Positions 1 through 64,000 of a stretch of 64,000 nucleotides of DNA are shown here, piece by piece (within the stretch, counting starts at the first letter, position 1; every line of letters begins with the position of its first letter). This DNA comes from Pseudonocardia parietis. GTDB taxonomy: Bacteria; Actinomycetota; Actinomycetes; Mycobacteriales; Pseudonocardiaceae. The notes below the pieces were generated by a model that was not told where the DNA came from, made no database searches, and saw only the letters and a list, made by a program, of their open reading frames with translations. Made by a program: the position numbers and the translations under genes. The DNA is taken from assembly GCF_017876315.1 (NCBI RefSeq), contig NZ_JAGINU010000001.1, positions 2,976,001-3,040,000 on the forward strand. The letters run 5' to 3'.

Positions 1-1
1 G

Positions 2-1102
2 GAGACCGCGTCCGGCGACCACTACTCGGCGCGGATGTTCTGCGACATCGCCATGCCGGACGGCTCGCCGTCCTGGGCCGACCCGCGGCACGTGCTGACC
101 CGCGCGCTGAACAAGGCCGGCGAGGCCGGGTTCACCTGCTACGTGCACCCGGAGATCGAGTTCTACCTGCTGAAGAACCTGCCCGACGACGGTTCACGCC
201 CGGTCCCCGCCGACTCCGGCGGGTACTTCGACCAGGCCAGTCACGACGTCGCGCCGCACTTCCGGCGCAACACCATCGAGACGCTCGAGTCGATGGGCAT
301 CTCGGTCGAGTTCAGCCACCACGAGGGCGGGCCGGGCCAGCAGGAGATCGACCTGCGCTACGCCGACGCGCTGACCATGGCCGACAACCTGATGACGTTC
401 CGCTACGTCGTGAAGGAGGTCGCGCTCACCCAGGGCGTGCGGGCGTCGTTCATGCCCAAGCCGTTCTCGGAGCACCCGGGCTCGGCGATGCACACGCACT
501 TCTCGCTGTTCGAGGGCGACTCCAACGCCTTCCACTCCCCGGACGACCCGTACGAGCTGTCCGAGACCGGCAAGGCGTTCGTGGCCGGGGTGCTGCGGCA
601 CGCCCGGGAGATCACCGCCGTCACCAACCAGTGGGTCAACTCCTACAAGCGGCTGATCACCGGTGGCGAGGCGCCGACCGCGGTGTCCTGGGGGCACGCG
701 AACCGCTCGGCGCTGGTCCGGGTGCCGATGTACTCGCCGGGCAAGTCGTCGTCGCGGCGGATCGAGGTCCGCACGCTGGACTCGGCGTGCAACCCGTACC
801 TGGCGTACGCGGTGATCCTCGGCGCCGGGCTGACCGGCGTCAAGAAGGGCTACGAGCTGCCGCCGGCCACCGAGGACGACGTCTGGGCCCTCACCGACAC
901 CGAGCGCAAGGCGCTGGGGTACGAGCTGCTGCCGCAGAACCTGACCGAGGCGCTCGACATCATGGAGCGCTCGGAGCTGGTCGCCGAGTACCTGGGCGAG
1001 CACGTCTTCGACTTCTTCCTGCGGAACAAGCGTGCCGAGTGGGACGCCTACCGGCGAAACGTGACCCCGCACGAGCTGGCCACGTACCTGCCGGTGCTGT
1101 AG
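2..1102 (+). CDS. glnA2: Glutamine synthetase GlnA2-type, 5' end outside window
   Basis: Type I glutamine synthetase homologue, which would make glutamine or a gamma-glutamyl amide from glutamate, ATP and an amine. The reading frame is open from the first base, so 366 C-terminal residues of a roughly 445-residue protein are seen. Recognisable parts are EIEFYLL, HHEGGPGQQEID, the GSAMHTHFSLF metal/ATP segment, NRSALVRVP and SSRRIEVR. Where adenylylated GlnA has the target tyrosine (DLYELP in the copy at 19488) this protein reads DVWALT, so it probably cannot be adenylylated there by GlnE. I recall M. tuberculosis GlnA2 as very similar and also next to glnE. Other GlnA paralogues in actinomycetes act on polyamines, so the true substrate is uncertain. 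Confidence 0.9.
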   Translation, partial: ETASGDHYSARMFCDIAMPDGSPSWADPRHVLTRALNKAGEAGFTCYVHPEIEFYLLKNLPDDGSRPVPADSGGYFDQASHDVAPHFRRNTIETLESMGISVEFSHHEGGPGQQEIDLRYADALTMADNLMTFRYVVKEVALTQGVRASFMPKPFSEHPGSAMHTHFSLFEGDSNAFHSPDDPYELSETGKAFVAGVLRHAREITAVTNQWVNSYKRLITGGEAPTAVSWGHANRSALVRVPMYSPGKSSSRRIEVRTLDSACNPYLAYAVILGAGLTGVKKGYELPPATEDDVWALTDTERKALGYELLPQNLTEALDIMERSELVAEYLGEHVFDFFLRNKRAEWDAYRRNVTPHELATYLPVL

Positions 1103-1112
1103 GAACACAGAC

Positions 1113-1595
1113 GTGTTCGACGGCGACGAGATCATCCTGGGGCCACTTCCGAAGGGCATCACCCGGGCAGGTGAGGGCCAGTACCAGCGGGCGTGGAACG
1201 TGCTGGGCCACACCTACTGGGCGAAGGCGATCAGCGAGACCAGCTTCGCCTTCGAGACCCTCGACCCGCCGGGCACCGGCGTGCCCCCGCACGTGCACCC
1301 CACGCAGGACGAGCACATCCACGTCCTCGACGGCGTCTTCACCCTCTACCTGGACGGGCAGTGGGAGAAGGCCGGGCCGGGGGACACCGTGCTCATGCCC
1401 AAGGGACTGCCGCACGCGTACTACAACAAGGAGCAGGGCAACGCCCGGGCGCTGTTCTGGGTCAGCCCCTCCGGCCGGCTGCCGCAGCTGTTCGACCACC
1501 TGCACGACCTGACCGACCCGGACGAGGTCGTCCGGGTGTCGGCGATGCACGACGTCGAGTTCCTCCCACCCGGAACGATCCCCGGCGCGGACTAG
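1113..1595 (+). CDS. Cupin-domain protein
   Basis: Single-domain cupin of 160 residues starting at a GTG 10 bases after glnA2, so probably co-transcribed with it. Cupin motif 1 is visible as PPHVHPTQDEHIHVLDG (His, His, Glu metal ligands) and motif 2 as PGDTVLMPKGLPHAYYN. Such proteins bind a metal in a small beta barrel and act as dioxygenases, isomerases or small-molecule sensors; nothing here shows which. Its TAG stop codon contains the TA dinucleotide used as target by the IS630-type element that follows, and the stop is preserved because the element starts with G. Confidence 0.8.
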   Translation: MFDGDEIILGPLPKGITRAGEGQYQRAWNVLGHTYWAKAISETSFAFETLDPPGTGVPPHVHPTQDEHIHVLDGVFTLYLDGQWEKAGPGDTVLMPKGLPHAYYNKEQGNARALFWVSPSGRLPQLFDHLHDLTDPDEVVRVSAMHDVEFLPPGTIPGAD

Positions 1596-1622
1596 TGGCC
1601 GAGTTCGTTAGTTCGTCGGGGG

Positions 1623-2818
1623 TCATGCGGCGGTAGTGAGGGTGCTGGGCTGCTCTGGCGGGCCGATCCGGTCGAGTAGGGCGCGGAGATCGCGGCGGGT
1701 GAAGGTCCAGTCGAAGGGTGTCGCGGCGCGGTTGTAGCGGTCTTGGAAGGCCAGGATGCGCTCGGCGAGGGCGTCGAGGTCGGCGAAGTCGACCGGGCTG
1801 ATAGCTTTGCGTTGCAGGATCGAGAAGTAGATTTCGACCTGGTTGAGCCAGGAGGCGTGGATCGGTAGGTGGACCAGTGTCGCGCTCGGCCAGGTTGTGT
1901 TCATGCGGTCGATCGAGGCCTGTCCGGCGTGGCTGGAGCCGTTGTCCACGACCCAGAACACCCGCCGTGCCGAGGCGTAGGGCTCGCAGCTCATGACGTG
2001 TGTGACCAGGTCGGTGAACGGTTCGATCCCGGTCTTCGGGGCGATGGTGCCCATGACTCGGGCGTGGTGGATGTCGTAGGCGGCGAAGTAGGCCAGGGTC
2101 CCGCCGCGGCGGTATTCGAACTCGACCTGGCGGGTCCGGCCCGGCCCGGCCCGGCGGGCCGGCCGGGGTGGCGGCGACGCAGGGCTTGGAGCTGGGACTT
2201 CTCATCGGCGCTGATCACGTAGTCGTCCGGGCCCAGCGGTGCACCGTTCCAGGTGCGGGCGTAGAGGTCCAGGACCCGGGCGGCCTTGGTCTCGAAGTTC
2301 GGGTCGCGGGGGAAGATCCAGGAGCGGTGCTGCCAGGGTTTGATCACCGCACGGGTCAGCGCCCGACGCACTGTGGACGCCGAGATCGTCTCGGCGATAC
2401 CGCGGGTGACCGCTTCGGTGGCCAGTTCGGTGCTGCTCCAGCGCGAGAGCGGTATCCCGGTCTCCGCGGGCAGGGTGCAGGCCAGCGCGGTGATCGCCGC
2501 GCTCTGCACGGCGGTGAACCGGCGCGGTCGCCCGGTGCGGGGCCGATCGGCGAGACCGTCGAGGCGCTCGGTGGCGAACTGTCGTCGCCACCTGCGCGCG
2601 GTGTCGACACACACTCTGAGTTCGACGGCGATCGCGGCGTTGGTCGCACCGGCCGCGGCAGCGAGCACGATCCGGGCCCGCAGCCGGTCGCGGTGCTCGG
2701 TGCGCCCGCTGCGCGCCCGCGCGGTCAACACCGCCTCCTCCGCCGCGGTGAGCACGATGATGAACGGGCTGGTGACCGGCACACCCGGGTTGTCGACCCC
2801 GACCACGATTTCGGCCAC
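1623..2818 (-). pseudogene. IS630 transposase, two reading frames
   Basis: Transposase split over two frames. The upstream part (2818 down to about 2140) carries the helix-turn-helix region (VDTARRWRRQF) and the first catalytic Asp in ISADEKSQLQAL. The downstream part (visible from RQVEFEYRRGG, with an in-frame ATG at 2054) has the second Asp in VVDNGSSH and the Glu in NQVEIYFSILQRK, so the whole DDE triad is present. The frame changes inside four tandem CCGGC copies at 2136-2155. Removing one 5-base copy gives one open frame of 396 residues reading PGRTRQVEFEYRRGG across the join. This fits slippage in the repeat; programmed -1 frameshifting, known in some IS families, is the alternative. 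Confidence 0.85.
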
Positions 2819-2905
2819 CGCGACACGCCGTGATCACCCGTAACAGCGGCCGACGGTCGATCGCGAGGGCCGGGCAACGCCGACCAGGGCTGTCACGATG
2901 GGCAA

Positions 2906-3259
2906 GTGGCGCCCCGTTTCCCCGAGTCGACCAAGACCTCCGTGCGGCAACGGTTACGCGCTCGGGCCCGTGAGCGTTGGCCCCAGATCACCGAACTGCA
3001 CATGCGTCACCACGGCGTGTTCACCTACATCGGGGCCAGCACCGAGACCGAGATCCTGCCGCTGTGTCGGCTGCGCTACGTCGGATCGGCCCATGACTGG
3101 CAGGTCGCGATCTACCGGGCCAGCCACGACGACTACGCCGAGTCGATTTTCCCCGACGGGCTCCCGTTCGGGACCTGCCAGGACGCACTCGACCTCGCCT
3201 GCGGCCTCTACCTCAACGACCCCACCGCCTGGCACGACCTCAGACCCCCGACGAACTAA
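2906..3259 (+). CDS. IS passenger ORF, unknown function
   Basis: Reading frame of 117 residues (GTG start, or an ATG at 2898 in another frame) inside the IS630-type element, transcribed away from the transposase. It ends within the right inverted repeat, so the last residues are encoded by the element end. The protein is basic at the N-terminus (RQRLRARARERWP) and then looks like a compact soluble domain (EILPLCRLRYVGSAHDWQVAIYR). No catalytic motif or membrane segment is evident and I do not recognise the family. Its complete containment within the repeats marks it as cargo or an accessory gene of the element, not a host gene. Confidence 0.55.
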   Translation: MAPRFPESTKTSVRQRLRARARERWPQITELHMRHHGVFTYIGASTETEILPLCRLRYVGSAHDWQVAIYRASHDDYAESIFPDGLPFGTCQDALDLACGLYLNDPTAWHDLRPPTN

Positions 3260-3361
3260 CGACCGGAACCACTAGCTCGGGCTCCGACGAGCACCGAGTG
3301 TCACGTGAGTGTCGCGGCGGCAGCACCTGTGTGTCGCTCGGTGGCGCGCACCGGGGTGGGT

Positions 3362-4585
3362 TCAGCCGCGGCGGACCTGCTCCGGGGCGTTCCCGGCGGC
3401 TCGGTGGTATCCGGAGAAGATCGCGTCCAGTTCGTCGCCGGTGATCACGTCGGCGATCCGGTCGAACCCGCCGGGGGCGCGCCGCTCCACCTCGTCGATC
3501 ACCTGCTCGGGTCCGCCGACGCGGTTGCGGAGCACGACGTCGGAGGTGACGGGCAGCCGTTCGTCCTGGTAGGCGGTCAGTGCGGCCTCCGGTGTGGGCC
3601 CGGCGGCGAGGTGGCGGGCCAGCGCGTCGGCGTCCAGGATCGCCTGCCCGGCGCCGTTGGACCCCATCGGGAACATCGGATGGGCGGCGTCGCCGAGCAG
3701 GGTGGTGCGGCCCCGCGTCCAGTGCGGTAGCGGGTCCCGGTCACACATCGGGAACTCGTAGGACTCCGCCGTCGCGGCGATCAGCGCGTGGTGGTCGACC
3801 TCGGTGAGCCGAAACCGGTGCGCGTGCCGGGCCGGGTCGGCGGGGTCGGCGAGGCGGGCCCAGTCCTGGCGCTGCGGTGGCGGGGCGCCGTCGGCGCCGG
3901 TGCGGATGCAGACCGCCCAGTTGGTGAGCACCGTGTCCGGCCGGGTGCCCGGACCGATCGGGTAGATCACCAGCTTCGCGTCGTTGCCGCCCGCGACGAT
4001 CATCGAGCGGCCGCCCCGGAAGGCGGGCCAGTCGGTGGCGCCACGCCACATCGCCACGCCGTTCCAGCGTGGCGGGCCCTCACCCGGGAACAACCGGTCC
4101 CGCACGACGGAGTGGATGCCGTCCGCGCCCACCAGCACGTCCGCCTCGACGACCTCGCCGGAGGCGAGGGTGGCGCGCGCCCGCTCGGGATCGACGGCCG
4201 TGACCCGGGCCCCGGTGCGCACGGCGTCCGCTCCGAGACGGTCGGTGACCGCGTCGAGCAGCATCCGCTGCAGCCGTCCGCGGTGGCAGGCGACCTGCGG
4301 CAGGTCGAAACCGGCGTCGAGCCCGACCGGGCGGCGCAGCACCGGCATGCCGAGCCGGTGCGCGTAGGTCATCTCCGCCGTGCGCACCCCGATCCCGGCG
4401 AGCAGGTCGAGCAGGTCGAGCTCGGCGAGCACCCGGCCGGCGTGCGGCAGCACGTTCAGCCCGACGCCGAGCTCACGGCGGCCCGCCCCCTGCTCGTACA
4501 CCGTCACGCCGATCCCGCGCCGGTGCAGCGCCAGCGCGCTGACCAGGCCACCGATCCCGCCCCCGATGATCGCGACGTCCGCCAT
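3362..4585 (-). CDS. FAD-dependent aromatic-ring-type monooxygenase
   Basis: Flavoprotein monooxygenase of 407 residues, class A (3-hydroxybenzoate 6-hydroxylase/salicylate hydroxylase type), expected to use NAD(P)H and O2 to hydroxylate an aromatic or similar substrate in the cytosol. The N-terminal dinucleotide fold has GGGIGGLVSALAL ending in VYEQ; the middle DG motif is DGIHSVVRDRL and the C-terminal FAD ribityl motif is GDAAHPMFPMGSNGAG. Length is normal. It stands alone between the IS element and glnE and is divergent from glnE, so the substrate cannot be read from context. Confidence 0.85.
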   Translation of the reverse strand: MADVAIIGGGIGGLVSALALHRRGIGVTVYEQGAGRRELGVGLNVLPHAGRVLAELDLLDLLAGIGVRTAEMTYAHRLGMPVLRRPVGLDAGFDLPQVACHRGRLQRMLLDAVTDRLGADAVRTGARVTAVDPERARATLASGEVVEADVLVGADGIHSVVRDRLFPGEGPPRWNGVAMWRGATDWPAFRGGRSMIVAGGNDAKLVIYPIGPGTRPDTVLTNWAVCIRTGADGAPPPQRQDWARLADPADPARHAHRFRLTEVDHHALIAATAESYEFPMCDRDPLPHWTRGRTTLLGDAAHPMFPMGSNGAGQAILDADALARHLAAGPTPEAALTAYQDERLPVTSDVVLRNRVGGPEQVIDEVERRAPGGFDRIADVITGDELDAIFSGYHRAAGNAPEQVRRG

Positions 4586-4720
4586 CCGCCCCCCTCGTCC
4601 GTTGCCGCTACCGGCGCCCGAGCCTGCCGCGCGGCGCAGGCGGGCGACAACCCCTTTCGCCGTGGCCCCGCCGTTCGTGCCGAAACCGGACGACGTCGTC
4701 GGGTCCGGGCCGTGATGGGG

Positions 4721-4726
4721 CAGGAT
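4721..4726 (+). promoter_or_regulatory. -10-like hexamer before glnE
   Basis: CAGGAT lies 8 bases before the GTG at 4735. With transcription starting at or next to the start codon this would give a leaderless glnE mRNA, in line with the absence of a ribosome binding site. Confidence 0.4.
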
Positions 4727-4734
4727 CGGCCGTT

Positions 4735-7700
4735 GTGATGGATCGGCGTACGGGGACCTCGTTGGCCCGGCTGGGACTGACCGGCCCCGACGCGCACGCG
4801 ATGCTGCGCGAGCTCGGCTGGTGGGACGGCGACGTCCCCGCCCCGGGCTGCGAGGAGATCATGTGGGCGCTGGCCCGCAGCCCCGACCAGGGTCTCGCAC
4901 TGCGCGCGGTCGAGCGGCTCTCCGCGACCCCGCAGTGGGCGGCCGTCGACCGCGCGCTGCGCACCGACCGGGGCCTGCGCGGGCGGCTGTTCGCCACCCT
5001 CGGCGCCTCGGCCCCGCTCGGGGACCATCTCGTCACCCACCCGGACCGGTGGTCTCTGCTCGCCGACACCCCGGAGCGGCGGGACCCGCCGCCGGACCTG
5101 GCCCGGCGCACCGCGAACCTGCTGCGCGCGGTCGGCGCCGACCCGGACGCGCCGCCGCCCGGCACCGCGGGCGGCGCCCGCGCCACGCTGACCGGGCCCG
5201 AGGCCGTCGACGCGCTGCGCATCGCCTACCGCGACGAGCTGCTCGGGCTGGCCTCGGCCGATCTCGCCGCCGTCGGGGATCCGGCGCTGCCGGTGATGGA
5301 GGTCGACGACGTCGCCGCCCAGCTCGCCGACCTGGCCGAGGCCGCGCTGTCGGCGTCGCTCGCGGTCGCCGCCGCCGAGCAGGACCCGCCGGACGAGCTG
5401 CGCCTGGCGATCATCGGGATGGGCAAGTGCGGTGGGCGCGAGCTGAACTACGTCTCCGACGTCGACGTCGTCTTCGTCGCCGAACCCGGCGGGGAGCTGA
5501 CCGGTGCGGCGGCCAAGCTGGCGGCGCGGGTCATGCGGGTCGCCGGTGAGGCCTGCTTCGAGGTCGACGCCAACCTGCGGCCCGAGGGCCGCAACGGCAC
5601 GCTCGTCCGCACCCTCGACGGCCACGTCACCTACTACCGGCGCTGGGCGAAGACCTGGGAGTTCCAGGCGCTGCTGAAGGCCCGGCCGATCGCCGGCGAC
5701 CGCGACCTCGGCACGGCCTACGTCGACGCGCTCTCCCCGATGGTCTGGCAGGCCTCCGCACGTGACGACTTCGTCGCCGAGGTGCAGGCCATGCGGACCC
5801 GGGTGGTCGAGAACATCCCGTCCGACCAGCGTGAACGCGAGCTCAAGCTGGGTCGTGGCGGTCTGCGCGACGTCGAGTTCGCGGTGCAGCTGCTGCAGCT
5901 GGTGCACGGGCGGACCGACGAGACCCTGCACTCCGGCAACACCCTCGCGGCGCTGGCCGCGCTGAGCGGGCGCGGCTACGTGGGCCGCGACGACGGCGCC
6001 AACCTCGCCGCGTCCTACCGGTTCCTGCGGCTGCTGGAACACCGCCTGCAGCTGCAGAAGCTGCGCCGTACCCACCTGCTCCCGGCCGCCGACGACACCG
6101 ATGCGCTGCGGTGGCTGGCCCGTGCCTCGCGGATCCGGCCGGACGGCCGGCGCGACGTCGTCGGGGTGCTGATGGCCGAGTGGCAGCGCAACGCCCGCCG
6201 GGTCACCCGGCTGCACGAGAAGCTGTTCTACCGGCCGCTGCTCGCGGCGGTGTCCCGGCTGGCGGGGGAGGAGGCCGACGCCGTCCTGTCCCCGGACGCG
6301 GCGAAGGCCCGGCTCAAGGCGCTCGGCTGGGCGTCGCCGGAGGGCGCGCTCGGGCACCTGCGTGCGCTGACCGGCGGGGTGTCGCGGGCGGCGTCGATCC
6401 AGCGCGCGCTGCTGCCGGTGCTGCTCGACGAGCTGTCGCACAGCCCCGATCCGGACCGTGGCCTGCTGGCCTACCGGCGGGTGTCCGAGGCGCTGGCCGC
6501 GACGCCGTGGTACCTGCGGCTGCTGCGTGACGAGGGCGCGGTCGCCCAGCGCCTGATGACGCTGCTCGGGACGTCCGCGCTGGTCCCGGACCTGCTGCAG
6601 CGCGCGCCCGAGGTGCTGCGGATGCTGGCGACCTCGTCGGGGCTGCAGAGCCCGGAGCTGACCCGGGACCCGGCCGAGGTGGCGATGGCGCTGTCGACGA
6701 CCGTCGCCCGGCAGGCGACACCGGAGGCCGCGGTCGCCTCGGCGCGCTCGTACCGGCGGCACGAGATGCTGCGGATCGCCTGCGCGGACCTGCTCGGTGT
6801 GCTCGAGGTCGACAAGGTCTGCGCGGCGCTGAACTCGGTGAACGAAGCGGTCCTGTCCGCCACGCTGGACGCGGTCCTGCGCGGCGAGCCGGAGCGCAAG
6901 GCCGCCGTCGCGGTGATCGGGATGGGCCGGCTCGGGGGAGGTGAGTCCAGCTACGGCAGCGACGCCGACGTCATGTACGTCTGCGCCCCCGCCGAGGGCG
7001 TCGACGACCACACCGCCGCCAAGTGGGCGACGAGGGTGGTCGAGCGGGTCCGGCGGCTGCTGGACTCCCCGAGCCCGGACCCGGCGCTGACGGTGGACGC
7101 CGACCTGCGCCCGGAGGGCCGGTCGGGGCCGATGGTGCGGACGCTGGCGTCGTACCGGGAGTACTACGCCCGCTGGAGCGAGGTGTGGGAGACCCAGGCG
7201 CTGCTGCGGGCCCGGCCGATCGCCGGCGACCGGGCGCTGGGCCGGGAGTTCACCGCGCTGATCGACCCGCTCCGCTACCCGGCCGACGGGATCTCCGCGT
7301 CGTCGGTGGCGGAGATCCGGCGGATCAAGTCGCGGATCGACGCCGAGCGGCTGCCCCGCGGCGCGGACCGGTCCACCCACACCAAGCTGGGACACGGCGG
7401 GCTCGCCGACGTCGAGTGGACCGTGCAGCTGCTGCAGCTGCAGCACGCAGGTGACCTCCCCGAGCTGCGCACCACCTCGACGCTCGACGGCCTGCGGGAG
7501 GCCGTCGAGGCCGGGCTGATCTCCGGCGAGGACGCGGGGGAGCTGGAGGAGGGATGGCGCACCGCGACCAACGCCCGGAACGCGATCATGCTGGTGAAGG
7601 GCAAGCCCGGCGACCAGCTCCCGCGCTCGGGGCGGGAGCTGGTCGCCGTCGCCGCCGCACTCGGGTACCCGGCGGGCGGGGACCCGGGCGAGTTCCTCGA

Positions 7701-7770
7701 CGACTACCGCCGCATCACCCGGCGGGCCCGGCACGTCGTCGAGCGGGTGTTCTACGGCTTCACATCGTGA
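4735..7770 (+). CDS. glnE: Glutamine synthetase adenylyltransferase/deadenylase GlnE
   Basis: Bifunctional enzyme of 1011 residues that adds or removes AMP on glutamine synthetase, matching its activity to nitrogen supply. It has two nucleotidyltransferase halves with matching motifs: GMGKCGGRELNYVSDVDVV near residue 226 (deadenylylation half) and GMGRLGGGESSYGSDADVM near residue 725 (adenylylation half), each followed by a DANLRPEGR/DADLRPEGR block and a GRGGLRDVEF/GHGGLADVEW helix. Length is normal for actinobacteria. The start is GTG 4735 or ATG 4738; neither has a ribosome binding site and a -10-like CAGGAT lies just upstream. The likely target is the GlnA at 19488, which keeps the tyrosine. 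Confidence 0.95.
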   Translation: MMDRRTGTSLARLGLTGPDAHAMLRELGWWDGDVPAPGCEEIMWALARSPDQGLALRAVERLSATPQWAAVDRALRTDRGLRGRLFATLGASAPLGDHLVTHPDRWSLLADTPERRDPPPDLARRTANLLRAVGADPDAPPPGTAGGARATLTGPEAVDALRIAYRDELLGLASADLAAVGDPALPVMEVDDVAAQLADLAEAALSASLAVAAAEQDPPDELRLAIIGMGKCGGRELNYVSDVDVVFVAEPGGELTGAAAKLAARVMRVAGEACFEVDANLRPEGRNGTLVRTLDGHVTYYRRWAKTWEFQALLKARPIAGDRDLGTAYVDALSPMVWQASARDDFVAEVQAMRTRVVENIPSDQRERELKLGRGGLRDVEFAVQLLQLVHGRTDETLHSGNTLAALAALSGRGYVGRDDGANLAASYRFLRLLEHRLQLQKLRRTHLLPAADDTDALRWLARASRIRPDGRRDVVGVLMAEWQRNARRVTRLHEKLFYRPLLAAVSRLAGEEADAVLSPDAAKARLKALGWASPEGALGHLRALTGGVSRAASIQRALLPVLLDELSHSPDPDRGLLAYRRVSEALAATPWYLRLLRDEGAVAQRLMTLLGTSALVPDLLQRAPEVLRMLATSSGLQSPELTRDPAEVAMALSTTVARQATPEAAVASARSYRRHEMLRIACADLLGVLEVDKVCAALNSVNEAVLSATLDAVLRGEPERKAAVAVIGMGRLGGGESSYGSDADVMYVCAPAEGVDDHTAAKWATRVVERVRRLLDSPSPDPALTVDADLRPEGRSGPMVRTLASYREYYARWSEVWETQALLRARPIAGDRALGREFTALIDPLRYPADGISASSVAEIRRIKSRIDAERLPRGADRSTHTKLGHGGLADVEWTVQLLQLQHAGDLPELRTTSTLDGLREAVEAGLISGEDAGELEEGWRTATNARNAIMLVKGKPGDQLPRSGRELVAVAAALGYPAGGDPGEFLDDYRRITRRARHVVERVFYGFTS

Positions 7771-8705
7771 GCACTGGCGCGTAGGGCCGTCGCGAACCAC
7801 TCGAAGGCCGGGACGGCCGGCTCACGGGCGGGCCATCCGTTCAGCGTCGCGAGCAGCGCCCAGTACCGCTCCACCCGCCGGTCGGAGAACAGCTCGATCG
7901 TGTCCGCGGCCCGGAGCCGGGCCGCGGCGTCGAGCTCGGTGACACCGGGGATCCGGGCCAGCACCGCGGCCGCCCCGGCACCCGCCGGATCGACCCCCGC
8001 GGCCAGCGCCGCCCCGGCGTGCTCGGCGACGGCGGCCGGGTCGGGCTGCGGCTCCTGGTGCACCGGCGCGGTGCTGCCCGCGACGGCCATCTCCCGGCAC
8101 CGGGCCCGGAAGTCCGGGTCGCGCGCCAGCTCGGCCAGCTCCACCCACGCCCCGACCTGCTCGGGCGTCGGGTCGTCGGGCAGCTCGGACGGCAGCGTCC
8201 GCATGCCCTCGGCGATGCCCGCGCCCGGGGCCTGCGGGTCGGTACCGGCGAAGGTCTCCGCCACGAAGTCGTCGATCAGGTTCTGACGTTCGGCGGCGGA
8301 CAGCCGCGCGAGGTCGTTCATCAGGGTCACGCTCCTCTCATCGGGTTCGTCGTCGGGCCCGGTCCGGGCCAGCAGCACGCACACCGCGCGCTGCGCCTTC
8401 AGCTCCCGGATCCGGCTCTCCAGGGCCCGTACGTGCGCCTGCGCGATCTCGCCGACCCCCCGTCGCCGGGACAGCACGGAGCGCACGTCGTCCAGGCCCA
8501 GTCCCAGCTCGCGCAGGGTCCGGACCAGGTCGAGCCGGGCCACGGCGGCCGCGTCGTACACCCGGTGGCCCGAACTGCTCCGGTCCGAGGGAACGAGCCC
8601 CTCGTCCGACCAGAAGCGGATCGTGCGCACCGGAACCCCGGTCCGCCGGGCCAGCAGGCCGATCGTGAGACGGACGGGGTGATCATGGTGGGTCGACGCG
8701 GTCAC
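7752..8705 (-). CDS. MerR-family transcriptional regulator
   Basis: Protein of 317 residues with an N-terminal MerR winged helix (TIGLLARRTGVPVRTIRFW, then SDEGLVP) and a coiled dimerisation helix (RALESRIRELKAQ). The remaining 200 residues are helical and Ala/Pro-rich, without the Cys ligands of metal sensors, so a small-molecule or protein partner is more likely. Its end overlaps the end of glnE by 19 bases (convergent). It is divergent from the LLM-class oxidoreductase at 8743 with only 37 bases between start codons, a normal arrangement for a MerR protein controlling its neighbour. Confidence 0.85.
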   Translation of the reverse strand: MTASTHHDHPVRLTIGLLARRTGVPVRTIRFWSDEGLVPSDRSSSGHRVYDAAAVARLDLVRTLRELGLGLDDVRSVLSRRRGVGEIAQAHVRALESRIRELKAQRAVCVLLARTGPDDEPDERSVTLMNDLARLSAAERQNLIDDFVAETFAGTDPQAPGAGIAEGMRTLPSELPDDPTPEQVGAWVELAELARDPDFRARCREMAVAGSTAPVHQEPQPDPAAVAEHAGAALAAGVDPAGAGAAAVLARIPGVTELDAAARLRAADTIELFSDRRVERYWALLATLNGWPAREPAVPAFEWFATALRASAHDVKP

Positions 8706-8742
8706 GAGGACAGCGTCGCGGGTTCCAGCGACTGGAGGTCAA

Positions 8743-9627
8743 GTGCGAATCGGGTTCGGTGTGCCGCAGTTCGGCGATGCGGCCGCTCACGTGGACGAGA
8801 CGATGCGGTTCGCCGCGGGGGCGGAGGAGCGGGGCGCGGCGAGCCTGTGGACGGCCGACCGGTTGCTGGCGGCCGTGGACCCCGCCGTCGGCTACGGCGG
8901 CGGGGACACCGTCCCGGTCCAGTTCCGGGCGACACACGACCCCCTGGGCCTGCTCACCGCGGCCGCCGCCGTGACCACGCGGGTACAGCTGGGCACCAGC
9001 ACGCTGAACGCGCCGTGGTACCCGTCGGCCCTGCTGGCCCGCCACGCGCTGACCCTCGACCGGGTCTCCCGGGGACGGCTGCTGCTCGGTCTGGGCACCG
9101 GCTGGTCACCCGAGGAGTACGACGCGGTCGGCGTCCCCATGGCCGAGCGCGGTGCGCGGCTCGACGAGGCCCTCGACGTGTTCGACGCCTGGTGGAACGA
9201 CGCTCCCGTCGAGTACCGGGGCAAGGTCGCGACCGTCGCGCCGGCGCACGTCGACGTGAAGCCGCACGGGATCCCGGTGTACCTGGCCGGCTTCGCACCG
9301 CGGGCGCGGCGGCGGATCGCCGAGCGCGCCGACGGGTTCCTGCCGGTGGTGACGCCGTCGGTGCGGGACCTGGACGCGGCCGTCTCGGTGCCGTGGGGCG
9401 AGCTGCGCGCGGCGGCACAGGACGCCGGACGGGGCCCGGACGCGATCGGGGCGGCGTTGCGGATCAACCTGCCGCCGGGGTCGACCGCCGCCGACGCGGT
9501 GTCGACGCTGCGCCGGGTGCGGGAGTCGACCGACATCGAGCACGCCTTCGTCGACCTGATGTACGTCAGCGCCGACCACGACACCGCGCTCGAGTGGGTC
9601 GGGGAGATCCTGGAGGCCGCGGCCTGA
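8743..9627 (+). CDS. LLM-class F420-dependent oxidoreductase
   Basis: TIM-barrel flavin/F420 oxidoreductase of the luciferase-like monooxygenase superfamily, 294 residues. The N-terminus RIGFGVPQFGDAA, the segment RVQLGTSTLNAPWYPSALLA and GRLLLGLGTGWSPEEYDAVG are typical. The GTG start at 8743 has GGAGG four bases upstream. Members in this group generally use reduced F420, a cofactor common in actinomycetes; the substrate is unknown. It is divergent from the MerR gene, which may regulate it. Confidence 0.85.
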   Translation: MRIGFGVPQFGDAAAHVDETMRFAAGAEERGAASLWTADRLLAAVDPAVGYGGGDTVPVQFRATHDPLGLLTAAAAVTTRVQLGTSTLNAPWYPSALLARHALTLDRVSRGRLLLGLGTGWSPEEYDAVGVPMAERGARLDEALDVFDAWWNDAPVEYRGKVATVAPAHVDVKPHGIPVYLAGFAPRARRRIAERADGFLPVVTPSVRDLDAAVSVPWGELRAAAQDAGRGPDAIGAALRINLPPGSTAADAVSTLRRVRESTDIEHAFVDLMYVSADHDTALEWVGEILEAAA

Positions 9628-9673
9628 GCACCGGGTCGCGGGGCGTCCCCGGTCCGCTGGTTCACTGGACGGC

Positions 9674-10393
9674 GTGTCGTCGGATCCCCTGGAGCTGCTG
9701 ACCCGTGGCTACGAACTGGTGGCGGCCCGGCCCGCCTCGCTGCTGGCGGCGCTGCTCGCGCTCGTCGTGGTGGCGTGGCAGCCGACCTGGCGGCTGACCC
9801 GTACCGCGGTGACGATCGCCCACGAGGGCGGGCACGCGCTGGTCGCGGTGCTGGTCGGGCGCGGGCTCACCGGCATCCGGTTGCACGCCGACTCCTCCGG
9901 CGTCACCTACTCGACCGGCGCCGGGCGCGGCCCCGGGGTGGTGGTGATGTTCCTGGCCGGCTACGTGTTCCCGCCGCTGCTCGGGCTCGGCGGCGCCGTG
10001 CTGGTGGCCACGGACTCCGCGCAGGCCATGCTCTGGATCGGGGTCGTGCTGCTCGCCGCGACCCTGCTGCAGACCCGCAACCTCTACGGGGGCCTCGCGG
10101 TCGTCGTCACCGGCGCGGTGCTGGTGCTGGTCGCGCTGCGCGCCGAGGAGGACCTGCGGACCGGTTTCGCGGCCGCGCTGTCCTGGTTCCTACTGTTCGG
10201 CGGGGTGAAGGCGTGCGCGGAGCTGCGGCGGGGACGGCGCCGTGGCGGGCTGCGGCATTCCGACGCCGACCGGCTCGCCGAGCTGACGCGGGTGTCCGGC
10301 GCGGTGTGGGCGGCGTTCTTCCTGGTCGCCGCGGCCGCCGCGACCGTCACCGCCGGTTGGGTGGTCTTCGCTCCGGGTGGCGCGCCGGCCTGA
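9674..10393 (+). CDS. M50-family membrane metalloprotease-like protein
   Basis: Integral membrane protein of 239 residues. The zinc motif HEGGH lies in TVAITAHEGGHALVAVLVG-like sequence near residue 55, after a first hydrophobic segment (SLLAALLALVVVAWQP). Four or five more hydrophobic stretches follow. The pattern fits the M50B peptidase-like family found widely in actinobacteria, as opposed to the classical site-2 proteases with PDZ domains, which are not present. Whether it is proteolytic is not shown. GTG start at 9674, 46 bases after the LLM gene. Confidence 0.8.
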   Translation: MSSDPLELLTRGYELVAARPASLLAALLALVVVAWQPTWRLTRTAVTIAHEGGHALVAVLVGRGLTGIRLHADSSGVTYSTGAGRGPGVVVMFLAGYVFPPLLGLGGAVLVATDSAQAMLWIGVVLLAATLLQTRNLYGGLAVVVTGAVLVLVALRAEEDLRTGFAAALSWFLLFGGVKACAELRRGRRRGGLRHSDADRLAELTRVSGAVWAAFFLVAAAAATVTAGWVVFAPGGAPA

Positions 10394-10416
10394 GGAGAAG
10401 CTGCCAGGATCGGTGG

Positions 10417-10839
10417 ATGGCAGAAGACTTCAACAGCCGCGTCATCCGCGAGTTCCGGGAGAACGACGGCCGGGTCGGCGAGCCCTTCGCCGGCCTGCCG
10501 ATGGTCCTGGTCCACCACATCGGGGCGCGCAGCGGTGCCGAACGGGTCACCCCGCTGCGCTGGTTCGCCGACGGCGACCGGTACGTGCTCGTCGCCTCCA
10601 AGGCCGGCGCGCCGGACAACCCGGCCTGGTACCACAACCTGAAGGCGAACCCGGAGGTCGTCGTCGAGATCGGCGACGGGCAGGGGAGTGTCGAGACGCG
10701 GCGGGTGCACGCGAGCGAGCTGCCCGGCGCCGAGCGGGACCGGATGTGGACGTGGATCAAGGAGAACAACGGCGGTTTCGCCGAGTACGAGCGCGCCACC
10801 GACCGCACCATCCCGCTGGTCGCGCTGACCCCGAGCTGA
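10417..10839 (+). CDS. Ddn-like deazaflavin-dependent nitroreductase family protein
   Basis: Split-barrel protein of 140 residues of the F420-binding Ddn family. The characteristic core is GARSGAERVTPLRWF, then DRYVLVASKAGAPDNPAWYHNLKANP-type sequence; the NPAWYHNL and VVVEIGDG blocks are diagnostic. Members reduce quinones or nitroaromatics with F420H2 and many have unknown natural substrates. The start chosen is ATG 10417, six bases after a CAGGAT hexamer and without a ribosome binding site, so it may be leaderless. It lies two genes after the LLM-class oxidoreductase, giving a local group of F420-type enzymes. Confidence 0.85.
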   Translation: MAEDFNSRVIREFRENDGRVGEPFAGLPMVLVHHIGARSGAERVTPLRWFADGDRYVLVASKAGAPDNPAWYHNLKANPEVVVEIGDGQGSVETRRVHASELPGAERDRMWTWIKENNGGFAEYERATDRTIPLVALTPS

Positions 10840-10873
10840 GCCCGCGGGTGCACGCAATGGCAGGCTCGCAGGC

Positions 10874-11308
10874 ATGACGATCACCCTCGAGCAGGCCCAG
10901 ACCATCACCACCGCGGCGCTGGCGCACGGCACCGAGCAGGGGTTCAACGCGCTGACGGTCGCCGTGCTCGATCCCGGCGGCGCGATCGTCGCGCTGGCCC
11001 GCCAGGACGGCTCCGGCTACCTGCGCCCGGACCTGGCCGTCGGCAAGGCGAACGGCGTGCTGGCGCTGGGGATGACGAACCGGGCCATCGCCGCCCGCGC
11101 CGCGGACTCGCCCGAGTTCTTCACCTCGGTCGCGGGCCTGACCGGTGGGAAGATCTTCTCGGTGCCCGGCGGGGTGTTCGTGAAGGACTCCGCCGGCACC
11201 CTGCTCGGCGCGGTCGGCGTGACCGGTGACGCGTCGCTGAACGACGAGGCCGCGGCCGTCGCCGGGATCAAGGCCGCCGGTCTGGTCGCGGTCACCGGAG
11301 CGGAGTAA
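10874..11308 (+). CDS. GlcG/HbpS-type (DUF336) protein
   Basis: GlcG/HbpS-family protein of 144 residues, first of two in this window (the other begins at 23632). Visible family features are LTVAVLDPGGAIVALARQDGSG, the FFTSVAGLTGGKIFSVPGG middle block and the C-terminal GAVGVTGDASLNDEAAA. Family members bind haem, corrinoid or other ligands or lack a known activity. A CAGGCT hexamer lies seven bases before the ATG. A terminator-like hairpin follows the stop, so the gene ends a small plus-strand run. Confidence 0.8.
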   Translation: MTITLEQAQTITTAALAHGTEQGFNALTVAVLDPGGAIVALARQDGSGYLRPDLAVGKANGVLALGMTNRAIAARAADSPEFFTSVAGLTGGKIFSVPGGVFVKDSAGTLLGAVGVTGDASLNDEAAAVAGIKAAGLVAVTGAE

Positions 11309-11328
11309 CACCCGCTCCACGAGCCGCA

Positions 11329-11356
11329 CCCCCGGGCGACGAGGTCAGCCCGGGGG
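11329..11356. terminator. Hairpin after GlcG-type gene
   Basis: Perfect 9-bp stem (CCCCCGGGC with GCCCGGGGG) and a 10-base loop, 20 bases after the stop codon. No T-run follows, as is usual in high-GC actinobacteria. Confidence 0.6.
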
Positions 11357-11660
11357 CGCGGAGGGGACACGACCCTGCCGCCGAGGAAGGGTCGTGCACG
11401 TTTCGTGGTCAGGCGGCGGTGTCGCGCGTGCAGCGTCTCACGTGGTGGTCGACACGGCGACGGTGTGCAGGCGGAGCGTCACGGATCGTGATCAGACTGG
11501 TACAGCCCTCACTCGATGTGATGCGGAACACGGTGAAGCCGAGTCAACCAGTCCGTTCAGTGGGTTGTCAACGGCTCCGCGGGCGCGGTCGACGATCGCC
11601 GAACTGGACCGATTATGCGTCGGTCGGCCCGGCGATCTCACCGAGTGACGGCCCGCCGGA
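11357..11660. other. Intergenic stretch without a recognisable gene
   Basis: About 300 bases between the hairpin and the VOC gene promoter. Base composition is lower in GC than the surroundings in places (for example around 11510-11590). Short frames of 84 and 90 codons are open on the plus strand (from 11394 and 11419) but have no ribosome binding site and no familiar motif. It may be remnant DNA from a deletion or insertion. Confidence 0.4.
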
Positions 11661-11666
11661 TAGCGT
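11661..11666 (+). promoter_or_regulatory. -10 hexamer before VOC gene
   Basis: TAGCGT ends 8 bases before the GTG at 11675 and matches the TANNNT pattern seen before other leaderless-looking genes in this window. It supports choosing the shorter start. Confidence 0.45.
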
Positions 11667-11674
11667 GCGGCGCC

Positions 11675-12097
11675 GTGGAGATCCTCAGTAGTCGCGCCAT
11701 CCTGCGTCCCGCCGACCCCGACGCCGCGCTGGCGTTCTACCGCGATGTCCTCGGCCTGGCGATCTCCCGCGAGTTCCCGGGCGGGACCGTGTTCTTCCTC
11801 GGCAACGGGTTGCTGGAGGTCTCGGCCGCGCCGTCCGGCGCACCGGACGGCCCGGCGGGGGCGGACCCGGCCGGGCCCGCCCCGGACGCCGGCGGGCTGC
11901 GGCTGTGGCTACAGGTCCGCGACCTCGCCGCGGCCCACGCCGAGCTGGCCGGTGCCGGTGTGGCGGTGTTGCGCGAGCCGCGCCAGGAGCCGTGGGGCCT
12001 GCACGAGATGTGGATCGCCGACCCGGACGGCACCCGGATCGTGCTGGTGCAGATCCCGGCGGAGCACCCGATCCGCCGCGACACCCGCGGCGACTGA
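11675..12097 (+). CDS. VOC-family (glyoxalase/dioxygenase fold) protein
   Basis: Protein of 140 residues with the two beta-alpha-beta units of the vicinal oxygen chelate fold: SRAILRPADPDAALAFYRDVLGL then an insertion rich in Ala/Pro/Gly, and LQVRDLAAAHAELAGAGV followed by GLHEMWIADPDGTRIVLVQ. Such proteins are lyases, dioxygenases or drug-binding proteins; substrate unknown. The frame is open further upstream (to 11615), but the -10-like TAGCGT at 11661 and homology beginning at VEILSSR favour GTG 11675. It ends four bases before the convergent alpha/beta hydrolase gene. Confidence 0.75.
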   Translation: MEILSSRAILRPADPDAALAFYRDVLGLAISREFPGGTVFFLGNGLLEVSAAPSGAPDGPAGADPAGPAPDAGGLRLWLQVRDLAAAHAELAGAGVAVLREPRQEPWGLHEMWIADPDGTRIVLVQIPAEHPIRRDTRGD

Positions 12098-12101
12098 GCG
12101 G

Positions 12102-13001
12102 CTACCGGCGCAGGAGCGCGTCGACGACGCGGGCCTGGGCCGCGGCGGCATCCGGGTGTGTGTACAGCGCCAGGTGCGTGCCGGTGTCCAGGGTCAGCAG
12201 CTCGGCGCCGGGGATCGTCGCGGCGGCGAAGGCGCTGTCCGCCGGGGGGAGGTCGCCGTCGGCGCTGCCCTGCACGACCAGGGTCGGTGCCGTGATCCGC
12301 TCCAGCTCCAGCGAGGTGATCGCGGCGAACTGCGCCAGGTCGTTCTCGTAGCCGGCGCGCCGGGAGCGGTCCTGGGTGGCGGTCGCGCCGAGGGCCAGGA
12401 CGAAGTCGCGCTTGACCGGGTCGGCGAAGACCTCCTCGATCCGCTGGGTGAGCTGCTCCTTGGGCAGGTCGCCCTCCGCGGAGAGGACACCCGCGACGTA
12501 CTGCCGGGGCTGGTGCGCGGCGAGCAGCCGCAGCAGCCAGCGCCCGGCGCCGGTGGTGAACATCAGCCGGTCGGCCAGGTCCTGCTCCGGCAGGTGGTAG
12601 GCCCGGCTGACCGCCGCGAACGCGACGAGGGCGTCGACCCGGGCGGGGTGGCGGACGGCGAGCCGGTAGCCGGCGGGGCCGCCACCGGACCACGAGAGGA
12701 CCCCGGCCCGCTCGATCCCGAGATGGTCGAGCAGAGCGGCGAGCAGGTCCGCCTGCCGGTCGACGGTCGTGCGGTCGCCGAGCTCGGTCCCGAGGTAGCC
12801 GGGCCGGGACACCAGGATCGCCGAGATCTCCTCCCGGGGGAGGAAGCCGGCCATCAGGGCCGCCGCGTCGATACCGCCCGGGCTGCCGTGCACGACGACG
12901 ACCGGGGCCCCGGTACCGACGACGGCGTACTCGACGGGACCGGCACCGGTCTCGGCGATCTGCCGGACGTGGTCGGGTACGTGGCTCTCGATGGTGCTCA
13001 T
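12102..13001 (-). CDS. Alpha/beta-fold hydrolase
   Basis: Hydrolase of 299 residues. The oxyanion region is VVVVHGSPGG, the nucleophile elbow is LSWSGGGPAGY (Ser in S-W-S-G-G, with Ser in place of the usual first Gly), an Asp is available in VVQGSADGDLP and the catalytic His in LDTGTHLALY. The order and spacing fit haloperoxidase/esterase-type enzymes. The substrate is unknown. The gene is divergent from the membrane protein/carotenoid oxygenase pair, and a large palindrome in the shared 189-base spacer probably controls one or both directions. Confidence 0.8.
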   Translation of the reverse strand: MSTIESHVPDHVRQIAETGAGPVEYAVVGTGAPVVVVHGSPGGIDAAALMAGFLPREEISAILVSRPGYLGTELGDRTTVDRQADLLAALLDHLGIERAGVLSWSGGGPAGYRLAVRHPARVDALVAFAAVSRAYHLPEQDLADRLMFTTGAGRWLLRLLAAHQPRQYVAGVLSAEGDLPKEQLTQRIEEVFADPVKRDFVLALGATATQDRSRRAGYENDLAQFAAITSLELERITAPTLVVQGSADGDLPPADSAFAAATIPGAELLTLDTGTHLALYTHPDAAAAQARVVDALLRR

Positions 13002-13072
13002 GGGCGACCTGCCGATCTCTTCGGTGTCGTGGCGCGGGTGCATGGGAACCGTCGGCACTGTCGGCCGGTCCG

Positions 13073-13121
13073 CTCCAACCCCGTTCCAACCGGCCGGCCC
13101 GGGGTTGGAAGGGAGTTGGAG
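13073..13121. promoter_or_regulatory. Large palindrome of 11-bp-phased repeats
   Basis: Two 19-base arms (13073-13091 and 13103-13121) are inverted copies with 17 of 19 positions matching, around an 11-base centre. Each arm is itself a direct repeat of TCCAAC (or TTGGA) with an 11-bp period, i.e. one helical turn. It sits between divergent genes, 71 bases upstream of the hydrolase start and 69 bases upstream of the membrane protein start, and looks like an operator. SARP/BTAD-type regulators bind heptamer direct repeats with an 11-bp period, and such a regulator gene lies 2 kb away. Confidence 0.55.
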
Positions 13122-13190
13122 GGAGTGCCGCGACGGTGTGGTCACCGGCTGCTCGACGGGGGCGGCGGGCACGGAGGAGAGGACCACGCC

Positions 13191-13811
13191 ATGTCGGTCA
13201 AGCAGATCCTGCTCGGGTTCCTGCCCTGGATCGCGTTCAGCGCGATCTCGACCCGGGTCGGCCCCGGTGCGGTCGGGACGGCCGCGCTGCTGGCCCTGGT
13301 CCTGGCGGCGGTGTTCGTGGCCCGGTCGGTCGCACGGGGGCAGAGCCCGAAGCTGCTGGAGGTCACCGCGGTCGCCACGTTCGCGGTGATGAGCGCGTGG
13401 GCACTGATCGACCCGGCCTCGGACGAGGTGCTGGCCCTCTACGGTCGAGGGGGCGCTGCGCTGGTGCTGGCCGTCGTCCTCGCGGTGAGCCTGGCGATCC
13501 GGCCGTTCACCGAGCAGTACGCGCGGGAGACGGTCGCGCGGGAGTACTGGGACTCCCCGCGCTTCCACTCGGTCAACCGCCGGGTCAGTGCCGCATGGGC
13601 GGGCACCGTGGCGGTCATGGCCGTCGGGCACCTCGTCGCCGGCGCGCTCACCGCGAACGGCGCCGAGCACACCGGCTACCTCGTCTCGCGGCCCGCCGAC
13701 CTGATCCTGAACTGGCTGGTGCCGGGTCTGCTGATCGTCGCGACCGTCCGCTACACGAACCGGGTCGTCGGGGAGCACCGCACCGAGAACCCGGAGCGGG
13801 TCGCGCGATGA
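13191..13811 (+). CDS. Membrane protein, unknown function
   Basis: Protein of 206 residues with about five hydrophobic segments (approximately residues 22-45, 57-75, 84-104, 136-155 and 172-192) and a polar stretch between the third and fourth (REYWDSPRFHSVNRR). No signal for transport or enzyme activity is evident and I do not recognise the family. The ATG at 13191 follows GGAGAGGA. Its stop overlaps the carotenoid oxygenase start by four bases (ATGA), so the two are translationally coupled and probably work together, for example at the membrane where the oxygenase finds a hydrophobic substrate. Confidence 0.7.
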   Translation: MSVKQILLGFLPWIAFSAISTRVGPGAVGTAALLALVLAAVFVARSVARGQSPKLLEVTAVATFAVMSAWALIDPASDEVLALYGRGGAALVLAVVLAVSLAIRPFTEQYARETVAREYWDSPRFHSVNRRVSAAWAGTVAVMAVGHLVAGALTANGAEHTGYLVSRPADLILNWLVPGLLIVATVRYTNRVVGEHRTENPERVAR

Positions 13812-15205
13812 CCGCCGCCGCCCGCCCCGCCCCGGTCGTCCCGGGGCCGTACCTGACCGGCCCGTTCGCACCGGTGGTCGCCGAGGTCGACGTCGCCGAC
13901 CTCGAGGTCGCCGGCGAGCTGCCCGCCGACCTCGACGGGTCCTACGTCCGCAACGGCCCCAACCCGCGCTTCTCGCCGATCGGCTCCTACGTCTTCCCGC
14001 TCGACGGGGACGGGATGCTGCACCGTGTCACGCTGTCCGAGGGCCGGGCGCGCTACGACAACCGGTTCGTGCGCACCCCGATGGTCCGCGCCGAGGAGCA
14101 GGCCGGGCACGCGATCTGGCCCGGCTTCGGCTCGGCCGGGCGGCCCGGGGCCGACGAGGTCGGCCCGGAGCTGGCCGGCACCCGGCGCCAGCTCCCGGAC
14201 ATCAACGTCATCCGTCACCACGGGACGCTGCTGGCCCTGGCCGAGTGCGACCGTCCCTACCGGATGGGCCCGGAGCTGGAGACGCTCGGCCAGGAGACCT
14301 TCGGCGACGCGCTCCCGGCCGGGATCTGCGCCCATCCCAAGCTCGACCCCCGCACCGGCGAGATGATCGCGTTCTCCTACACCTTCGGCCCGCCGTTCCT
14401 GACCTGGACGACGATCCGCCCGGACGGCACCGGGACCGCGCCGGTGCCCGTGGCGGGGATCGAACGGCCCAGCATGATCCACGACATGGCGATCACGGCG
14501 CGGTACGTGGTGCTGGTCGTCGCCCCGCTGTACTTCGACATCGCGGCCGCGACGGCCGGCGGGTCCCTGCTGTCCTGGCAGCCGGACGACGGCACCCGGA
14601 TCGCCCTGGTCCCGCGCGACGGCGGCCCGGTCCGCTGGTGCTCGGACTCGGTGTTCTGGCTGTGGCACACCGTCAACGCCCACGACGAGGGCGGCCGGGT
14701 GGTGCTGGACTACGTCGAGTGGCCCCGCCCCGCCGAGCTCGCGCCCGGCCCGCCCGTGCAGCCGCGACTCGCCCGGGCCGTGCTGGACCCGGCGACCGGG
14801 CACGTCCACCGCAGCACGCTGGCCGACATCGCGGCCGAGTTCCCGCGGATCGACGACCGGCTGCTGGGCTCGGCGCACGCGGTGTCCGCCTCCGTGACCA
14901 GTACCGGCCGCGAGCTCCCGCACCCGGGCTGCTGGGACGCGCTGGCCTGGTACGACACCCGGGCGGGGACGGTCACCCGCTGGGCGCCACCCGGCGTCGC
15001 GCTCGGTGAACCGGTCTTCGCCCCGGACCCGCGCTCCGACGCCCCGGACGCCGGCTGGTGGCTCGTCCTCGGCACCCGGTTCGACACCGGGGCGAGCAAC
15101 CTGTTCGTGCTCCCGGCCGCGGACCCCGCGTCCGGGCCGGTCGGCACCGTCCGGCTGCCCGTGCGCGTCCCGCTCGGGCTGCACGGCAACTGGCTGCCCA
15201 CGTGA
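13808..15205 (+). CDS. Carotenoid/stilbene cleavage oxygenase (RPE65 family)
   Basis: Non-haem iron oxygenase of 465 residues that would cleave a carbon-carbon double bond in a carotenoid, apocarotenoid or stilbene-like substrate. The start region ADLDGSYVRNGPNPRF is typical, and four metal-binding His positions are present: ICAHPKLD, MIHDMAIT, HTVNAHDEG and the final LHGNWLPT. No signal peptide. It is coupled to the membrane protein gene by a four-base overlap. No carotenoid biosynthesis genes are in the window, so the substrate must be made elsewhere. It ends one base before the stop of the convergent BTAD regulator gene. Confidence 0.9.
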   Translation: MTAAARPAPVVPGPYLTGPFAPVVAEVDVADLEVAGELPADLDGSYVRNGPNPRFSPIGSYVFPLDGDGMLHRVTLSEGRARYDNRFVRTPMVRAEEQAGHAIWPGFGSAGRPGADEVGPELAGTRRQLPDINVIRHHGTLLALAECDRPYRMGPELETLGQETFGDALPAGICAHPKLDPRTGEMIAFSYTFGPPFLTWTTIRPDGTGTAPVPVAGIERPSMIHDMAITARYVVLVVAPLYFDIAAATAGGSLLSWQPDDGTRIALVPRDGGPVRWCSDSVFWLWHTVNAHDEGGRVVLDYVEWPRPAELAPGPPVQPRLARAVLDPATGHVHRSTLADIAAEFPRIDDRLLGSAHAVSASVTSTGRELPHPGCWDALAWYDTRAGTVTRWAPPGVALGEPVFAPDPRSDAPDAGWWLVLGTRFDTGASNLFVLPAADPASGPVGTVRLPVRVPLGLHGNWLPT

Positions 15206-15206
15206 G

Positions 15207-18101
15207 TCACCGCAGGACGGCGGGCCGGTCCGGTCGCGGTGCCGGCACCGCGACCGGGGTCCCGGGGGCGCCGGCGAGATCGGCCAGGCGCAGTCCGCCG
15301 CCCTCGCGCCACGCCCGTTCGTAGGCGGTGGCGCCCAGGCGGCGGGCCGCCTCGGCGAGGATCGCGGGCGTCTCGGAGCGGGTCGGCCAGCGCATCGCCG
15401 CCCGCCGGTTCTGCATCCGCGCACCGGCCAGCACCCGGACCGCGACCACGTCGTCCCCGCGGCGGGCGTGCAGCGCGCCGTGCAGCTCCATGAACTGCGG
15501 GCTGTCCTGCGCCCCCAGAGCCAGGTAGTCCTCGATCCCGCGCCCGGACCACTGGAGCGCGGCATCGACGTCGTCGACCGCCAGGCAGGCCCGCACCGCG
15601 TCGTCGGCCGACATCCGCCCGGCCCACCGGTTGCCGGTCCCGACCGCCACCGCGTGCACCGCGACGGCCTCGGCGAGCTGCTCCATGGCGTCGTCGCGGG
15701 GCCACGTGCGCAGTGCCGCGACCCGCGCCAGCAGCGCGCTGTTCGCGTCGCCGGTCCGGTCCGCGACCGCGGCGGCGCGCGCCGCCAGCTCCCGGAGCAG
15801 GCCCCGGTCCCCGACCGGGACGGCGGGGGAGATGAGCCCCGCGAACTCGTCGCCGATGAACAGCAGGTCCTCACCCGTGGCGCGGTCGGCGGCCTCGAAC
15901 AGGGCGGCCAGGTGCGGCCGGGCGGCCGGGAGGTCGCGCTCCATGATGTGCAGGGCGGCGAGGCCGGAGTGCAGGATCGCGGCGTCGACCGGGCGGGCCA
16001 GGCCGAGGTGGCGGAACCCCAGCGCGATCCACCGGCTGCCCTCCAGCATCATTCCCCGGTAGAACCAGTACAGGCCCAGGCCCGCTGCGAGGGCCGGGCC
16101 GCCCCACGTCGGCCGGTCGACCAGGGTCCGGTGCAGCGTGGCGCGCAGCGCGGCCAGGTCGTCGTCCATGCGGTCGTGCAGCTCGGCCTCGCCGGTCGTG
16201 CCGATCCGCGGGCGACCGACCACGGCGTCGACGACGAACCGGTCCCGCTCCTGTGCCGCCCGCTCGGACCCGCCGTCGCCCAGGGCGTGCGCGCCGTGCC
16301 CGCGCACGATGGCCAGCTGGGTGAAGCGGGACGGGCCACCCGGCCGCAGCGGGCCCTCGACGACCAGCAGGGACCGGTGCACCAGACCGGCGACGACGTC
16401 GTCGATCTGCGCGCGGGGTGTCCCGCTCACCGTCGCGGCCAGCGCGACCGTCGCCGGACCGGGGACCACCGACATCGCGGCGTGCAGCCGCTGCTCGTCC
16501 GGGGCCAGCAGGCGCACGCTGCGTTCGACGGCGCCCCGCACGGTGTGCCTGCCACCCCGGCCCCGGCCGACCCGCGACAGCGTGCTCGGGTCGGTGCGGA
16601 CCTGCTCGGCGATCTCCACGAGGCTGAACGCGCGCCCGCGCGCCGCGGCCAGCTCGATGGCCAGCGGCACTCCGTCCACCGAGGCGCAGATCGCCGCGGC
16701 CACCGCCAGGTCGGCCGAGCCGAGCCGGCGGTCCGGCCCGGCCTCGGCGAACCGCTCGAGGAACAGCTCCACCGCCGGTGAGCCGTCGCCGACCGGCAAC
16801 GGGGCCAGCTCGACCAGCTGCTCCCCGTCGACCTCCAGCGGTTCGCGGCTGGTGGCGAGCACGGCGAGCCCGCCCCCGGGGACGTGCAGCTTCTCGACCA
16901 GCTCGGCGACCGGGTCGACGACGTGCTCGCAGTTGTCCAGCAGGAGCAGCGCGCGGCGGTGGCGGGTGAAGTCCCGCAGCGCGTCCGTCGTGGTCCCGCC
17001 CGCGCCCGCCAGCCCCAGCGCGGAGGCGACCGCGGCACCGACCTGCTCGGTGCCGACCTGCTCGGTGCCGGGCGCGGAGCTCAGGTCCACGAACCACACG
17101 CCGCCGGGGAAGCCCGGGGCGACCCGCTCCGCCGTGGCGACGGCCAGGGTCGTCTTGCCGCAGCCCGCGCCCCCGACGAGCGTCACGGTCGTCCCGCAGG
17201 CGATGCGGCGCTCCAGGTCCGCCACCTCCGCGGAGCGCCCGACCAGGCGCGACCGCCGCCGCGGCAGCTTCACCTCGGTGAGCTCGACCGGCGCCGGCTC
17301 CCGACCGGGGGCGACGCTGCGCGTGGCCTCCGCTGCGCCGGCGAGAACGAGCCGGTGCAGCCTGCGGAGCTCGGTACCGGGCTGCACGCCGAGCTCGTCG
17401 CGCAACAGCCGGTCGATGCGCCGGTAGGCGGCCGACGCGTCCCCGACCCGTCCCGCCCGAGCTGCGGCGAGCAGATACTGCTCCCACGGCCGCTCGCGCA
17501 ACGGCTGCGCGGCCAGCACCGGCTCCAGCTCGGCCAGCGCCCGGTCCGGGCGCGAGTCGGCCAGCAGCCCGTCGACGAGGGTCTCGGTGAGCCGGCGGCC
17601 GAGTTCCTCCAGCCCCGCGACGGGCGCCGCGGCCCAGGTTTCGTCGCTCCACGGCGCGTACGGGCGGTCCCGCCACAGCCCGCGCGCCTGCTCGGCCAGC
17701 GCGACCACCCGTCCCGGCTCCCCACGGTCGAGCAGATCGGCCGCCTCCTCGGCCAGCCGGGTGAACAGGACCGAGTCGACCCGGTCGCCATCGGCGATCA
17801 GGCGGTACCCACCGGCCTCGGCGACCAGCGCGACCGGAGCCTCGCCGCGGCCGCGTCCGGGTTCCAGGAAGCGGCGCAGCCGGTACAGGTGGGACTCCAG
17901 GGTCGACACCGAGCGCGCCGTGGCCCGGTCGCCCCACATCGCGTCCACCAGCGCGCCGACGTCCACCCGGCGGCCGGCGTCGACGAGCAGGCGCGACAGC
18001 AGCCTGCCCAGCACCGCTCCGCCCGGCGCGCGCTCCCGGCCGTCCTGCACGACGGCGACCGCTCCCAGATCACGGAACCTCAGCACGCCCGGCTCGGACA
18101 C
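15207..18101 (-). CDS. AfsR/SARP-type regulator with BTAD and NB-ARC domains
   Basis: Large regulator of 964 residues. Domains in order: winged-helix DNA-binding domain (about 5-95, GGAVLGRLLSRLLVDAGRRV and VDAMWGD), bacterial transcriptional activator domain (about 110-250), NTPase of the STAND/NB-ARC kind (Walker A GGAGCGKTT, Walker B RALLLLDNCEHV, then ATSREPL), and a helical C-terminal region that may hold TPR-like repeats. The start chosen is the GTG at 18101, directly before SEPGVLRFRDLGAV; the frame is open for 67 more codons upstream without a better site. It stands alone, ending one base after the carotenoid oxygenase gene. Targets are unknown; the palindrome at 13073 is a candidate. 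Confidence 0.85.
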   Translation of the reverse strand: MSEPGVLRFRDLGAVAVVQDGRERAPGGAVLGRLLSRLLVDAGRRVDVGALVDAMWGDRATARSVSTLESHLYRLRRFLEPGRGRGEAPVALVAEAGGYRLIADGDRVDSVLFTRLAEEAADLLDRGEPGRVVALAEQARGLWRDRPYAPWSDETWAAAPVAGLEELGRRLTETLVDGLLADSRPDRALAELEPVLAAQPLRERPWEQYLLAAARAGRVGDASAAYRRIDRLLRDELGVQPGTELRRLHRLVLAGAAEATRSVAPGREPAPVELTEVKLPRRRSRLVGRSAEVADLERRIACGTTVTLVGGAGCGKTTLAVATAERVAPGFPGGVWFVDLSSAPGTEQVGTEQVGAAVASALGLAGAGGTTTDALRDFTRHRRALLLLDNCEHVVDPVAELVEKLHVPGGGLAVLATSREPLEVDGEQLVELAPLPVGDGSPAVELFLERFAEAGPDRRLGSADLAVAAAICASVDGVPLAIELAAARGRAFSLVEIAEQVRTDPSTLSRVGRGRGGRHTVRGAVERSVRLLAPDEQRLHAAMSVVPGPATVALAATVSGTPRAQIDDVVAGLVHRSLLVVEGPLRPGGPSRFTQLAIVRGHGAHALGDGGSERAAQERDRFVVDAVVGRPRIGTTGEAELHDRMDDDLAALRATLHRTLVDRPTWGGPALAAGLGLYWFYRGMMLEGSRWIALGFRHLGLARPVDAAILHSGLAALHIMERDLPAARPHLAALFEAADRATGEDLLFIGDEFAGLISPAVPVGDRGLLRELAARAAAVADRTGDANSALLARVAALRTWPRDDAMEQLAEAVAVHAVAVGTGNRWAGRMSADDAVRACLAVDDVDAALQWSGRGIEDYLALGAQDSPQFMELHGALHARRGDDVVAVRVLAGARMQNRRAAMRWPTRSETPAILAEAARRLGATAYERAWREGGGLRLADLAGAPGTPVAVPAPRPDRPAVLR

Positions 18102-18404
18102 GGTTGCACGGACCTCCCCGTCTCCTGATGCCCCGGGCTTGTGCTCGGCGCACCCGACGACGGCGTTACGGCCGATGCCGGATTCCGGTGGTCGCGATTC
18201 GCGCATCGGGGACGACCCCGTTCTCGAACCAGGGACCCCGGATCGGGTGTGCCAGGGGTTTCCTGCGTGCCGCTGGGGCCCGATCGGGCTACGCTCAGGC
18301 ACGTTTCGACCGGCGGGCGACTGGTCACTCGGTGAGAGAGATCAGTTCAAACAGGTCGCGACGGTCCGTCAAGGAGACGAACCGAGAAAAAGAGGAGGAA
18401 CACC

Positions 18405-18671
18405 ATGCTGTGGACCATTCTGGGTTGGCTCGTGCTCGGTCTCGTCGCGGGCTTCATCGCCCGTGCCCTGGTCCCGGGCAAGGATGACATCGGCATCGTG
18501 GCCACGATCGTCCTGGGCGTCGTGGGCTCTTTCGTCGGCGGCGCGCTGGCCAGCATCTTCACCGGCTTCAGCAGCTTCTCGCCGTCGAGCTGGATCGGTT
18601 CCATCATCGGTGCGATCGTCGTGCTGGTGGTCTACAACAAGGTGACCGGCCGCAAGCGCGTCGGTCGCTGA
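18405..18671 (+). CDS. GlsB/YeaQ/YmgE-family stress-associated membrane protein
   Basis: Small protein of 88 residues with three hydrophobic segments and the Gly-rich pattern of the transglycosylase-associated/GlsB family (ILGWLVLGLVAGFIARAL; GIVATIVLGVVGSFVGG; SWIGSIIGAIVVLVVYN). Family members are induced by osmotic or general stress in many bacteria; their molecular role is unclear. The ATG follows a strong purine-rich AGAGGAGGA. A terminator hairpin lies shortly after the stop, so it is a single-gene unit. Confidence 0.85.
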   Translation: MLWTILGWLVLGLVAGFIARALVPGKDDIGIVATIVLGVVGSFVGGALASIFTGFSSFSPSSWIGSIIGAIVVLVVYNKVTGRKRVGR

Positions 18672-18688
18672 CGGCCACACCGCTTACT

Positions 18689-18718
18689 CGGCGCCGTCCG
18701 GAATTCCGGGCGGCGCCG
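18689..18718. terminator. Hairpin after GlsB-type gene
   Basis: 13-bp stem with one G.T pair and an AATT loop, beginning 18 bases after the stop codon. Confidence 0.65.
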
Positions 18719-18758
18719 ACGTGTGTCCGGGGCCGTCCTTCCTCGCAGCGTAAGACAG

Positions 18759-18771
18759 ACTGTATTACAGT
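18759..18771. promoter_or_regulatory. Palindromic operator of toxin-antitoxin pair
   Basis: ACTGTATTACAGT is a perfect palindrome (6-bp arms, one-base centre) ending six bases before the antitoxin ATG at 18778. Ribbon-helix-helix antitoxins usually repress their own operon through such a site overlapping the promoter. Confidence 0.55.
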
Positions 18772-18777
18772 TTGTGT

Positions 18778-19008
18778 ATGAGTACGCTGACGATTCGCAC
18801 TGATCCGGAGGTGGAGCGCGCGCTGGAAGCGCTCACCCGCGAGGGACAGTCGCGGTCACAGGCTGTCCGGGCGGCGATCCTGGAGGCCGAACGAGCACAC
18901 CGGAGGGCGCGGCTGCGGGCCGAGGCCGAGCAGCTCCGTAACGACCCCGACGACGTTGCCGCCTCGCGGGAGCTGGCCGCCGAGATGGACGCCGTCCGTG
19001 CGAGGTGA
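18778..19008 (+). CDS. Ribbon-helix-helix antitoxin
   Basis: Antitoxin of 76 residues. The N-terminal 45 residues fit a ribbon-helix-helix DNA-binding fold (STLTIRTDPEVERALEAL, then SRSQAVRAAILEAERA), and the charged C-terminal helix (RAEAEQLRNDPDDVAASREL) would wrap the toxin. ATG 18778 is preferred over an upstream TTG (18772). Its end overlaps the toxin start by 11 bases. The palindrome just upstream is the probable autoregulation site. Confidence 0.8.
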   Translation: MSTLTIRTDPEVERALEALTREGQSRSQAVRAAILEAERAHRRARLRAEAEQLRNDPDDVAASRELAAEMDAVRAR

Positions 19009-19315
19009 CCTGTACACGCTGAAGGCGGCCAAGGACGTTCGCGGCCATGAACGAGCCGGCGCCCGCTACGCCGTCGTCGTGCAGTCCGACGATGTGCCGC
19101 TGTCCACATGGCTCGTCGCCCCGACCTCGACCGGCCGCCGAGCGGCGTCGTTCCGCCCCGAGATCGAGATCAACGGCACCACGACCCGGGTGCTCGTCGA
19201 ACAACTGACGGTCGTCGATCCCGAAACACGCCTCGGCGAGTTCGCCGGTCGCCTGGACACCGCCGAGATGCACGCCGTCGACGCTGCTCTGCAGGCGGTG
19301 CTGGGGCTGGACTGA
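18998..19315 (+). CDS. MazF/PemK-family mRNA interferase toxin
   Basis: Toxin of 105 residues, probably a sequence-specific ribonuclease inhibited by the preceding protein. MazF features: N-terminal VRGDLYTLK, RYAVVVQSDDV, LVAPTSTG and a C-terminal VLVEQLTVVDPETRLGEFAG. The GTG start lies inside the antitoxin gene, giving translational coupling. The pair sits in an accessory stretch just before glnA, as is common for such loci. Confidence 0.85.
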   Translation: MRGDLYTLKAAKDVRGHERAGARYAVVVQSDDVPLSTWLVAPTSTGRRAASFRPEIEINGTTTRVLVEQLTVVDPETRLGEFAGRLDTAEMHAVDAALQAVLGLD

Positions 19316-19406
19316 TCCGGCGCCCGCCGCGCGCGTCCGACTCCGCGAGGTCACTCCCGTGCGTGCTCGGAGCTCCACGCGCGACCGCATGACCTTGCCG
19401 GAAACG

Positions 19407-19439
19407 CGACGAGGACCGCCTGGTCGGCGGTCCTCGTCG
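19407..19439. terminator. Bidirectional hairpin between mazF and glnA
   Basis: Perfect 14-bp stem (CGACGAGGACCGCC and its complement) with a five-base loop, placed between convergent genes, so it can serve both. Confidence 0.7.
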
Positions 19440-19487
19440 GTGGCCTGGGTGCCCACCGCCGGTCAGGTCGACCGGCGGGCCGGCGGC

Positions 19488-20909
19488 TCACACGTCGTAG
19501 TAGAGGGCGAACTCGTAGGGGTGCGGGCGCAGCCGCAGCGGGTCGATCTCGTTCTCCCGCTTGTACCGGATCCAGGTCTCGATCAGGTCCGGGGTGAACA
19601 CGCCACCCTCGAGCAGGTACTCGTGGTCGTCCTCGAGCCGGTCGATGACCGCCGAGAGGCTGGACGGGACCTGCGCGATGTCCTTGGCCTCCTCGGGCGG
19701 GAGCTCGTAGAGGTCCTTGTCGATCGGCGCGGCCGGCTCGATCTTGTTCTTGATGCCGTCCAGGCCGGCCATCAGCATCGCCGCGAAGGCCAGGTACGGG
19801 TTGCCGGACGAGTCCGGGCAGCGGAACTCGATGCGCTTGGCCTTCGGGCTGTCGCCGGAGAGCGGGATCCGGATACAGGCCGAGCGGTTGCGGGCCGAGT
19901 ACACCAGGTTGACCGGGGCCTCGTAGCCCGGGACCAGGCGGTGGTAGGAGTTCACCGACGGGTTGGTGAACGCCAGCAGCGACGGCGCGTGGTGCAGCAG
20001 ACCGCCGATGTAGTAACGCGCGATGTCGGAGAGCCCGCCGTAGCCGGACTCGTCGTGGAACAGCGGCTGCCCGTCCTTCCACAGCGACTGGTGCACGTGC
20101 ATGCCCGAGCCGTTGTCGCCGAACAGCGGCTTCGGCATGAAGGTGGCGGTCTTGCCGTTCTGCCACGCCACGTTCTTCACCAGGTACTTGAAGAGCATGA
20201 GGTCGTCGGCGGCGTGGAGCAGGGTGTCGAACTTGTAGTTGATCTCGGCCTGCCCCGCGGTGCCGACCTCGTGGTGCTCGCGCTCCACGTCGAAGCCCGA
20301 GTCCTGCATGGTGCTGACGATGTCGGCACGCAGGTCGGCGTAGTGGTCGACCGGCGGGACGGGGAAGTAGCCGCCCTTGTAGTTGACCTTGTACCCGAGG
20401 TTCCCGCCGGCCTCCTCGCGGCCGGTGTTCCACCAGCCCTCTGCGGAGTCGATGTGGTGGTACGCCTGGTGCGGGTCGGTCCCGAAGCGGATGGAGTCGA
20501 AGACGTAGAACTCCGCCTCCGCGGCCATGAACGCGGTGTCGGCGATGCCGGACGCGCGCAGGTACTCCTCGGCCTTGCGCGCGATGTTGCGCGGGTCGCG
20601 GGAGTAGGGCTCACCGGTGACCGGGTCGTGCACGAAGAAGTTGACGTTCAACGTCTTGTGCTTGCGGAACGGGTCCAGCCGGGCCGTCGACGGGTCCGGG
20701 AACAGGGCCATGTCGGACTCGTTGATCGCCTGGAACCCGCGAACGGAGGAGCCGTCGAACGCGGCGCCGTTCTCCAGGAGGTCGCCGGCCGTCTTGGCGG
20801 GGACGGTGAGGTGCTGCATGACGCCGGGCAGGTCGCAGAACCTGATGTCGACGTACTCGACCTTCTCGTCCGAGATGTACTTGAGTACCTCTTCGGCGTT
20901 GCTGAACAC
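19488..20909 (-). CDS. glnA: Glutamine synthetase, type I, adenylylatable
   Basis: Main ammonium-assimilating glutamine synthetase, 473 residues, normal dodecameric type I-beta length. Blocks include [61 protein letters not shown] and the adenylylation site [10 protein letters not shown]. The frame runs on to 20981, but the GTG at 20909 (giving [12 protein letters not shown], the family N-terminus) has AAGGAG nine bases upstream, and the longer start would lie inside the GlnR operator at 20966-21003. Activity is expected to be reduced by GlnE (4735). Transcribed alone, terminated by the hairpin at 19407. Confidence 0.96.
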
Positions 20910-20965
20910 TCTCTCGGGCTCCTTCAATCGCTGGTGGAGATCGTGGGTGACGGTAGGAGCGCCGT

Positions 20966-21003
20966 GTTGCTCACCCATCACTCGCCTGTTTCACCGACGT
21001 TAA
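20966..21003 (-). promoter_or_regulatory. GlnR operator of glnA (four half-sites)
   Basis: Read on the minus strand: TTAAC, six bases, GAAAC, six bases, GTGAT, six bases, GCAAC. This fits the actinobacterial GlnR pattern gTnAc-n6-GaAAc repeated twice, with exact six-base spacing throughout. It lies 57-94 bases upstream of the GTG start. GlnR would activate glnA under nitrogen limitation. Confidence 0.75.
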
Positions 21004-21084
21004 CTGGCCGGAGCGCGACAGCCGTCACAATGTGAGGCTCGATGTCGGAGAACCCGTCGGCAGCGGCCGCGTCGGTGCGGCGCC

Positions 21085-21090
21085 TAGGCT
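21085..21090 (+). promoter_or_regulatory. -10 hexamer before RDD gene
   Basis: TAGGCT ends seven bases before the ATG at 21098, with no ribosome binding site between. It suggests leaderless transcription and fixes the start. Confidence 0.5.
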
Positions 21091-21097
21091 AGAAGCT

Positions 21098-21568
21098 ATG
21101 GCCCGCTGGATCGAGTCCTGGCTCCCCGGTTCACCCACAGGGACCGACGGTGACGCCGGGCATCCCGGGAAGCAGTTCGGCCTGCCCGCCGCCGGGCACT
21201 TCTCCGTGGCGGGGGTCGGGCGCCGGATCGGCGGTGTGTGCCTCGACTGGCTGCTCGCCTACCTGCTGGTGCTGCTCGTGGCCGGCGTCGAGGCGATCGG
21301 TACCCCCGAGTTCGGCTGGTGGGTCCTCGGGACCTGGTACGTGATCACTGCGCTGACGGTCGCCGTCCTCGGGTCGACGCCCGGGCACCTCGCCCTCGGG
21401 ATGCGCGTGGCGCGTACGGACATGGCCCAGCACGTCGGCGTGCCACGGGCGCTGCTGCGGACCGCGATGATCGCCGTCGTGCTCCCGGTGTTCTTCCTCG
21501 ACCCCGACGGCCGGGGATGGCACGACCGGGCGAGCACGACCATTGTCGTCCGGGTCCTGCGCGGCTGA
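21098..21568 (+). CDS. RDD-family membrane protein
   Basis: Protein of 156 residues with the RDD pattern: GVGRRIGGVCLDWLLAYLLV (Arg and Asp around the first membrane segment), a second hydrophobic segment, TPGHLALGMRVARTD and a final DPDGRGWHDRASTTIVV. About three membrane helices. Function of the family is unsettled (suggested Na+/H+ or solute transport). It is divergent from glnA, with the GlnR operator between them, and I recall an RDD gene at the same position in M. tuberculosis. Confidence 0.85.
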   Translation: MARWIESWLPGSPTGTDGDAGHPGKQFGLPAAGHFSVAGVGRRIGGVCLDWLLAYLLVLLVAGVEAIGTPEFGWWVLGTWYVITALTVAVLGSTPGHLALGMRVARTDMAQHVGVPRALLRTAMIAVVLPVFFLDPDGRGWHDRASTTIVVRVLRG

Positions 21569-21572
21569 CCGG

Positions 21573-22247
21573 TCACCCGGCGACGGGCGCGCCCAGCACC
21601 GACGCCCGCGTCCCGGCCAGGTGCCCACGCAGCGCGCGTTCGGCACCGTCCCGGTCGCGCGCCCGCAGCCGCTCCAGCAACGCGCCGTGCTCGGTGAGCA
21701 GCCTGCCGGCGCGGCCCGGGAACCGTCCGCCCAGCGCGCCCAGGTTCATCCGCAGCTGGCGGTCACGCAGGGTGCCGTAGACCTCGAGCAGGATGCTGCG
21801 GCAGCCCGCGGCCACCAGCACGGTGTGGAACTGCCGGTCGGCCTCGACGAAGGCCAGCTCGTCGCTTGCGGCCACCGCGGCAGCCTGGTCGTCGACGGCG
21901 GCGCCCATCGCCGCGGTCACCTCGTCGAGGACGTCGTCCGGGGCCGCGACGAGCCGGGCGATCGCGTGCGACTCGATGACGTCCCGTGCCTCGATCACGG
22001 CGTCGACCTCGCCTGCGGAGACCGGCACCACGAGCGCGCCGCGTTTCGGGAAGAGTTTGAGCAGGCCCTCGGCCTGCAGCTGCAGGAACGCCTCGCGTAC
22101 CGGGGTGCGGCTCAACCGCAGCGGCTTCGCCACCTGGCCCTCGCTGATCAGCTCGCCGGCCGGCAGCGAGCCGTCGAGGATGCCGGCCTTGGCGAACCGG
22201 TACGCCCGCTCGGTCGCGGTGCCGGTCCCCACCACGTCGTCGCTCAC
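21573..22247 (-). CDS. GntR-family regulator, FCD type
   Basis: Repressor-like protein of 224 residues: N-terminal GntR winged helix (LSRTPVREAFLQLQAEGLLKL) and C-terminal all-helical FCD ligand domain with potential metal-binding His residues (VIESHAIARL, DRQFHTVLVAAG). FCD proteins sense organic acids or sugar acids. It converges on the RDD gene with four bases between stop codons and is divergent from the hybrid regulator gene at 22359; with that gene it precedes the diol dehydratase operon and may control it. Confidence 0.85.
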   Translation of the reverse strand: MSDDVVGTGTATERAYRFAKAGILDGSLPAGELISEGQVAKPLRLSRTPVREAFLQLQAEGLLKLFPKRGALVVPVSAGEVDAVIEARDVIESHAIARLVAAPDDVLDEVTAAMGAAVDDQAAAVAASDELAFVEADRQFHTVLVAAGCRSILLEVYGTLRDRQLRMNLGALGGRFPGRAGRLLTEHGALLERLRARDRDGAERALRGHLAGTRASVLGAPVAG

Positions 22248-22358
22248 GCCCGCATCATCGCCGACGGGCGCGCGCGGCGGGGCGGCCTTGCCTCACCGAC
22301 CGCCGCGGGCCTACGTTCCGTGCACGCCATAGATGCATGATGGATCCGAGGAGGCCAG

Positions 22359-23492
22359 GTGACCCTCGGCCACGATGCGGCGCGAGACCGCGGTGGGATG
22401 CGGGACCGGGGTGCCGCGTGGGACCACGGTGCCGCGCGGGACCGGGGCGCGGCGCGGGACCACGGTGCGGCGCGGGACCGGGATGCGGCGGTGCCTGCCG
22501 TGCCACCTGCGGACGTGTACGCGTTGCTCGATGAGCTCGACCGCGTCGAGCGGGCGGTGGAGTCCGGGCTCCCGCCCACCGCGGCGCTGCAGCGTGCCCG
22601 CCGGCTGGCGCTGGAGCTGGCCGCCGGACCGGGGGCGCCGGCCCCGCAGCCCGCGCGCCGGCTGGTACCCGCCGTCCGGGCCGAGCTCGACCGGGCCGTG
22701 CGCACGCTCGGCGCCCGCGGCGGCGTCGTCACGATGGGGACCGAGCGGGTCCTCGACCCGGCCGTCGCGCACCGGGTGCTCGAGGTCGTCCGCTCGGTGC
22801 TCGACAACATCGTGCGGCACTCCGGCGCCACGACCCTGCGGGTGGGGCTGGTCTTCGATCCCGGGACGGTCCGACTCCTGGTCGAGGACGACGGCTGCGG
22901 GTTCGACCCGGCCGCCGTCGTGCACGCCGGGCTGGCCGGCGCCGCCGACGGTGTGCGGCACCTGGGCGGCGAGTTCGAGATCGACAGCACCCCGGGCTGG
23001 GGGACCCGGATCCGGACCCGGCTGCCCGAGCCACCGATCGCGCCGGCCCTGACCGGGTTGACCGCAGCCGAGCCGACCGCAGCCGGGTCGACCGCAGCCG
23101 AGCCGAGCGCAGCCGAGTCGACTGCAGGCGAGGCGACTGCAGCCGGGCCGACTGCAGCCGGGTCGACCGCAGCCGGGTCGGCCGCGGCCGAGTTGACCGC
23201 GGCCGAGCCGCCCGCGGGCAGAATGCCCGTGGACGAGCCGGCCCCGGGCCGTCCGGCCGCCCCCGTGCCACCGCGCCCGGACGTCCGCCGGAACGCGGCG
23301 CTGACCCTGCGCGAGCGGGAGGTCCGCGAGCTGGTCGAGCAGGGTCTGGCCGACAAGCAGATCGCCGGGCTGCTGCGGATCTCGGTCAAGACGGTGGAGA
23401 AGCACGTCAGCGCGATCCTGCGCAAGACCGGCGCCCGCAACCGCACGATGCTCGCCCGCTTCGGATCGGCCGGCTACGCCGAACGCAGCTGA
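22359..23492 (+). CDS. Hybrid HATPase-LuxR regulator with repeat regions
   Basis: Unusual 377-residue protein. An N-terminal hexapeptide repeat (RD[HR]GAA, residues 9-44) is followed by a helical region, a histidine-kinase-type ATPase domain (N box VRSVLDNIVRHSGA, G1 VEDDGCGFDP, G2 PGWGTRIRTRL; about 100-225), an Ala-rich linker of ten pentapeptides (TAA[EG][PS], residues 235-284) and a C-terminal LuxR helix-turn-helix (LTLREREVRELVEQGLADKQ ... SVKTVEKHVSAIL). No phospho-acceptor His box is visible. It therefore joins an ATP-binding sensor part directly to a DNA-binding output. GTG start with GAGGAGG four bases upstream. It lies 139 bases before the diol dehydratase operon. Confidence 0.8.
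   Translation: MTLGHDAARDRGGMRDRGAAWDHGAARDRGAARDHGAARDRDAAVPAVPPADVYALLDELDRVERAVESGLPPTAALQRARRLALELAAGPGAPAPQPARRLVPAVRAELDRAVRTLGARGGVVTMGTERVLDPAVAHRVLEVVRSVLDNIVRHSGATTLRVGLVFDPGTVRLLVEDDGCGFDPAAVVHAGLAGAADGVRHLGGEFEIDSTPGWGTRIRTRLPEPPIAPALTGLTAAEPTAAGSTAAEPSAAESTAGEATAAGPTAAGSTAAGSAAAELTAAEPPAGRMPVDEPAPGRPAAPVPPRPDVRRNAALTLREREVRELVEQGLADKQIAGLLRISVKTVEKHVSAILRKTGARNRTMLARFGSAGYAERS
22383..22490 (+). repeat. 18-bp tandem repeat encoding hexapeptides
   Basis: Six in-frame 18-base units (CGGGACCACGGTGCGGCG and variants) at the 5' end of the hybrid regulator gene, encoding variants of RDHGAA/RDRGAA. Unit length is a multiple of three, so copy-number change keeps the frame. Confidence 0.75.
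23061..23210 (+). repeat. 15-bp tandem repeat encoding pentapeptides
   Basis: Ten in-frame 15-base units (ACCGCAGCCGAGCCG and variants) encoding TAAEP/TAAGS, forming the flexible linker between the ATPase and LuxR domains of the hybrid regulator. Confidence 0.8.
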
Positions 23493-23631
23493 CCGAGTGG
23501 CCGGGGCCGACCTGGCCGGAAGGTGTGGGGGTAGGGACAGCCCTCATGTCGGCGACGTGCCCGCGGTCATAGCGTCGAGGCGCGCTCCCGGGACGGGCCC
23601 GGGCCGCACGACTCGACGAGGAGCACGCCGG

Positions 23632-24033
23632 ATGCATCGTCTGACCCTGCAGGACGCGGAGAAGGCGCTCGCCGCCGGACTCGCCCGAGCCACCGAGATC
23701 GGACAGCCGATGAACGTCGCCGTCGTCGACGACGGCGGCCACCTGCTCGCCTTCGCCCGCCAGGACGGCGCGATCCGGGCGAGCATCGACATCGCCCAGC
23801 GCAAGGCCCGGACGTCGATCCTGATGAACCTGCCGACCGCCGCGCTCGGCCCGCTCGTCCAGCCCGGCGCCGAGCTCTACGGGCTCGAGCACACCTCCGG
23901 CGGGCTCGTCACCTTCGGCGGTGGCATCCCGGTCCACCGCGACGGCGAGATGGTCGGCGCGGTCGGCGTCAGCGCCGGATCGGTCGAGCAGGACGTCACC
24001 GTCGCCGAGGCCGCCGTCGCGGCGCTCGCCTGA
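23632..24033 (+). CDS. GlcG/HbpS-type (DUF336) protein of diol dehydratase operon
   Basis: GlcG/HbpS-family protein of 133 residues (MNVAVVDDGGHLLAFARQDG; GGGIPVHRDGEMVGAVGVS). DUF336 also forms the C-terminal part of PduO, the corrinoid adenosyltransferase of propanediol operons, and stands first here in a diol dehydratase operon, so a role in handling the corrinoid cofactor or haem is a fair inference. The ATG at 23632 has GAGGAG eight bases upstream; the frame is open further upstream without a better start. The next gene starts 46 bases after its stop. Confidence 0.8.
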   Translation: MHRLTLQDAEKALAAGLARATEIGQPMNVAVVDDGGHLLAFARQDGAIRASIDIAQRKARTSILMNLPTAALGPLVQPGAELYGLEHTSGGLVTFGGGIPVHRDGEMVGAVGVSAGSVEQDVTVAEAAVAALA

Positions 24034-24079
24034 GCCGGTCGGCGACGATGCGCCACCACACCCGACCCGAGGAGACCCG

Positions 24080-24505
24080 ATGACCAGCACGCTCGGCCCG
24101 GCCGACTACCCGCTGTCGGTGAACCGACCGGACCTGCTGCGCACGCCGACCGGCAAGCCGCTGTCCGAGGTGACGATGGCCGCGGTCCTCGCCGGTGACA
24201 TCACGAACGAGGACCTGCGGGTCAGCCCGGCGACGCTGCAGCTGCAGGGCGAGATCTCCGCCTCGGTGGGGCGTCGCCAGCTCGCCGAGAACATGCGCCG
24301 CGCCGCCGAGCTCACCGCGCTGCCCGACGACGAGGTGCTCGAGATCTACAACGCGCTGCGCCCGCGGGCGTCGTCGGGGCAACGCCTCGCCGAGATCGCC
24401 GACCGGCTGGAGACCGTCTACACCGCCCCCATCTGCGCCGCCCTGGTCCGTGAGGCCGCGCAGGTCTACGAGACCCGCGACCTGCTCGCCCGCGAAGGAG
24501 ACTGA
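24080..24505 (+). CDS. pduE: Diol/glycerol dehydratase small subunit
   Basis: Small (gamma) subunit, 141 residues, of adenosylcobalamin-dependent diol or glycerol dehydratase. The N-terminal signature DYPLSVNRPDLLRTPTGKPL and the conserved ASVGRRQLAENMRRAAEL and LRPRASSGQRL segments are characteristic. ATG 24080 follows GAGGAG. The small subunit is placed first, three bases before the large one; in the enterobacterial operons the order is large-medium-small. No long N-terminal targeting extension is present. Confidence 0.9.
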   Translation: MTSTLGPADYPLSVNRPDLLRTPTGKPLSEVTMAAVLAGDITNEDLRVSPATLQLQGEISASVGRRQLAENMRRAAELTALPDDEVLEIYNALRPRASSGQRLAEIADRLETVYTAPICAALVREAAQVYETRDLLAREGD

Positions 24506-24508
24506 CCG

Positions 24509-26233
24509 ATGACCAGCACGCTCCCGTCTCCGGGATCCACCGAACCCACCGGCCCCCGCACGTCCAAGCGCACCGAGATGCTCGAGTCCCGCCCGGTCAA
24601 CCTGGACGGCTTCGTCGAGGAGTGGCCCGAGAAGGGCCTGGTCGCGATGGAGAGCGACTTCGACCCGGCGCCGAGCGTCCGGGTGGCCGACGGGGTGATC
24701 GTCGAGCTCGACGGGCGCCCCCGCGCCGAGTTCGACTTCATGGACACCTTCATCGCCGACCACGCGATCGACGTCGACGTGGCCGAGCGGGCCAACGCCG
24801 TCCCGTCCGACGAGATCGCCCGGATGCTGGTGAACCCGACCGTCGGCCGGGCCGAGATCCTCGACCTGACCCGCGGGCTGACCCCGGCGAAGCTGCTCGA
24901 CGTCGTCAAGCTGATGAACGTCGTCGAGATCATGATGGCGATGCAGAAGATGCGGTCGCGCCGCACGCCCGCCAACCAGGCGCACTCCACCAGCGCCCGG
25001 GACAACCCGATCCAGGTCGCCGCGGACGCCGCCGAGGCCGCGCTGCGCGGGTTCGCGGAGCTGGAGACCACCCTCGGCGTGCTGCGCTACGCCCCGCTGG
25101 TCGCGATCGGCCTGCAGATCGGGGCGCAGGCCGGGCGCGGCGGGGTGATCACCCAGTGCGCGCTGGAGGAGGCCACCGAGCTCGACCTCGGCATGCGCGG
25201 CATCACCGGCTACGCCGAGACGATCTCGGTGTACGGCACCGAGTCGGTGTTCGTCGACGGCGACGACACCCCGTGGTCGAAGTCGTTCCTGGCCAGCGCG
25301 TACGCCTCGCGCGGGATCAAGATGCGCTTCACCTCCGGCACCGGCTCCGAGGTGCAGATGGGCAACGCCGAGGGCCGCTCCATGCTCTACCTGGAGATCC
25401 GCTGCATCCTGATGGCCCGCGGCGCCGGGGTGCAGGGATTGCAGAACGGCTCGATCAGCTGCATCGGGGTTCCGGGCGCGGTGCCCGGCGGTATCCGGGC
25501 GGTCGCGGCGGAGAACCTGATCTGTTCGATGCTCGACCTGGAGTGCGCGGCCGGGAACGACCAGTCGTTCTCGCACTCGGCGATGCGCCGCACCAGCCGG
25601 TTGATGCCGCAGATGCTGGCCGGGCAGGACCTGGTGTGCTCCGGGTTCTCCGGCGTCCCGAACTCGGACAACATGTTCGCCGGGTCCAACCTCGACGTCG
25701 AGGACTACGACGACTGGAACACCATCCAGCGCGACCTGCAGATCGACGGCGGGCTGCGGCACGTGCGGACCGAGGAGATCCTCGCCGTCCGGGACAAGGC
25801 CGCCCGCGCGCTGCAGGCCGTCTTCGCCGAGCTCGACCTGCCGCGGATCAGCGACGAGGAGGTCGAGGCCGCCACCTACGCCAACTCCAGCGCCGACTAC
25901 CCGCTGCGCGAGGTCCTGGAGGACCTCAAGGGTGCCCAGTCGGTGATGGACCGCGGCATCACCGGCCTGGACCTGGTCCGGATCCTCGAGCGGACCGGTT
26001 TCCCGGACATCGCCGAGAACTACCTGCAGGTGCTGCGCCAGCGAGTGGCCGGTGACCTGCTGCAGACCGCGGCGATCCTCGACGCCGACTTCGTGCCGCA
26101 GGCGGCGATCAACGACGCGAACGACTACGCCGGGCCCGGCACCGGCTACCGGCTGACCGGTGAGCGCTGGGAGCAGCTCAAGAAGCTGCGGCACGTCACC
26201 AGCGCGGACAACCCCGAGGAGGAGATCTCGTGA
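24509..26233 (+). CDS. pduC: Diol/glycerol dehydratase large subunit
   Basis: Catalytic (alpha) subunit, 574 residues, a TIM barrel that houses adenosylcobalamin and dehydrates 1,2-propanediol, glycerol or a related diol to an aldehyde by radical chemistry. Conserved blocks include MQKMRSRRTPANQAHSTS, TSGTGSEVQMGNAEGRSM, NGSISCIGVPGAVPGG and DQSFSHSAMRRTSRL. It is about 20 residues longer than the Klebsiella protein, mostly at the N-terminus. Which diol is used cannot be decided from sequence by eye. The gene is the second of the three dehydratase genes. Confidence 0.95.
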   Translation: MTSTLPSPGSTEPTGPRTSKRTEMLESRPVNLDGFVEEWPEKGLVAMESDFDPAPSVRVADGVIVELDGRPRAEFDFMDTFIADHAIDVDVAERANAVPSDEIARMLVNPTVGRAEILDLTRGLTPAKLLDVVKLMNVVEIMMAMQKMRSRRTPANQAHSTSARDNPIQVAADAAEAALRGFAELETTLGVLRYAPLVAIGLQIGAQAGRGGVITQCALEEATELDLGMRGITGYAETISVYGTESVFVDGDDTPWSKSFLASAYASRGIKMRFTSGTGSEVQMGNAEGRSMLYLEIRCILMARGAGVQGLQNGSISCIGVPGAVPGGIRAVAAENLICSMLDLECAAGNDQSFSHSAMRRTSRLMPQMLAGQDLVCSGFSGVPNSDNMFAGSNLDVEDYDDWNTIQRDLQIDGGLRHVRTEEILAVRDKAARALQAVFAELDLPRISDEEVEAATYANSSADYPLREVLEDLKGAQSVMDRGITGLDLVRILERTGFPDIAENYLQVLRQRVAGDLLQTAAILDADFVPQAAINDANDYAGPGTGYRLTGERWEQLKKLRHVTSADNPEEEIS

Positions 26234-26267
26234 CCACCCCCGGCCCCTCGACCTCGGAGGCACTGCG

Positions 26268-26843
26268 ATGACCGAGCCCACCACCCCGTCCCTGCGCGAG
26301 GTCGGTCCGGCCGCGCGCGGCACCCGGCCCGACGAGGTCGTGATCGCCCTGTCCCCGGCGTTCGCCGGCTTCTTCACCAAGACGATCGTCGACGTCCCGC
26401 ACGCCGAGGTGCTGCGCCAGCTGATGGCCGGTGTCGAGGAGCAGGGCGTGACGTCGCGGCTGATCCGGGTCCGGGACACCGCCGACCTCGCGGCGATCGC
26501 GCACACCGGCGCGAAGCTCTCCGGGTCGGGGATCTGCGTGGGGCTGCTGTCGCGCGGCACCACGATGATCCACCAGAAGGACCTCGCCCGGCTGTCGAAC
26601 CTGGAGCTGTTCCCGCAGTCCCCGCTGCTCGACGCCGAGGTCTTCCGCGGGATCGGGTCCAACGCCGCGCAGTACGCCAAGGGGGAGTCGCCGCAGCCGG
26701 TGCCGACCCGCAACGACCAGATGGCCCGTCCGCGGTGGCAGGCCAAGGCGGCGTTGCTGCACCTGAAGGAGTTCGACCAGATCCGGGCGGGCGAGAAGCC
26801 GGTCGAGGTGGTGCTGGACTCCGTGCTCAGCGACGCGGGCTGA
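26268..26843 (+). CDS. pduD: Diol/glycerol dehydratase medium subunit
   Basis: Medium (beta) subunit, 191 residues, which binds the lower face of the cobalamin. Typical parts are DEVVIALSPAFAGFFTKTI, HAEVLRQLMAGVEEQGV, GISVGLLSRGT-like GICVGLLSRGTTMIHQKDL and NLELFPQSPLL. The N-terminus (MTEPTTPSLREVGPA) lacks the amphipathic helix that directs the enterobacterial subunit into the microcompartment, in keeping with the absence of shell genes. ATG 26268 with GGAGG upstream. Confidence 0.93.
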   Translation: MTEPTTPSLREVGPAARGTRPDEVVIALSPAFAGFFTKTIVDVPHAEVLRQLMAGVEEQGVTSRLIRVRDTADLAAIAHTGAKLSGSGICVGLLSRGTTMIHQKDLARLSNLELFPQSPLLDAEVFRGIGSNAAQYAKGESPQPVPTRNDQMARPRWQAKAALLHLKEFDQIRAGEKPVEVVLDSVLSDAG

Positions 26844-26853
26844 GGGGTACGGC

Positions 26854-28710
26854 GTGGAGGACGGTTCGCGGCTGGTCGTGGGCGTGGACATCGGGAACTC
26901 GACGACCGAGGCGTGTGTCGCCTCGATCGGCGCCGACGGCGTGGAGTACCTGGGGACCGCGCTCACCCGCACGACGGGGGTGAAGGGGACCCCGGACAAC
27001 ACCGCGGGCGCGGTCACCGCGGTCCGCCGGGCGCTGGAGGGGGCCCGGCGCGACCCGGCCGACCTCGACCTGGTGCTGCTCAACGAGGCCACCCCGGTGA
27101 TCAGCGGCCTCGCCATGGAGACGATCACCGAGACGATCATCACCGAGTCCACGATGATCGGGCACAACCCGTCGACCCCCGGCGGGCAGGGCACCGGCGT
27201 CGGCACGACGGTCCCGATCGACGACCTCACCGACCCGGCGGGTCCGGTGCCGGACGGCCCGGCGATCGTCGTCGTGCCGCGGGGGTGGGACTTCGACCGG
27301 GTCGCCGCGGTGCTGAACCGCGCCGTCGGGCGCGGGCTGGAGCTCGTGGCCGCCGTGCTGGCCCAGGACGACGCCGTGCTGGTCGCCAACCGGCTCACCG
27401 CCGCGGTCCCGATCGTGGACGAGGTGGGTGCGGTGGACCGGGTGCCGCTGGGGATGGCGGCCGCGGTCGAGGTCGCCGCACCGGGCCGGACGATCCGGAC
27501 GCTGTCCGACTCCTACGGCCTGGCATCGGTGTTCGCGCTGGACCCGGAGCAGACCCGGCAGGTGGCACCGGTGGCCCGGGCGCTGACCGGGAACCGCTCG
27601 GCGGTCGTCGTCCGGACCCCGAGCGGGGACGTCCGCGACCGGCGCGTCCCGGTGGGGGAGCTGGTCCTGACCGGTGCCGGGAAGACGCTGCGGATCGACG
27701 TCGACGCCGGTGCCGAGGCGATCATGGAGCTGCTGGGCCGGGTGCAGCCGCTCGACGACGCCACCGGCGAGCCCGGCACGCACGTCGGCGGCATGCTCGC
27801 CCAGGTCCGGGACACGATGACCGACGTGACCGGGCAGCCGGCCGCCGAGATCCGGATCCGGGACGTGCTGGCCATCGACACGTTCGTCCCGCGGGAGGTG
27901 CGCGGTGGGCTGGCCGGTGAGGTGTCGCTGGAGAACGCCGTCGCGCTCGCCGCGATGGTGCGCACCAGCCGCAGCCGGATGCAGGTCGTCGCCGACCGGG
28001 TCGCCGCGGTGCTGGGCTGCTCGGCGCGGATCGGCGGGGTGGAGGGGCAGATGGCGGTGCGCGGCGCGCTGACCACCCCGGGCACCGACCAGCCGATCGC
28101 GGTGCTCGACATGGGCGGTGGCTCCACCGACGCGGCCCTGCTCACCCGGGACGGCGTGTGCACCGCCGTGCACGTGGCCGGCGCGGGGGAGCTGGTCACC
28201 AAGCTGATCGACTCCGAGCTCGCGCTCGACGACCGGGAGACCGCCGAGCAGATCAAGTGGTACCCGCTGGCGAAGGTGGAGAGCTTCTTCCACATCCGGC
28301 ACGAGGACGGCTCGGTGCAGTTCTTCACCGAGCCGCTGCCCGCGCACGTGTTCGCCCGGGTCGTGGTGATGACCCCGGACGGACCGGTCCCGGTACGGAC
28401 CCGGCACTCGATCGACCACGTCCGGCGGATCCGCCGGGAGGCCAAGCGGCGCGTGTTCGTCGTGAACGCGCAGCGGGCGTTGCACCAGGTCGCGCCGGGT
28501 GGGTCGCTGCGGATGCTGGACTTCGTCGTGCTGCTGGGCGGCTCGGCGCTGGACTTCGAGATCCCGGAGATGATCTCCGGCGCGCTCGCCGGGAACGGGA
28601 TCGTCTGCGGGACCGGGAACGTGCACGGCACCGAGGGCCCGCGCAACGCCGTCGCGTCCGGCCTGGTCGACGCGCACGCGGCCGCGCCGGTCGAGGAGCT
28701 CGCGTCGTGA
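26854..28710 (+). CDS. pduG: Diol dehydratase reactivase, large subunit
   Basis: Chaperone-like ATPase, 618 residues, that exchanges damaged cobalamin on the inactivated dehydratase. It has the actin/Hsp70-type ATPase signatures VVGVDIGNSTTEACV at the N-terminus and VLDMGGGSTDAALL in the second half, plus TRTTGVKGTPDN and ETITETIITESTMIGHNPSTP. Length matches the family (about 605-610). Start GTG 26854, 10 bases after the medium-subunit gene. It overlaps the small reactivase subunit by four bases. Confidence 0.93.
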   Translation: MEDGSRLVVGVDIGNSTTEACVASIGADGVEYLGTALTRTTGVKGTPDNTAGAVTAVRRALEGARRDPADLDLVLLNEATPVISGLAMETITETIITESTMIGHNPSTPGGQGTGVGTTVPIDDLTDPAGPVPDGPAIVVVPRGWDFDRVAAVLNRAVGRGLELVAAVLAQDDAVLVANRLTAAVPIVDEVGAVDRVPLGMAAAVEVAAPGRTIRTLSDSYGLASVFALDPEQTRQVAPVARALTGNRSAVVVRTPSGDVRDRRVPVGELVLTGAGKTLRIDVDAGAEAIMELLGRVQPLDDATGEPGTHVGGMLAQVRDTMTDVTGQPAAEIRIRDVLAIDTFVPREVRGGLAGEVSLENAVALAAMVRTSRSRMQVVADRVAAVLGCSARIGGVEGQMAVRGALTTPGTDQPIAVLDMGGGSTDAALLTRDGVCTAVHVAGAGELVTKLIDSELALDDRETAEQIKWYPLAKVESFFHIRHEDGSVQFFTEPLPAHVFARVVVMTPDGPVPVRTRHSIDHVRRIRREAKRRVFVVNAQRALHQVAPGGSLRMLDFVVLLGGSALDFEIPEMISGALAGNGIVCGTGNVHGTEGPRNAVASGLVDAHAAAPVEELAS

Positions 28711-29156
28711 GCCGCCGCGGCGAGCCCGCCGGACGAGACGGCAGCGCGCCGGAGCCGCCGTCGGTCGTGGTGCGCCACCACCCGGACGCTCCCGCCGCGG
28801 TCCTGCGGGAGGTGCTGGCCGGGGCGGAGGAGGAAGGGGTGCCCGTCGCCGCGTGGCCCGACCCGACCGCCACGACCGGCCCGCCCGGGGACGCCTGCGC
28901 GGTCGCCCTGGCCCACCGGGCGGCCCGCCGGTCCCAGCTCGACTCCGGCGTCGGTGTCGACGTGCACGGCGCCGTCGCGGTGCACCACGCGAAGCTCCCG
29001 CCGGACCGGCCGGCATTGACCGAACCCCCGCCGGCTCCGTCCGCTGTGCCCGACCCGTCACCGGTCCCTCCCGGTCGGCGGGCCGGGGCCGCGGCGGCCC
29101 GGATCGTCACCGGCCTGCCGCTGCCCCTCGGCGCGGCCGGCCCCGGGGACCCGTGA
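28707..29156 (+). CDS. pduH: Diol dehydratase reactivase, small subunit
   Basis: Small reactivase subunit, 149 residues; the core (SVVVRHHPDAPAAVLREVLAG, EEEGVPVAAWP, HRAARRSQLDSGVGVDVHG, VAVHHAKLP) is the usual beta-subunit-like fold that docks on the large subunit. A Pro/Ala-rich C-terminal tail of about 40 residues is longer than usual. The start overlaps the large-subunit stop (GTGA), so the two are translationally coupled. Confidence 0.85.
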   Translation: MSRRGEPAGRDGSAPEPPSVVVRHHPDAPAAVLREVLAGAEEEGVPVAAWPDPTATTGPPGDACAVALAHRAARRSQLDSGVGVDVHGAVAVHHAKLPPDRPALTEPPPAPSAVPDPSPVPPGRRAGAAAARIVTGLPLPLGAAGPGDP

Positions 29157-29160
29157 TCGG

Positions 29161-29922
29161 ATGACCACCGAACACCGCATCCCCTCCGCCACGGCCGTGC
29201 TCGACGAGCTCGCCACGATCGGACCGTTCTTCGAGGTGCGCGCCCTGGCCGCGGAACGGGCGGCGGGGCACCCGGTACGGCCGTTCTCCGCGGTGCTGGC
29301 CCCGCGGGCACTGGTCGGCCGGGTCGAACACACCCGGGCCGCGCTCGGTGCCGAGCTGCCGCTGGGCCGCCGGATCGCCGCGTCGATCCTGCTACAGGCG
29401 ATGGCGGCGAAGCTGGTGTCCGGGCCGCTGGCCGCGCTCGCGCTGCGGGGTGCGGTGCTCGACGTCCGCCCGGAGACCCTGTGGTGGTCGGCGACCCCGG
29501 CCGGTGACGCCGTCGCGCTCGATCCGCTGCGGATCACCCACGCGCCGCGGCCGGATGCACGCCTGCTCCATCCGGTCGTCGACGGGCTGCTCGACCCGCT
29601 GGTCGACGCCGTCGGCACCCGGTTCGGGGTGTCCGCGACGGTGCTGTGGGGCAATGTCGCGTCCGCGGTTGCCGGCGCGAAGCGGGTGCTCGACATCGGA
29701 CGCCCGGACGCCGCGGACGCGGTGGCCATGGTCGCAGGCGACCTCCTGCGGCATCCACGACTGGCCGGTACCGGGGAGCAGCGCCCACCGGTGCCGCCGG
29801 ACCAGGGGTGGACGTTCCGCCGCCGTTCCTGCTGCCTCTACTACCGGGTGCCGGGCGGCAGCATCTGCGCCGACTGCGTGCTGACGAACCGGCCCCCGCA
29901 CGGCGGCGACCCGCCCCGCTGA
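29161..29922 (+). CDS. FhuF-like (2Fe-2S)-binding protein
   Basis: Protein of 253 residues beginning five bases after the reactivase gene. The C-terminal motif RRSCCLYYRVPGGSICADCVL has the CC-x10-C-x2-C pattern of FhuF-type ferric siderophore reductases, which bind a 2Fe-2S cluster with a Cys-Cys pair; the N-terminal part (ATIGPFFEVRA, RIAASILLQAMAAKL) also fits. Siderophore reduction is the known role of the family, but there are no siderophore genes nearby. Its place at the end of the dehydratase operon allows a role in reducing cobalamin before adenosylation; that is inference. Confidence 0.7.
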   Translation: MTTEHRIPSATAVLDELATIGPFFEVRALAAERAAGHPVRPFSAVLAPRALVGRVEHTRAALGAELPLGRRIAASILLQAMAAKLVSGPLAALALRGAVLDVRPETLWWSATPAGDAVALDPLRITHAPRPDARLLHPVVDGLLDPLVDAVGTRFGVSATVLWGNVASAVAGAKRVLDIGRPDAADAVAMVAGDLLRHPRLAGTGEQRPPVPPDQGWTFRRRSCCLYYRVPGGSICADCVLTNRPPHGGDPPR

Positions 29923-29944
29923 CTCCCCGCCCCGTCGTCGCCGC

Positions 29945-30009
29945 GTGATCACCCGTTGAGGAGTGCAGCGCACGTGAGACGAACGCTGCGCTCCTCAACG
30001 GGTGATCAC
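29945..30009. repeat. 65-bp palindromic repeat, copy A
   Basis: Starts GTGATCACCC and ends GGGTGATCAC. Arms of 26 bases pair except for one G.T, around a 13-base loop. It begins 22 bases after the FhuF-like gene stop. Four more copies of the same length are at 51015, 51202, 51377 and 52376. Confidence 0.85.
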
Positions 30010-30291
30010 CGGGTCGTGGTGGCCCAGCAGAAGGGGTGTGCCCCGCGTGAGGGGTACGTGAGCGCTGCGCGGGCGTGATCGAACCGCTCTCGTGCGCCCC
30101 TCGCCACCGGCCCCGCACGGCGACGACCCGCCTCGCTGACGTCCCGTCACCGCCGGGTGATCACGCACGGACTCGTGCTGCAGCCCCCGGGACGGCACAG
30201 ACCTGCAACGTTCCGCCGTACCGTCGCCGACCGGACACACCGGGACGATAGGGTCACGCCGCACTGATCAACCGAACCGTGGAGTCGATTC
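30010..30291. other. Intergenic stretch before DUF4178 gene
   Basis: No gene seen. It holds a GTGATCAC palindrome at 30158-30165 without the rest of the 65-bp repeat, and a -10-like TAGGGT at 30249-30254 that probably serves the DUF4178-DUF4247-DUF350-aminopropyltransferase run. Confidence 0.45.
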
Positions 30292-30894
30292 GTGATCGAG
30301 TTCCTGCTCGGCGTGCTGGCGGTCGTCGCCGTCGTCGTGGTCGTCGTCCTGATCCTGCGATCACGGTCGTCGGCCGGCACGTCCGCGCCCCGGCGCACCG
30401 ATCCGCTGGCCAACGAGCCGGATCTCTACGACCCGCACCGGATCGGGGTGGGGGACGTCATCACCTACGCCGGGGTCGATCACGTCGTTCGCGGCACCAT
30501 CGTGCTGGAGGAGGGCGGTGTGCAGTGGCGCGAGCACCTGCTCGACTCCTCGGCCGGCCGTCCCTGGCTCAGCGTCGAGGACGACGAGGGCGAGCTGGAG
30601 ATGGTCCTCTGGACCAGGCGCGAGGACGCCGCCGGCCTCGTCCCGGACGGTGACGTCGTCCTCGACGACCGGGTGCACCGCCAGATCGAGCGGGGCCGCG
30701 CGTCGTTCACCGCCGAGGGCACCACCGGAACCTCCGCGACGGGGTCGGTCGACTACGCCGACTACGCGACCGCCGACGGCACCGGCCTGCTCGCGTTCGA
30801 GCGCTGGGCGGCGACCCAGTCCTGGGAGATCTCCACCGGCCGGGCGATCTCCCGTGGCGAGCTCGTCGTACTCCACTCGGCACCGCCTGAATGA
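30292..30894 (+). CDS. DUF4178 domain protein
   Basis: Protein of 200 residues with one N-terminal membrane anchor (FLLGVLAVVAVVVVVVLIL) and a DUF4178 domain (GVGDVITYAGVDHVVRGTI, WREHLLDS, LSVEDDEGELEMVLW). The function of the domain is unknown. GTG start at 30292. Its stop overlaps the next start by four bases. This domain recurs with DUF350 and spermidine-synthase-like genes in other bacteria, as it does here, which hints at a polyamine-related membrane process. Confidence 0.8.
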   Translation: MIEFLLGVLAVVAVVVVVVLILRSRSSAGTSAPRRTDPLANEPDLYDPHRIGVGDVITYAGVDHVVRGTIVLEEGGVQWREHLLDSSAGRPWLSVEDDEGELEMVLWTRREDAAGLVPDGDVVLDDRVHRQIERGRASFTAEGTTGTSATGSVDYADYATADGTGLLAFERWAATQSWEISTGRAISRGELVVLHSAPPE

Positions 30895-31307
30895 GCGGGC
30901 GGGTCCGGGCCGGGACACGGCTCGCGTGCGTGCTGCTCGTCTGCGCGCTGCTCGGCGGTTGTGGGATCGGCACCGACGTCCGTGACGTGATCGAGGATCG
31001 CTACCCGCTGCAGCAGCGCACCGGGGACACGGCCGTCTACACCTCGAACGAGCCGGTGAGCAGCACCGCCGCGGCCATCGCGGGTGCCGTCCGCCCGGCC
31101 GCCCGGTCGACCGACCGCGGTGCCGAGTACCTGCGCTACGACGACGACATCGTGATCGTCAGCCCGGCACCGGCCGGGAGCACCGTCCAGGTCGAGGACC
31201 TCGACGGCCGCTACCGCGGCGGAGCGTTCGTCTTCCTCGGTCCCGGGTTCCGCCCGGGCTCCCCGGCCGCCGGGGGCTTCGGCGGCGGACCCGGAGGCAT
31301 CAAATGA
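30891..31307 (+). CDS. DUF4247 lipoprotein
   Basis: Secreted lipoprotein of 138 residues: basic start, hydrophobic core and lipobox LLGGC (acylated Cys near residue 24). The mature part (IEDRYPLQQRTGDTAVYTS, YDDDIVIVSPAPAGSTVQVEDL) fits DUF4247, unknown function; the tail is Gly-rich. Coupled by ATGA overlap to the DUF4178 gene, so both are made together and probably meet at the outer face of the membrane. Confidence 0.8.
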   Translation: MSGRVRAGTRLACVLLVCALLGGCGIGTDVRDVIEDRYPLQQRTGDTAVYTSNEPVSSTAAAIAGAVRPAARSTDRGAEYLRYDDDIVIVSPAPAGSTVQVEDLDGRYRGGAFVFLGPGFRPGSPAAGGFGGGPGGIK

Positions 31308-31344
31308 CCGATCTCGCCGGACCGGCGACCCGCAGGAGTGACTG

Positions 31345-31809
31345 GTGAACACGACGAATCTGGCAGTGGAGTTCGGACCGGTCTCGGGTGACCTGCTCGG
31401 GCAGGGGGTGATCGCCACCCTGCTGTACTTCGTGATCGGTTTCGCCGTGCTCGGTCTGGGCTTCCTGGCGCTCGACCTGATCACCCCGGGGGATCTGCGG
31501 ACCCAGGTCTACACCGACCGGAACCCGAACGCCGCGGTCCTGCTGGGGGCCAACCACCTCGCCCTGGCGATCATCGTCGTCACGGCGATCCTGACCAGCG
31601 CCGACTCGCTCGCCCAGGGCCTGGTCGACTCGGCGGTGTACGGGCTGCTGGGCGTGGTGCTCCAGGCCGTCGCGCTCCGGCTGCTCGACGTGTTCGTGCC
31701 CGGCCACCTGCGGAACCTGGTCAACGAGCCGCGGTTGAACGGCGCGGCGTGGGCGGTCGGCGCCAGCCTGGTGGCGATCGGTGCGGTGAACGCGGCCGCC
31801 CTGTCCTGA
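31345..31809 (+). CDS. DUF350 membrane protein
   Basis: Four-helix membrane protein of 154 residues built of two DUF350-type repeats: GVIATLLYFVIGFAVLGLGF with DLITPGDL, and the second half VYGLLGVVLQAVALRLLD with RNLVNEPR. GTG start with AGGAG upstream. It follows the DUF4247 gene by 37 bases and precedes the aminopropyltransferase gene by 40. Function unknown. Confidence 0.8.
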   Translation: MNTTNLAVEFGPVSGDLLGQGVIATLLYFVIGFAVLGLGFLALDLITPGDLRTQVYTDRNPNAAVLLGANHLALAIIVVTAILTSADSLAQGLVDSAVYGLLGVVLQAVALRLLDVFVPGHLRNLVNEPRLNGAAWAVGASLVAIGAVNAAALS

Positions 31810-31849
31810 GGACCGGTGGGCCGGTCCGTGCCGGAAGGAGGCTGACGCC

Positions 31850-33433
31850 ATGACGGCCGAGCCGACCGAGCAGCAGGTGCCGCCCGTGCTCCGCCGCCGT
31901 GGGCGCGCACTGCTGCTCGCCGCCGTCGCCGCGTGCGCCGCCTGCGGGCTGACCTACGAACTGGTGCTGCTGACGCTGTCGACCGGGCTGACCGGGGGCG
32001 GGATCACCCAGACGTCACTGATCGTCGCGGGCTACGTCGCGGCGCTGGGCGCGGGTGCCCTGCTGGTCAAGCCGCTGCTGGCGCACGCGGCCACGGTGTT
32101 CGTGGCGGTCGAGATCCTGCTCGGGCTGCTCGGCGGGCTGTCCGCGGTGGCCCTGTACGTGACGTTCTCCTACTACGGCACGGACACCGCGGTCCTGATC
32201 ATCGCGACCGCGGTGCTCGGCGCGCTGGTCGGCGCCGAGGTCCCGCTGCTGATGACGTTGCTGCAGTCCGGCCGGTCCGGCACCGACGCGACGGGAACCG
32301 GGCGGGTGCTGGCCAACCTGAACGCCGCGGACTACGCGGGGGCGTTGCTCGGCGGGCTCGCGTGGCCGTTCCTGCTGCTGCCGCTGGCCGGCCAGATCCG
32401 CGGCGCGGCGCTGATCGGCGTGGTCAACCTGGTCGCCGCCGCGGTGCTCGCCGCGTTCCTGCTGCGCCGGGCGATGAGCCGACGGGCCCGGTGGGGGGCG
32501 ACCGTGGCCCTGCTCGTGGCCGCCTCGCTGCTCGGCGGGTTGATCGCCACCGCGGCCGACGTCGAGGTGAACGCGCGGCAGCGGCTCTACGCCGATCCCG
32601 TGGTCGTCGCGGAGCGCACCGCCTACCAGGAGGTCGTGCTCACCGAACGCGACGGGGACACGCGCCTGTACCTCGACGGGGACCTGCAGTTCTCCAGCGA
32701 GGACGAGCACCGCTACCACGAGGCGCTGGTCCATCCGGCGCTGTCGCAGGACCCTGGGCGGGTTCTCGTCGTGGGTGGCGGGGACGGGCTGGCCGCGCGC
32801 GAGGTGCTGCGGCACCCGTCGGTGCGCGAGGTGGTGCAGGTGGAGCTGGACCCGGCGGTGCTCGAACTGGGCCGGACCCGGCTCGCCGGGCTGAACGGCG
32901 ACGCCCTGAACGACCCCCGGATGCAGGTCGTGGTCGACGACGCGTTCCGCTGGCTCCGGGAGCGGGCGGTCGGCGCGGCCCCGGAACCGGCCGGCTTCGA
33001 CGCCGTGATCGTGGACCTGCCGGACCCGGACACCCCGGCGCTGGGGCGTCTCTACTCCACCGAGTTCTACGGCCTGGTGCGCGCCGCGACCAACCCGGGC
33101 GGGCTGGTGGTGGTGCAGGCGGGCAGCCCGTACTCGACGCCCGCGGCGTACTGGCGCACGGTCTCGACGATCCGGTCGGCCGGGTGGGCCGTCACCCCGT
33201 ACCACGTGCACGTGCCGAGCTTCGGGGACTGGGGTTTCGCACTCGCCCGGGTGGGTCCGTCGCCCCCGGTCCCCGGCCTCTCGGCGCAGGCACCCGCGAT
33301 GCGCTACCTCGACGAGGCGGTGCTGCGCGCCGCCGCGGTCTTCCCCCGGGACCGGCGGCCGCAGGAGCTCCCGCCGAGCACGCTGGACCGTCCCCGGATC
33401 GTGGAGGACCTGCGGCAGGGCTGGAGCTCGTGA
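31850..33433 (+). CDS. Membrane-bound polyamine aminopropyltransferase (SpeE-like)
   Basis: Spermidine-synthase-like protein of 527 residues. The first 240 residues form about seven membrane helices (for example YELVLLTLSTGLTGGGITQT, VFVAVEILLGLLGGLSAVAL). The rest is a soluble SpeE-type domain with QEVVLTER, DLQFSSEDEHRYHEALVHP, VLVVGGGDGLAAREVLRH (nucleotide-binding loop) and VIVDLPDPDTPALGRLYS. It would transfer an aminopropyl group from decarboxylated S-adenosylmethionine to a polyamine or similar amine. No speD is nearby. GAAGGAGG precedes the ATG. It ends the DUF4178-DUF4247-DUF350 run. Confidence 0.85.
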   Translation: MTAEPTEQQVPPVLRRRGRALLLAAVAACAACGLTYELVLLTLSTGLTGGGITQTSLIVAGYVAALGAGALLVKPLLAHAATVFVAVEILLGLLGGLSAVALYVTFSYYGTDTAVLIIATAVLGALVGAEVPLLMTLLQSGRSGTDATGTGRVLANLNAADYAGALLGGLAWPFLLLPLAGQIRGAALIGVVNLVAAAVLAAFLLRRAMSRRARWGATVALLVAASLLGGLIATAADVEVNARQRLYADPVVVAERTAYQEVVLTERDGDTRLYLDGDLQFSSEDEHRYHEALVHPALSQDPGRVLVVGGGDGLAAREVLRHPSVREVVQVELDPAVLELGRTRLAGLNGDALNDPRMQVVVDDAFRWLRERAVGAAPEPAGFDAVIVDLPDPDTPALGRLYSTEFYGLVRAATNPGGLVVVQAGSPYSTPAAYWRTVSTIRSAGWAVTPYHVHVPSFGDWGFALARVGPSPPVPGLSAQAPAMRYLDEAVLRAAAVFPRDRRPQELPPSTLDRPRIVEDLRQGWSS

Positions 33434-33451
33434 ACCGAGCCGGGAAAGCGC

Positions 33452-34189
33452 TCAGCGGCGGCGGACCGCGCGCTGGACGCTCCGCATCTTGGCGCCCTGG
33501 GGCATGGGGCCCTTCGGCATCGCCGCGGTGCGGTTGCCCAGCGCGTTGAGCTTGCCCTCCAGCGAGTCCATCTCCGCGGCGGAGATGTTGCGGGGCAGCT
33601 TCATCAGGTGGCGCTGCAGGCCCCTGAGCGGGACCTGCCCCTCCTCGTTCCCGACGACCACGTCGTAGATCGGGGTGTTGCCGGCGACCCGCGCGGTGCG
33701 CTTCTTCTCCTGCGCGAGCAGGGTCTTCACCCGGTGCGGGGCGCCCTCGGCGACGAAGATGATCCCGGGCCGCCCGATGACCCGGTGCACGGCGTCGAGG
33801 TGCGTGTTACCCGCGATGCCCTGGGTGATCCGCCACTGCCCGCGCATGTTGTCCAGCGCCCAGCCTCCGGCGCCCGGCTGTCCCTCGGCCTTCACGTAGA
33901 TCGACTTCTGCACCCGGCGGCCGAAGATGCTGAACGCCGCCAGCCCGCCGATGGCCACGCCGAACGGGACGAAGAACCAGGTGAGCCCGAACAGCCAGCC
34001 GACGAGGGTGAGCAGCGCGATCGAACCGACGAAGACGCCGATCATGATCGGGAGGAGTTTCTTGTCCTCCTTGCGCTGCATCTGGAACGCCTGCCAGATC
34101 TGCTGGCGACGCTGCTTCGACGCGGCCTTCTTCTGGGCCTTGAGCGCCTTCTTCTCTTCGGGCGTGGGCTTGCGGGGCTTGCCGGGCAT
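33452..34189 (-). CDS. DUF4191 membrane protein
   Basis: Protein of 245 residues with a highly basic N-terminus (KKALKAQKKAASKQRRQQ), two adjacent membrane helices (LPIMIGVFVGSIALLTLVG; FVPFGVAIGGLAAFSIF) and a soluble C-terminal part (RGQWRITQGIAGNTHLDAVH). This is the actinobacterial DUF4191 family; the homologue lies next to lipA in M. tuberculosis too. Function unknown. A TAGGCT hexamer ends six bases before the ATG. Confidence 0.85.
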   Translation of the reverse strand: MPGKPRKPTPEEKKALKAQKKAASKQRRQQIWQAFQMQRKEDKKLLPIMIGVFVGSIALLTLVGWLFGLTWFFVPFGVAIGGLAAFSIFGRRVQKSIYVKAEGQPGAGGWALDNMRGQWRITQGIAGNTHLDAVHRVIGRPGIIFVAEGAPHRVKTLLAQEKKRTARVAGNTPIYDVVVGNEEGQVPLRGLQRHLMKLPRNISAAEMDSLEGKLNALGNRTAAMPKGPMPQGAKMRSVQRAVRRR

Positions 34190-34195
34190 GCGTCC

Positions 34196-34201
34196 AGCCT
34201 A
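34196..34201 (-). promoter_or_regulatory. -10 hexamer before DUF4191 gene
   Basis: TAGGCT on the minus strand, six bases upstream of the ATG at 34189; fits leaderless transcription. Confidence 0.45.
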
Positions 34202-34236
34202 CTTCTGGGCGGTGATCAATGGTGCGAGCAGGTGTC

Positions 34237-35241
34237 TCAGCTGCGCGCGAGCAGGGAACTGGCCTCCTGCGTGGCCGGGCCGGAGTCGACCAGGTGTGCC
34301 AGGTCGGGGTGCAGTTCCTGGCCGCGGTGCGCGACGGTCTGGGCGTAGAGCCGCCCGGCCCGGTACGACGAACGCACCAGCGGGCCGGCCATGACACCGG
34401 CGAACCCGATCTCCTCGGCGGCCTTGGAGTGCTCGACGAACTCCTCGGGCTTCACCCACCGCTCGACGGGGTGGTGGCGCTTGGTCGGGCGCAGGTACTG
34501 GGTGATCGTGATGATCTCGCAGCCGGCCTCGTGCAGGTCGCGCAGCGCCTCGGTGACCTCGTCCGGGGTCTCGCCCATGCCCAGGATCAGGTTCGACTTG
34601 GTCACCAGGCCGTCGGCGCGGGCCTTGGTGATGACCTCGAGCGAGCGCTCGTAGCGGAACGCGGGCCGGATCCGCTTGAAGATCCGGGGGACGGTCTCCA
34701 CGTTGTGCGCGAGCACCTCGGGCCGGGTGTCGAACACCGGGCCGAGCTGGTCGTCGCGGGAGTTGAAGTCCGGGATCAGCAGTTCGACGCCGGTGCCCGG
34801 GTTCATCTCGTGGATCTTGCGGACGGTCTCGGCGTAGAGCCAGGAGCCGCCGTCGTCGAGGTCGTCGCGGGCGACACCGGTGACGGTGGAGTAGCGCAGC
34901 CCCATCTGGCGCACCGACTCGGCGACCCGGCGGGGCTCGTCGACGTCGAGGTCGGTGGGACGGCCGGTGTCGATCTGGCAGAAGTCACAGCGCCGCGTGC
35001 ACTGCTCACCACCGATCAGGAACGTCGCCTCCCGGTCCTCCCAGCACTCGTAGATGTTGGGGCAACCGGCCTCCTCGCACACCGTGTTGAGCCCGCCCGA
35101 GCGGACGAGGCTCTTGAGCTCGGTGTACTGCGGGCCGGTCCGGGCGCGGGTGCGGATCCAGGACGGCTTGCGCTCGATCGGGGTCTCGCTGTTACGGACC
35201 TCGAGACGGAGCAGTTTGCGGCCTTCGGGTGCGACGGTCAC
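34237..35241 (-). CDS. lipA: Lipoyl synthase
   Basis: Radical-SAM enzyme of 334 residues that inserts two sulfurs into protein-bound octanoyl groups. Both iron-sulfur clusters are visible: the auxiliary cluster motif [13 protein letters not shown] and the radical-SAM motif CTRRCDFCQ. It acts after LipB (37664) on the lipoyl domains of SucB (40801), all encoded in this window. The GTG start overlaps the upstream SDR stop by four bases, but a TAGGGT hexamer also lies six bases upstream inside the SDR gene, so the gene may have its own leaderless promoter. Confidence 0.96.
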
Positions 35242-36164
35242 GCGTTCACCCTACGCCCGGGGTCCGGTGTGACGCCGGTCGCCGCAGCGGTGGCCCGCCA
35301 CAGTCGTCCGGCGAGTACCGGGTCCTGGGCGGCGGCCGACCGGCGCGCCGGCCCGGCCGGTCCGCGCAGCTCACCGGGCCCGGAGGGGCCCAGGTAGTCG
35401 CCACCGTGCACCGGCCCGGTGGCGGCGGCGAGCTGCGGCGCGGTGCCGTCCTCGACGGGCTGGACGAGCCACCGGTCCGGCAGCGAGTAGATCCGGCCCT
35501 TCCACGCGCCGCGGCCGCCGCGCCGGAACGAGTTCGCGAGCAGCGACGACTCGGTCATCCCCGGGTGCGCGGCCACCGACAGCACCGGGTCGCCCGCGAG
35601 GCGCAGCCGCCGGTCGAGCTCGGCGGTGAACAACAGGTTCGCCAGCTTCGACGCCCCGTACGCACCGTTGGGGGAGTAGCGGCGGCGGGTCCGGTACAGG
35701 TCGGTGGGGTCGAGCCGGCCCATGGCGTGGCCCAGGCTGGAGGTCGTCACCACCCGGGAGGGCTGCTCGTGGTCCCCGGCCGCGCGCAGGGCCGGCATCA
35801 CCAGCCAGGTCAGGGCCGCCGGACCGAGGTGGTTCGTCCCGATCTGCAGCTCGAAGCCGTCCGCGGTCGCGGCCCGCGGCCCCATCGCGACGCCCGCGTT
35901 GTTGACCAGGATGTCGAGCCGGTCGCCGGTGCGGTCCCGGACCTCCGCGGCGGCGGTCCGCACCGACGCCAGGTCGGCGAGATCGAGCAGCACGAGCTCG
36001 CCGCCCGCCCGTTCCGCGGCGGCCTGCCCGCGGGCGGTGTCGCGCGCCGTCATCAGCACCCGGGCCCCGGCTCCGGCGAACGCGGCGGAGAGGGCGGCGC
36101 CGAGCCCGGACGTCGTCCCGGTGACGAGCACGGTACGGCCGGTGAGATCGGGGAGCGGGTGCAC
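35238..36164 (-). CDS. Short-chain dehydrogenase/reductase
   Basis: SDR of 308 residues: cofactor loop [22 protein letters not shown], active-site YGASKLAN (Tyr and Lys). The layout ([14 protein letters not shown], long C-terminal part) resembles the retinol-dehydrogenase/protochlorophyllide-reductase-like group that uses NADP. Substrate unknown. It precedes lipA with a four-base overlap, and its start lies 35 bases from the divergent LLM-class gene, with opposing -10 hexamers in between. Confidence 0.85.
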
Positions 36165-36199
36165 GGCGCGACGGTAGCGGGCCGCTAGCGTGCTGCGGC
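36165..36199. promoter_or_regulatory. Divergent leaderless promoter pair
   Basis: The 35 bases between two divergent start codons hold TACCGT on the minus strand (36176-36171, six bases from the SDR GTG) and TAGCGT on the plus strand (36186-36191, eight bases from the LLM GTG). There is no room for leaders, so both messages would begin at or next to their start codons and the two polymerases would compete for the same stretch. Confidence 0.5.
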
Positions 36200-37132
36200 G
36201 TGGACTTCCGGATCTTCACCGAACCTCAGCAGGGCGCGACCTACTCCGATCTCCTGCGGGTGGCGCGCACCACCCAGGACGCGGGGTACGACGCGTTCTT
36301 CCGCTCCGACCACTGGGTCGCGATGGGCGACGGCGACGGCCTGCCCGGGCCGACCGACGCCTGGATGACGCTGGCCGCGCTGGGCCGCGAGACCGAGCGG
36401 ATCCGGCTGGGCACACTCGTCACCAGCGCGACGTTCCGGCTGCCCGGACCGCTCGCCGTCGCCGTCGCGCAGGCCGACGAGATGTCCGGCGGCCGGGTCG
36501 AGCTCGGCCTCGGCACCGGCTGGTTCGAGGCCGAGCACACCGCCTACGGCATCCCGTTCCCGCCGCTGCGGCAGCGTTTCGAGATCCTCACCGAGCAGCT
36601 GGAGATCCTCACCGGGATGTGGGCGACCCGGCCCGGCGAGCGGTTCACCCACCGCGGGGAGCACTACACGGTCGTCGACTCGCCGGCCCTGCCGCGCCCC
36701 GTGCAGGACGCCCCGCCGGTGATCGTCGGCGGGATGGGACGGGCGAAGACGCCCGCGCTGGCGGTCCGGTTCGCCGCCGAGTTCAACGTCCCGTTCCAGG
36801 CGCCCGACGCCACTGCCGAGCAGTTCGGCCGGGTCCGCGACGCCTGCCGCGCGGCCGGCCGCGACCCGGCGGAGCTGACGTACTCGGTGGCCCAGATGCT
36901 CTGCCTGGGCCGCGACGACGCCGAGGTCGCCCGCCGGGCCGACGCGGTGGGCCGCGACGTGGCCGAGGTCCGCGAGAACTGCCTCGCCGGGACCCCCGGC
37001 GAGATCGTCGACCGGCTCGGCACCTGGGCCGAGCGGACCGGCACCACGCGGGTCTACCTGCAGATCCTCGACCTGTCCGACCTGGACCACCTGGAGGACT
37101 TCGCCTCGCTGGTCGTGCCCGAGATCAGCTGA
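36200..37132 (+). CDS. LLM-class F420-dependent oxidoreductase
   Basis: Second luciferase-like TIM-barrel oxidoreductase of the window, 310 residues. Typical segments: FRIFTEPQQGATYSDLLRVA, YDAFFRSDHWVAMG, RIRLGTLVTSATFRLPGPLA, GRVELGLGTGWFEAEHTAYG and PPVIVGGMGRAKTPALA. Probably uses F420. The substrate is unknown. Its TGA stop directly abuts the TCA of the convergent ArsR-type gene, so TGATCA supplies both stop codons. Confidence 0.87.
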   Translation: MDFRIFTEPQQGATYSDLLRVARTTQDAGYDAFFRSDHWVAMGDGDGLPGPTDAWMTLAALGRETERIRLGTLVTSATFRLPGPLAVAVAQADEMSGGRVELGLGTGWFEAEHTAYGIPFPPLRQRFEILTEQLEILTGMWATRPGERFTHRGEHYTVVDSPALPRPVQDAPPVIVGGMGRAKTPALAVRFAAEFNVPFQAPDATAEQFGRVRDACRAAGRDPAELTYSVAQMLCLGRDDAEVARRADAVGRDVAEVRENCLAGTPGEIVDRLGTWAERTGTTRVYLQILDLSDLDHLEDFASLVVPEIS

Positions 37133-37627
37133 TCAGCCGGTCCCCAGCTGCCCCCCGATGTCGGCGGCGGCCGTGAGCAGGACCAGCGCGGGCACGACGG
37201 CGCGCGGCGCGATCCGGTAGCTGCCGCGGCCGTCCTGCTCGACGAGTCCGGCGTGGGTCAGTGCCTTGAGGTGGTGGTAGAGCTGCCCGGTCGAGGCCAG
37301 CTCCGCGACCTCGGTGAGCTCGGCCGTGCCGCGCGGGCCGTGCAGCAGGCCGCGGACGATCCGGACCCGCACGGGGTGGCCGAGCGCGGCGAGTACGGCG
37401 GTGCGGGGCTCGTCGTCCAGGGCCAGGGTCGCGGCGACGTCGTACTCGACGGTCCAGGCGATCTCGCCGTGCAGGGCGACCTCGCCCGAGTAGCGGACGG
37501 TCCCGGCCCCGGAGGCCGCGGCACCCCCCGTCCCGCGGCCTCCGACGTCCCGCTCGCCGATCCGCTGTTCGAGTGCGACGACCCGGTGCTCCAGGTCGGA
37601 CAGACGGCGGTCGGCGTCAGCGGTCAC
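37133..37627 (-). CDS. ArsR-like winged-helix regulator
   Basis: Protein of 164 residues. A short coiled N-terminus (RRLSDLEHRVVALEQRIGE) and a Gly/Ala-rich linker precede a winged helix of the ArsR/helix-turn-helix type: RTAVLAALGHPVRVRIVRGL, then AELASTGQLYHHLKALTHAGLVEQDGRGSYR-type sequence. No Cys metal ligands. It faces the LLM-class gene, with adjoining stop codons, and may regulate it. Confidence 0.8.
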   Translation of the reverse strand: MTADADRRLSDLEHRVVALEQRIGERDVGGRGTGGAAASGAGTVRYSGEVALHGEIAWTVEYDVAATLALDDEPRTAVLAALGHPVRVRIVRGLLHGPRGTAELTEVAELASTGQLYHHLKALTHAGLVEQDGRGSYRIAPRAVVPALVLLTAAADIGGQLGTG

Positions 37628-37663
37628 AGGAAGGATACTACGGAACTACGGAAGAACGTGCGA

Positions 37664-38389
37664 TCAGCCCAGCCCGGACATCAGATCGACCATCCGGGCC
37701 ACCCGGTGCTCGGTGACCGGCAGCCGCCCGTCGAGCGCGTCGAGCACGGCGACGGTGACGGCATCGGAGATCTCGTCGATCGTGATCTCGCGGCCGAGCT
37801 CGGTGGTGAGCGTGCTGACACCGGCGTCGGCGATCCCGCACGGCACGATCTTGCCGAAGTCGCCCATGTCGGCGTTGCAGTTGATCGCGAAGCCGTGCTG
37901 GGTGATCCCGCCCTGGATGCGCACGCCGATCGCGGCGATCTTGCGCTCGGGGGTGAAACCTTCAGCGGGCAGCCAGACCCCGGAGCGGCCCTCGATCCGC
38001 CCGGCCTTCTCCAGCCCGAGCTCGTGACAGACCCGGATCAGGGCCTCCTCCAGGCGCCGCACGTAGTCGACGACGTCCATCGGCTCGCCCAGTGCCACGA
38101 TCGGGTACCCGACCAGCTGCCCCGGCCCGTGCCAGGTGATCCGGCCACCGCGGTCGACGTCGATCACCGGGGTGCCGTCGACCGGCCGGTCCTCGGGCCG
38201 GGTGCGCCGGCCCGCGGTGTAGACGGGCGGGTGCTCCAGCAGCATCAGGACGTCCGGTCCGGAGCCCTCCTTGCGGGCCGTGGCGTGCGCGCGCTGGGTG
38301 TCCCACGCGGCGAGGTACTCGACGCGCCCCAGCTGGTCCACGCGGACGGGGTCGGTTCCGGCACGGCAGCTCAGGTGCGGGGCGGGCAT
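37664..38389 (-). CDS. lipB: Octanoyl-[ACP]:protein N-octanoyltransferase
   Basis: Transfers octanoate from acyl carrier protein to lipoyl domains, the step before LipA; 241 residues. Family blocks: [25 protein letters not shown] (short form LLEHPPVYT), [38 protein letters not shown] and the active Cys in [20 protein letters not shown] hexamer lies seven bases before the ATG, so it probably has its own leaderless promoter. It is separated from lipA by three inserted genes. Confidence 0.95.
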
Positions 38390-38396
38390 GGCGCCG

Positions 38397-38402
38397 AGGT
38401 TA
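38397..38402 (-). promoter_or_regulatory. -10 hexamer before lipB
   Basis: TAACCT on the minus strand, seven bases upstream of the lipB ATG at 38389. Confidence 0.5.
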
Positions 38403-38429
38403 CTCCCGGCCCCGCGGACCGGGATCCGG

Positions 38430-39692
38430 TCAGGTCCGCACGCCCAGGCGCGCGAGCACCGCCTGCGCCGCGCGGCGCCCGGACACCAGCGCGCCCTGCG
38501 TCGACGGGGTGTCCCGATGGTCGCCCGCGACGAACAGGTTCCGGCCCAGCTCGACGTCGCGCTGCACCGGGCGCCCGGCTTCGAGCAGCGGCAGCGCCTC
38601 GTCGATCTGCGCGGTGTGCAGGTGCGCCCAGTCGTCGGTGGGCACGCCCCAGATGCGGGCGAGCTCGCGGCGCACGGCGGGCTCGTCGATACCGCTACCC
38701 GCGGGCGTCCCGACGATCGAGGAGGCGACCAGCGGGCGCCCGTCGGCCGAGTAGCCGGGAGCGGCGGCGGTCAGGACCGTCGTGCTCGCCACCGGGCCAC
38801 CGGTGCCGTCGAGGTGCAGCAGCGGTTCCGCGCAGGGTGGCAGCGGCGGCACGTGGAAGAACGTCGTGAGCGCGTTCATCCGGGGCTCGGCCACGCCGGG
38901 CAGCAGGGCCGCGGCGGTGCGCGGGTCGGCCGCGACGAGCACGGCGCGGGCGGACAGCGCCCCCTCGTCGGTGTCCACCGACGGCGCCGGGCCGCCGTGC
39001 ACGGCGTGCACCCGCACCCCGAGCGAGACCGTCCCGTCCGGGAGCGCCGCGGCCAGCCGGCGGGGGAGGGCCTCCATGCCGTCGTCCGGGACCAGGATCC
39101 GGCCGAGCGCGAAGCTGCGCCACACCAGCCGGACGAACGCCGCCGACGTGTCGAGGGCCGTCTCGCCCAGCACCCCGGACAGGAACGGCCGCAGGAACCG
39201 GTCGGTGACCGCGCCACCCAGGCCTGCCGCGTCCAGGTCGTCGGCACCGGAGCGGCCGACCAGGGTCGCGGTCCGCGCCGGCGGGGACGCGAGCACCGCC
39301 GCCGTCCAGGCCACGAGCCGGGCCTTGTCGATCGGGCCGAACAGGTCGTCGGTCGCGGTCCCGACGGCCGAGGAGGGCCGGCGCAGCGGGTTGACGAAGC
39401 GGTGCAGCTCGCCGTCGCCCGCCCGGATCGCCGCGCCCGGTTCGAACGCGCGGGCGCCGAGCGAGTCGAACCCGTGCGGGGCGAGCGCGGCCCGCAGCGC
39501 GGGGTAGGACGAGTTGAGGACCTGGAAGCCCCGGTCGCAGCGGAACCCGTCGATCACGTCGGTGGCCATCCGGCCGCCGACCCGGTCGGACGCCTCCAGC
39601 ACGCGGACCGCCAGCCCGTGGTGGTGCAGCACGGTCGCCGCGCGCAGCCCCGCGAGGCCCGCGCCGACGACCAGGACGTCCGGGGTACTCAC
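38430..39692 (-). CDS. FAD-dependent oxidoreductase, phytoene-desaturase-like
   Basis: Amine-oxidase/phytoene-desaturase-fold flavoprotein of 420 residues. The FAD site is [20 protein letters not shown] with [12 protein letters not shown], and the C-terminal FAD block is [21 protein letters not shown]. Enzymes of this fold oxidise amines, desaturate carotenoids or isomerise; the true substrate is open. It lies upstream of lipB on the same strand and downstream of the TIGR01777 gene, so the three may form one transcript. Confidence 0.8.
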
Positions 39693-39765
39693 GAGTCCTC
39701 CTCGCTGGCGCTCGTCGGCCGCGTTCGCGGTACTGCTGTGCTGGATGGTGAGCTCGCGAGCTCGC

Positions 39766-40668
39766 TCACGTGCCGACCGCGGCCGACAGCGCGTCGCCGA
39801 CCGTGTGGTGGCGGAACCGGAACCCGGCGTCGAGCAGCGCCTTCGGGACCGCCCGCTGCCCGCTGAGCAGCGTCTCCCGGCCCATATCGCCGAGCACGCC
39901 CGCCACCACCGGCCCGGGCACGACGAACGGGGTCGGGCGCCCGACGGCCTTGCCCAGCTCCGTGGTGAACTCGGCGTTGGTGACCGGCACCGGCCCGGTG
40001 ACGTTCGCCGGGCCGGACAGGGCCTCGGTCTCGACGGCGAACCGCAGCGCGGACACCTGGTCGTCCAGCGACACCCAGGCCAGGTACTGGGTGCCTTTCC
40101 CGATCCGGCCCCCGAGGAAGCTCCTGAACAGCGGGCGCATCATCGCGAGCAACCCGCCGGACGGGGAGAGCACCAGGCCGGTGCGGACCAGCACGACCCG
40201 GGCGCCGGCGTCGGCGGCGGGCGCGGTGGCCGCCTCCCAGTCCCGGCAGACGTCGGCGAGGAACCCGCTGCCCGACGGCGCCGACTCGTCGGTCACGTGG
40301 CCGTCGGTGTCGCCGTAGTAGCCGACCGCCGAGCCGCTGACCAGGACCGGCACCTTGTGCCGCGCCACGGCGGTGGCCAGGACGTCGGTCGGGACGTTGC
40401 GCGAGTCCCGGATCAGCTGTTTGCGTGCCCCGCTCCACGGCCGGTCGGCGAGGCCGGCCCCGTTCAGGTTCACGACGGCGTCGACGCCGTCCAGCGTGCC
40501 GTCCTGCAGCGTGCCCGCCGGCGGGTCCCAGCCGCGTTCGTCGGGGGCGGCCGGGGGCCGTCGCACCAGGCGCAGCACCTCGTGCCCCGCGCCCCGTAGA
40601 TGGGCGACCAGGGCTGTTCCGATCAGTCCGGACGAACCGGCCACGACGACACGCACGGCGGCGATCAT
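39766..40668 (-). CDS. TIGR01777-family NAD-dependent epimerase-like protein
   Basis: Extended SDR-fold protein of 300 residues. Cofactor loop VVVAGSSGLIGTALVAHLRG, then VDAVVNLNGAGLADRPW, VSGSAVGYYGDTDG (active Tyr region) and the C-terminal DUF1731-like tail (PTPFVVPGPVVAGVLGDMG, LLSGQRAVPKALLDAGF). Biochemical role of the family is unknown, but the homologue lies between lipB and the dihydrolipoamide acyltransferase gene in M. tuberculosis as well. Confidence 0.88.
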   Translation of the reverse strand: MIAAVRVVVAGSSGLIGTALVAHLRGAGHEVLRLVRRPPAAPDERGWDPPAGTLQDGTLDGVDAVVNLNGAGLADRPWSGARKQLIRDSRNVPTDVLATAVARHKVPVLVSGSAVGYYGDTDGHVTDESAPSGSGFLADVCRDWEAATAPAADAGARVVLVRTGLVLSPSGGLLAMMRPLFRSFLGGRIGKGTQYLAWVSLDDQVSALRFAVETEALSGPANVTGPVPVTNAEFTTELGKAVGRPTPFVVPGPVVAGVLGDMGRETLLSGQRAVPKALLDAGFRFRHHTVGDALSAAVGT

Positions 40669-40744
40669 TCCCGGTTCGGTGCTGGTGCGCGACCCGGACC
40701 GGCCGCGACGGTGATCACCGTGGCAGCCGGGCGGGTGACGGGGA

Positions 40745-40778
40745 GCGGCCCGCCCCGGTGGGTACCGGGACGGGCCGC
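40745..40778. terminator. Hairpin downstream of sucB
   Basis: 14-bp stem with one mismatch and a six-base loop, about 20 bases after the sucB stop on the minus strand. Confidence 0.6.
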
Positions 40779-40800
40779 GACCGTGCTGCGTGGGAGGGGG

Positions 40801-42651
40801 TTACAGGCCGAGCTCGGCCTCGAACGCGCCCTCCTCCAGACGGGCCCGGATCGCCGACAGGAACCGGCCGGCGTCCGCACCGTCGACCAGGCGGTGGTCG
40901 TAGGTCAGCGGCAGGAAGCACACCGAGCGGACGGCGATGACGTCGTCGCCCTCCGGGCCGGTGATGACCTTCGGCTCCTTCACGATCGCGCCGGTGCCCA
41001 GGATGCCGACCTGCGGCTGGTTGAGGATCGGCGTGTCGAACAGGGCACCCGCGGACCCGATGTTCGTGATCGTGAACGTGCCACCGGACAGCTCGTCCGG
41101 GCCGATCTTCGCGTCCCGGGTGCGCGACGCGACGTCGGCGATCTTCTTGGCGATCCCGGCCAGCGACAGGTCGTCGGCGTCCTTGATCACCGGGACGAGC
41201 AGGCCACGCGGGGTGTCGACGGCGATCCCCATGTGCACGGCACCGTGGTAGGTGACCTGCTTGGCGTCCGCGGAGATCGAGGCGTTGACCGACGGGAACG
41301 CCTTGAGCGCCTCGACGGTCGCCTTGACGATGAACGCCAGGAACGTGAGGTTCGCACCCTCGCGGCGCTTGAAGTCCTCCTTGACCCGGCTGCGCAGCTT
41401 GACGATGCGGGTGAGGTCGATCTCCTGGACCGTCGTCAGCTGGGCAGAGATCGACAGCGACTCGGACATGCGCTGGGCGATGACCTGGCGCAGGCGCGGC
41501 AGCTTGACCGTCGTGCCCGGCTCGGGCGCGTCACCCGCACGGGTCGGGACGGCCTGCGGCTGCTTCGGCGCGCCACCGGACGCGGCCGGTGCCTCGGCAG
41601 CCGGGGCGGACGGGGCCGGCGCGGCCTTCTGCTCCGCCGCGGCCAGCACGTCCTGCTTGCGGATCCGGCCGCCGACCCCGGAACCGGTGACCGAGCCCAG
41701 GTCGACGCCGTGCTCCTGGGCCAGCTTGCGGACCAGCGGGGTCACGTAGGGCTTCTCGCCGGAGCCGTTCGAGGCACCGGCGGAGGCGCCCTGGGTGTCG
41801 GTGGAGCCGGCGGGCTCGGCCGCCTCCTCCTTCGGCGCCTGCGCCTTCGGGTGCTCGGGCTTCGCGTCCGGCTTCGGCTCGGACTTGGGAGCCTCGGACT
41901 TCGGCGCCTCGGGCTCGGGGGCCTCCTGCTTCGGGGCCTCCTGCTTCGGCTCGGCCTTCGGCGCAGGCTTCTCCTCCTGCGCCGGCTGGTTCTCCTGCGC
42001 CGGCGCGGCGGAGCTGTCGCCGACCACGGCGAGCTGCGCGCCGACCTCGACGGTCTCGTCCTCACCGACGGTGTGCTCGAGCACGGTGCCCGCGACCGGC
42101 GACGGGATCTCGGTGTCGACCTTGTCGGTGGAGACCTCGAGCAGCGGCTCGTCGACCTCGACCGAGTCGCCGACCTGCTTGAGCCAGCGGGTCACGGTGC
42201 CCTCGGTGACGGACTCGCCGAGCTCGGGCATCGTCACCGAGCTCCCGGAACCGCCACCGGAGGAGCCGCCCGAGGACTGCGACGGCGCCGGGGCCTCCTC
42301 CTGCTCGGGCTCGGGTTCCGGCTGGGACTCCGGCTCGGCCTCGGGCTCCGGCTCGGCCTCCTCGGCGGCCTGCTCGGAGCCGCCCGAGTCACCGCCGGAG
42401 GAGTCGGCCTCGTCCGCGTCGCCGATCACGGCGAGCTCGCCGCCGACCTCGACGGTGTCGTCCTCGCCCGCGATGATGCGCTTCAGCACACCGGCCGCCG
42501 GCGACGGGATCTCGGTGTCGACCTTGTCGGTGGAGACCTCGAGCAACGGCTCGTCGACCTCGACGGTGTCGCCCTCGGACTTGAGCCAACGGGTGACGGT
42601 GCCCTCGGTGACACTCTCGCCCAGAGCGGGCATCTCAACGGTGACGGCCAT
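40801..42651 (-). CDS. sucB: Dihydrolipoamide acyltransferase (E2), two lipoyl domains
   Basis: E2 core of a 2-oxoacid dehydrogenase complex, 616 residues. Two nearly identical lipoyl domains (lysine in [13 protein letters not shown]; residues about 2-77 and 135-210) are joined by long Pro/Glu/Ala/Lys-rich linkers, followed by the E3-binding domain ([20 protein letters not shown]) and the acyltransferase domain with the active His in [15 protein letters not shown]. In mycobacteria the equivalent gene (dlaT) serves the pyruvate complex, so pyruvate and 2-oxoglutarate are both possible partners. It depends on LipB and LipA encoded nearby, and lpdA is just upstream. Confidence 0.94.
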
Positions 42652-42704
42652 GTCGGGTGGAGCTCCTCTTGTTCCGCGTGGGTGTTCGGTTCGTGGGGCC
42701 GGGA

Positions 42705-44105
42705 TCAGCCGTGGGTGTGCAGCGGTTTCCCGGCCAGGGCGAGGTGGGCCTCTCCGAGGGCCTCGCTCTGCGTGGGGTGGGCGTGGATCAGTGGGGCGAC
42801 GTCGGCGGGAAGAGCCTCCCAGTTGTAGACCAGTTGCGCTTCCCCGACGAGCTCGCCGACCCGGGAGCCGACCATGTGCACGCCCACCACGGGGCCGTCG
42901 CCTCCGGCCGGTCCCGCCTGGACGAGCTTGATCGCACCCGCGGTCTGCAGGATCTGGGACTTCCCGTTGCCGGCCAGGTCGTAGGTGAGCGTGTGCACCT
43001 CGTCGTACCGGTCGCGGGCGGCGTCCTCGGTCAGCCCGACCGAGGCGATCTCCGGATCGCAGTAGGTCACGCGGGGGATGCCGTCGTCGGTGACCGGCGC
43101 CGGGTCGAGCCCGGCGACGTCCTCGGCGACGAAGATCCCGTGTGCGAAGCCCCGGTGCGCCAGCTGCAGGCCGGGGGTGACGTCCCCGACGGCGTACACG
43201 CCGTCCAGGCCGGTGCGCAGCCGATCGTCGACGGTGACGAATCCCTCGGCCATCGGGACGCCGGCCTCGGCGAAGCCGTGGCCGGTGGTGTTGGGGCCGC
43301 GGCCGACCGCGACCAGCAGCAGGTCCGCCTCGATCTCCTCGCCGGACTCCAGCGACACGGTGACCGCATCACCGTGCCGGGTGGCCTTCGCGAAGCGCAC
43401 CCCGGTCCGGGTGGTGATCCGGCGGCGGCGGAAGGCGCGGGCGAGCTGGGTGGAGCAGAACTCGTCCTCGTTCGGGACCAGCCGGGGCAACGCCTCGACG
43501 AGGGTGACCTCCGCGCCGAACGAGCGCCACACGCTGGCGAACTCGACGCCGATCACGCCACCGCCCAGCACGACGACCCGCCTCGGCACCTCGTCGAGCG
43601 AGATCGCCGCGTCCGAGGTGACGATGCGGTCGTCGAGATCGAGGCCGGGCAGCGAGCGGGCGTAGGAACCGGTGGCCAGGACGACGTGCCTGCCGGCGTA
43701 GCGGTCGTCACCGACCCGCACGACACCCGGGCCCTCCAGGACACCCGCGCCCTCGACCACGGTGATCCCGCGGGAGGCGACCAGGCCCTGCAGCCCCTTG
43801 TACAGGCGTCCGACGACGCCGTCCTTGTAGGTGTTCACGCCGGCCATGTCGACGCCGTCGAATGTGGACCGGATACCGACCTTCGCGCCGTCCCGGGCGT
43901 GGTCGGCGATCTCGGCGGCGTGCAGCAGCGCCTTGGTCGGGATGCAGCCGCGGTGCAGGCACGTCCCGCCGAGCTTGTCCTTCTCGACCAGCACCACCGA
44001 GAGCCCGAGCTCGGCGGCGCGCAGCGCGCAGGCGTAGCCGCCGGACCCGCCACCCAGGATCACCAGGTCGGCGGGGTCCGCTTCCCGTGGGCCCGCTTCG
44101 GACAC
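42705..44105 (-). CDS. lpdA: Dihydrolipoyl dehydrogenase (E3)
   Basis: FAD- and NAD-dependent disulfide reductase, 466 residues, that reoxidises the lipoyl groups of SucB. Features: [17 protein letters not shown], redox pair in [29 protein letters not shown] for [19 protein letters not shown] and the C-terminal His-Glu pair in [16 protein letters not shown] start preceded by GGAAGGAG. It lies 53 bases upstream of sucB on the same strand and is almost certainly co-transcribed. Confidence 0.95.
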
Positions 44106-44318
44106 CGATCAGCTCCTTCCGGTCACGCCCGGCGCGTCCGCCTGCCGTGCGTGACAACGCGCTCCGGCGGCCCCATCTTGTCATTACCCGCCCGGCACGC
44201 CATGCGGGTGTCGGGAGCAGATCACGGTCCTCGCGCGTTGGGGAAGGAGATCAGGTGTGTGCGTCTCGCCGCGGGTGGCGGTACGGGCACCGCACGAGCG
44301 GACGAGAGGATGACGAGC

Positions 44319-44684
44319 ATGGGCCTGATGGACAGGTTCCGTCCCCGCCGTGCCTCCGGGGGCGCCAAGGCGCCGGACGCGGAGTCCTACCTGCGGGAAT
44401 GGACGGCGGCGCGGATCGGGGTGGAGGCCTTCGTCGAGCCGCGGACGACGGTCACCGAGACGACGGTCGTGTTCGTCGCGCACGACGGCGAGTGGACGCG
44501 GCGGCGGATGGGGAGCCCGAACCGCGCGAAGAAGTTCGCCCGCTCGCTGCGGATCCCGATCTACGACGTCCAGCTCGTGGGATACCCGAACCGGATGCGG
44601 GAGTACGACGCCCGCGGCCGCGCGCTGCGCAAGCGGGCGAAGCAGGAGGAGATGCTGCGCCAGCTGCGGGAGAAGGACCGGTAG
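44319..44684 (+). CDS. Small actinobacterial protein, unknown function
   Basis: Protein of 121 residues, basic, without membrane segments. The core RTTVTETTVVFVAHDGEWTRRRM and RSLRIPIYDVQLVGYPNRMREY looks like a small alpha/beta domain. Similar genes in actinomycetes are labelled oxidoreductase without a visible cofactor motif; I would not assign that. ATGs at 44310, 44319 and 44328 are possible; 44319 has AGAGGA eight bases upstream. It converges on the SDR gene with six bases between stops. Confidence 0.7.
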   Translation: MGLMDRFRPRRASGGAKAPDAESYLREWTAARIGVEAFVEPRTTVTETTVVFVAHDGEWTRRRMGSPNRAKKFARSLRIPIYDVQLVGYPNRMREYDARGRALRKRAKQEEMLRQLREKDR

Positions 44685-44690
44685 CGCCCC

Positions 44691-45548
44691 TCAGCGCCGC
44701 AGGGACCGTGCCTTGCGGGCCCCGACCGCCCGCATCGCCGGTTCCAGCCGCAGCATCGGGCCCGGGAGCAGCGCGGTGAGCCGCAGCATCGCACCGCGCC
44801 AGGCCGGGAGCGTGCGGTAGACGCGGCTCCTGCCGAACATCTCCACCAGGCCGGCCGCGACCTGCTCGGTGGTGACCAGGGTGCCGGACCGCACCAGCGC
44901 CTGGCCCTGTCCGCCGGGCTTCATCCCGCGCAGCAGCTCGGTGTTCACCCCGTCCGGGCAGACCGCGTGCACCCGGATGCCTTCTCTGCGCACCTCGGAC
45001 GCGAGCCCGGACACCAGCGACAGCGCACCCGCCTTCGACGCCGCGTACACCGACAGCCCGGGCACCGGGCCGAGCGCCGAGAGCGACACCGTCACGCCGA
45101 TCTCGCCGCCGTGTGCGACGCCGGTGGCGGCCTGCTCGCGGAATGCGGCGACCGCGGCCCGCGCCCCCCACATCGGCCCCAGCAGGTTGACCTCGACCAG
45201 GGCGCGGGCGTGCGCCTCGGACAGCTCGGTGAGCGCCCCGTCGAACCCGACGCCGGCATTGGACACCCAGGCACCGAGCGGGGCGATCGCCCGGGCCTCC
45301 CGGACGACCTCCTGCGCGGCGGCCGGGTCGGTGACGTCGTACGCGAGACCGCCCGCCGCGCCGATCCGGTCGGCGGTGGCGCGCGCGGCGGCCGCGTCGA
45401 GATCGGTGACGAGCACCCGGTAGCCGCGTCCGACGAGTTCGGTGGCGATGGCCTCGCCGATGCCGCGGGCGGCGCCCGTGACCACGGCGGAGCGGGGTGC
45501 GTGCGCGGTGATCTCGTGCCGGCCCGCCCGGCGACGTCGTCCGATCAT
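44691..45548 (-). CDS. Short-chain dehydrogenase/reductase
   Basis: SDR of 285 residues: cofactor loop VTGAARGIGEAIA, VSNAGVGFDG, active-site YAASKAGALSL, and a C-terminal hydrophobic/basic tail (RLTALLPGPMLRLEPAMRAVG) that may contact the membrane. In the M. tuberculosis synteny block this place is held by ephD, an epoxide hydrolase-SDR fusion, so this may correspond to the SDR half. CATACT lies six bases before the ATG. Substrate unknown. Confidence 0.85.
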   Translation of the reverse strand: MIGRRRRAGRHEITAHAPRSAVVTGAARGIGEAIATELVGRGYRVLVTDLDAAAARATADRIGAAGGLAYDVTDPAAAQEVVREARAIAPLGAWVSNAGVGFDGALTELSEAHARALVEVNLLGPMWGARAAVAAFREQAATGVAHGGEIGVTVSLSALGPVPGLSVYAASKAGALSLVSGLASEVRREGIRVHAVCPDGVNTELLRGMKPGGQGQALVRSGTLVTTEQVAAGLVEMFGRSRVYRTLPAWRGAMLRLTALLPGPMLRLEPAMRAVGARKARSLRR

Positions 45549-45562
45549 GGCGGCAGTATGCC

Positions 45563-45592
45563 GCCCGGGGTTACCGACCGGTAGCCCCGGGC
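45563..45592. terminator. Hairpin downstream of pepA
   Basis: GCCCGGGG and CCCCGGGC form an 8-bp stem with an additional inner TACCG/CGGTA pairing, starting five bases beyond the pepA stop on the minus strand. It also lies just upstream of the SDR start. Confidence 0.55.
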
Positions 45593-45597
45593 GGTGC

Positions 45598-47124
45598 TCA
45601 GCCGTTCGCGGCCACGTCCTCCAGGAACGCGACCAGCGTCCGCACCGGCGTGCCGGTGCCGCCCTTGGTCGTGTAGCCGCGGGCCCCGCCGGTGTTGTAG
45701 GAGGGCCCGGCGATGTCGATGTGCGCCCACGGCAGCCCGTCCGGTACGAACTCCTTCAGGAACGTCCCGGCCAGCAGCATCCCGGCGAACCGCTGCCCGC
45801 TGACGTTCGCGATGTCGGCGACCCGGGAGTCCAGGTCGGAGCGCAGGTACTCCGGCAGCGGCATCGCCCAGGCGTCCTCACCGGTCGCGACGCCGTGGCC
45901 GGCCACCCGGTCCCGCAGCTCGTCCGAGCCCATCACCCCGGCGGTGCGCAGACCCAGCGCGACCTGCTGGGCGCCGGTGAGCGTGGAGGTCTCGACCAGG
46001 TAGTCGGGGGCGTCCTCGCCGGCCCGGACGATCGCGTCGGCCAGGATCAGCCTGCCCTCGGCATCGGTGTTGAGCACCTCGACGGTCCGGCCGCCGTACA
46101 TGGTCAGCACGTCGCCGGGCTTGTACGCGGTCGACGACGGCATGTTCTCCGCCATCGGCACCGTCGCGGTCACGGCGACCGGCAGCTCCAGCTTCGCGGC
46201 GAGCACCACGGCGGCGACGACGGCCGCGGCGCCGCCCATGTCCGAGGTCATGTCGGCCATGCCCGCGTTCGGCTTCAGCGAGATGCCGCCGGTGTCGAAG
46301 GTGATGCCCTTGCCGACCAGCGCGACCCGCTTCGCCGGGGCTGTGCCGCCGTTCCAGGTCAGCCGGACCAGGCGGGGCTTGTTCGTCGACCCCTGGCCGA
46401 CGCCGGTGATGCCGCCGTAGCCGTTCTCCCGCAGCCGGTCGTCGTCGAGCACCTCGGTGACCAGTCCGGCCTGCTCGCCGAGCGCCACGGCCCGGGCCGC
46501 GAACGTCTCCGGGACCAGCACGTTCGGCGCGGTGTTCACGAGGTTCCGCGCGGTCGCCACGGCCTCGGCGACCAGCGTCGCGCGGCGGACGCCGTCGTCG
46601 TCCGTGCCGGTGAACGTCCAGGACGCGACCGGCGCGGCGGCGTCCTCGGAGCTCGAACGGTGCACGTCGAAGCGGTAGCCGCCGAGCAGCGCCCCGAGGA
46701 CCGCTGCCTCCGGATCGACCGCAGACAGCGTGCTGATCGCCGACGACGTCCCGGCCAGCGCGCGGGACGCGGCACCCGCGGCCCGCCGGACCAGCTCGGC
46801 GCCCTCCGCGCCGTCGGTGGCCTTGCCCAGGCCGACGGCCACCAGCCGGGGCGCCGCCAGCGCCCCGCGGGTCGGGAGCGACACGACCTGCTCGATCTTG
46901 CCGGTCGCGCCGACGACCCGCAGCAGCTCGGCCAGCTCGCCGCCGAAGGCCGCGTCGACCTCCGCGGCGCCGGGCGCGAGCAGTGGCGCGGCGGAACCGC
47001 CCTCGGACTCGGCCGGGTGCAGGCCGACGACCAGCGCGTCGGCCTCGGTGGTCGTGGGCGGGCCGGTCAGCGCGGCGGTGTCCGGGATGGTCGGTTCGGT
47101 CGGCACGGAGAACTCCTCGGTCAC
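45598..47124 (-). CDS. pepA: Leucyl aminopeptidase (M17)
   Basis: Cytosolic zinc/manganese aminopeptidase of 508 residues acting in peptide turnover. The N-terminal third is variable; the catalytic domain has [16 protein letters not shown] (metal-binding Lys and Asp), [17 protein letters not shown] and the family signature [14 protein letters not shown]. Length is normal. GTG start at 47124 with no clear ribosome binding site. Transcribed as a single gene, ended by the hairpin at 45563. Confidence 0.95.
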
Positions 47125-47321
47125 GGATCGGACTCAGGGTCCGGACGGGCACGGGCGGTCTCGATCGGGTGGCTCGCGGGATCGCGCCCGTACGTACGGT
47201 GACCAGCGAGTGTGCCGCGTGTGCCCGGGCGGGCGGGGAGCGGCCCGGTGAGACCGGACCGAGATGCTAATGACACCCCCGCGGCGCCGCGCGGCACAGG
47301 GTCGGATGGGATGGTGGCCGG

Positions 47322-48674
47322 GTGCCCGCACCCCCGCACCGGATCCGGACCGCGACCGCGGTCGTCGTCGCACTCGCGGCGATGTTCGGTACCGGTCTGT
47401 ACGCGGCGCTCGCCCCCGCCGCCGCGTCCGCCGGGGTGTGGTTCCCGCTCGGTGTCGTCCTCGCCGGGCTCCTCGCACTCGCCGTGGTCGCCTCGACCGC
47501 GCACCTGGCGACGGCCCGGCCGGCCGGGCCGGAACTCGTCCACGGGGACCTGCCCGCCCCGGCGCTCCGCCTCGCCGCCCTCGCACGGCTCGTCTCGCGC
47601 ACGGCTGCGGCCGCCGCGGCGGCCGGCGTGTTCAGCGTCTACGTCCTGCCCTTCCAGCCGCTCCCGGTGGCGGTGATCGCGGTACTCGCCGTGATCGGGG
47701 TGAACGCCGCGGGCGTCCGTGTCTCGCCGGGGGCCTCGACCGGGCTGGTCGTCGGGACGCTGCTGGTGCTCGTGGTCGTCGCGGGGGTCGGGCTGCTGAC
47801 CGCCGCGCCGGACGGAACCGAGGCGTCGACGGCCATGCCCTCGACCGCCTCGACGGCCGTCGCCGACGGGGCCGCGACGGCCGACGTCCCGGTCACCGGC
47901 ACCCTGCAGGCGGCCGTCGAGCCCGGTCCGCTCGGCGTGCTCACCGCGGCGGCCTTCGTGTTCTTCGTCTTCACCGGGCTCTCCCGGGTCGCGGAGTTCG
48001 GTGGCCGCCTGCGCGACCCGATGCGCGCGATCCGCCGGGCCCCGGCGATCGCCGTCCTGATCACGACGGCGCTGCTGCTGGCGCTGTCGGGCGCGCTGCT
48101 GCACGGGCTGGGCGTCGAACTGCTGGCGACCTCGGCGACACCGCTGGCCTCGTTGATGGACGCCGGCGGCAGTCCCGCCGTGGGTGTGCTCGTCCGGATC
48201 GCGGCGGCCGCGGCGACCGCCGCCGCCCTGCTCGGTGCGCTCTCCCGGGCCGCCGACGGAGCGGCCCGGCTGGCCCGCGCAGGCGAGCTGCCCGCGTTCC
48301 TCGGCCGCGGCGGCGCCCGCGGTACGCCGTGGGTCGCCGACCTCGTGCTCGGCGGGCTGACGATCGTCGTCACCGTGGCGGTCGGCCCGGTCGTCGCGAT
48401 CGCGGTCGCGGTCGGTGCGGCGCTGGTCCACCACCTCCTGCTGCACGTGGCCGTCCTGCGGCTGCGCGGCCGTCCGGCCTCGATCGCGTTCGTCGCCGGC
48501 GCGGGCGGGACCGGTTGCCTGGTCCTCGCCGGTGCACTGCCGGTGTGGCCGCTGGCGGCGACCGTGGCGATCCTGGCCGCGGGCTGGGGGATCTGCACGG
48601 TGCACGCACGATCGGCGGTGACCGGCGACGACGCCGAGGCCGACCCGTCGGACCCCGAGGAGCGGGCGGCCTGA
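47322..48674 (+). CDS. APC-superfamily amino acid/amine permease-like protein
   Basis: Membrane transporter of 450 residues with about twelve hydrophobic segments. The first helix has the APC-like GTGLYAALAPAAASAG pattern and helix 6 is FVFFVFTGLSRVAEFGGRLRDP, matching the FAFTGFD-type segment of amino acid permeases. A stretch of about 35 residues rich in Thr/Ala/Ser (residues 165-200) forms an unusually long loop. The substrate is unknown. It ends 18 bases before gcvT. Confidence 0.75.
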   Translation: MPAPPHRIRTATAVVVALAAMFGTGLYAALAPAAASAGVWFPLGVVLAGLLALAVVASTAHLATARPAGPELVHGDLPAPALRLAALARLVSRTAAAAAAAGVFSVYVLPFQPLPVAVIAVLAVIGVNAAGVRVSPGASTGLVVGTLLVLVVVAGVGLLTAAPDGTEASTAMPSTASTAVADGAATADVPVTGTLQAAVEPGPLGVLTAAAFVFFVFTGLSRVAEFGGRLRDPMRAIRRAPAIAVLITTALLLALSGALLHGLGVELLATSATPLASLMDAGGSPAVGVLVRIAAAAATAAALLGALSRAADGAARLARAGELPAFLGRGGARGTPWVADLVLGGLTIVVTVAVGPVVAIAVAVGAALVHHLLLHVAVLRLRGRPASIAFVAGAGGTGCLVLAGALPVWPLAATVAILAAGWGICTVHARSAVTGDDAEADPSDPEERAA

Positions 48675-48679
48675 GGACG

Positions 48680-48685
48680 TAGGGT
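48680..48685 (+). promoter_or_regulatory. -10 hexamer before gcvT
   Basis: TAGGGT ends seven bases before the GTG at 48693; the short spacer after the permease gene has no ribosome binding site. Confidence 0.5.
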
Positions 48686-48692
48686 CGCGGGC

Positions 48693-49808
48693 GTGACCGA
48701 CGATCTTCTGCCCAGCCCGCTGCACGATCGGCACCTCGCCCTCGAGGCCACCCTCGGTGAGTTCGGCGGCTGGTCGATGCCGATCTCCTACCCGGCAGGC
48801 ACCGTCGCCGAGCACACGTCGGTGCGCGAGGCGGCCGGACTGTTCGACGTCAGCCACCTCGGCACCGTCCCGATCACCGGGCCGGGCGCCGCCGCGCACG
48901 TGAACACCTGCCTGACCAACGACCTCGACCGGATCGGCCCGGGGCGGGCGCAGTACACGATGGCGTGCACCCCGGACGGCGGCGTGCTCGACGACATGAT
49001 CATCTACCGGGTGTCGGACGACGACCTGCTGCTCGTGCCGAACGCCGCCAACTCGACCCGGATCATCGAGATGCTGCAGGACGGCGCCCCCGACGGTGTC
49101 ACCGTCACCGACCGGAACCGCGAGCTGGCGGTGCTCGCCGTGCAGGGGCCGCGCTCGGCCGAGGCACTGGCCGCCGCGCTGGGGGAGGCCGGTGCGCACG
49201 TCGCGGAGCTCGACTACATGGGCTTCACCGACCTCGAGGGCGGCGGCGTGCGCGTCTGCCGCACCGGGTACACCGGTGAGCACGGCTACGAGGTCGTGCT
49301 CGACGCCGAGGCCGCCCCCGCCATGTGGGACGCGCTGCTCGAGGCCGTCCGCGCCGTCGGCGGCGGCCCCTGCGGGCTGGCTGCGCGAGACACCCTGCGC
49401 ACCGAGATGGGCTACCCGCTGCACGGCCACGAGCTGTCCGAGCAGATCAGCCCGGTGCAGGCGAACAGCGCGTTCGCGGTCGGCTGGGACAAGCCGGCGT
49501 TCTGGGGCCGGGAGGCGTTGACCGCCGAGCGCGCGGCCGGACCGGCACGACGGGTGCGGGCGTTGAAGGCGACCGGCCGCGGGGTACCGCGGGCCGGCAT
49601 GACCGTGCTCGACGGCGAGGGCGGGAACCCGGTCGGGACCGTCACCTCCGGCACGTTCTCGCCCACCCTGAAGATCGGCGTCGCGCTCGCGCTGATCGAC
49701 ACCGACCCCAAGGTCGCGATCGGCGACACCCTGGTGATCGACGTCCGCGGCCGGGCGCTACCGGTCGAGGTGGTCAAGCCGCCGATGGTGCCGTCGCGGG
49801 TGCGCTGA
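48693..49808 (+). CDS. gcvT: Glycine cleavage system aminomethyltransferase (T protein)
   Basis: T protein of 371 residues: takes the aminomethyl group from lipoylated H protein, releases ammonia and loads tetrahydrofolate. Typical blocks: [23 protein letters not shown] (short form [10 protein letters not shown]), [41 protein letters not shown] and [16 protein letters not shown]. The H and P proteins are not in the window. Because H protein carries lipoate, it too depends on LipA/LipB. Confidence 0.95.
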
Positions 49809-49855
49809 GGGGTCCGTAGGGCGAATCCGGCTGTGTGGGTGCGGTGCGGCAGAGC

Positions 49856-49861
49856 TACCGT
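49856..49861 (+). promoter_or_regulatory. -10 hexamer before ilvE
   Basis: TACCGT ends seven bases before ATG 49869, which selects this ATG over the more upstream in-frame start at 49833. Confidence 0.5.
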
Positions 49862-49868
49862 CTGGTCC

Positions 49869-50990
49869 ATGAGCGCGCCGCAGTTCACCGTGACCCCCAA
49901 CACCGCCCCGGCGTCCCCGCAGCGGCGCGCCGAAGTACTGGCCGACCCCGGCTTCGGCCGGCACATGACCGACCACATGGTGACCATCCGGTACACCGAG
50001 GGCACCGGCTGGCACGACCCGCAGGTCGTGCCGTACGGGCCGTTCACCCTCGACCCGTCGGCGATGGTGCTGCACTACGGCCAGGAGATCTTCGAGGGGC
50101 TCAAGGCCTACCGGCAGCCGGACGGCTCCATCGCGTCGTTCCGGCCCGGGGCCAACGCCGCCCGCTTCGCCGGGTCCGCCCGCCGGATGGCGATGGCCGA
50201 GCTGCCGGAGGACCTGTTCCTCGAGTCGCTGTCCGCGCTGCTCGCGGTGGACTCGGAGTGGGTGCCCGCCGCCGGTGGCGAGGACTCGCTCTACCTGCGC
50301 CCGTTCATGATCGCGACGGAGGTCGGGCTCGGGGTGCGGCCGTCGGCGGAGTACGTCTACGCCGTGATCGCCTCGCCGGCCGGTCCGTACTTCGCGGGCG
50401 GGGTGAAGCCGATGGACGTCTGGCTGGAGACCGAGTACACCCGCGCCGCCCGCGGTGGCACCGGCACCGCCAAGTGCGGCGGCAACTACGCCGCCTCGCT
50501 GCTGCCGCAGGCCGTCGGCGCCCAGCACGGTTGTGCCCAGGTGGCCTACCTCGACGCCGAGGAGCGCACCTGGATCGACGAGATGGGCTCGAACAACCTG
50601 TTCTTCGTCTTCCGCGGCGTCGACGGCAGCCTGGAGCTCGCGACCCCGGAGCTGCGGGACTCGGTGCTCGCCGGGATCACCCGGGACTCGCTGATCACGG
50701 TGGCGCGCGACCTCGGCATCAACGTCGTCGAGCGCCCCATCTCCGGGCAGGAGTGGCTCGGCGGCGCCGCCTCCGGCGTGCTGACCGAGGTGTTCGGCTG
50801 CGGCACCGCCGCGGTGATCACCCCGATCGGGACCGTGAAGCACACCGGCGGCGAGGTGACCGTCGGCGACGGGGAGCCGGGCCCGGTCACGCTGCAGCTG
50901 CGCGAGGCCCTGACCGCGATCCAGCGCGGCGCCGCCCCGGACCCGCACGGCTGGATGCACACCCTCGTCCCCGCCCCCGCCGCGGTCTGA
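49869..50990 (+). CDS. ilvE: Branched-chain amino acid aminotransferase
   Basis: PLP enzyme of fold type IV, 373 residues, for the last step of leucine, isoleucine and valine synthesis. Blocks: HYGQEIFEGLKAYRQPDGSI (short HYGQEIFEGLKAY), YLRPFMIATE, the PLP lysine in GTAKCGGNYAASL, EMGSNNLFFVF and EVFGCGTAAVITPIG. Start ATG 49869 as above. A 65-bp palindromic repeat (copy B) starts 24 bases after the stop and could end its transcript. Confidence 0.95.
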   Translation: MSAPQFTVTPNTAPASPQRRAEVLADPGFGRHMTDHMVTIRYTEGTGWHDPQVVPYGPFTLDPSAMVLHYGQEIFEGLKAYRQPDGSIASFRPGANAARFAGSARRMAMAELPEDLFLESLSALLAVDSEWVPAAGGEDSLYLRPFMIATEVGLGVRPSAEYVYAVIASPAGPYFAGGVKPMDVWLETEYTRAARGGTGTAKCGGNYAASLLPQAVGAQHGCAQVAYLDAEERTWIDEMGSNNLFFVFRGVDGSLELATPELRDSVLAGITRDSLITVARDLGINVVERPISGQEWLGGAASGVLTEVFGCGTAAVITPIGTVKHTGGEVTVGDGEPGPVTLQLREALTAIQRGAAPDPHGWMHTLVPAPAAV

Positions 50991-51014
50991 GCCGGCCACC
51001 GCCCGGTCAGGGTG

Positions 51015-51079
51015 GTGATCACCGGTTGTGGAGTGTGGCGTACGCGTGCCGTGCGCTGCACTCCTCAACGGGTGATCAC
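51015..51079. repeat. 65-bp palindromic repeat, copy B
   Basis: Starts GTGATCACCG, ends GGGTGATCAC. Folds into a near-continuous 30-bp hairpin with a five-base loop; three pairs are G.U when read as plus-strand RNA and two positions are mismatched. 63 of 65 bases equal copy C. Confidence 0.85.
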
Positions 51080-51201
51080 CCCCGCCCGGCGCGGGGTGGC
51101 CCGGGCCGATGCCGCTTCGGGGTCGGTCGCTGCTCGACTCGGATCGCGGCTGAGGTGGTGTGGGGCGCCGACGGAGGTGTGTCCGAGGCCGTCGCGGGGT
51201 G

Positions 51202-51266
51202 GTGATCACCGGTTGTGGAGTGTGGCGTACGTGTGCCGTGCGCTGCACTCCTCAACGGGTGATCAG
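51202..51266. repeat. 65-bp palindromic repeat, copy C
   Basis: Starts GTGATCACCG, ends GGGTGATCAG. Differs from copy B at one internal base and the last base. The first 20 bases after copies B and C are also similar. Confidence 0.85.
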
Positions 51267-51376
51267 TCCCGCTCGGCGCGCGGTGCGCGTGCTTGCCCGG
51301 GAGCCGGATGCTCGTCGGCTTTGCCCGGCGATGCCCGTCTCGGCTGGTGGCGGGGTGTCTGGCAGGTGCCGGGGCG

Positions 51377-51441
51377 GTGATCATCCGTTGAGGAGTGTGG
51401 CGTACGCGTGCCGTGCGCTGCACTCCTCAACGGGTGATCAC
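51377..51441. repeat. 65-bp palindromic repeat, copy D
   Basis: Starts GTGATCATCC, ends GGGTGATCAC; 62 of 65 bases equal copy B. Its right end overlaps the stop codon of the DUF559 gene (TCA at 51438-51440 read on the minus strand as TGA). Confidence 0.85.
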
Positions 51442-52334
51442 TCGCCCAGGGCCCGGAGGATCCGGGCGATGGTCAGGTCCGGTTCCTCGGTCACGTCGTG
51501 CCAGGTGAACCGCAGCAGGGTCCAGCCGGCGGCGACCAGGTCGTTGCCCTTGGTCCGATCGGCGGCGAAGCGGGCCGGGTCGACGTGCCAGGCCCAGCCG
51601 TCGAGCTCGATCGCGACCCGCTCGGCCGGGAACGCAATGTCGATCTCGCGTCCGCCGCCGAGAGGGAGCCCGCGGACGAAGCCGGTCAGGCCCGCCGCAC
51701 GCAGCAGCCGGAGCAGCCGCCGCTCCAGTGCCGAGTCGGCCCGGTCCAGGGCGGCGACCAGCAGCGTGTGCGCGGCGGCCATCCCGTGCGCGCCGGCGTT
51801 GCGGCAGTAGGCGGCGTGCAGCCGTCGTGGTGTCGTCCACCGGCGCTGCAGGGCGCGATCGAGGAAGGCGGCGCCGTCCGGGATCGTCGCGCACGTCTCC
51901 AGGACGGTCAGCGCGTGGGCGGTGACCAGCACGCCGCGGTGCCACATCCGGTCCTCCACGGGGATCATTCGGCGCCGCAAGCGGATCCCCGACGGTGCGC
52001 GGCGCCGGACCGAGTTCGCCACGGTGATCTCGACGAGGTCGGGCACCGGTGCGGGCATTCCCAGCCAGGACGCGGCAGCGGGCCCGCTGACCAGCCCGTC
52101 CTCGCCCACCCACAACCACGCCGCGCGGATCGTGGTGTCACCGCCGGGCGCGTGCGTCGTGTCGTGCAGGACGCCGGGGTGGACGTCCTCCCACTCACCG
52201 CGGGCGACGCGGCGCCGGATCATGGAGGGGGACAGCCCGCTGTGCAGCGCCTGCTCCCGGGAGACGACACCGTCCTGCGCGCGAAGGAGATTCCGGATCA
52301 GCACCGCGCCAGGGTCGTCTGCCGGACCCGCCAC
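51438..52334 (-). CDS. AbiEi-like winged helix plus DUF559 nuclease-like domain protein
   Basis: Protein of 298 residues. The N-terminal part resembles the winged helix of AbiEi-type antitoxins (RAQDGVVSREQALHSGLSPS, then EWEDVHPGVLHDT). The C-terminal DUF559 part has the Vsr/restriction-endonuclease-like core: REIDIAFPAERVAIELDGW, HVDPARFAADRTKGNDLVAAG and WTLLRFTWHDV, keeping the E-D...E-D and R-K-N-L positions expected of that fold. Such proteins are numerous in actinobacteria and their role is unknown; neither toxin nor methylase is adjacent. Its stop codon lies in palindrome D and its start 42 bases from palindrome E, so it is bracketed by the repeat family. Start GTG 52334. Confidence 0.75.
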   Translation of the reverse strand: MAGPADDPGAVLIRNLLRAQDGVVSREQALHSGLSPSMIRRRVARGEWEDVHPGVLHDTTHAPGGDTTIRAAWLWVGEDGLVSGPAAASWLGMPAPVPDLVEITVANSVRRRAPSGIRLRRRMIPVEDRMWHRGVLVTAHALTVLETCATIPDGAAFLDRALQRRWTTPRRLHAAYCRNAGAHGMAAAHTLLVAALDRADSALERRLLRLLRAAGLTGFVRGLPLGGGREIDIAFPAERVAIELDGWAWHVDPARFAADRTKGNDLVAAGWTLLRFTWHDVTEEPDLTIARILRALGE

Positions 52335-52375
52335 CGAGGCCGGTCGGCCCAGCCGGTTCGCTCGGGCGAACGCGA

Positions 52376-52440
52376 GTGATCACGCGTTGGGGAGTGCAGC
52401 GCACGCGACGCGTCGGCTGCACTCCACAACGCGTGATCAG
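52376..52440. repeat. 65-bp palindromic repeat, copy E
   Basis: Starts GTGATCACGC, ends GCGTGATCAG. The most divergent copy, but the C-G pair at positions 9 and 57 of copy A is G-C here, a compensatory change that keeps the stem. Its right end overlaps the cobS stop codon (TCA 52437-52439). Confidence 0.8.
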
Positions 52441-53327
52441 CCGGTGAGGGCGGCGGCCAGGACGACGAGGACCGCGGTGCTGCTCAGCTCGGCGGCCGCG
52501 CCCAGCACGTCCCCGCTCATCCCGCCGAACCGGCGCCGGGTGTGCCGGGCCACGCCCACGACCAGCAGCGCGGCCAGCAGCACGGCGCCGGCGACGGCCA
52601 GGGCGAGCCCCACACCGGCGAGCGGGTCCGTCAACGAGAAGCCCGGTGATGCGGGCAGGTGGTCGGCGTAGCGGCGGGGCATCCCGGCGACGGACCCCAC
52701 CGCCGCCACCAGCGCCGTCGCCCCCGCTCCGGCCAGCCCGATCCACCACAGCGGCGCCACCCAGGCCGGTTGCGAGCCCGCGACCGTGGCGCCCAGCCCG
52801 CCGGGCCGTGCCGCGGGTGTCCCACGGCGGGCGACCCAGCAGAACCCGGCCCGCCCCGTCGCCGCGGCGAGCGCGCACGCCGCGAGCACCGCGGCCGGGG
52901 GAGCGGCGGCGAGCTGGGCCAGCGCCGTGGCGCGTCCGCCCAGCACGACCAGCAGCGTGACGACGGCGAATGGCCCCGCACCGCCGTCCGCCATGACCCG
53001 CAGGGCGCGTTCCGGCGGGCCGTAGCTGCCGAGCCCGTCGGCGGTGTCGGCGAGCCCGTCGACGTGCATGCCGCGGGTCGCGAGCGCACCGGCGCCCACC
53101 ACGAGCAGCCCCGCGACCAGCGGGGACACCCCGAGCAGGGTGAGTCCGAGCAGCAGCCCGCCCCCGGCCGCGCCGAGCCCGAGCCCGACGAGCGGTGCCC
53201 ACCGCAGCGCCGCGGCCGGCACGCCGTCCGGCAGCCCGCCGTCGGGGAGGGTGCGGACGCGGACCGGCAGCACGGTCAGCCAGCTCGCGGCCAGCGCGAG
53301 CCCGGCGAACGGACCGGGCCGGGTCAC
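52437..53327 (-). CDS. cobS: Adenosylcobinamide-GDP ribazoletransferase
   Basis: Membrane enzyme of 296 residues that joins adenosylcobinamide-GDP and alpha-ribazole, the closing step of cobalamin synthesis. Several hydrophobic helices and the family motif GMHVDGLADTADGLGSYG with Asp pairs. The GTG start overlaps the stop of the cobU-cobT fusion by four bases (GTGA). Its product is the cofactor needed by the diol dehydratase encoded at 24080-29156. Confidence 0.93.
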   Translation of the reverse strand: MTRPGPFAGLALAASWLTVLPVRVRTLPDGGLPDGVPAAALRWAPLVGLGLGAAGGGLLLGLTLLGVSPLVAGLLVVGAGALATRGMHVDGLADTADGLGSYGPPERALRVMADGGAGPFAVVTLLVVLGGRATALAQLAAAPPAAVLAACALAAATGRAGFCWVARRGTPAARPGGLGATVAGSQPAWVAPLWWIGLAGAGATALVAAVGSVAGMPRRYADHLPASPGFSLTDPLAGVGLALAVAGAVLLAALLVVGVARHTRRRFGGMSGDVLGAAAELSSTAVLVVLAAALTG

Positions 53328-55135
53328 CGTCCGGCGCCGGCCGCCGCCGTCACGCCGCCGGGCACGACCCCGGTGCCCTCCGCGGTTCCGGTCTCGGCCA
53401 GCAGCCGGGCGGCGGACACGAGCAGCGGCAGGACCGAGACACCCGCGGTGCCGTCCTCGGTGCGGACGGCCAGGTCCAGCAGCGGGGTGAGGGACAGGTG
53501 CTCGAGCACCAGCCCGGCAGCGGGCTCGGTGGACGGCTGTGCGGCCAGCCACCACTCCTTCGCGCCCGGCGCCAGCTCCTCGGCCAGCAACGCCGCGGCA
53601 CCGACGGCGACGCCGTCCAGCACCGCGGGCACCTTGCGCTCCGCGGCCCGGGCGAGGAACCCGGCCAGGACGACGAGGTCGGTGCCACCGACGGTGCGCA
53701 GCAGCGCGAGCGGGTCGCGCACGTGCGGCCGGGCCCGGCGCAGCGCGTCCCGGATCGCGACCGCCTTGCGCATCCAGGCCCGGTCGTCGATCCCGGACGC
53801 GCGCCCGACGACGGCGACCGGCTCGGCCCCGGTCAGCGCGGCGATCAGGGTGGCGGCCGGGGTCGTCACACCGACCGCGAGAGACGCCGGGACCAGCACG
53901 TCGGCGCCGGCGGCGATCTCCTCGTCGGCCAGCAGGCGCCCGGTCCGCCAGGCGGCCTCGGCACCCTCCGGGGTCAGCGCGTCCTCGCGGTCGATCCGGC
54001 CCGTCCCGCGGGCCACGACGTAGCCGGACTCCACACCGTCGGCGCCGTCGGTCAGTCCGACGTCGACGGTGCGCACCGCGGCGCCCGCCGCCCGCGCGGC
54101 GACGGTGACCGGCAGCCGTCCGGCAGCGGCGGCGGTGGCCCGCACCGCGGAGATCTCCGGCGGATAGGCGGAGACGCCTGCCGCGGCGATCCCGTGGTCG
54201 GCGGCGAGGAGCAGCACGCGGGCGTCCAGCGGCGGTCGTGGTGGGCACTGGGCCTGGCAGGACGCCAGCCACACCCCGAGCTCGCCCAGCCGGCCGAGGC
54301 CGCCGGTCGGCATCGCGAGCCCGTCGACGAGCGCGACCGCCTCCCGCCGGCTCCGCAGGTCGGGGCGGCCGACCGCGGTCGGGACGATCGGTCCGGCGGT
54401 GTCGTCGGTGTGCGAGCCGGTGGCCGTGGCGGGGACGGGCGCCTCGGTGGAGGTGGGGGAGACCGCGCCCGGGACGCCGGCCGGGGTGCCGTGGACGTCG
54501 CCGCCGGAGCTCGCGGCATTCGACTCCGCTGCGTCCGCCGCCGGAAGGCCCGCCACCGGAAGGCCCGCGGCCGACGTGGCGCCGACCGGGTCCGCGGACG
54601 GCAGCCGCAACGCCCGGCCCGCCACGACAAGCACGGTCTCCGGGCACACCGCGGCCAGCGCGGCGTTCAGCTCACCGAGCCGGTCGCGGAACAGCCGTCC
54701 GGAGCGCGACTCGGGCACCACGCCGAGCCCGGTCTCCGCCGACACCAGCACGACGGGGCCCGGGGCCGCGGCGACGGCCTCGACCAGACCGGCCACGGCG
54801 TCGTCCACCTCGGGCAGGTCGCCGGTCCGCTCCCACGCGCCGGCGTCGTCCAGCACCCCGGTCAGCCAGGTCGCGAGATCGTCGACCAGCACCGGGCCAC
54901 CGGACGCGAGCGCCGCGGCCAGGGCCGGGCCGGAGCCGATCTCCTCGGTCGTCCACGACGACGGGCGCCGGGCGGTGTGCGCGGCGATCCGGGCGTCCCA
55001 CTCGGTGTCACCGCTGATCCGCCGGGCGGTCGCCAGGTAGCGGACCGCCGTGGCCTCGCCGAACAGCCGCTCGGCGTACCGGGACTTGCCGGACCGGGTG
55101 CCACCGATGACGAGCGTTGCGTTCACGCCGCACAT
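53324..55135 (-). CDS. cobUT: CobU-CobT fusion protein
   Basis: Bifunctional protein of about 603 residues. N-terminal CobU domain (1 to about 185): P-loop LVIGGTRSGKSRYAERL, RIAAHTARRPSSW, VLVDDLATWLTG; it phosphorylates adenosylcobinamide and adds GMP. A 65-residue Ala/Pro/Thr-rich linker leads to CobT (about 255-603), which makes alpha-ribazole phosphate from dimethylbenzimidazole: AADHGIAAAGVSAYPP, PAATLIAALTGAEP and the catalytic Glu in RTEDGTAG. Possible starts are ATG 55135 and GTG 55126 (the latter seven bases after CACGAT); both precede NATLVIGG. Together with cobS this operon covers nucleotide-loop assembly. Confidence 0.9.
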   Translation of the reverse strand: MCGVNATLVIGGTRSGKSRYAERLFGEATAVRYLATARRISGDTEWDARIAAHTARRPSSWTTEEIGSGPALAAALASGGPVLVDDLATWLTGVLDDAGAWERTGDLPEVDDAVAGLVEAVAAAPGPVVLVSAETGLGVVPESRSGRLFRDRLGELNAALAAVCPETVLVVAGRALRLPSADPVGATSAAGLPVAGLPAADAAESNAASSGGDVHGTPAGVPGAVSPTSTEAPVPATATGSHTDDTAGPIVPTAVGRPDLRSRREAVALVDGLAMPTGGLGRLGELGVWLASCQAQCPPRPPLDARVLLLAADHGIAAAGVSAYPPEISAVRATAAAAGRLPVTVAARAAGAAVRTVDVGLTDGADGVESGYVVARGTGRIDREDALTPEGAEAAWRTGRLLADEEIAAGADVLVPASLAVGVTTPAATLIAALTGAEPVAVVGRASGIDDRAWMRKAVAIRDALRRARPHVRDPLALLRTVGGTDLVVLAGFLARAAERKVPAVLDGVAVGAAALLAEELAPGAKEWWLAAQPSTEPAAGLVLEHLSLTPLLDLAVRTEDGTAGVSVLPLLVSAARLLAETGTAEGTGVVPGGVTAAAGAGR

Positions 55136-55198
55136 CGTGGCGCACGCGCTCCGGCGCTCCGGAGGCACCCGGCGCGGGCGGGCCGGTCCGGACACACG

Positions 55199-55228
55199 TC
55201 CGCCCGGGCCGCTGCGGACCCGGGCGGA
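55199..55228. terminator. Hairpin between DUF3043 and cobUT genes
   Basis: Perfect 10-bp stem TCCGCCCGGG with CCCGGGCGGA and a ten-base loop, five bases beyond the stop of the DUF3043 gene on the minus strand. Confidence 0.6.
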
Positions 55229-55233
55229 GTGGT

Positions 55234-55902
55234 TCAGACGGTGGCGCCGCGCTTCACCCGGGGCTTGGGCACCCGCATCCGTCGCGGCTGGGTGGCCCGG
55301 GAGAACGCGTACCAGCCCGTCGGCAGGCCCTTGATCTGCTCGTCCGGGAACTTGGCGCGGGCCTTGCGCAGCACCTGGACGCCGAGCAGCGTGCCCTCGA
55401 CGACCATCACGGCCAGCATGAGGAACGTGAACAGCGTGACGTACTGCTGGATCATCGGGTTCTGGACCAGCGCCGCGACCAGCACCAGCGCGGCCAGCGG
55501 CAGGAACAGCCCGATGACGTGCGGCCGCGAGTCGACGATGTCGCGGACGTGGGCGCGCACCTTGCCGCGGTCGCGGGGCAGCAGCACCCGGTCGTCGCCG
55601 GCGTCCATCCGGCGGCGGCGATCGAGCGACTTCGCCCGGCGATCCTCCTTGGAGGGCCGGTTGGCCTTGGCCAGCTTCGATGCCTCGCGCTGGGTGCGCG
55701 GCGGGGGCGGCGCGGGACCACGGCGCTTGCCCTCGGCGTCACGGCGCTTCGGCGTCGCCCGGCCCTTGCCGGGGGTGGTGTGGGCGCGCGGACGACCGTC
55801 CGTGCCCTCGTCCTCCGTACTCGTCGCGTCCGTGGCCGCCGAGGAATCGACCGTTGTCTGCCCAGCCTGATCGGGACTCTCGGAACGGCGCAGGAACCTC
55901 AC
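55234..55902 (-). CDS. DUF3043 membrane protein
   Basis: Protein of 222 residues: a long charged, Pro-rich N-terminal half (RTQREASKLAKANRPSKEDR), two membrane helices (VIGLFLPLAALVLVAALVQ; YVTLFTFLMLAVMVVEGTLL) and a basic C-terminus (GWYAFSRATQPRRMRVP). It is the actinobacterial DUF3043 family, function unknown, and keeps its place beside cobU/cobS genes in mycobacteria. GTG starts at 55911 and 55902 are possible; TATTGT lies seven bases before 55902, which I prefer. Confidence 0.83.
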   Translation of the reverse strand: MRFLRRSESPDQAGQTTVDSSAATDATSTEDEGTDGRPRAHTTPGKGRATPKRRDAEGKRRGPAPPPPRTQREASKLAKANRPSKEDRRAKSLDRRRRMDAGDDRVLLPRDRGKVRAHVRDIVDSRPHVIGLFLPLAALVLVAALVQNPMIQQYVTLFTFLMLAVMVVEGTLLGVQVLRKARAKFPDEQIKGLPTGWYAFSRATQPRRMRVPKPRVKRGATV

Positions 55903-55939
55903 ACCTCTCACAATACGGGCCGGGGCTAGCCTGCTCCGC
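55903..55939. promoter_or_regulatory. Divergent leaderless promoter pair
   Basis: TATTGT on the minus strand (55915-55910) is seven bases from the DUF3043 GTG, and TAGCCT on the plus strand (55927-55932) is seven bases from the glycerate kinase ATG. The 37-base spacer leaves no room for a leader on either side. Confidence 0.5.
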
Positions 55940-57067
55940 ATGCGGATCGTGGTCGCCCCTGACTCCTTCGGCGGAACGCTCAGTGCAGGCGAGGCCGCGA
56001 CGGCGATCGCCGAGGGCTGGCGGCGCGCCGCACCCGGCGACGACGTCCGGATCGTGCCGCTCGCCGACGGTGGCACCGGGTTCGCGGAGGTCCTGCACAC
56101 CGCGCTCGGCGGGACGGTGCACACGCTCGAGGTGACCGGCCCGCTCGGCGACCCGGTGACCGGCTCGTGGCTGCAGGTCGGCGACACCGGTTACCTGGAG
56201 TGCGCGTCGGCCTGCGGGCTGCACCACGTGGCGCGGGAGGACCGGGTCCCCGGGGTGGCGCGGACCGCGACCACGTACGGCGTCGGCGAGCTGATGGCCC
56301 ACGCCCGGTCCGCCGGGGTGCGCCGGCTCGTCGTCGGGCTCGGCGGTTCCGCCACCACCGACGGCGGCGCCGGGATGCTCGCCGCCCTGGGCGCGACGCC
56401 GGTCGACGTCGACGGCCTCCCGCTGCCGCCCGGCGGCGCGGCACTCGCGCTCTGCGACCGGTTCGACGGCGCACCGGCGCTGGCCGGGATCGAGCTCGTG
56501 GCGGCGTCCGACGTCGACAACCCGCTGCTCGGCCGGCACGGGGCCGCGGCGGTGTTCGGGCCGCAGAAGGGCGCCGACGACGCGACCGTGACCGAGCTGG
56601 ACGCCGCGCTGGCCGTGTTCGCCGGGGTGCTGGAGCCGCTCGCCGGCCGGGACGTCCGGGACGACGCCGCGGCAGGTGCCGCCGGTGGTCTCGGCGCCGC
56701 ACTGCTCGCTCTCGGCGCCCGGGTCGAGTCCGGCGCCGGGCTGGTCCGCGAGCTCGTCGGGCTGGATGCCGAGCTGGACGCCGCGGCCGCGGACGGCGGC
56801 CTCGCGGTGACCGGGGAGGGCAGCTTCGACTGGCAGTCGCTGCGCGGGAAGCTGATCACGGCGGTCGCCCGGGGCGCGGCCGAGCGCGGGATCCCGTGCG
56901 TGGTGCTGGCCGGACAGGTCGACGTGGGGCGCCGGGAGGCCGCCGCGGCGGGCGTCGACTCCGCGCACGGTGTCGCCGACGAGTTCGGCCTGGAGGCCTC
57001 GATGGCCGATCCCGCGGGAACCCTTGCGGACCTGGCCGCCCACGTCGCGCCGCGCTGGAGCAGATGA
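55940..57067 (+). CDS. Glycerate kinase
   Basis: Glycerate kinase of the GarK/GlxK family, 375 residues, making 2- or 3-phosphoglycerate from glycerate and ATP. Blocks: RIVVAPDSFGGTLSAGEAA, PLADGGTGFAEVL, VVGLGGSATTDGGAGML, ASDVDNPLLGRHGAAAVFGPQKGA and VTGEGSFDWQSLRGK. ATG 55940 is supported by the -10 hexamer seven bases upstream. Single gene, followed by the Fe-S carrier gene after 153 bases. Confidence 0.93.
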   Translation: MRIVVAPDSFGGTLSAGEAATAIAEGWRRAAPGDDVRIVPLADGGTGFAEVLHTALGGTVHTLEVTGPLGDPVTGSWLQVGDTGYLECASACGLHHVAREDRVPGVARTATTYGVGELMAHARSAGVRRLVVGLGGSATTDGGAGMLAALGATPVDVDGLPLPPGGAALALCDRFDGAPALAGIELVAASDVDNPLLGRHGAAAVFGPQKGADDATVTELDAALAVFAGVLEPLAGRDVRDDAAAGAAGGLGAALLALGARVESGAGLVRELVGLDAELDAAAADGGLAVTGEGSFDWQSLRGKLITAVARGAAERGIPCVVLAGQVDVGRREAAAAGVDSAHGVADEFGLEASMADPAGTLADLAAHVAPRWSR

Positions 57068-57220
57068 GCCGCGCGGGTCCATGTGGCGAAGCCGACCGGT
57101 GACACGAGCCACGCCTCCGCTCGCCGACCGGGGCTCGCCGCGGCAACGGGCGTCGTAGTATGGACAAGGAGTACGACGCCGCCGGGAATGAGGCGGTCCA
57201 CGCACGTTGTTGGGAGAGTC

Positions 57221-57583
57221 ATGACCGTCGAGAACGCCACCGGCACCACGACCGAGACCCATGGCGTGGAACTCACCGAGACCGCGGCCGTCAAGGCACG
57301 AACCCTGCTGGAGCAGGAGGGCCGTGACGACATGCACCTTCGCATCGCCGTGCAGCCCGGTGGCTGCGCAGGCCTGCGCTACCAGCTGTTCTTCGACGAC
57401 CGCTCGCTGGACGGTGACCTGTTCCGCGAGTACCACGGCCTGAAGGTCGGCGTGGACAGGATGAGCGCCCCGTACCTGCAGGGCGCCAGCATCGACTTCG
57501 TCGACACCATCGAGAAGCAGGGCTTCACGATCGACAACCCGAACGCGGGCGGCTCCTGCGCGTGTGGGGACAGCTTCGGCTGA
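57221..57583 (+). CDS. HesB/IscA/ErpA-type iron-sulfur carrier
   Basis: A-type Fe-S cluster carrier of 120 residues with the three conserved cysteines: VQPGGCAGLRYQL and the C-terminal GGSCACGDSFG (C-x-C). It would pass clusters to client enzymes such as LipA. The actinobacterial version has an N-terminal extension of about ten residues before HGVELTETAA. GGGAGAG precedes the ATG; a TAGTAT box at 57156-57161 could be its promoter. A strong terminator follows. Confidence 0.93.
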   Translation: MTVENATGTTTETHGVELTETAAVKARTLLEQEGRDDMHLRIAVQPGGCAGLRYQLFFDDRSLDGDLFREYHGLKVGVDRMSAPYLQGASIDFVDTIEKQGFTIDNPNAGGSCACGDSFG

Positions 57584-57605
57584 TCCCTCCCACGGGTCTC
57601 GCCGA

Positions 57606-57643
57606 GGGCCCCGTCGTGATCATGCGTGATCATGACGGGGCCC
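57606..57643. terminator. Strong hairpin after Fe-S carrier gene
   Basis: 17-bp stem with one mismatch and a four-base loop, 22 bases after the stop. It contains TGATCA in each arm but is otherwise unrelated to the 65-bp repeat. Confidence 0.7.
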
Positions 57644-57653
57644 TTCTGCGTGA

Positions 57654-58646
<993 letters not shown>

Positions 58647-58664
58647 TCCGCCCTCCGCGACGAC

Positions 58665-58703
58665 GAACGGCCGGTACCCGAGCACATCGGGTACCGGCCG
58701 TTC
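58665..58703. terminator. Perfect bidirectional hairpin
   Basis: 17-bp perfect stem and five-base loop between the convergent PfkB kinase and asnB genes. Confidence 0.75.
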
Positions 58704-58719
58704 GGCCGTGTCGGGAGGT

Positions 58720-60666
58720 TCAGATCTTGACCGGGTAGCTCGGCGTCGGGACGTCCGGCACGATCCGGCGCTCGACGAAGATCCCGTGCCAGAGCAGGAA
58801 GACCAGCACCGCCCAGATCCGGCGCGAGTGATCGACCGGACCCTCCCGATGGGCGTCCAGCATGCGGTGCACGGCCTGCAGGTCGATCAGGTGCCCGGCG
58901 CCCGAGTTCTGCAGGATGTCCCGCGCCCAGGCGTACATCTCGTCGCGCAGCCAGTGCCGGATCGGGACCGGGAAGCCGAGCTTGGGCCGGTTGAGCACGT
59001 GCGGCGGGACGATCCCCTCGCAGGCCCGGCGCAGCGCGTACTTCGTCGTGCCGTTCGCGCCGTGGGTGATCTTCTGCGCCTGCGGCAGCGACGAGGCGAC
59101 GTCGAAGACCTCGGGGTCGAGGAACGGCACCCGCAGCTCCAGCGAGTGCGCCATCGTCATCTTGTCGGCCTTGACCAGGATGTCGCCGCGCAGCCAGGTG
59201 AACAGGTCCACGTGCTGCATCCGGGCGACCGGGTCCCAGTCGTGCGAGGCGAAGTAGTGCGGCGCGGTGACGTCGACGTGCGACACCCGCGGGTCGTAGC
59301 CGCGCAGCACCTCGTGCAGCTGGTCGTCACGGAAGATCCGGGCGTTGCCGTAGTAGCGCTGCTCGAGCGACAGCGAGCCGCGGCGCAGCAGGTCCTTGCC
59401 CCGCATGCCCTCGGGCATCCTGCGCGAGGCCCGGCGCATCAGCGGCCGCAGCGTGCCCGGGACCTTCTCGAACGGCGACAGCGACAGCGGCTCGCGGTAG
59501 ATCGAGTAGCCGCCGAACAGCTCGTCGGCGCCCTCGCCGGACAACACGACCTTGACGTGCTCGCGGGCCTCGCGGGCGATGAACCACAGCGGGACCAGGG
59601 CCGGGTCGGCGACCGGGTCGTCGAGGTACCAGATGATGAGCGGCAGGGCCTCCATCATCTCGTCCGGCTTGACGGTCCGGACGACGTGCCGGACGCCGAT
59701 CGCGGCGGCCGACTCGGCGGCGACGTCGATCTCGGAGTAGCCCTCGCGCTCGAACCCGGTGGTGAACGTGATCAGGTTCGGGTTGTGCTCCTTGGCGAGC
59801 GCCGCGATCGCGGTGGAGTCGATGCCGCCGGAGAGGAACGCGCCGACGGTGACGTCCGCGCGCATGTGCTTGGCCACCGAGTCACGCAGCACGTCGGCGA
59901 TCTCGCCGTGCACGATCGCCTCGGCCTCGGCACTGGCCGGGGCGTGGCTGGGCAGCGAGATGAACTTCGGCGCGAAGTAGCGCTGGTGCAGCGGCTCCTC
60001 GCCGGGCCGGACCGTGACGTGCGTACCGGACTCGACCCGCGAGATCATGCGGTGCAGCGACATCGGCTCCGGGACGTACTGCAGCGTCAGGTAGTGCTGC
60101 AGTGCCGCCGGCTCCAGGTCGAGCCCGATGCCCAGCTCGCCGGCCAGTGCCAGCAGGGACTTCTTCTCGCTGGCGAACGCGGTGCCCGCGGCGGTGGTGG
60201 CGAGGAACAGCGGCTTGATGCCGAACGGGTCGCGGGCGACGAACATCTCACGCTCGACGGCGTCCCAGATCGCGAAGGCGAACATGCCGCGCAGCCGGGG
60301 CACGGCGTCCGGGCCCCAGTAGTGGAACGCCGCGACGATGACCTCGCCGTCGCCCTCGGTGGCGAACGCGGCGTCGTAGGTCTCGATCAGCTCCTGGCGG
60401 AGCTCGAGGTAGTTGTAGATCTCGCCGTTGAAGACGATGGTGTAGCGGGTGTCCTCACCGGGCACCGGCCCCCAGTGCAGGGGCTGGTGCGAGTGGTCCA
60501 CGTCGATGATGGACAGCCGGTTGAACCCGAGGACGAGGTCGTGGTCGTGCCACGTCGCGCTCTCGTCCGGGCCCCGGTGCCGCGCACAGCCCAACGCGTC
60601 GGCGATCGGCTCGAGCCGGGTCGCGGCGTCCGCCCCGGCGGTCAGCAGTCCCAACAGTCCGCACAC
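58720..60666 (-). CDS. asnB: Asparagine synthase (glutamine-hydrolysing)
   Basis: AsnB of 648 residues. The start codon GTG is followed by the nucleophilic Cys (MCGLLGLLT), giving an N-terminal glutaminase with RHRGPDESATW and LGFNRLSIIDVDHSHQPL; the synthetase half has the PP-loop AFLSGGIDSTAIAAL and LSGEGADELFGGY. It makes asparagine from aspartate, glutamine and ATP, drawing on the glutamine synthetase encoded here. Related proteins amidate cell-wall precursors in some actinobacteria. CATACT lies seven bases before the GTG, suggesting a leaderless message. Confidence 0.93.
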   Translation of the reverse strand: MCGLLGLLTAGADAATRLEPIADALGCARHRGPDESATWHDHDLVLGFNRLSIIDVDHSHQPLHWGPVPGEDTRYTIVFNGEIYNYLELRQELIETYDAAFATEGDGEVIVAAFHYWGPDAVPRLRGMFAFAIWDAVEREMFVARDPFGIKPLFLATTAAGTAFASEKKSLLALAGELGIGLDLEPAALQHYLTLQYVPEPMSLHRMISRVESGTHVTVRPGEEPLHQRYFAPKFISLPSHAPASAEAEAIVHGEIADVLRDSVAKHMRADVTVGAFLSGGIDSTAIAALAKEHNPNLITFTTGFEREGYSEIDVAAESAAAIGVRHVVRTVKPDEMMEALPLIIWYLDDPVADPALVPLWFIAREAREHVKVVLSGEGADELFGGYSIYREPLSLSPFEKVPGTLRPLMRRASRRMPEGMRGKDLLRRGSLSLEQRYYGNARIFRDDQLHEVLRGYDPRVSHVDVTAPHYFASHDWDPVARMQHVDLFTWLRGDILVKADKMTMAHSLELRVPFLDPEVFDVASSLPQAQKITHGANGTTKYALRRACEGIVPPHVLNRPKLGFPVPIRHWLRDEMYAWARDILQNSGAGHLIDLQAVHRMLDAHREGPVDHSRRIWAVLVFLLWHGIFVERRIVPDVPTPSYPVKI

Positions 60667-60673
60667 ACCGATG

Positions 60674-60679
60674 AGTATG
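60674..60679 (-). promoter_or_regulatory. -10 hexamer before asnB
   Basis: CATACT on the minus strand, seven bases upstream of the asnB GTG at 60666. Confidence 0.45.
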
Positions 60680-60950
60680 ACGAGTCATTCGGACGGGTTT
60701 CGCGCGCCCCGGTGCGGAACGGCCTTCCTCCTGCGCCGCTCCCTGTTTCCGGCGCCGGGCGGGCCGGGGTGCCCCAACCCCGGGGGGCGCGCGCCGAGGG
60801 GTGTTCGTCTACGCTCTACGCGAGGTCGAAGACGGTGCTCCATCCGAGTGGTGGAAGATCGCCTCCGGCCACCCCCGTGGTGATGGCAGAGCAAGAAAGA
60901 ACGTGCTGGCAGTGCGGCTGACGCAGGAGACGACAGGAAGGCGGCGCGCA
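60680..60950. other. asnB-ctaC divergent spacer
   Basis: No gene is recognised. TACGCT at 60810-60815 is a possible -10 box for ctaC, which would give a leader of about 130 bases. In-frame GTGs at 60903 and 60912 are possible but less likely ctaC starts. Confidence 0.4.
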
Positions 60951-61901
60951 GTGGCCCGAACGGAAGGCCGCTCCCGGATCGCCCGGGCGGCGAAGCTCGG
61001 CCTGCTGGGTGTACCAGCCGTGCTGGTCTTGTCCGGCTGCTCGGTGGAGGAGATCATCCGCTTCGGATGGCCGGTCGGGATCACTCCCGAGGCCGAGGCC
61101 ATGCGGAATCTCTGGACGTGGTCCGCGATCGCCGCGCTGATCGTCGGCGTGATCACCTGGGGCGCGATGTTCTGGGCGATGATCTTCCACCGGAAGCGGA
61201 AGGACGACGACGGCTCGCTCCCGCGCCAGACGCAGTACAACCTGCCGGTCGAGCTCGTCTTCACCGCGATCCCGACTGTGATCGTCGCCGTGCTGTTCGG
61301 CTTCACGGTCAACGTGCAGAACTACGTCGACAAGGACGAGGCCACCGCCGGTGGGCCGGCCGACCTGCGCGTCGACATCGTCGGTTTCCAGTGGAACTGG
61401 GAGTTCTCCTACCCGGACGAGGTCTCCCCGGACGGCACCCCGGTGAGCACGCTGGGCACCAGCGACGTCATCCCGATCATGGTGGTCCCGACCGACCGCT
61501 CGATCGAGTTCTCGCAGCGCTCGCCCGACGTGGTCCACTCGTTCTTCGTGCCGGAGTTCCTCTTCAAGCGCGACGTCATGCCGTACCCGGAGCGCAACAA
61601 CCAGGACAACGTCTACGTGATCGACCGGATCGACCGCGAGGGTGCATTCGTCGGTCGCTGCGCGGAGCTCTGCGGCACCTACCACTCGCAGATGAACTTC
61701 GAGGTCCGTGCTCTTGAGCCCGCGCTCTTCGACCGCTACATGCAACTCCGCAAGGAGACGAACCCGCAGTCCGGGCAGCCGTACACCACCGGCGAGGCGC
61801 TGCAGGCGCTGAACTGCGGTGAGTGGTGCGCGCCGGAGGCGATCAGCACGCAGCCGTTCACGACCGAGCGTGGTCAGCTGGCCGCGCAGGTCACGGGCTG
61901 A
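60951..61901 (+). CDS. ctaC: Cytochrome c oxidase subunit II
   Basis: CuA-bearing subunit of the aa3 oxidase, 316 residues. A lipoprotein-type signal with lipobox VLSGC leads to two membrane helices (WSAIAALIVGVITWGAMFWA; VELVFTAIPTVIVAVLFGF) and a periplasmic-side cupredoxin domain with FQWNWEFSYPDEV, PDVVHSFFVPEF and the CuA motif GRCAELCGTYHSQMNF. The GTG at 60951 has AGGAAGG nine bases upstream. Electrons come from the cytochrome bcc complex. Subunit I is not in the window. Confidence 0.94.
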   Translation: MARTEGRSRIARAAKLGLLGVPAVLVLSGCSVEEIIRFGWPVGITPEAEAMRNLWTWSAIAALIVGVITWGAMFWAMIFHRKRKDDDGSLPRQTQYNLPVELVFTAIPTVIVAVLFGFTVNVQNYVDKDEATAGGPADLRVDIVGFQWNWEFSYPDEVSPDGTPVSTLGTSDVIPIMVVPTDRSIEFSQRSPDVVHSFFVPEFLFKRDVMPYPERNNQDNVYVIDRIDREGAFVGRCAELCGTYHSQMNFEVRALEPALFDRYMQLRKETNPQSGQPYTTGEALQALNCGEWCAPEAISTQPFTTERGQLAAQVTG

Positions 61902-61918
61902 GGGAGGACGACGATCCC

Positions 61919-62317
61919 ATGAAGATCGAATCCCGGATCTTCGAGATCTGCAGCGCATTCTTCATCATCTGTGCGCTGGTCTACATGTTCCTCGCGGGCG
62001 AGGTCGTGGGCACCACCGCGCTGTGGCTGACCGCGGGTCTGTCGCTGATCATCGGCACGTACTTCCGGTTCGTCTCGAGGCGGCTGGAGGAGCGCCCCGA
62101 GGACAACCCGGAGGGCGAGATCTCCGACGGTGCCGGCGAGGTCGGCTTCTTCTCGCCGGGCAGCTACTGGCCGCTGGGCATGGCCGCCGCAGCCGCGCTC
62201 ACCGGCATCGGCCTGGCGTTCTGGTACGCCTGGCTGATCCTGGTCGGGTTCACGTTGATCCTGATCGCGGTCGGCGGCCTGGTCTTCGAGTACCACCGGG
62301 GCGCCGCGCACCACTGA
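61919..62317 (+). CDS. ctaF: Cytochrome c oxidase subunit IV (actinobacterial type)
   Basis: Small oxidase subunit of 132 residues with four membrane helices (IFEICSAFFIICALVYMFL; TALWLTAGLSLIIGTYFRF; PLGMAAAAALTGIGLAFWY; LILVGFTLILIAVGGLVFEY) and the EVGFFSPGSYWP loop typical of the actinobacterial subunit. GGGAGGA precedes the ATG, 17 bases after ctaC, so the two are co-transcribed. Confidence 0.92.
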   Translation: MKIESRIFEICSAFFIICALVYMFLAGEVVGTTALWLTAGLSLIIGTYFRFVSRRLEERPEDNPEGEISDGAGEVGFFSPGSYWPLGMAAAAALTGIGLAFWYAWLILVGFTLILIAVGGLVFEYHRGAAHH

Positions 62318-62384
62318 GGCCGGCAACGGCCAGGTCCGCCTATCCTTCGTCGGAGCGCAGAGGCGAACGGAAGGACCGACCTCG

Positions 62385-63836
62385 ATGCCGGAACAGGCGC
62401 GGGCCGCGGAGGAACCGGCGGGAGAGCCGCACCCGGACGAACCGGGGGGCAACCCGCTGGACCCGCACCTGGTCCACGCCCTCGAGGGCTGGGGCAACGG
62501 GGCGGTGCGCGAGTACGTGCTCCGGGACGGCGTGACGCAGCTGCCGCAGTCGGTGCAGTGGCCGTCCGGCTGGCCGGGCCGCACCCGGCTGGGTGCCCAG
62601 ATGGCGTACCTGCTGACGGGCCTGCCGCTCGCGATCGTCAGCGGCGTGGTCGTGCTGGTCGGGCTCGTCCTCGGCGCGGGCACGTTCGTGCTCTGGATCG
62701 GGCTCCCGATCACCGTCGGCACCCTCGCCGCCGCACGCGGGTTCGCCGAGCTGGAGCGTCGCGCGACCGTGGCGGCGACCGGCAGGCCGCTGCCGCCCCA
62801 CCACTACCGGCCCAACCGCGGACGACGGCTGATGGGGCGGCTGTTCCGCGCCCTGGCCGATCCGCAGAGCTGGCGCGACGTCGCGCACGCCGTCGCCGGG
62901 CTCCCGCTGCGGGCCGTCACCGCGGCCGTCGCGCTGGTGTGGTCGGTGACCGGCCTCGGCGGGTTGTTCTACGTGTTCTGGCAGTGGTCACTGCCGCGCG
63001 GGGACGCCGAGTGGACGTTGTTCCGCTCGGTCACCGGCCTGCACTCGACGGTCGGCGACATCGCGCTGAACACCGGTCTCGGGGTGTTGTTGCTGGTCAC
63101 ACTGCCGACCGTGGTGCGCTGGCTGACCGACGTCCGCGCGCTGCTGGCCCGTGGGCTGCTCACCAACCAGACCGCCGCGCTGCGGGCCAGGGCACTGGCG
63201 CTCGCCGCGGGCCGCCGGGCCGCGGTCGCGGCGGAGGCGCAGACGCTGCGCCGGCTGGAGCGCGACATCCACGACGGTCCGCAGCAACGTCTGGTGCGGC
63301 TCGGGATGGACCTGGAGACGGCGGTCCGGCGACTCGACGACGACCTCGAGCGCGTTCGCCCGTTGCTGCACGAGGCACTCGACCAGAGCCGGGAGGCGTT
63401 GTCGGAGCTGCGGGCTCTCTCGCGCGGCATCGCCCCGCCGATCCTCGCCGACCGCGGCCTCGGCCCCGCGCTCGCCGCCACGGCGGGGCGCTGCCCGGTC
63501 CCGGTCGATCTCGACGTCGGCCTGGCCTCGGGCGCCCGGCTGCCCGCACTGGTGGAGAACACGGCCTACTTCGTGGTCTCGGAGGCGCTGACCAACGTGG
63601 CCAAGCACGCCGGGGCGTCGTCGGCCACGGTCACCGTGACCACCGACGACACCCTGCTGCGCATCGTCGTGCGCGACGACGGCCACGGCGGCGCCCACAC
63701 CGGGAAGGGCCACGGCCTCGCCGGGCTCGCGGACCGGCTGGAGATCGTGGAGGGCAGGCTGGACGTGCGCAGCCCACCGGGCGGACCGACGGTGCTGACC
63801 GCCGAGGTCCCGGTCGCCGGTCTGGGTGAGTCGTGA
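62385..63836 (+). CDS. Sensor histidine kinase (NarL/DesK type)
   Basis: Membrane sensor kinase of 483 residues. An N-terminal soluble stretch of 65 residues is followed by two pairs of membrane helices (LLTGLPLAIVSGVVVLVGLVLG ... ; LRAVTAAVALVWSVTGLGGL), the phospho-acceptor helix RRLERDIHDGPQQRLVRLG (HisKA_3 type) and an ATPase domain (N box SEALTNVAKHAGA, G1 VRDDGHGG, G2 KGHGLAGLADR). The membrane part resembles the actinobacterial putative sensor domain. Its stop overlaps a possible start of the response regulator gene, so they form a two-component pair. Confidence 0.9.
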   Translation: MPEQARAAEEPAGEPHPDEPGGNPLDPHLVHALEGWGNGAVREYVLRDGVTQLPQSVQWPSGWPGRTRLGAQMAYLLTGLPLAIVSGVVVLVGLVLGAGTFVLWIGLPITVGTLAAARGFAELERRATVAATGRPLPPHHYRPNRGRRLMGRLFRALADPQSWRDVAHAVAGLPLRAVTAAVALVWSVTGLGGLFYVFWQWSLPRGDAEWTLFRSVTGLHSTVGDIALNTGLGVLLLVTLPTVVRWLTDVRALLARGLLTNQTAALRARALALAAGRRAAVAAEAQTLRRLERDIHDGPQQRLVRLGMDLETAVRRLDDDLERVRPLLHEALDQSREALSELRALSRGIAPPILADRGLGPALAATAGRCPVPVDLDVGLASGARLPALVENTAYFVVSEALTNVAKHAGASSATVTVTTDDTLLRIVVRDDGHGGAHTGKGHGLAGLADRLEIVEGRLDVRSPPGGPTVLTAEVPVAGLGES

Positions 63837-63850
63837 TCGAAGATGAACGC

Positions 63851-64000
63851 ATGACGATGCGCGTGGTGCTCGCCGAGGACTCGATGCTGCTGCGCGAGGG
63901 CCTGGTCCGGCTCCTGGAGGAGGCCGGCGCGACGGTGGTGGCGGCGGTCGGCGACGGCACCGCGCTGGTCGAGGTGGTGGCCGAGCACGGACCGGAGGTC
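63851..64000 (+). CDS. Response regulator, 3' end outside window
   Basis: Start of a NarL-type response regulator: RVVLAEDSMLLREGLVRLL with the acidic pair near the N-terminus; the phospho-acceptor Asp and the expected LuxR-type output domain are beyond the window. ATG 63851 gives the usual N-terminus. A GTG at 63833, in the same frame and overlapping the kinase stop as GTGA, would add six residues (VIEDER) and couple translation. Confidence 0.85.
   Translation, partial: MTMRVVLAEDSMLLREGLVRLLEEAGATVVAAVGDGTALVEVVAEHGPEV

Follow-up and report, generated by a model that had tools for sequence, protein, structure and literature searches.

What are the five near-symmetric palindromes that lie between the genes of this 64-kb stretch of Pseudonocardia parietis DNA (the window), and what could have distributed them? 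The original prediction described five 65-bp elements and took them for either a defined REP/MITE-like unit or a structured RNA/terminator family; their coordinates, ends and shared blocks were all verified in the sequence. Copy A (29945..30009), a dispersed palindrome recognized by sequence, folding and a covariance model, lies 22 bp beyond the stop codon of a gene on the plus strand (29161-29922) that has a weak FhuF-like match. Copy B (51015..51079) follows the stop of ilvE (branched-chain aminotransferase; 49869..50990, plus strand) by 24 bp and has copy C (51202..51266) as its tandem neighbour. Copies D (51377..51441) and E (52376..52440) bracket a minus-strand gene encoding a DUF559 protein (51438..52304): D lies downstream and contains the TGA stop of this gene, and E lies upstream and contains the TGA stop of a cobS-like gene (adenosylcobinamide-GDP ribazoletransferase; 52437..53327, minus strand; best models below curated cut-offs). 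The cobS-like gene and, on the other side, ilvE are the host neighbours; none of the palindromes is assigned to a strand.

The folding energies of copies A to E range from -48 to -56 kcal/mol (z-scores between -8.4 and -12.5), and none of 200 shuffles folded as well. They were also the top five hits in a palindrome scan of the window, with scores of 20–25 and the next hit at 18; 20 dinucleotide shuffles of the window gave best scores of 13–20, one of them matching the weakest of the five. The claim that the copies are not simple duplications of one spot needs a qualification: B, C and D are nearly identical (85–94% over 89 bp) and adjacent and may therefore be local duplications, and A and E are more divergent.

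A 65-bp repeat family at gene 3' ends

A half-arm pattern allowing up to three mismatches matched the genome 67 times, and its reversed control never. A covariance model built from 22 copies gave 109 strand matches, which merged into 55 distinct sites, of 65 bp in 53 cases, 66 bp in one and 52 bp in another, the last having an internal deletion. None of the 55 sites overlaps a called gene. Both ends are marked by TGATC...GATCA, with no GTAG/GTRG head, and the flanks are not conserved beyond the palindrome; TGATCA could itself be the duplicated target. A search of plasmids with the 65-bp element gave no match. Of 126 palindromes, 84% had their nearest palindrome in their own genome against 26% expected, a figure inflated by tandem clusters, and mean identity was no higher within genome G000 (0.74) than between G000 and G014 (0.75).

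As for position relative to gene ends, which the original prediction had proposed to note, the copies crowd at gene 3' ends. Among gene 3' ends facing a copy, 36 of 64 are within 30 bp of it, compared with 2 of 46 5' ends, and the copies often provide the stop codon of the adjoining gene. Convergent gaps are enriched as well (18 of 55 copies vs 45 of 295 gaps; odds 2.7, p 0.004). Together with the very high stability of the hairpins, these positions speak for a host function, in which the palindromes would be bidirectional terminators or 3'-end stabilisers and their adjacency to DUF559 genes would be secondary.

Pairing within the stem reached 87.0% in 22 copies vs 86.6% after shuffling, and 1235 of 1590 cells in 53 copies vs 1200 (sd 11.7; maximum of 1000 shuffles 1232), so that arm-to-arm pairing is barely above what independent variation of the arms gives. 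No Rfam model matched the window at the gathering threshold, and below it the region 50900-52600 matched only unrelated models, namely eukaryotic or viral microRNAs and one sRNA. With so little covariation and no Rfam match at threshold, a structured RNA/terminator family is the less supported half of the original prediction, although terminator action is possible as a side-effect of the palindromes. The other half, a defined REP/MITE-like unit, agrees with the dozens of fixed-length intergenic copies, with genome-specific subfamilies and with two orthologous gaps that carry no palindrome.

Orthologous sites with and without a palindrome

Those gaps come from four flanking genes with matches in two relatives, which gave seven ortholog loci; the next gene is conserved in three of them and the remaining four are not syntenic. 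The gap behind glmS measures 95 bp in G000, where it contains a copy, 6 bp in G014, where it has no palindrome, and 100 bp in G062, where the palindrome is an unrelated one. At the indolepyruvate oxidoreductase gene, the gap measures 161 bp in G000, again containing a copy, and 44 bp in G062, which has no palindrome there. Filled and empty sites, as anticipated for a mobile repeat, are represented by two palindrome-free gaps between species, but no exact empty-site junction was found among these loci.

The cobS comparison covered 30 loci; the gene was not called in G026 or G029, and G060 has a contig end there. In G062 and G023, two convergent genes end in a bare TGATCA within which their stop codons overlap, a candidate for the state of the site before insertion. 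In G014, this locus holds a degenerate half-copy, and the window-type DUF559 unit lies at another place; G000, G001 and G027 carry that unit at cobS. In G007, G018, G031 and G032, unrelated hairpins sit in the same slot behind the gene, and this recurrence, like the unrelated palindrome behind glmS, again favours terminators or stabilisers. Downstream of the acyl-CoA dehydrogenase gene, the layout varies between species across 30 genomes.

DUF559 genes between matching palindromes

The gene between D and E encodes an AbiEi_4 N-terminal domain and a DUF559/MTES_1575 nuclease C-terminal domain; its start codon is a call, and an alternative start opens the frame to 52334. Four Pseudonocardia genomes contained 27 DUF559 matches, of which two, whose surrounding open frames span 1575 and 1901 aa, were excluded. 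A repeat common to both flanks (score of at least 18) accompanied 23 of the 25 stand-alone loci and 3 of 134 control genes, the inner window being wider for some DUF559 ORFs (150 bp) than for controls (60 bp). The bracketed set comprises 21 loci scoring at least 18, two of them marginal (L252, 18.2; L256, 19.2), plus two broken genes (L263, 51.4; L266, 29.0); L247 and L253 showed no shared repeat, and one control reached 22. The D–E unit scored 43.8. A palindrome scan placed a 63–67 bp palindrome on both sides of 16 of the 25 genes. The association of palindromes with DUF559 genes is well supported.

Different DUF559 lineages carry different palindromes. Protein and palindrome similarity were correlated over all 25 loci (Mantel r=0.55, 0 of 5000 permutations) and within class I alone (n=13, r=0.33, 30 of 5000), with the exception of L240 and L248, whose proteins are 73% identical and whose palindromes are merely 45% alike. 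The P. parietis genome itself has a second DUF559 gene, at 3.818 Mb, with its own 64-bp palindrome; a pattern for it matched 12 genome sites, 11 of them intergenic, and its reversed control none.

A role as terminators or 3'-end stabilisers does not account for this two-sided bracketing, nor for sequences that match the DUF559 lineage, a length fixed at 65 bp and arms that are both conserved in sequence yet covary little, and we consider a purely host function unlikely. A second alternative makes the palindromes operators of the AbiEi-like domain or decoys for it, the upstream copy serving autorepression and the others a regulon or titration, with no movement by the protein. A copy does often lie shortly upstream of the DUF559 gene, and AbiEi_4 matched 18 of 30 DUF559 proteins (AbiEi models, 4 of 5). 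Against operators stand the second, downstream copy, which holds the gene's stop codon in 9 of 12 TGATC-type two-sided cases, the location of dispersed copies at 3' rather than 5' ends, and the nuclease residues D222, E233, D235, H240, D249 and R265, invariant in all 30 aligned proteins; this role alone is quite improbable. The AbiEi-like N-terminus also recalls the AbiE type IV toxin–antitoxin system, a reading rejected for this locus: the protein has a fused nuclease domain, and the adjacent genes are cobS-like and ilvE, with no AbiEii partner beside it.

Fixed length, terminal inverted repeats and the 52-bp copy with its internal deletion would suit a MITE whose full-length relative is a conventional DDE transposon with the same ends. 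However, no coding unit other than DUF559 was found between copies, and the bracketed gene was the nuclease in every case examined. The 571 genes around the copies likewise share no dominant family (largest clusters of 15, 11 and 8 members), and all half-arm matches belong to paired copies except a lone half at 5469996, a single arm adjoining a gene start, with no recognisable IS end and no transposase seen there. Such an origin is very doubtful, even though MITEs, too, are short imperfect palindromes bounding a unit. Common families, such as transporters, recur among the genes beside copies; among the fetched loci, no DDE transposon sharing the terminal repeats was seen. Integron attC cassettes are likewise units bounded by short imperfect palindromes; no integrase was seen with the palindromes here. 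An ordinary REP/REPIN system run by a RAYT (Y1 transposase) would have the same overall architecture, as described for RAYTs (PMC2817692), and is scarcely credible, since the gene between the palindromes encodes no HUH enzyme and this genome has no Y1_Tnp (PF01797) match in a search whose control was positive in 5 of 14 reference genomes.

A candidate REP-like system with a DUF559 nuclease

The DUF559 bracket at D and E, which the original prediction had overlooked, is what explains the family best, and we propose the DUF559 protein as the trans-acting partner of the palindromes. In our main reading, to which we give a probability of roughly 0.6, the palindromes are REP-like repeats and cognate sites of the DUF559 nuclease, palindrome–nuclease–palindrome (D to E, ~1.06 kb, 51377..52440, minus strand) is a candidate autonomous unit, and palindromes standing alone are non-autonomous and owe their spread to action in trans. 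We infer that a DUF559 homodimer would bind both 30-bp half-sites within a single palindrome, its AbiEi-like N-terminus acting in DNA binding and its Vsr/EDxHD-type C-terminus as nuclease, that it would cut at the palindrome and that the palindromes are probably spread by this dimer. Lone copies would land mostly just behind genes, where the TGATCA end would keep or supply the stop codon. Against this reading, an unregulated nuclease that cut the chromosome at 55 sites would do harm.

The best solved relatives of the protein are 3hrl (2.8e-16) and the EDxHD homing endonuclease I-Bth0305I (3r3p, 6.9e-7), the latter relating to the C-terminal nuclease domain; Vsr matched weakly (1cw0, 0.28). According to a review (PMC3943268), I-Bth0305I forms a dimer on a target nearly 60 bp long, a length that resembles the 65-bp dyad, and the Vsr-like domain with its conserved acidic/His residues is present in DUF559. 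Unlike EDxHD homing endonuclease genes, the DUF559 gene lies outside any intron or intein, between two intact palindromes and with its own proposed site unsplit, and the palindrome sites are dispersed.

The closest parallel is REP-RAYT-REP/REPIN (RAYT, TnpAREP), which shares dispersed intergenic palindromes, a nuclease gene between two cognate palindromes, several lineages per genome with their own repeats, a protein–repeat correlation and local clusters (compare PMC2817692 and PMC3116915). There are also differences: the enzyme is DUF559 (Vsr/EDxHD with an AbiEi-like N-terminus) and not a Y1 HUH transposase, the palindromes measure 60–67 bp vs 20–40 bp for REPs (PMC3733652), they are near-symmetric and lack the GTAG head (as described in PMC2817692), and the units were found in Actinobacteria. 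Of the papers retrieved for DUF559 (PF04480, MTES_1575, PF18741), none deals with repeats by title or abstract start, and those retrieved for DUF559 together with palindromes are unrelated by title and abstract, in a collection that largely leaves out subscription papers and preprints.

By name, DUF559/MTES_1575 proteins have a domain whose function is not known, and a DNA site of their own would supply a substrate on which the family could be tested. AbiEi–DUF559 proteins come up in matches as antitoxins or as defence genes; if the main reading is true, it warns against counting them as AbiE defence systems, provides a partner for actinobacterial repeat families without a RAYT and means that a REP-plus-nuclease lifestyle evolved around an enzyme other than a HUH one. 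The spread of REP-like repeats, a long-open question, would become testable in a second, independent system. A further and more tentative proposal, whose chances we put slightly below even, is that the ~1-kb palindrome–DUF559–palindrome is a transposable-element class unrelated to RAYT/IS200-IS605. In it, a homodimeric AbiEi-Vsr/EDxHD nuclease would read a ~65-bp dyad and spread both the unit and lone palindromes behind stop codons. Many lineages, each with repeats private to it, would coexist in one genome, and this across Actinobacteria, as a REP system evolved convergently on a restriction-enzyme-like fold. The window gene had no match among viral contigs. The bracketed arrangement also occurs in six further actinobacterial genera, where 7 of 19 DUF559 ORFs of at least 270 aa scored at least 22, the other 12 having no bracket, and none of 21 control ORFs reached 18; a DUF559 gene on a Tsukamurella plasmid scored 35.4 vs 11.6–15.8 for three of its neighbours.

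Dispersal and genic context of the 65-bp palindromes

The five 65-bp palindromes of the window (at 29945, 51015, 51202, 51377 and 52376) match their earlier description and are beyond chance. A covariance model taking 22 copies as input gave 109 strand matches at 55 sites in the same genome (8.1 Mb, contamination estimate 5.47, with the window at 2976001-3040000 on contig C1). Copy length was 65 bp at 53 sites, 66 bp at one and 52 bp at one, and the symmetrised consensus is GTGATCACCGGTTGTGGAGTGCnGCGTACGCnnnGCGTACGCnGCACTCCACAACCGGTGATCAC. Overlap of the 55 copies with called genes never exceeded a few bases, genes being called with a simple codon model made for this analysis; the gaps were convergent (18), co-directional (28) or divergent (9). 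Of the gene 3' ends facing a copy, 36 of 64 lay within 30 bp, compared with 2 of 46 facing 5' ends, and 14 of the 64 used the TGA within the terminal TGATC of the copy. Two copies held a stop codon inside both ends.

Pairing between the arms of 22 copies was 87.0%, against 86.6% in shuffles, the arms varying almost independently. With 53 copies, 1235 of 1590 positions paired versus 1200 (sd 11.7) in shuffles, a small excess located mostly in the outer arm. Without being decisive, this variation fits a conserved RNA stem less well than it fits two sequence-constrained half-sites or subfamily decay after insertion. Outside the families considered here, the genome contains another TGATC-type palindrome of 66 bp (L081:3602-3667, GTGATCATCGTGTCAGTGCC...), and an intergenic palindrome at 57605-57644 of the window, with two TGATCATG units (AGGGCCCCGTCGTGATCATGCGTGATCATGACGGGGCCCT), was excluded from the family by its length.

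Palindromes in related genomes

Under stricter filters, the 65-bp model matched 15 of 60 genomes (own included), all within the 36 of the same genus, and none of the 24 from other genera; being built from the P. parietis genome (G000), it under-counts diverged families elsewhere. Some weak matches were other palindromes, such as L063 in G010. The palindromes of related genomes share the TGATC...GATCA ends and have almost equal length, with different interiors, and a 61-bp core was present in 114 of 126 palindromes from six genomes. The nearest relative lay within the same genome for 84% of these 126 (permutation mean 26%, maximum 42%), a figure inflated by tandem clusters, and mean identity was 0.74 within G000, no higher than the 0.75 between G000 and G014. 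One such cluster (G031 contig C62, L155:3970-5311) places seven related palindromes in tandem over 1.3 kb between two genes, with no called DUF559 gene among them. In G014, a perfect palindrome of ~47 bp, ACTCATGGAGCTTT...AAAGCTCCATGAGT, is repeated at gene ends (L094:4635-4697, L106:719-783 and L317, the last behind the indolepyruvate oxidoreductase gene), and similar text lies behind cobS in G061 (L182).

DUF559 genes bracketed by palindromes

The window DUF559 gene (51438..52304, minus strand) is flanked by the copies at 51377 and 52376. The same arrangement behind cobS was found in G001 and G027 and is absent there in most other species; the closest DUF559 match of G014, with 75% identity, occupies a different locus and is likewise bracketed. 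A PF04480 search of four genomes gave 27 hits. Two of them, not bracketed, end open frames of 1901 and 1575 aa in G027 (L257 and L261), presumably multi-domain proteins, and were set aside. Scored for a repeat common to both flanks, 23 of the remaining 25 loci had one: 21 at a score of at least 18 and a further two in which the gene is broken, L263 (51.4) and L266 (29.0, its scoring window positioned after its palindromes had been seen). L252 and L256 were marginal, and the repeat was absent at L247 and L253. Among 134 control genes, three scored at least 18 and one at least 22. A palindrome of 63-67 bp stood on both sides at 16 of the 25 loci. Twelve of these had TGATC...GATCA ends, with the DUF559 stop codon within the downstream palindrome in nine; the other four had different ends, and their proteins fall on another branch.

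Palindrome similarity was correlated with protein similarity, at r 0.55 for 25 loci (0 of 5000 permutations as high) and r 0.33 for the 13 loci of the TGATC class (30 of 5000), using palindromes chosen by hand; the L240/L248 pair ran counter to the trend. The palindrome pattern of a second G000 DUF559 gene, at 3.818 Mb, matched 17 half-sites at 12 sites in that genome, whereas its reversed control gave no match there. All 12 sites were palindromic and 11 intergenic, one lying within a called gene. Isolated dispersed copies of this family and of a third, that of L254, were also present, as incidental finds, in other stretches examined.

A phylum-wide sample of 60 genomes contained DUF559 in 20. 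Of 27 loci retrieved from these, eight scored at least 18 and seven at least 22 (7 of 19 ORFs of at least 270 aa), compared with 0 of 21 control ORFs at 18 or more. These seven represent six genera other than Pseudonocardia. L278 has two perfect or near-perfect palindromes of 48-50 bp. The repeats common to the two flanks of L283 and of L271 have no clear palindromic character. L283 (DUF559 ORF 832-1746) carries long tandem GC-rich repeats in both flanks, with a common stretch of 180 bases. A plasmid gene of Tsukamurella tyrosinosolvens annotated as DUF559 has 41-bp palindromes on both sides and scores 35.4, versus 11.6-15.8 for three neighbours.

The DUF559 protein and the class of element

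All 30 aligned proteins matched DUF559 and MTES_1575, and 18 matched AbiEi_4. Six positions with a charged residue or His, as is typical of these nucleases, were invariant. The best solved relatives by sequence were 3hrl and the mobile-intron protein 3r3p, which we take to be I-Bth0305I, followed weakly by PvuRts1I and Vsr; AbiGI/AbiEi-type proteins matched the N-terminal part at E 0.3-0.4. A review describes EDxHD enzymes as dimerising on targets nearly 60 bp long (PMC3943268); by inference, a dimer of this kind would need a dyad like the near-symmetric 65-bp palindrome.

Among orthologous gaps, those at glmS in G014 and at indolepyruvate oxidoreductase in G062 were free of palindromes; a third held an unrelated palindrome, and four comparisons were not syntenic. 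Since a bare TGATCA lies where two stop codons overlap behind cobS in G062 and G023, TGATCA may be the insertion target of the palindromes. Insertion there would leave both stops intact, as seen for the two copies in which each end contains a stop. The arrangement resembles REP-RAYT systems, in which dispersed palindromes accompany a Y1 transposase, in the way it works. However, the defining Y1 enzyme is absent from the G000 genome and the bracketed enzyme is unrelated, and therefore the palindrome-DUF559 system is not a member of that group; there is a fair chance that it constitutes a separate class of mobile element.

In the convergent gap 3' of cobS, unrelated near-perfect hairpins of 60-66 bp were observed in G007 (L207), G032 (L204), G018 (L193) and G031 (L200), the one common to G007 and G032 being GCAACGAACGGCAC...GTGCCGTTCGTTGC.
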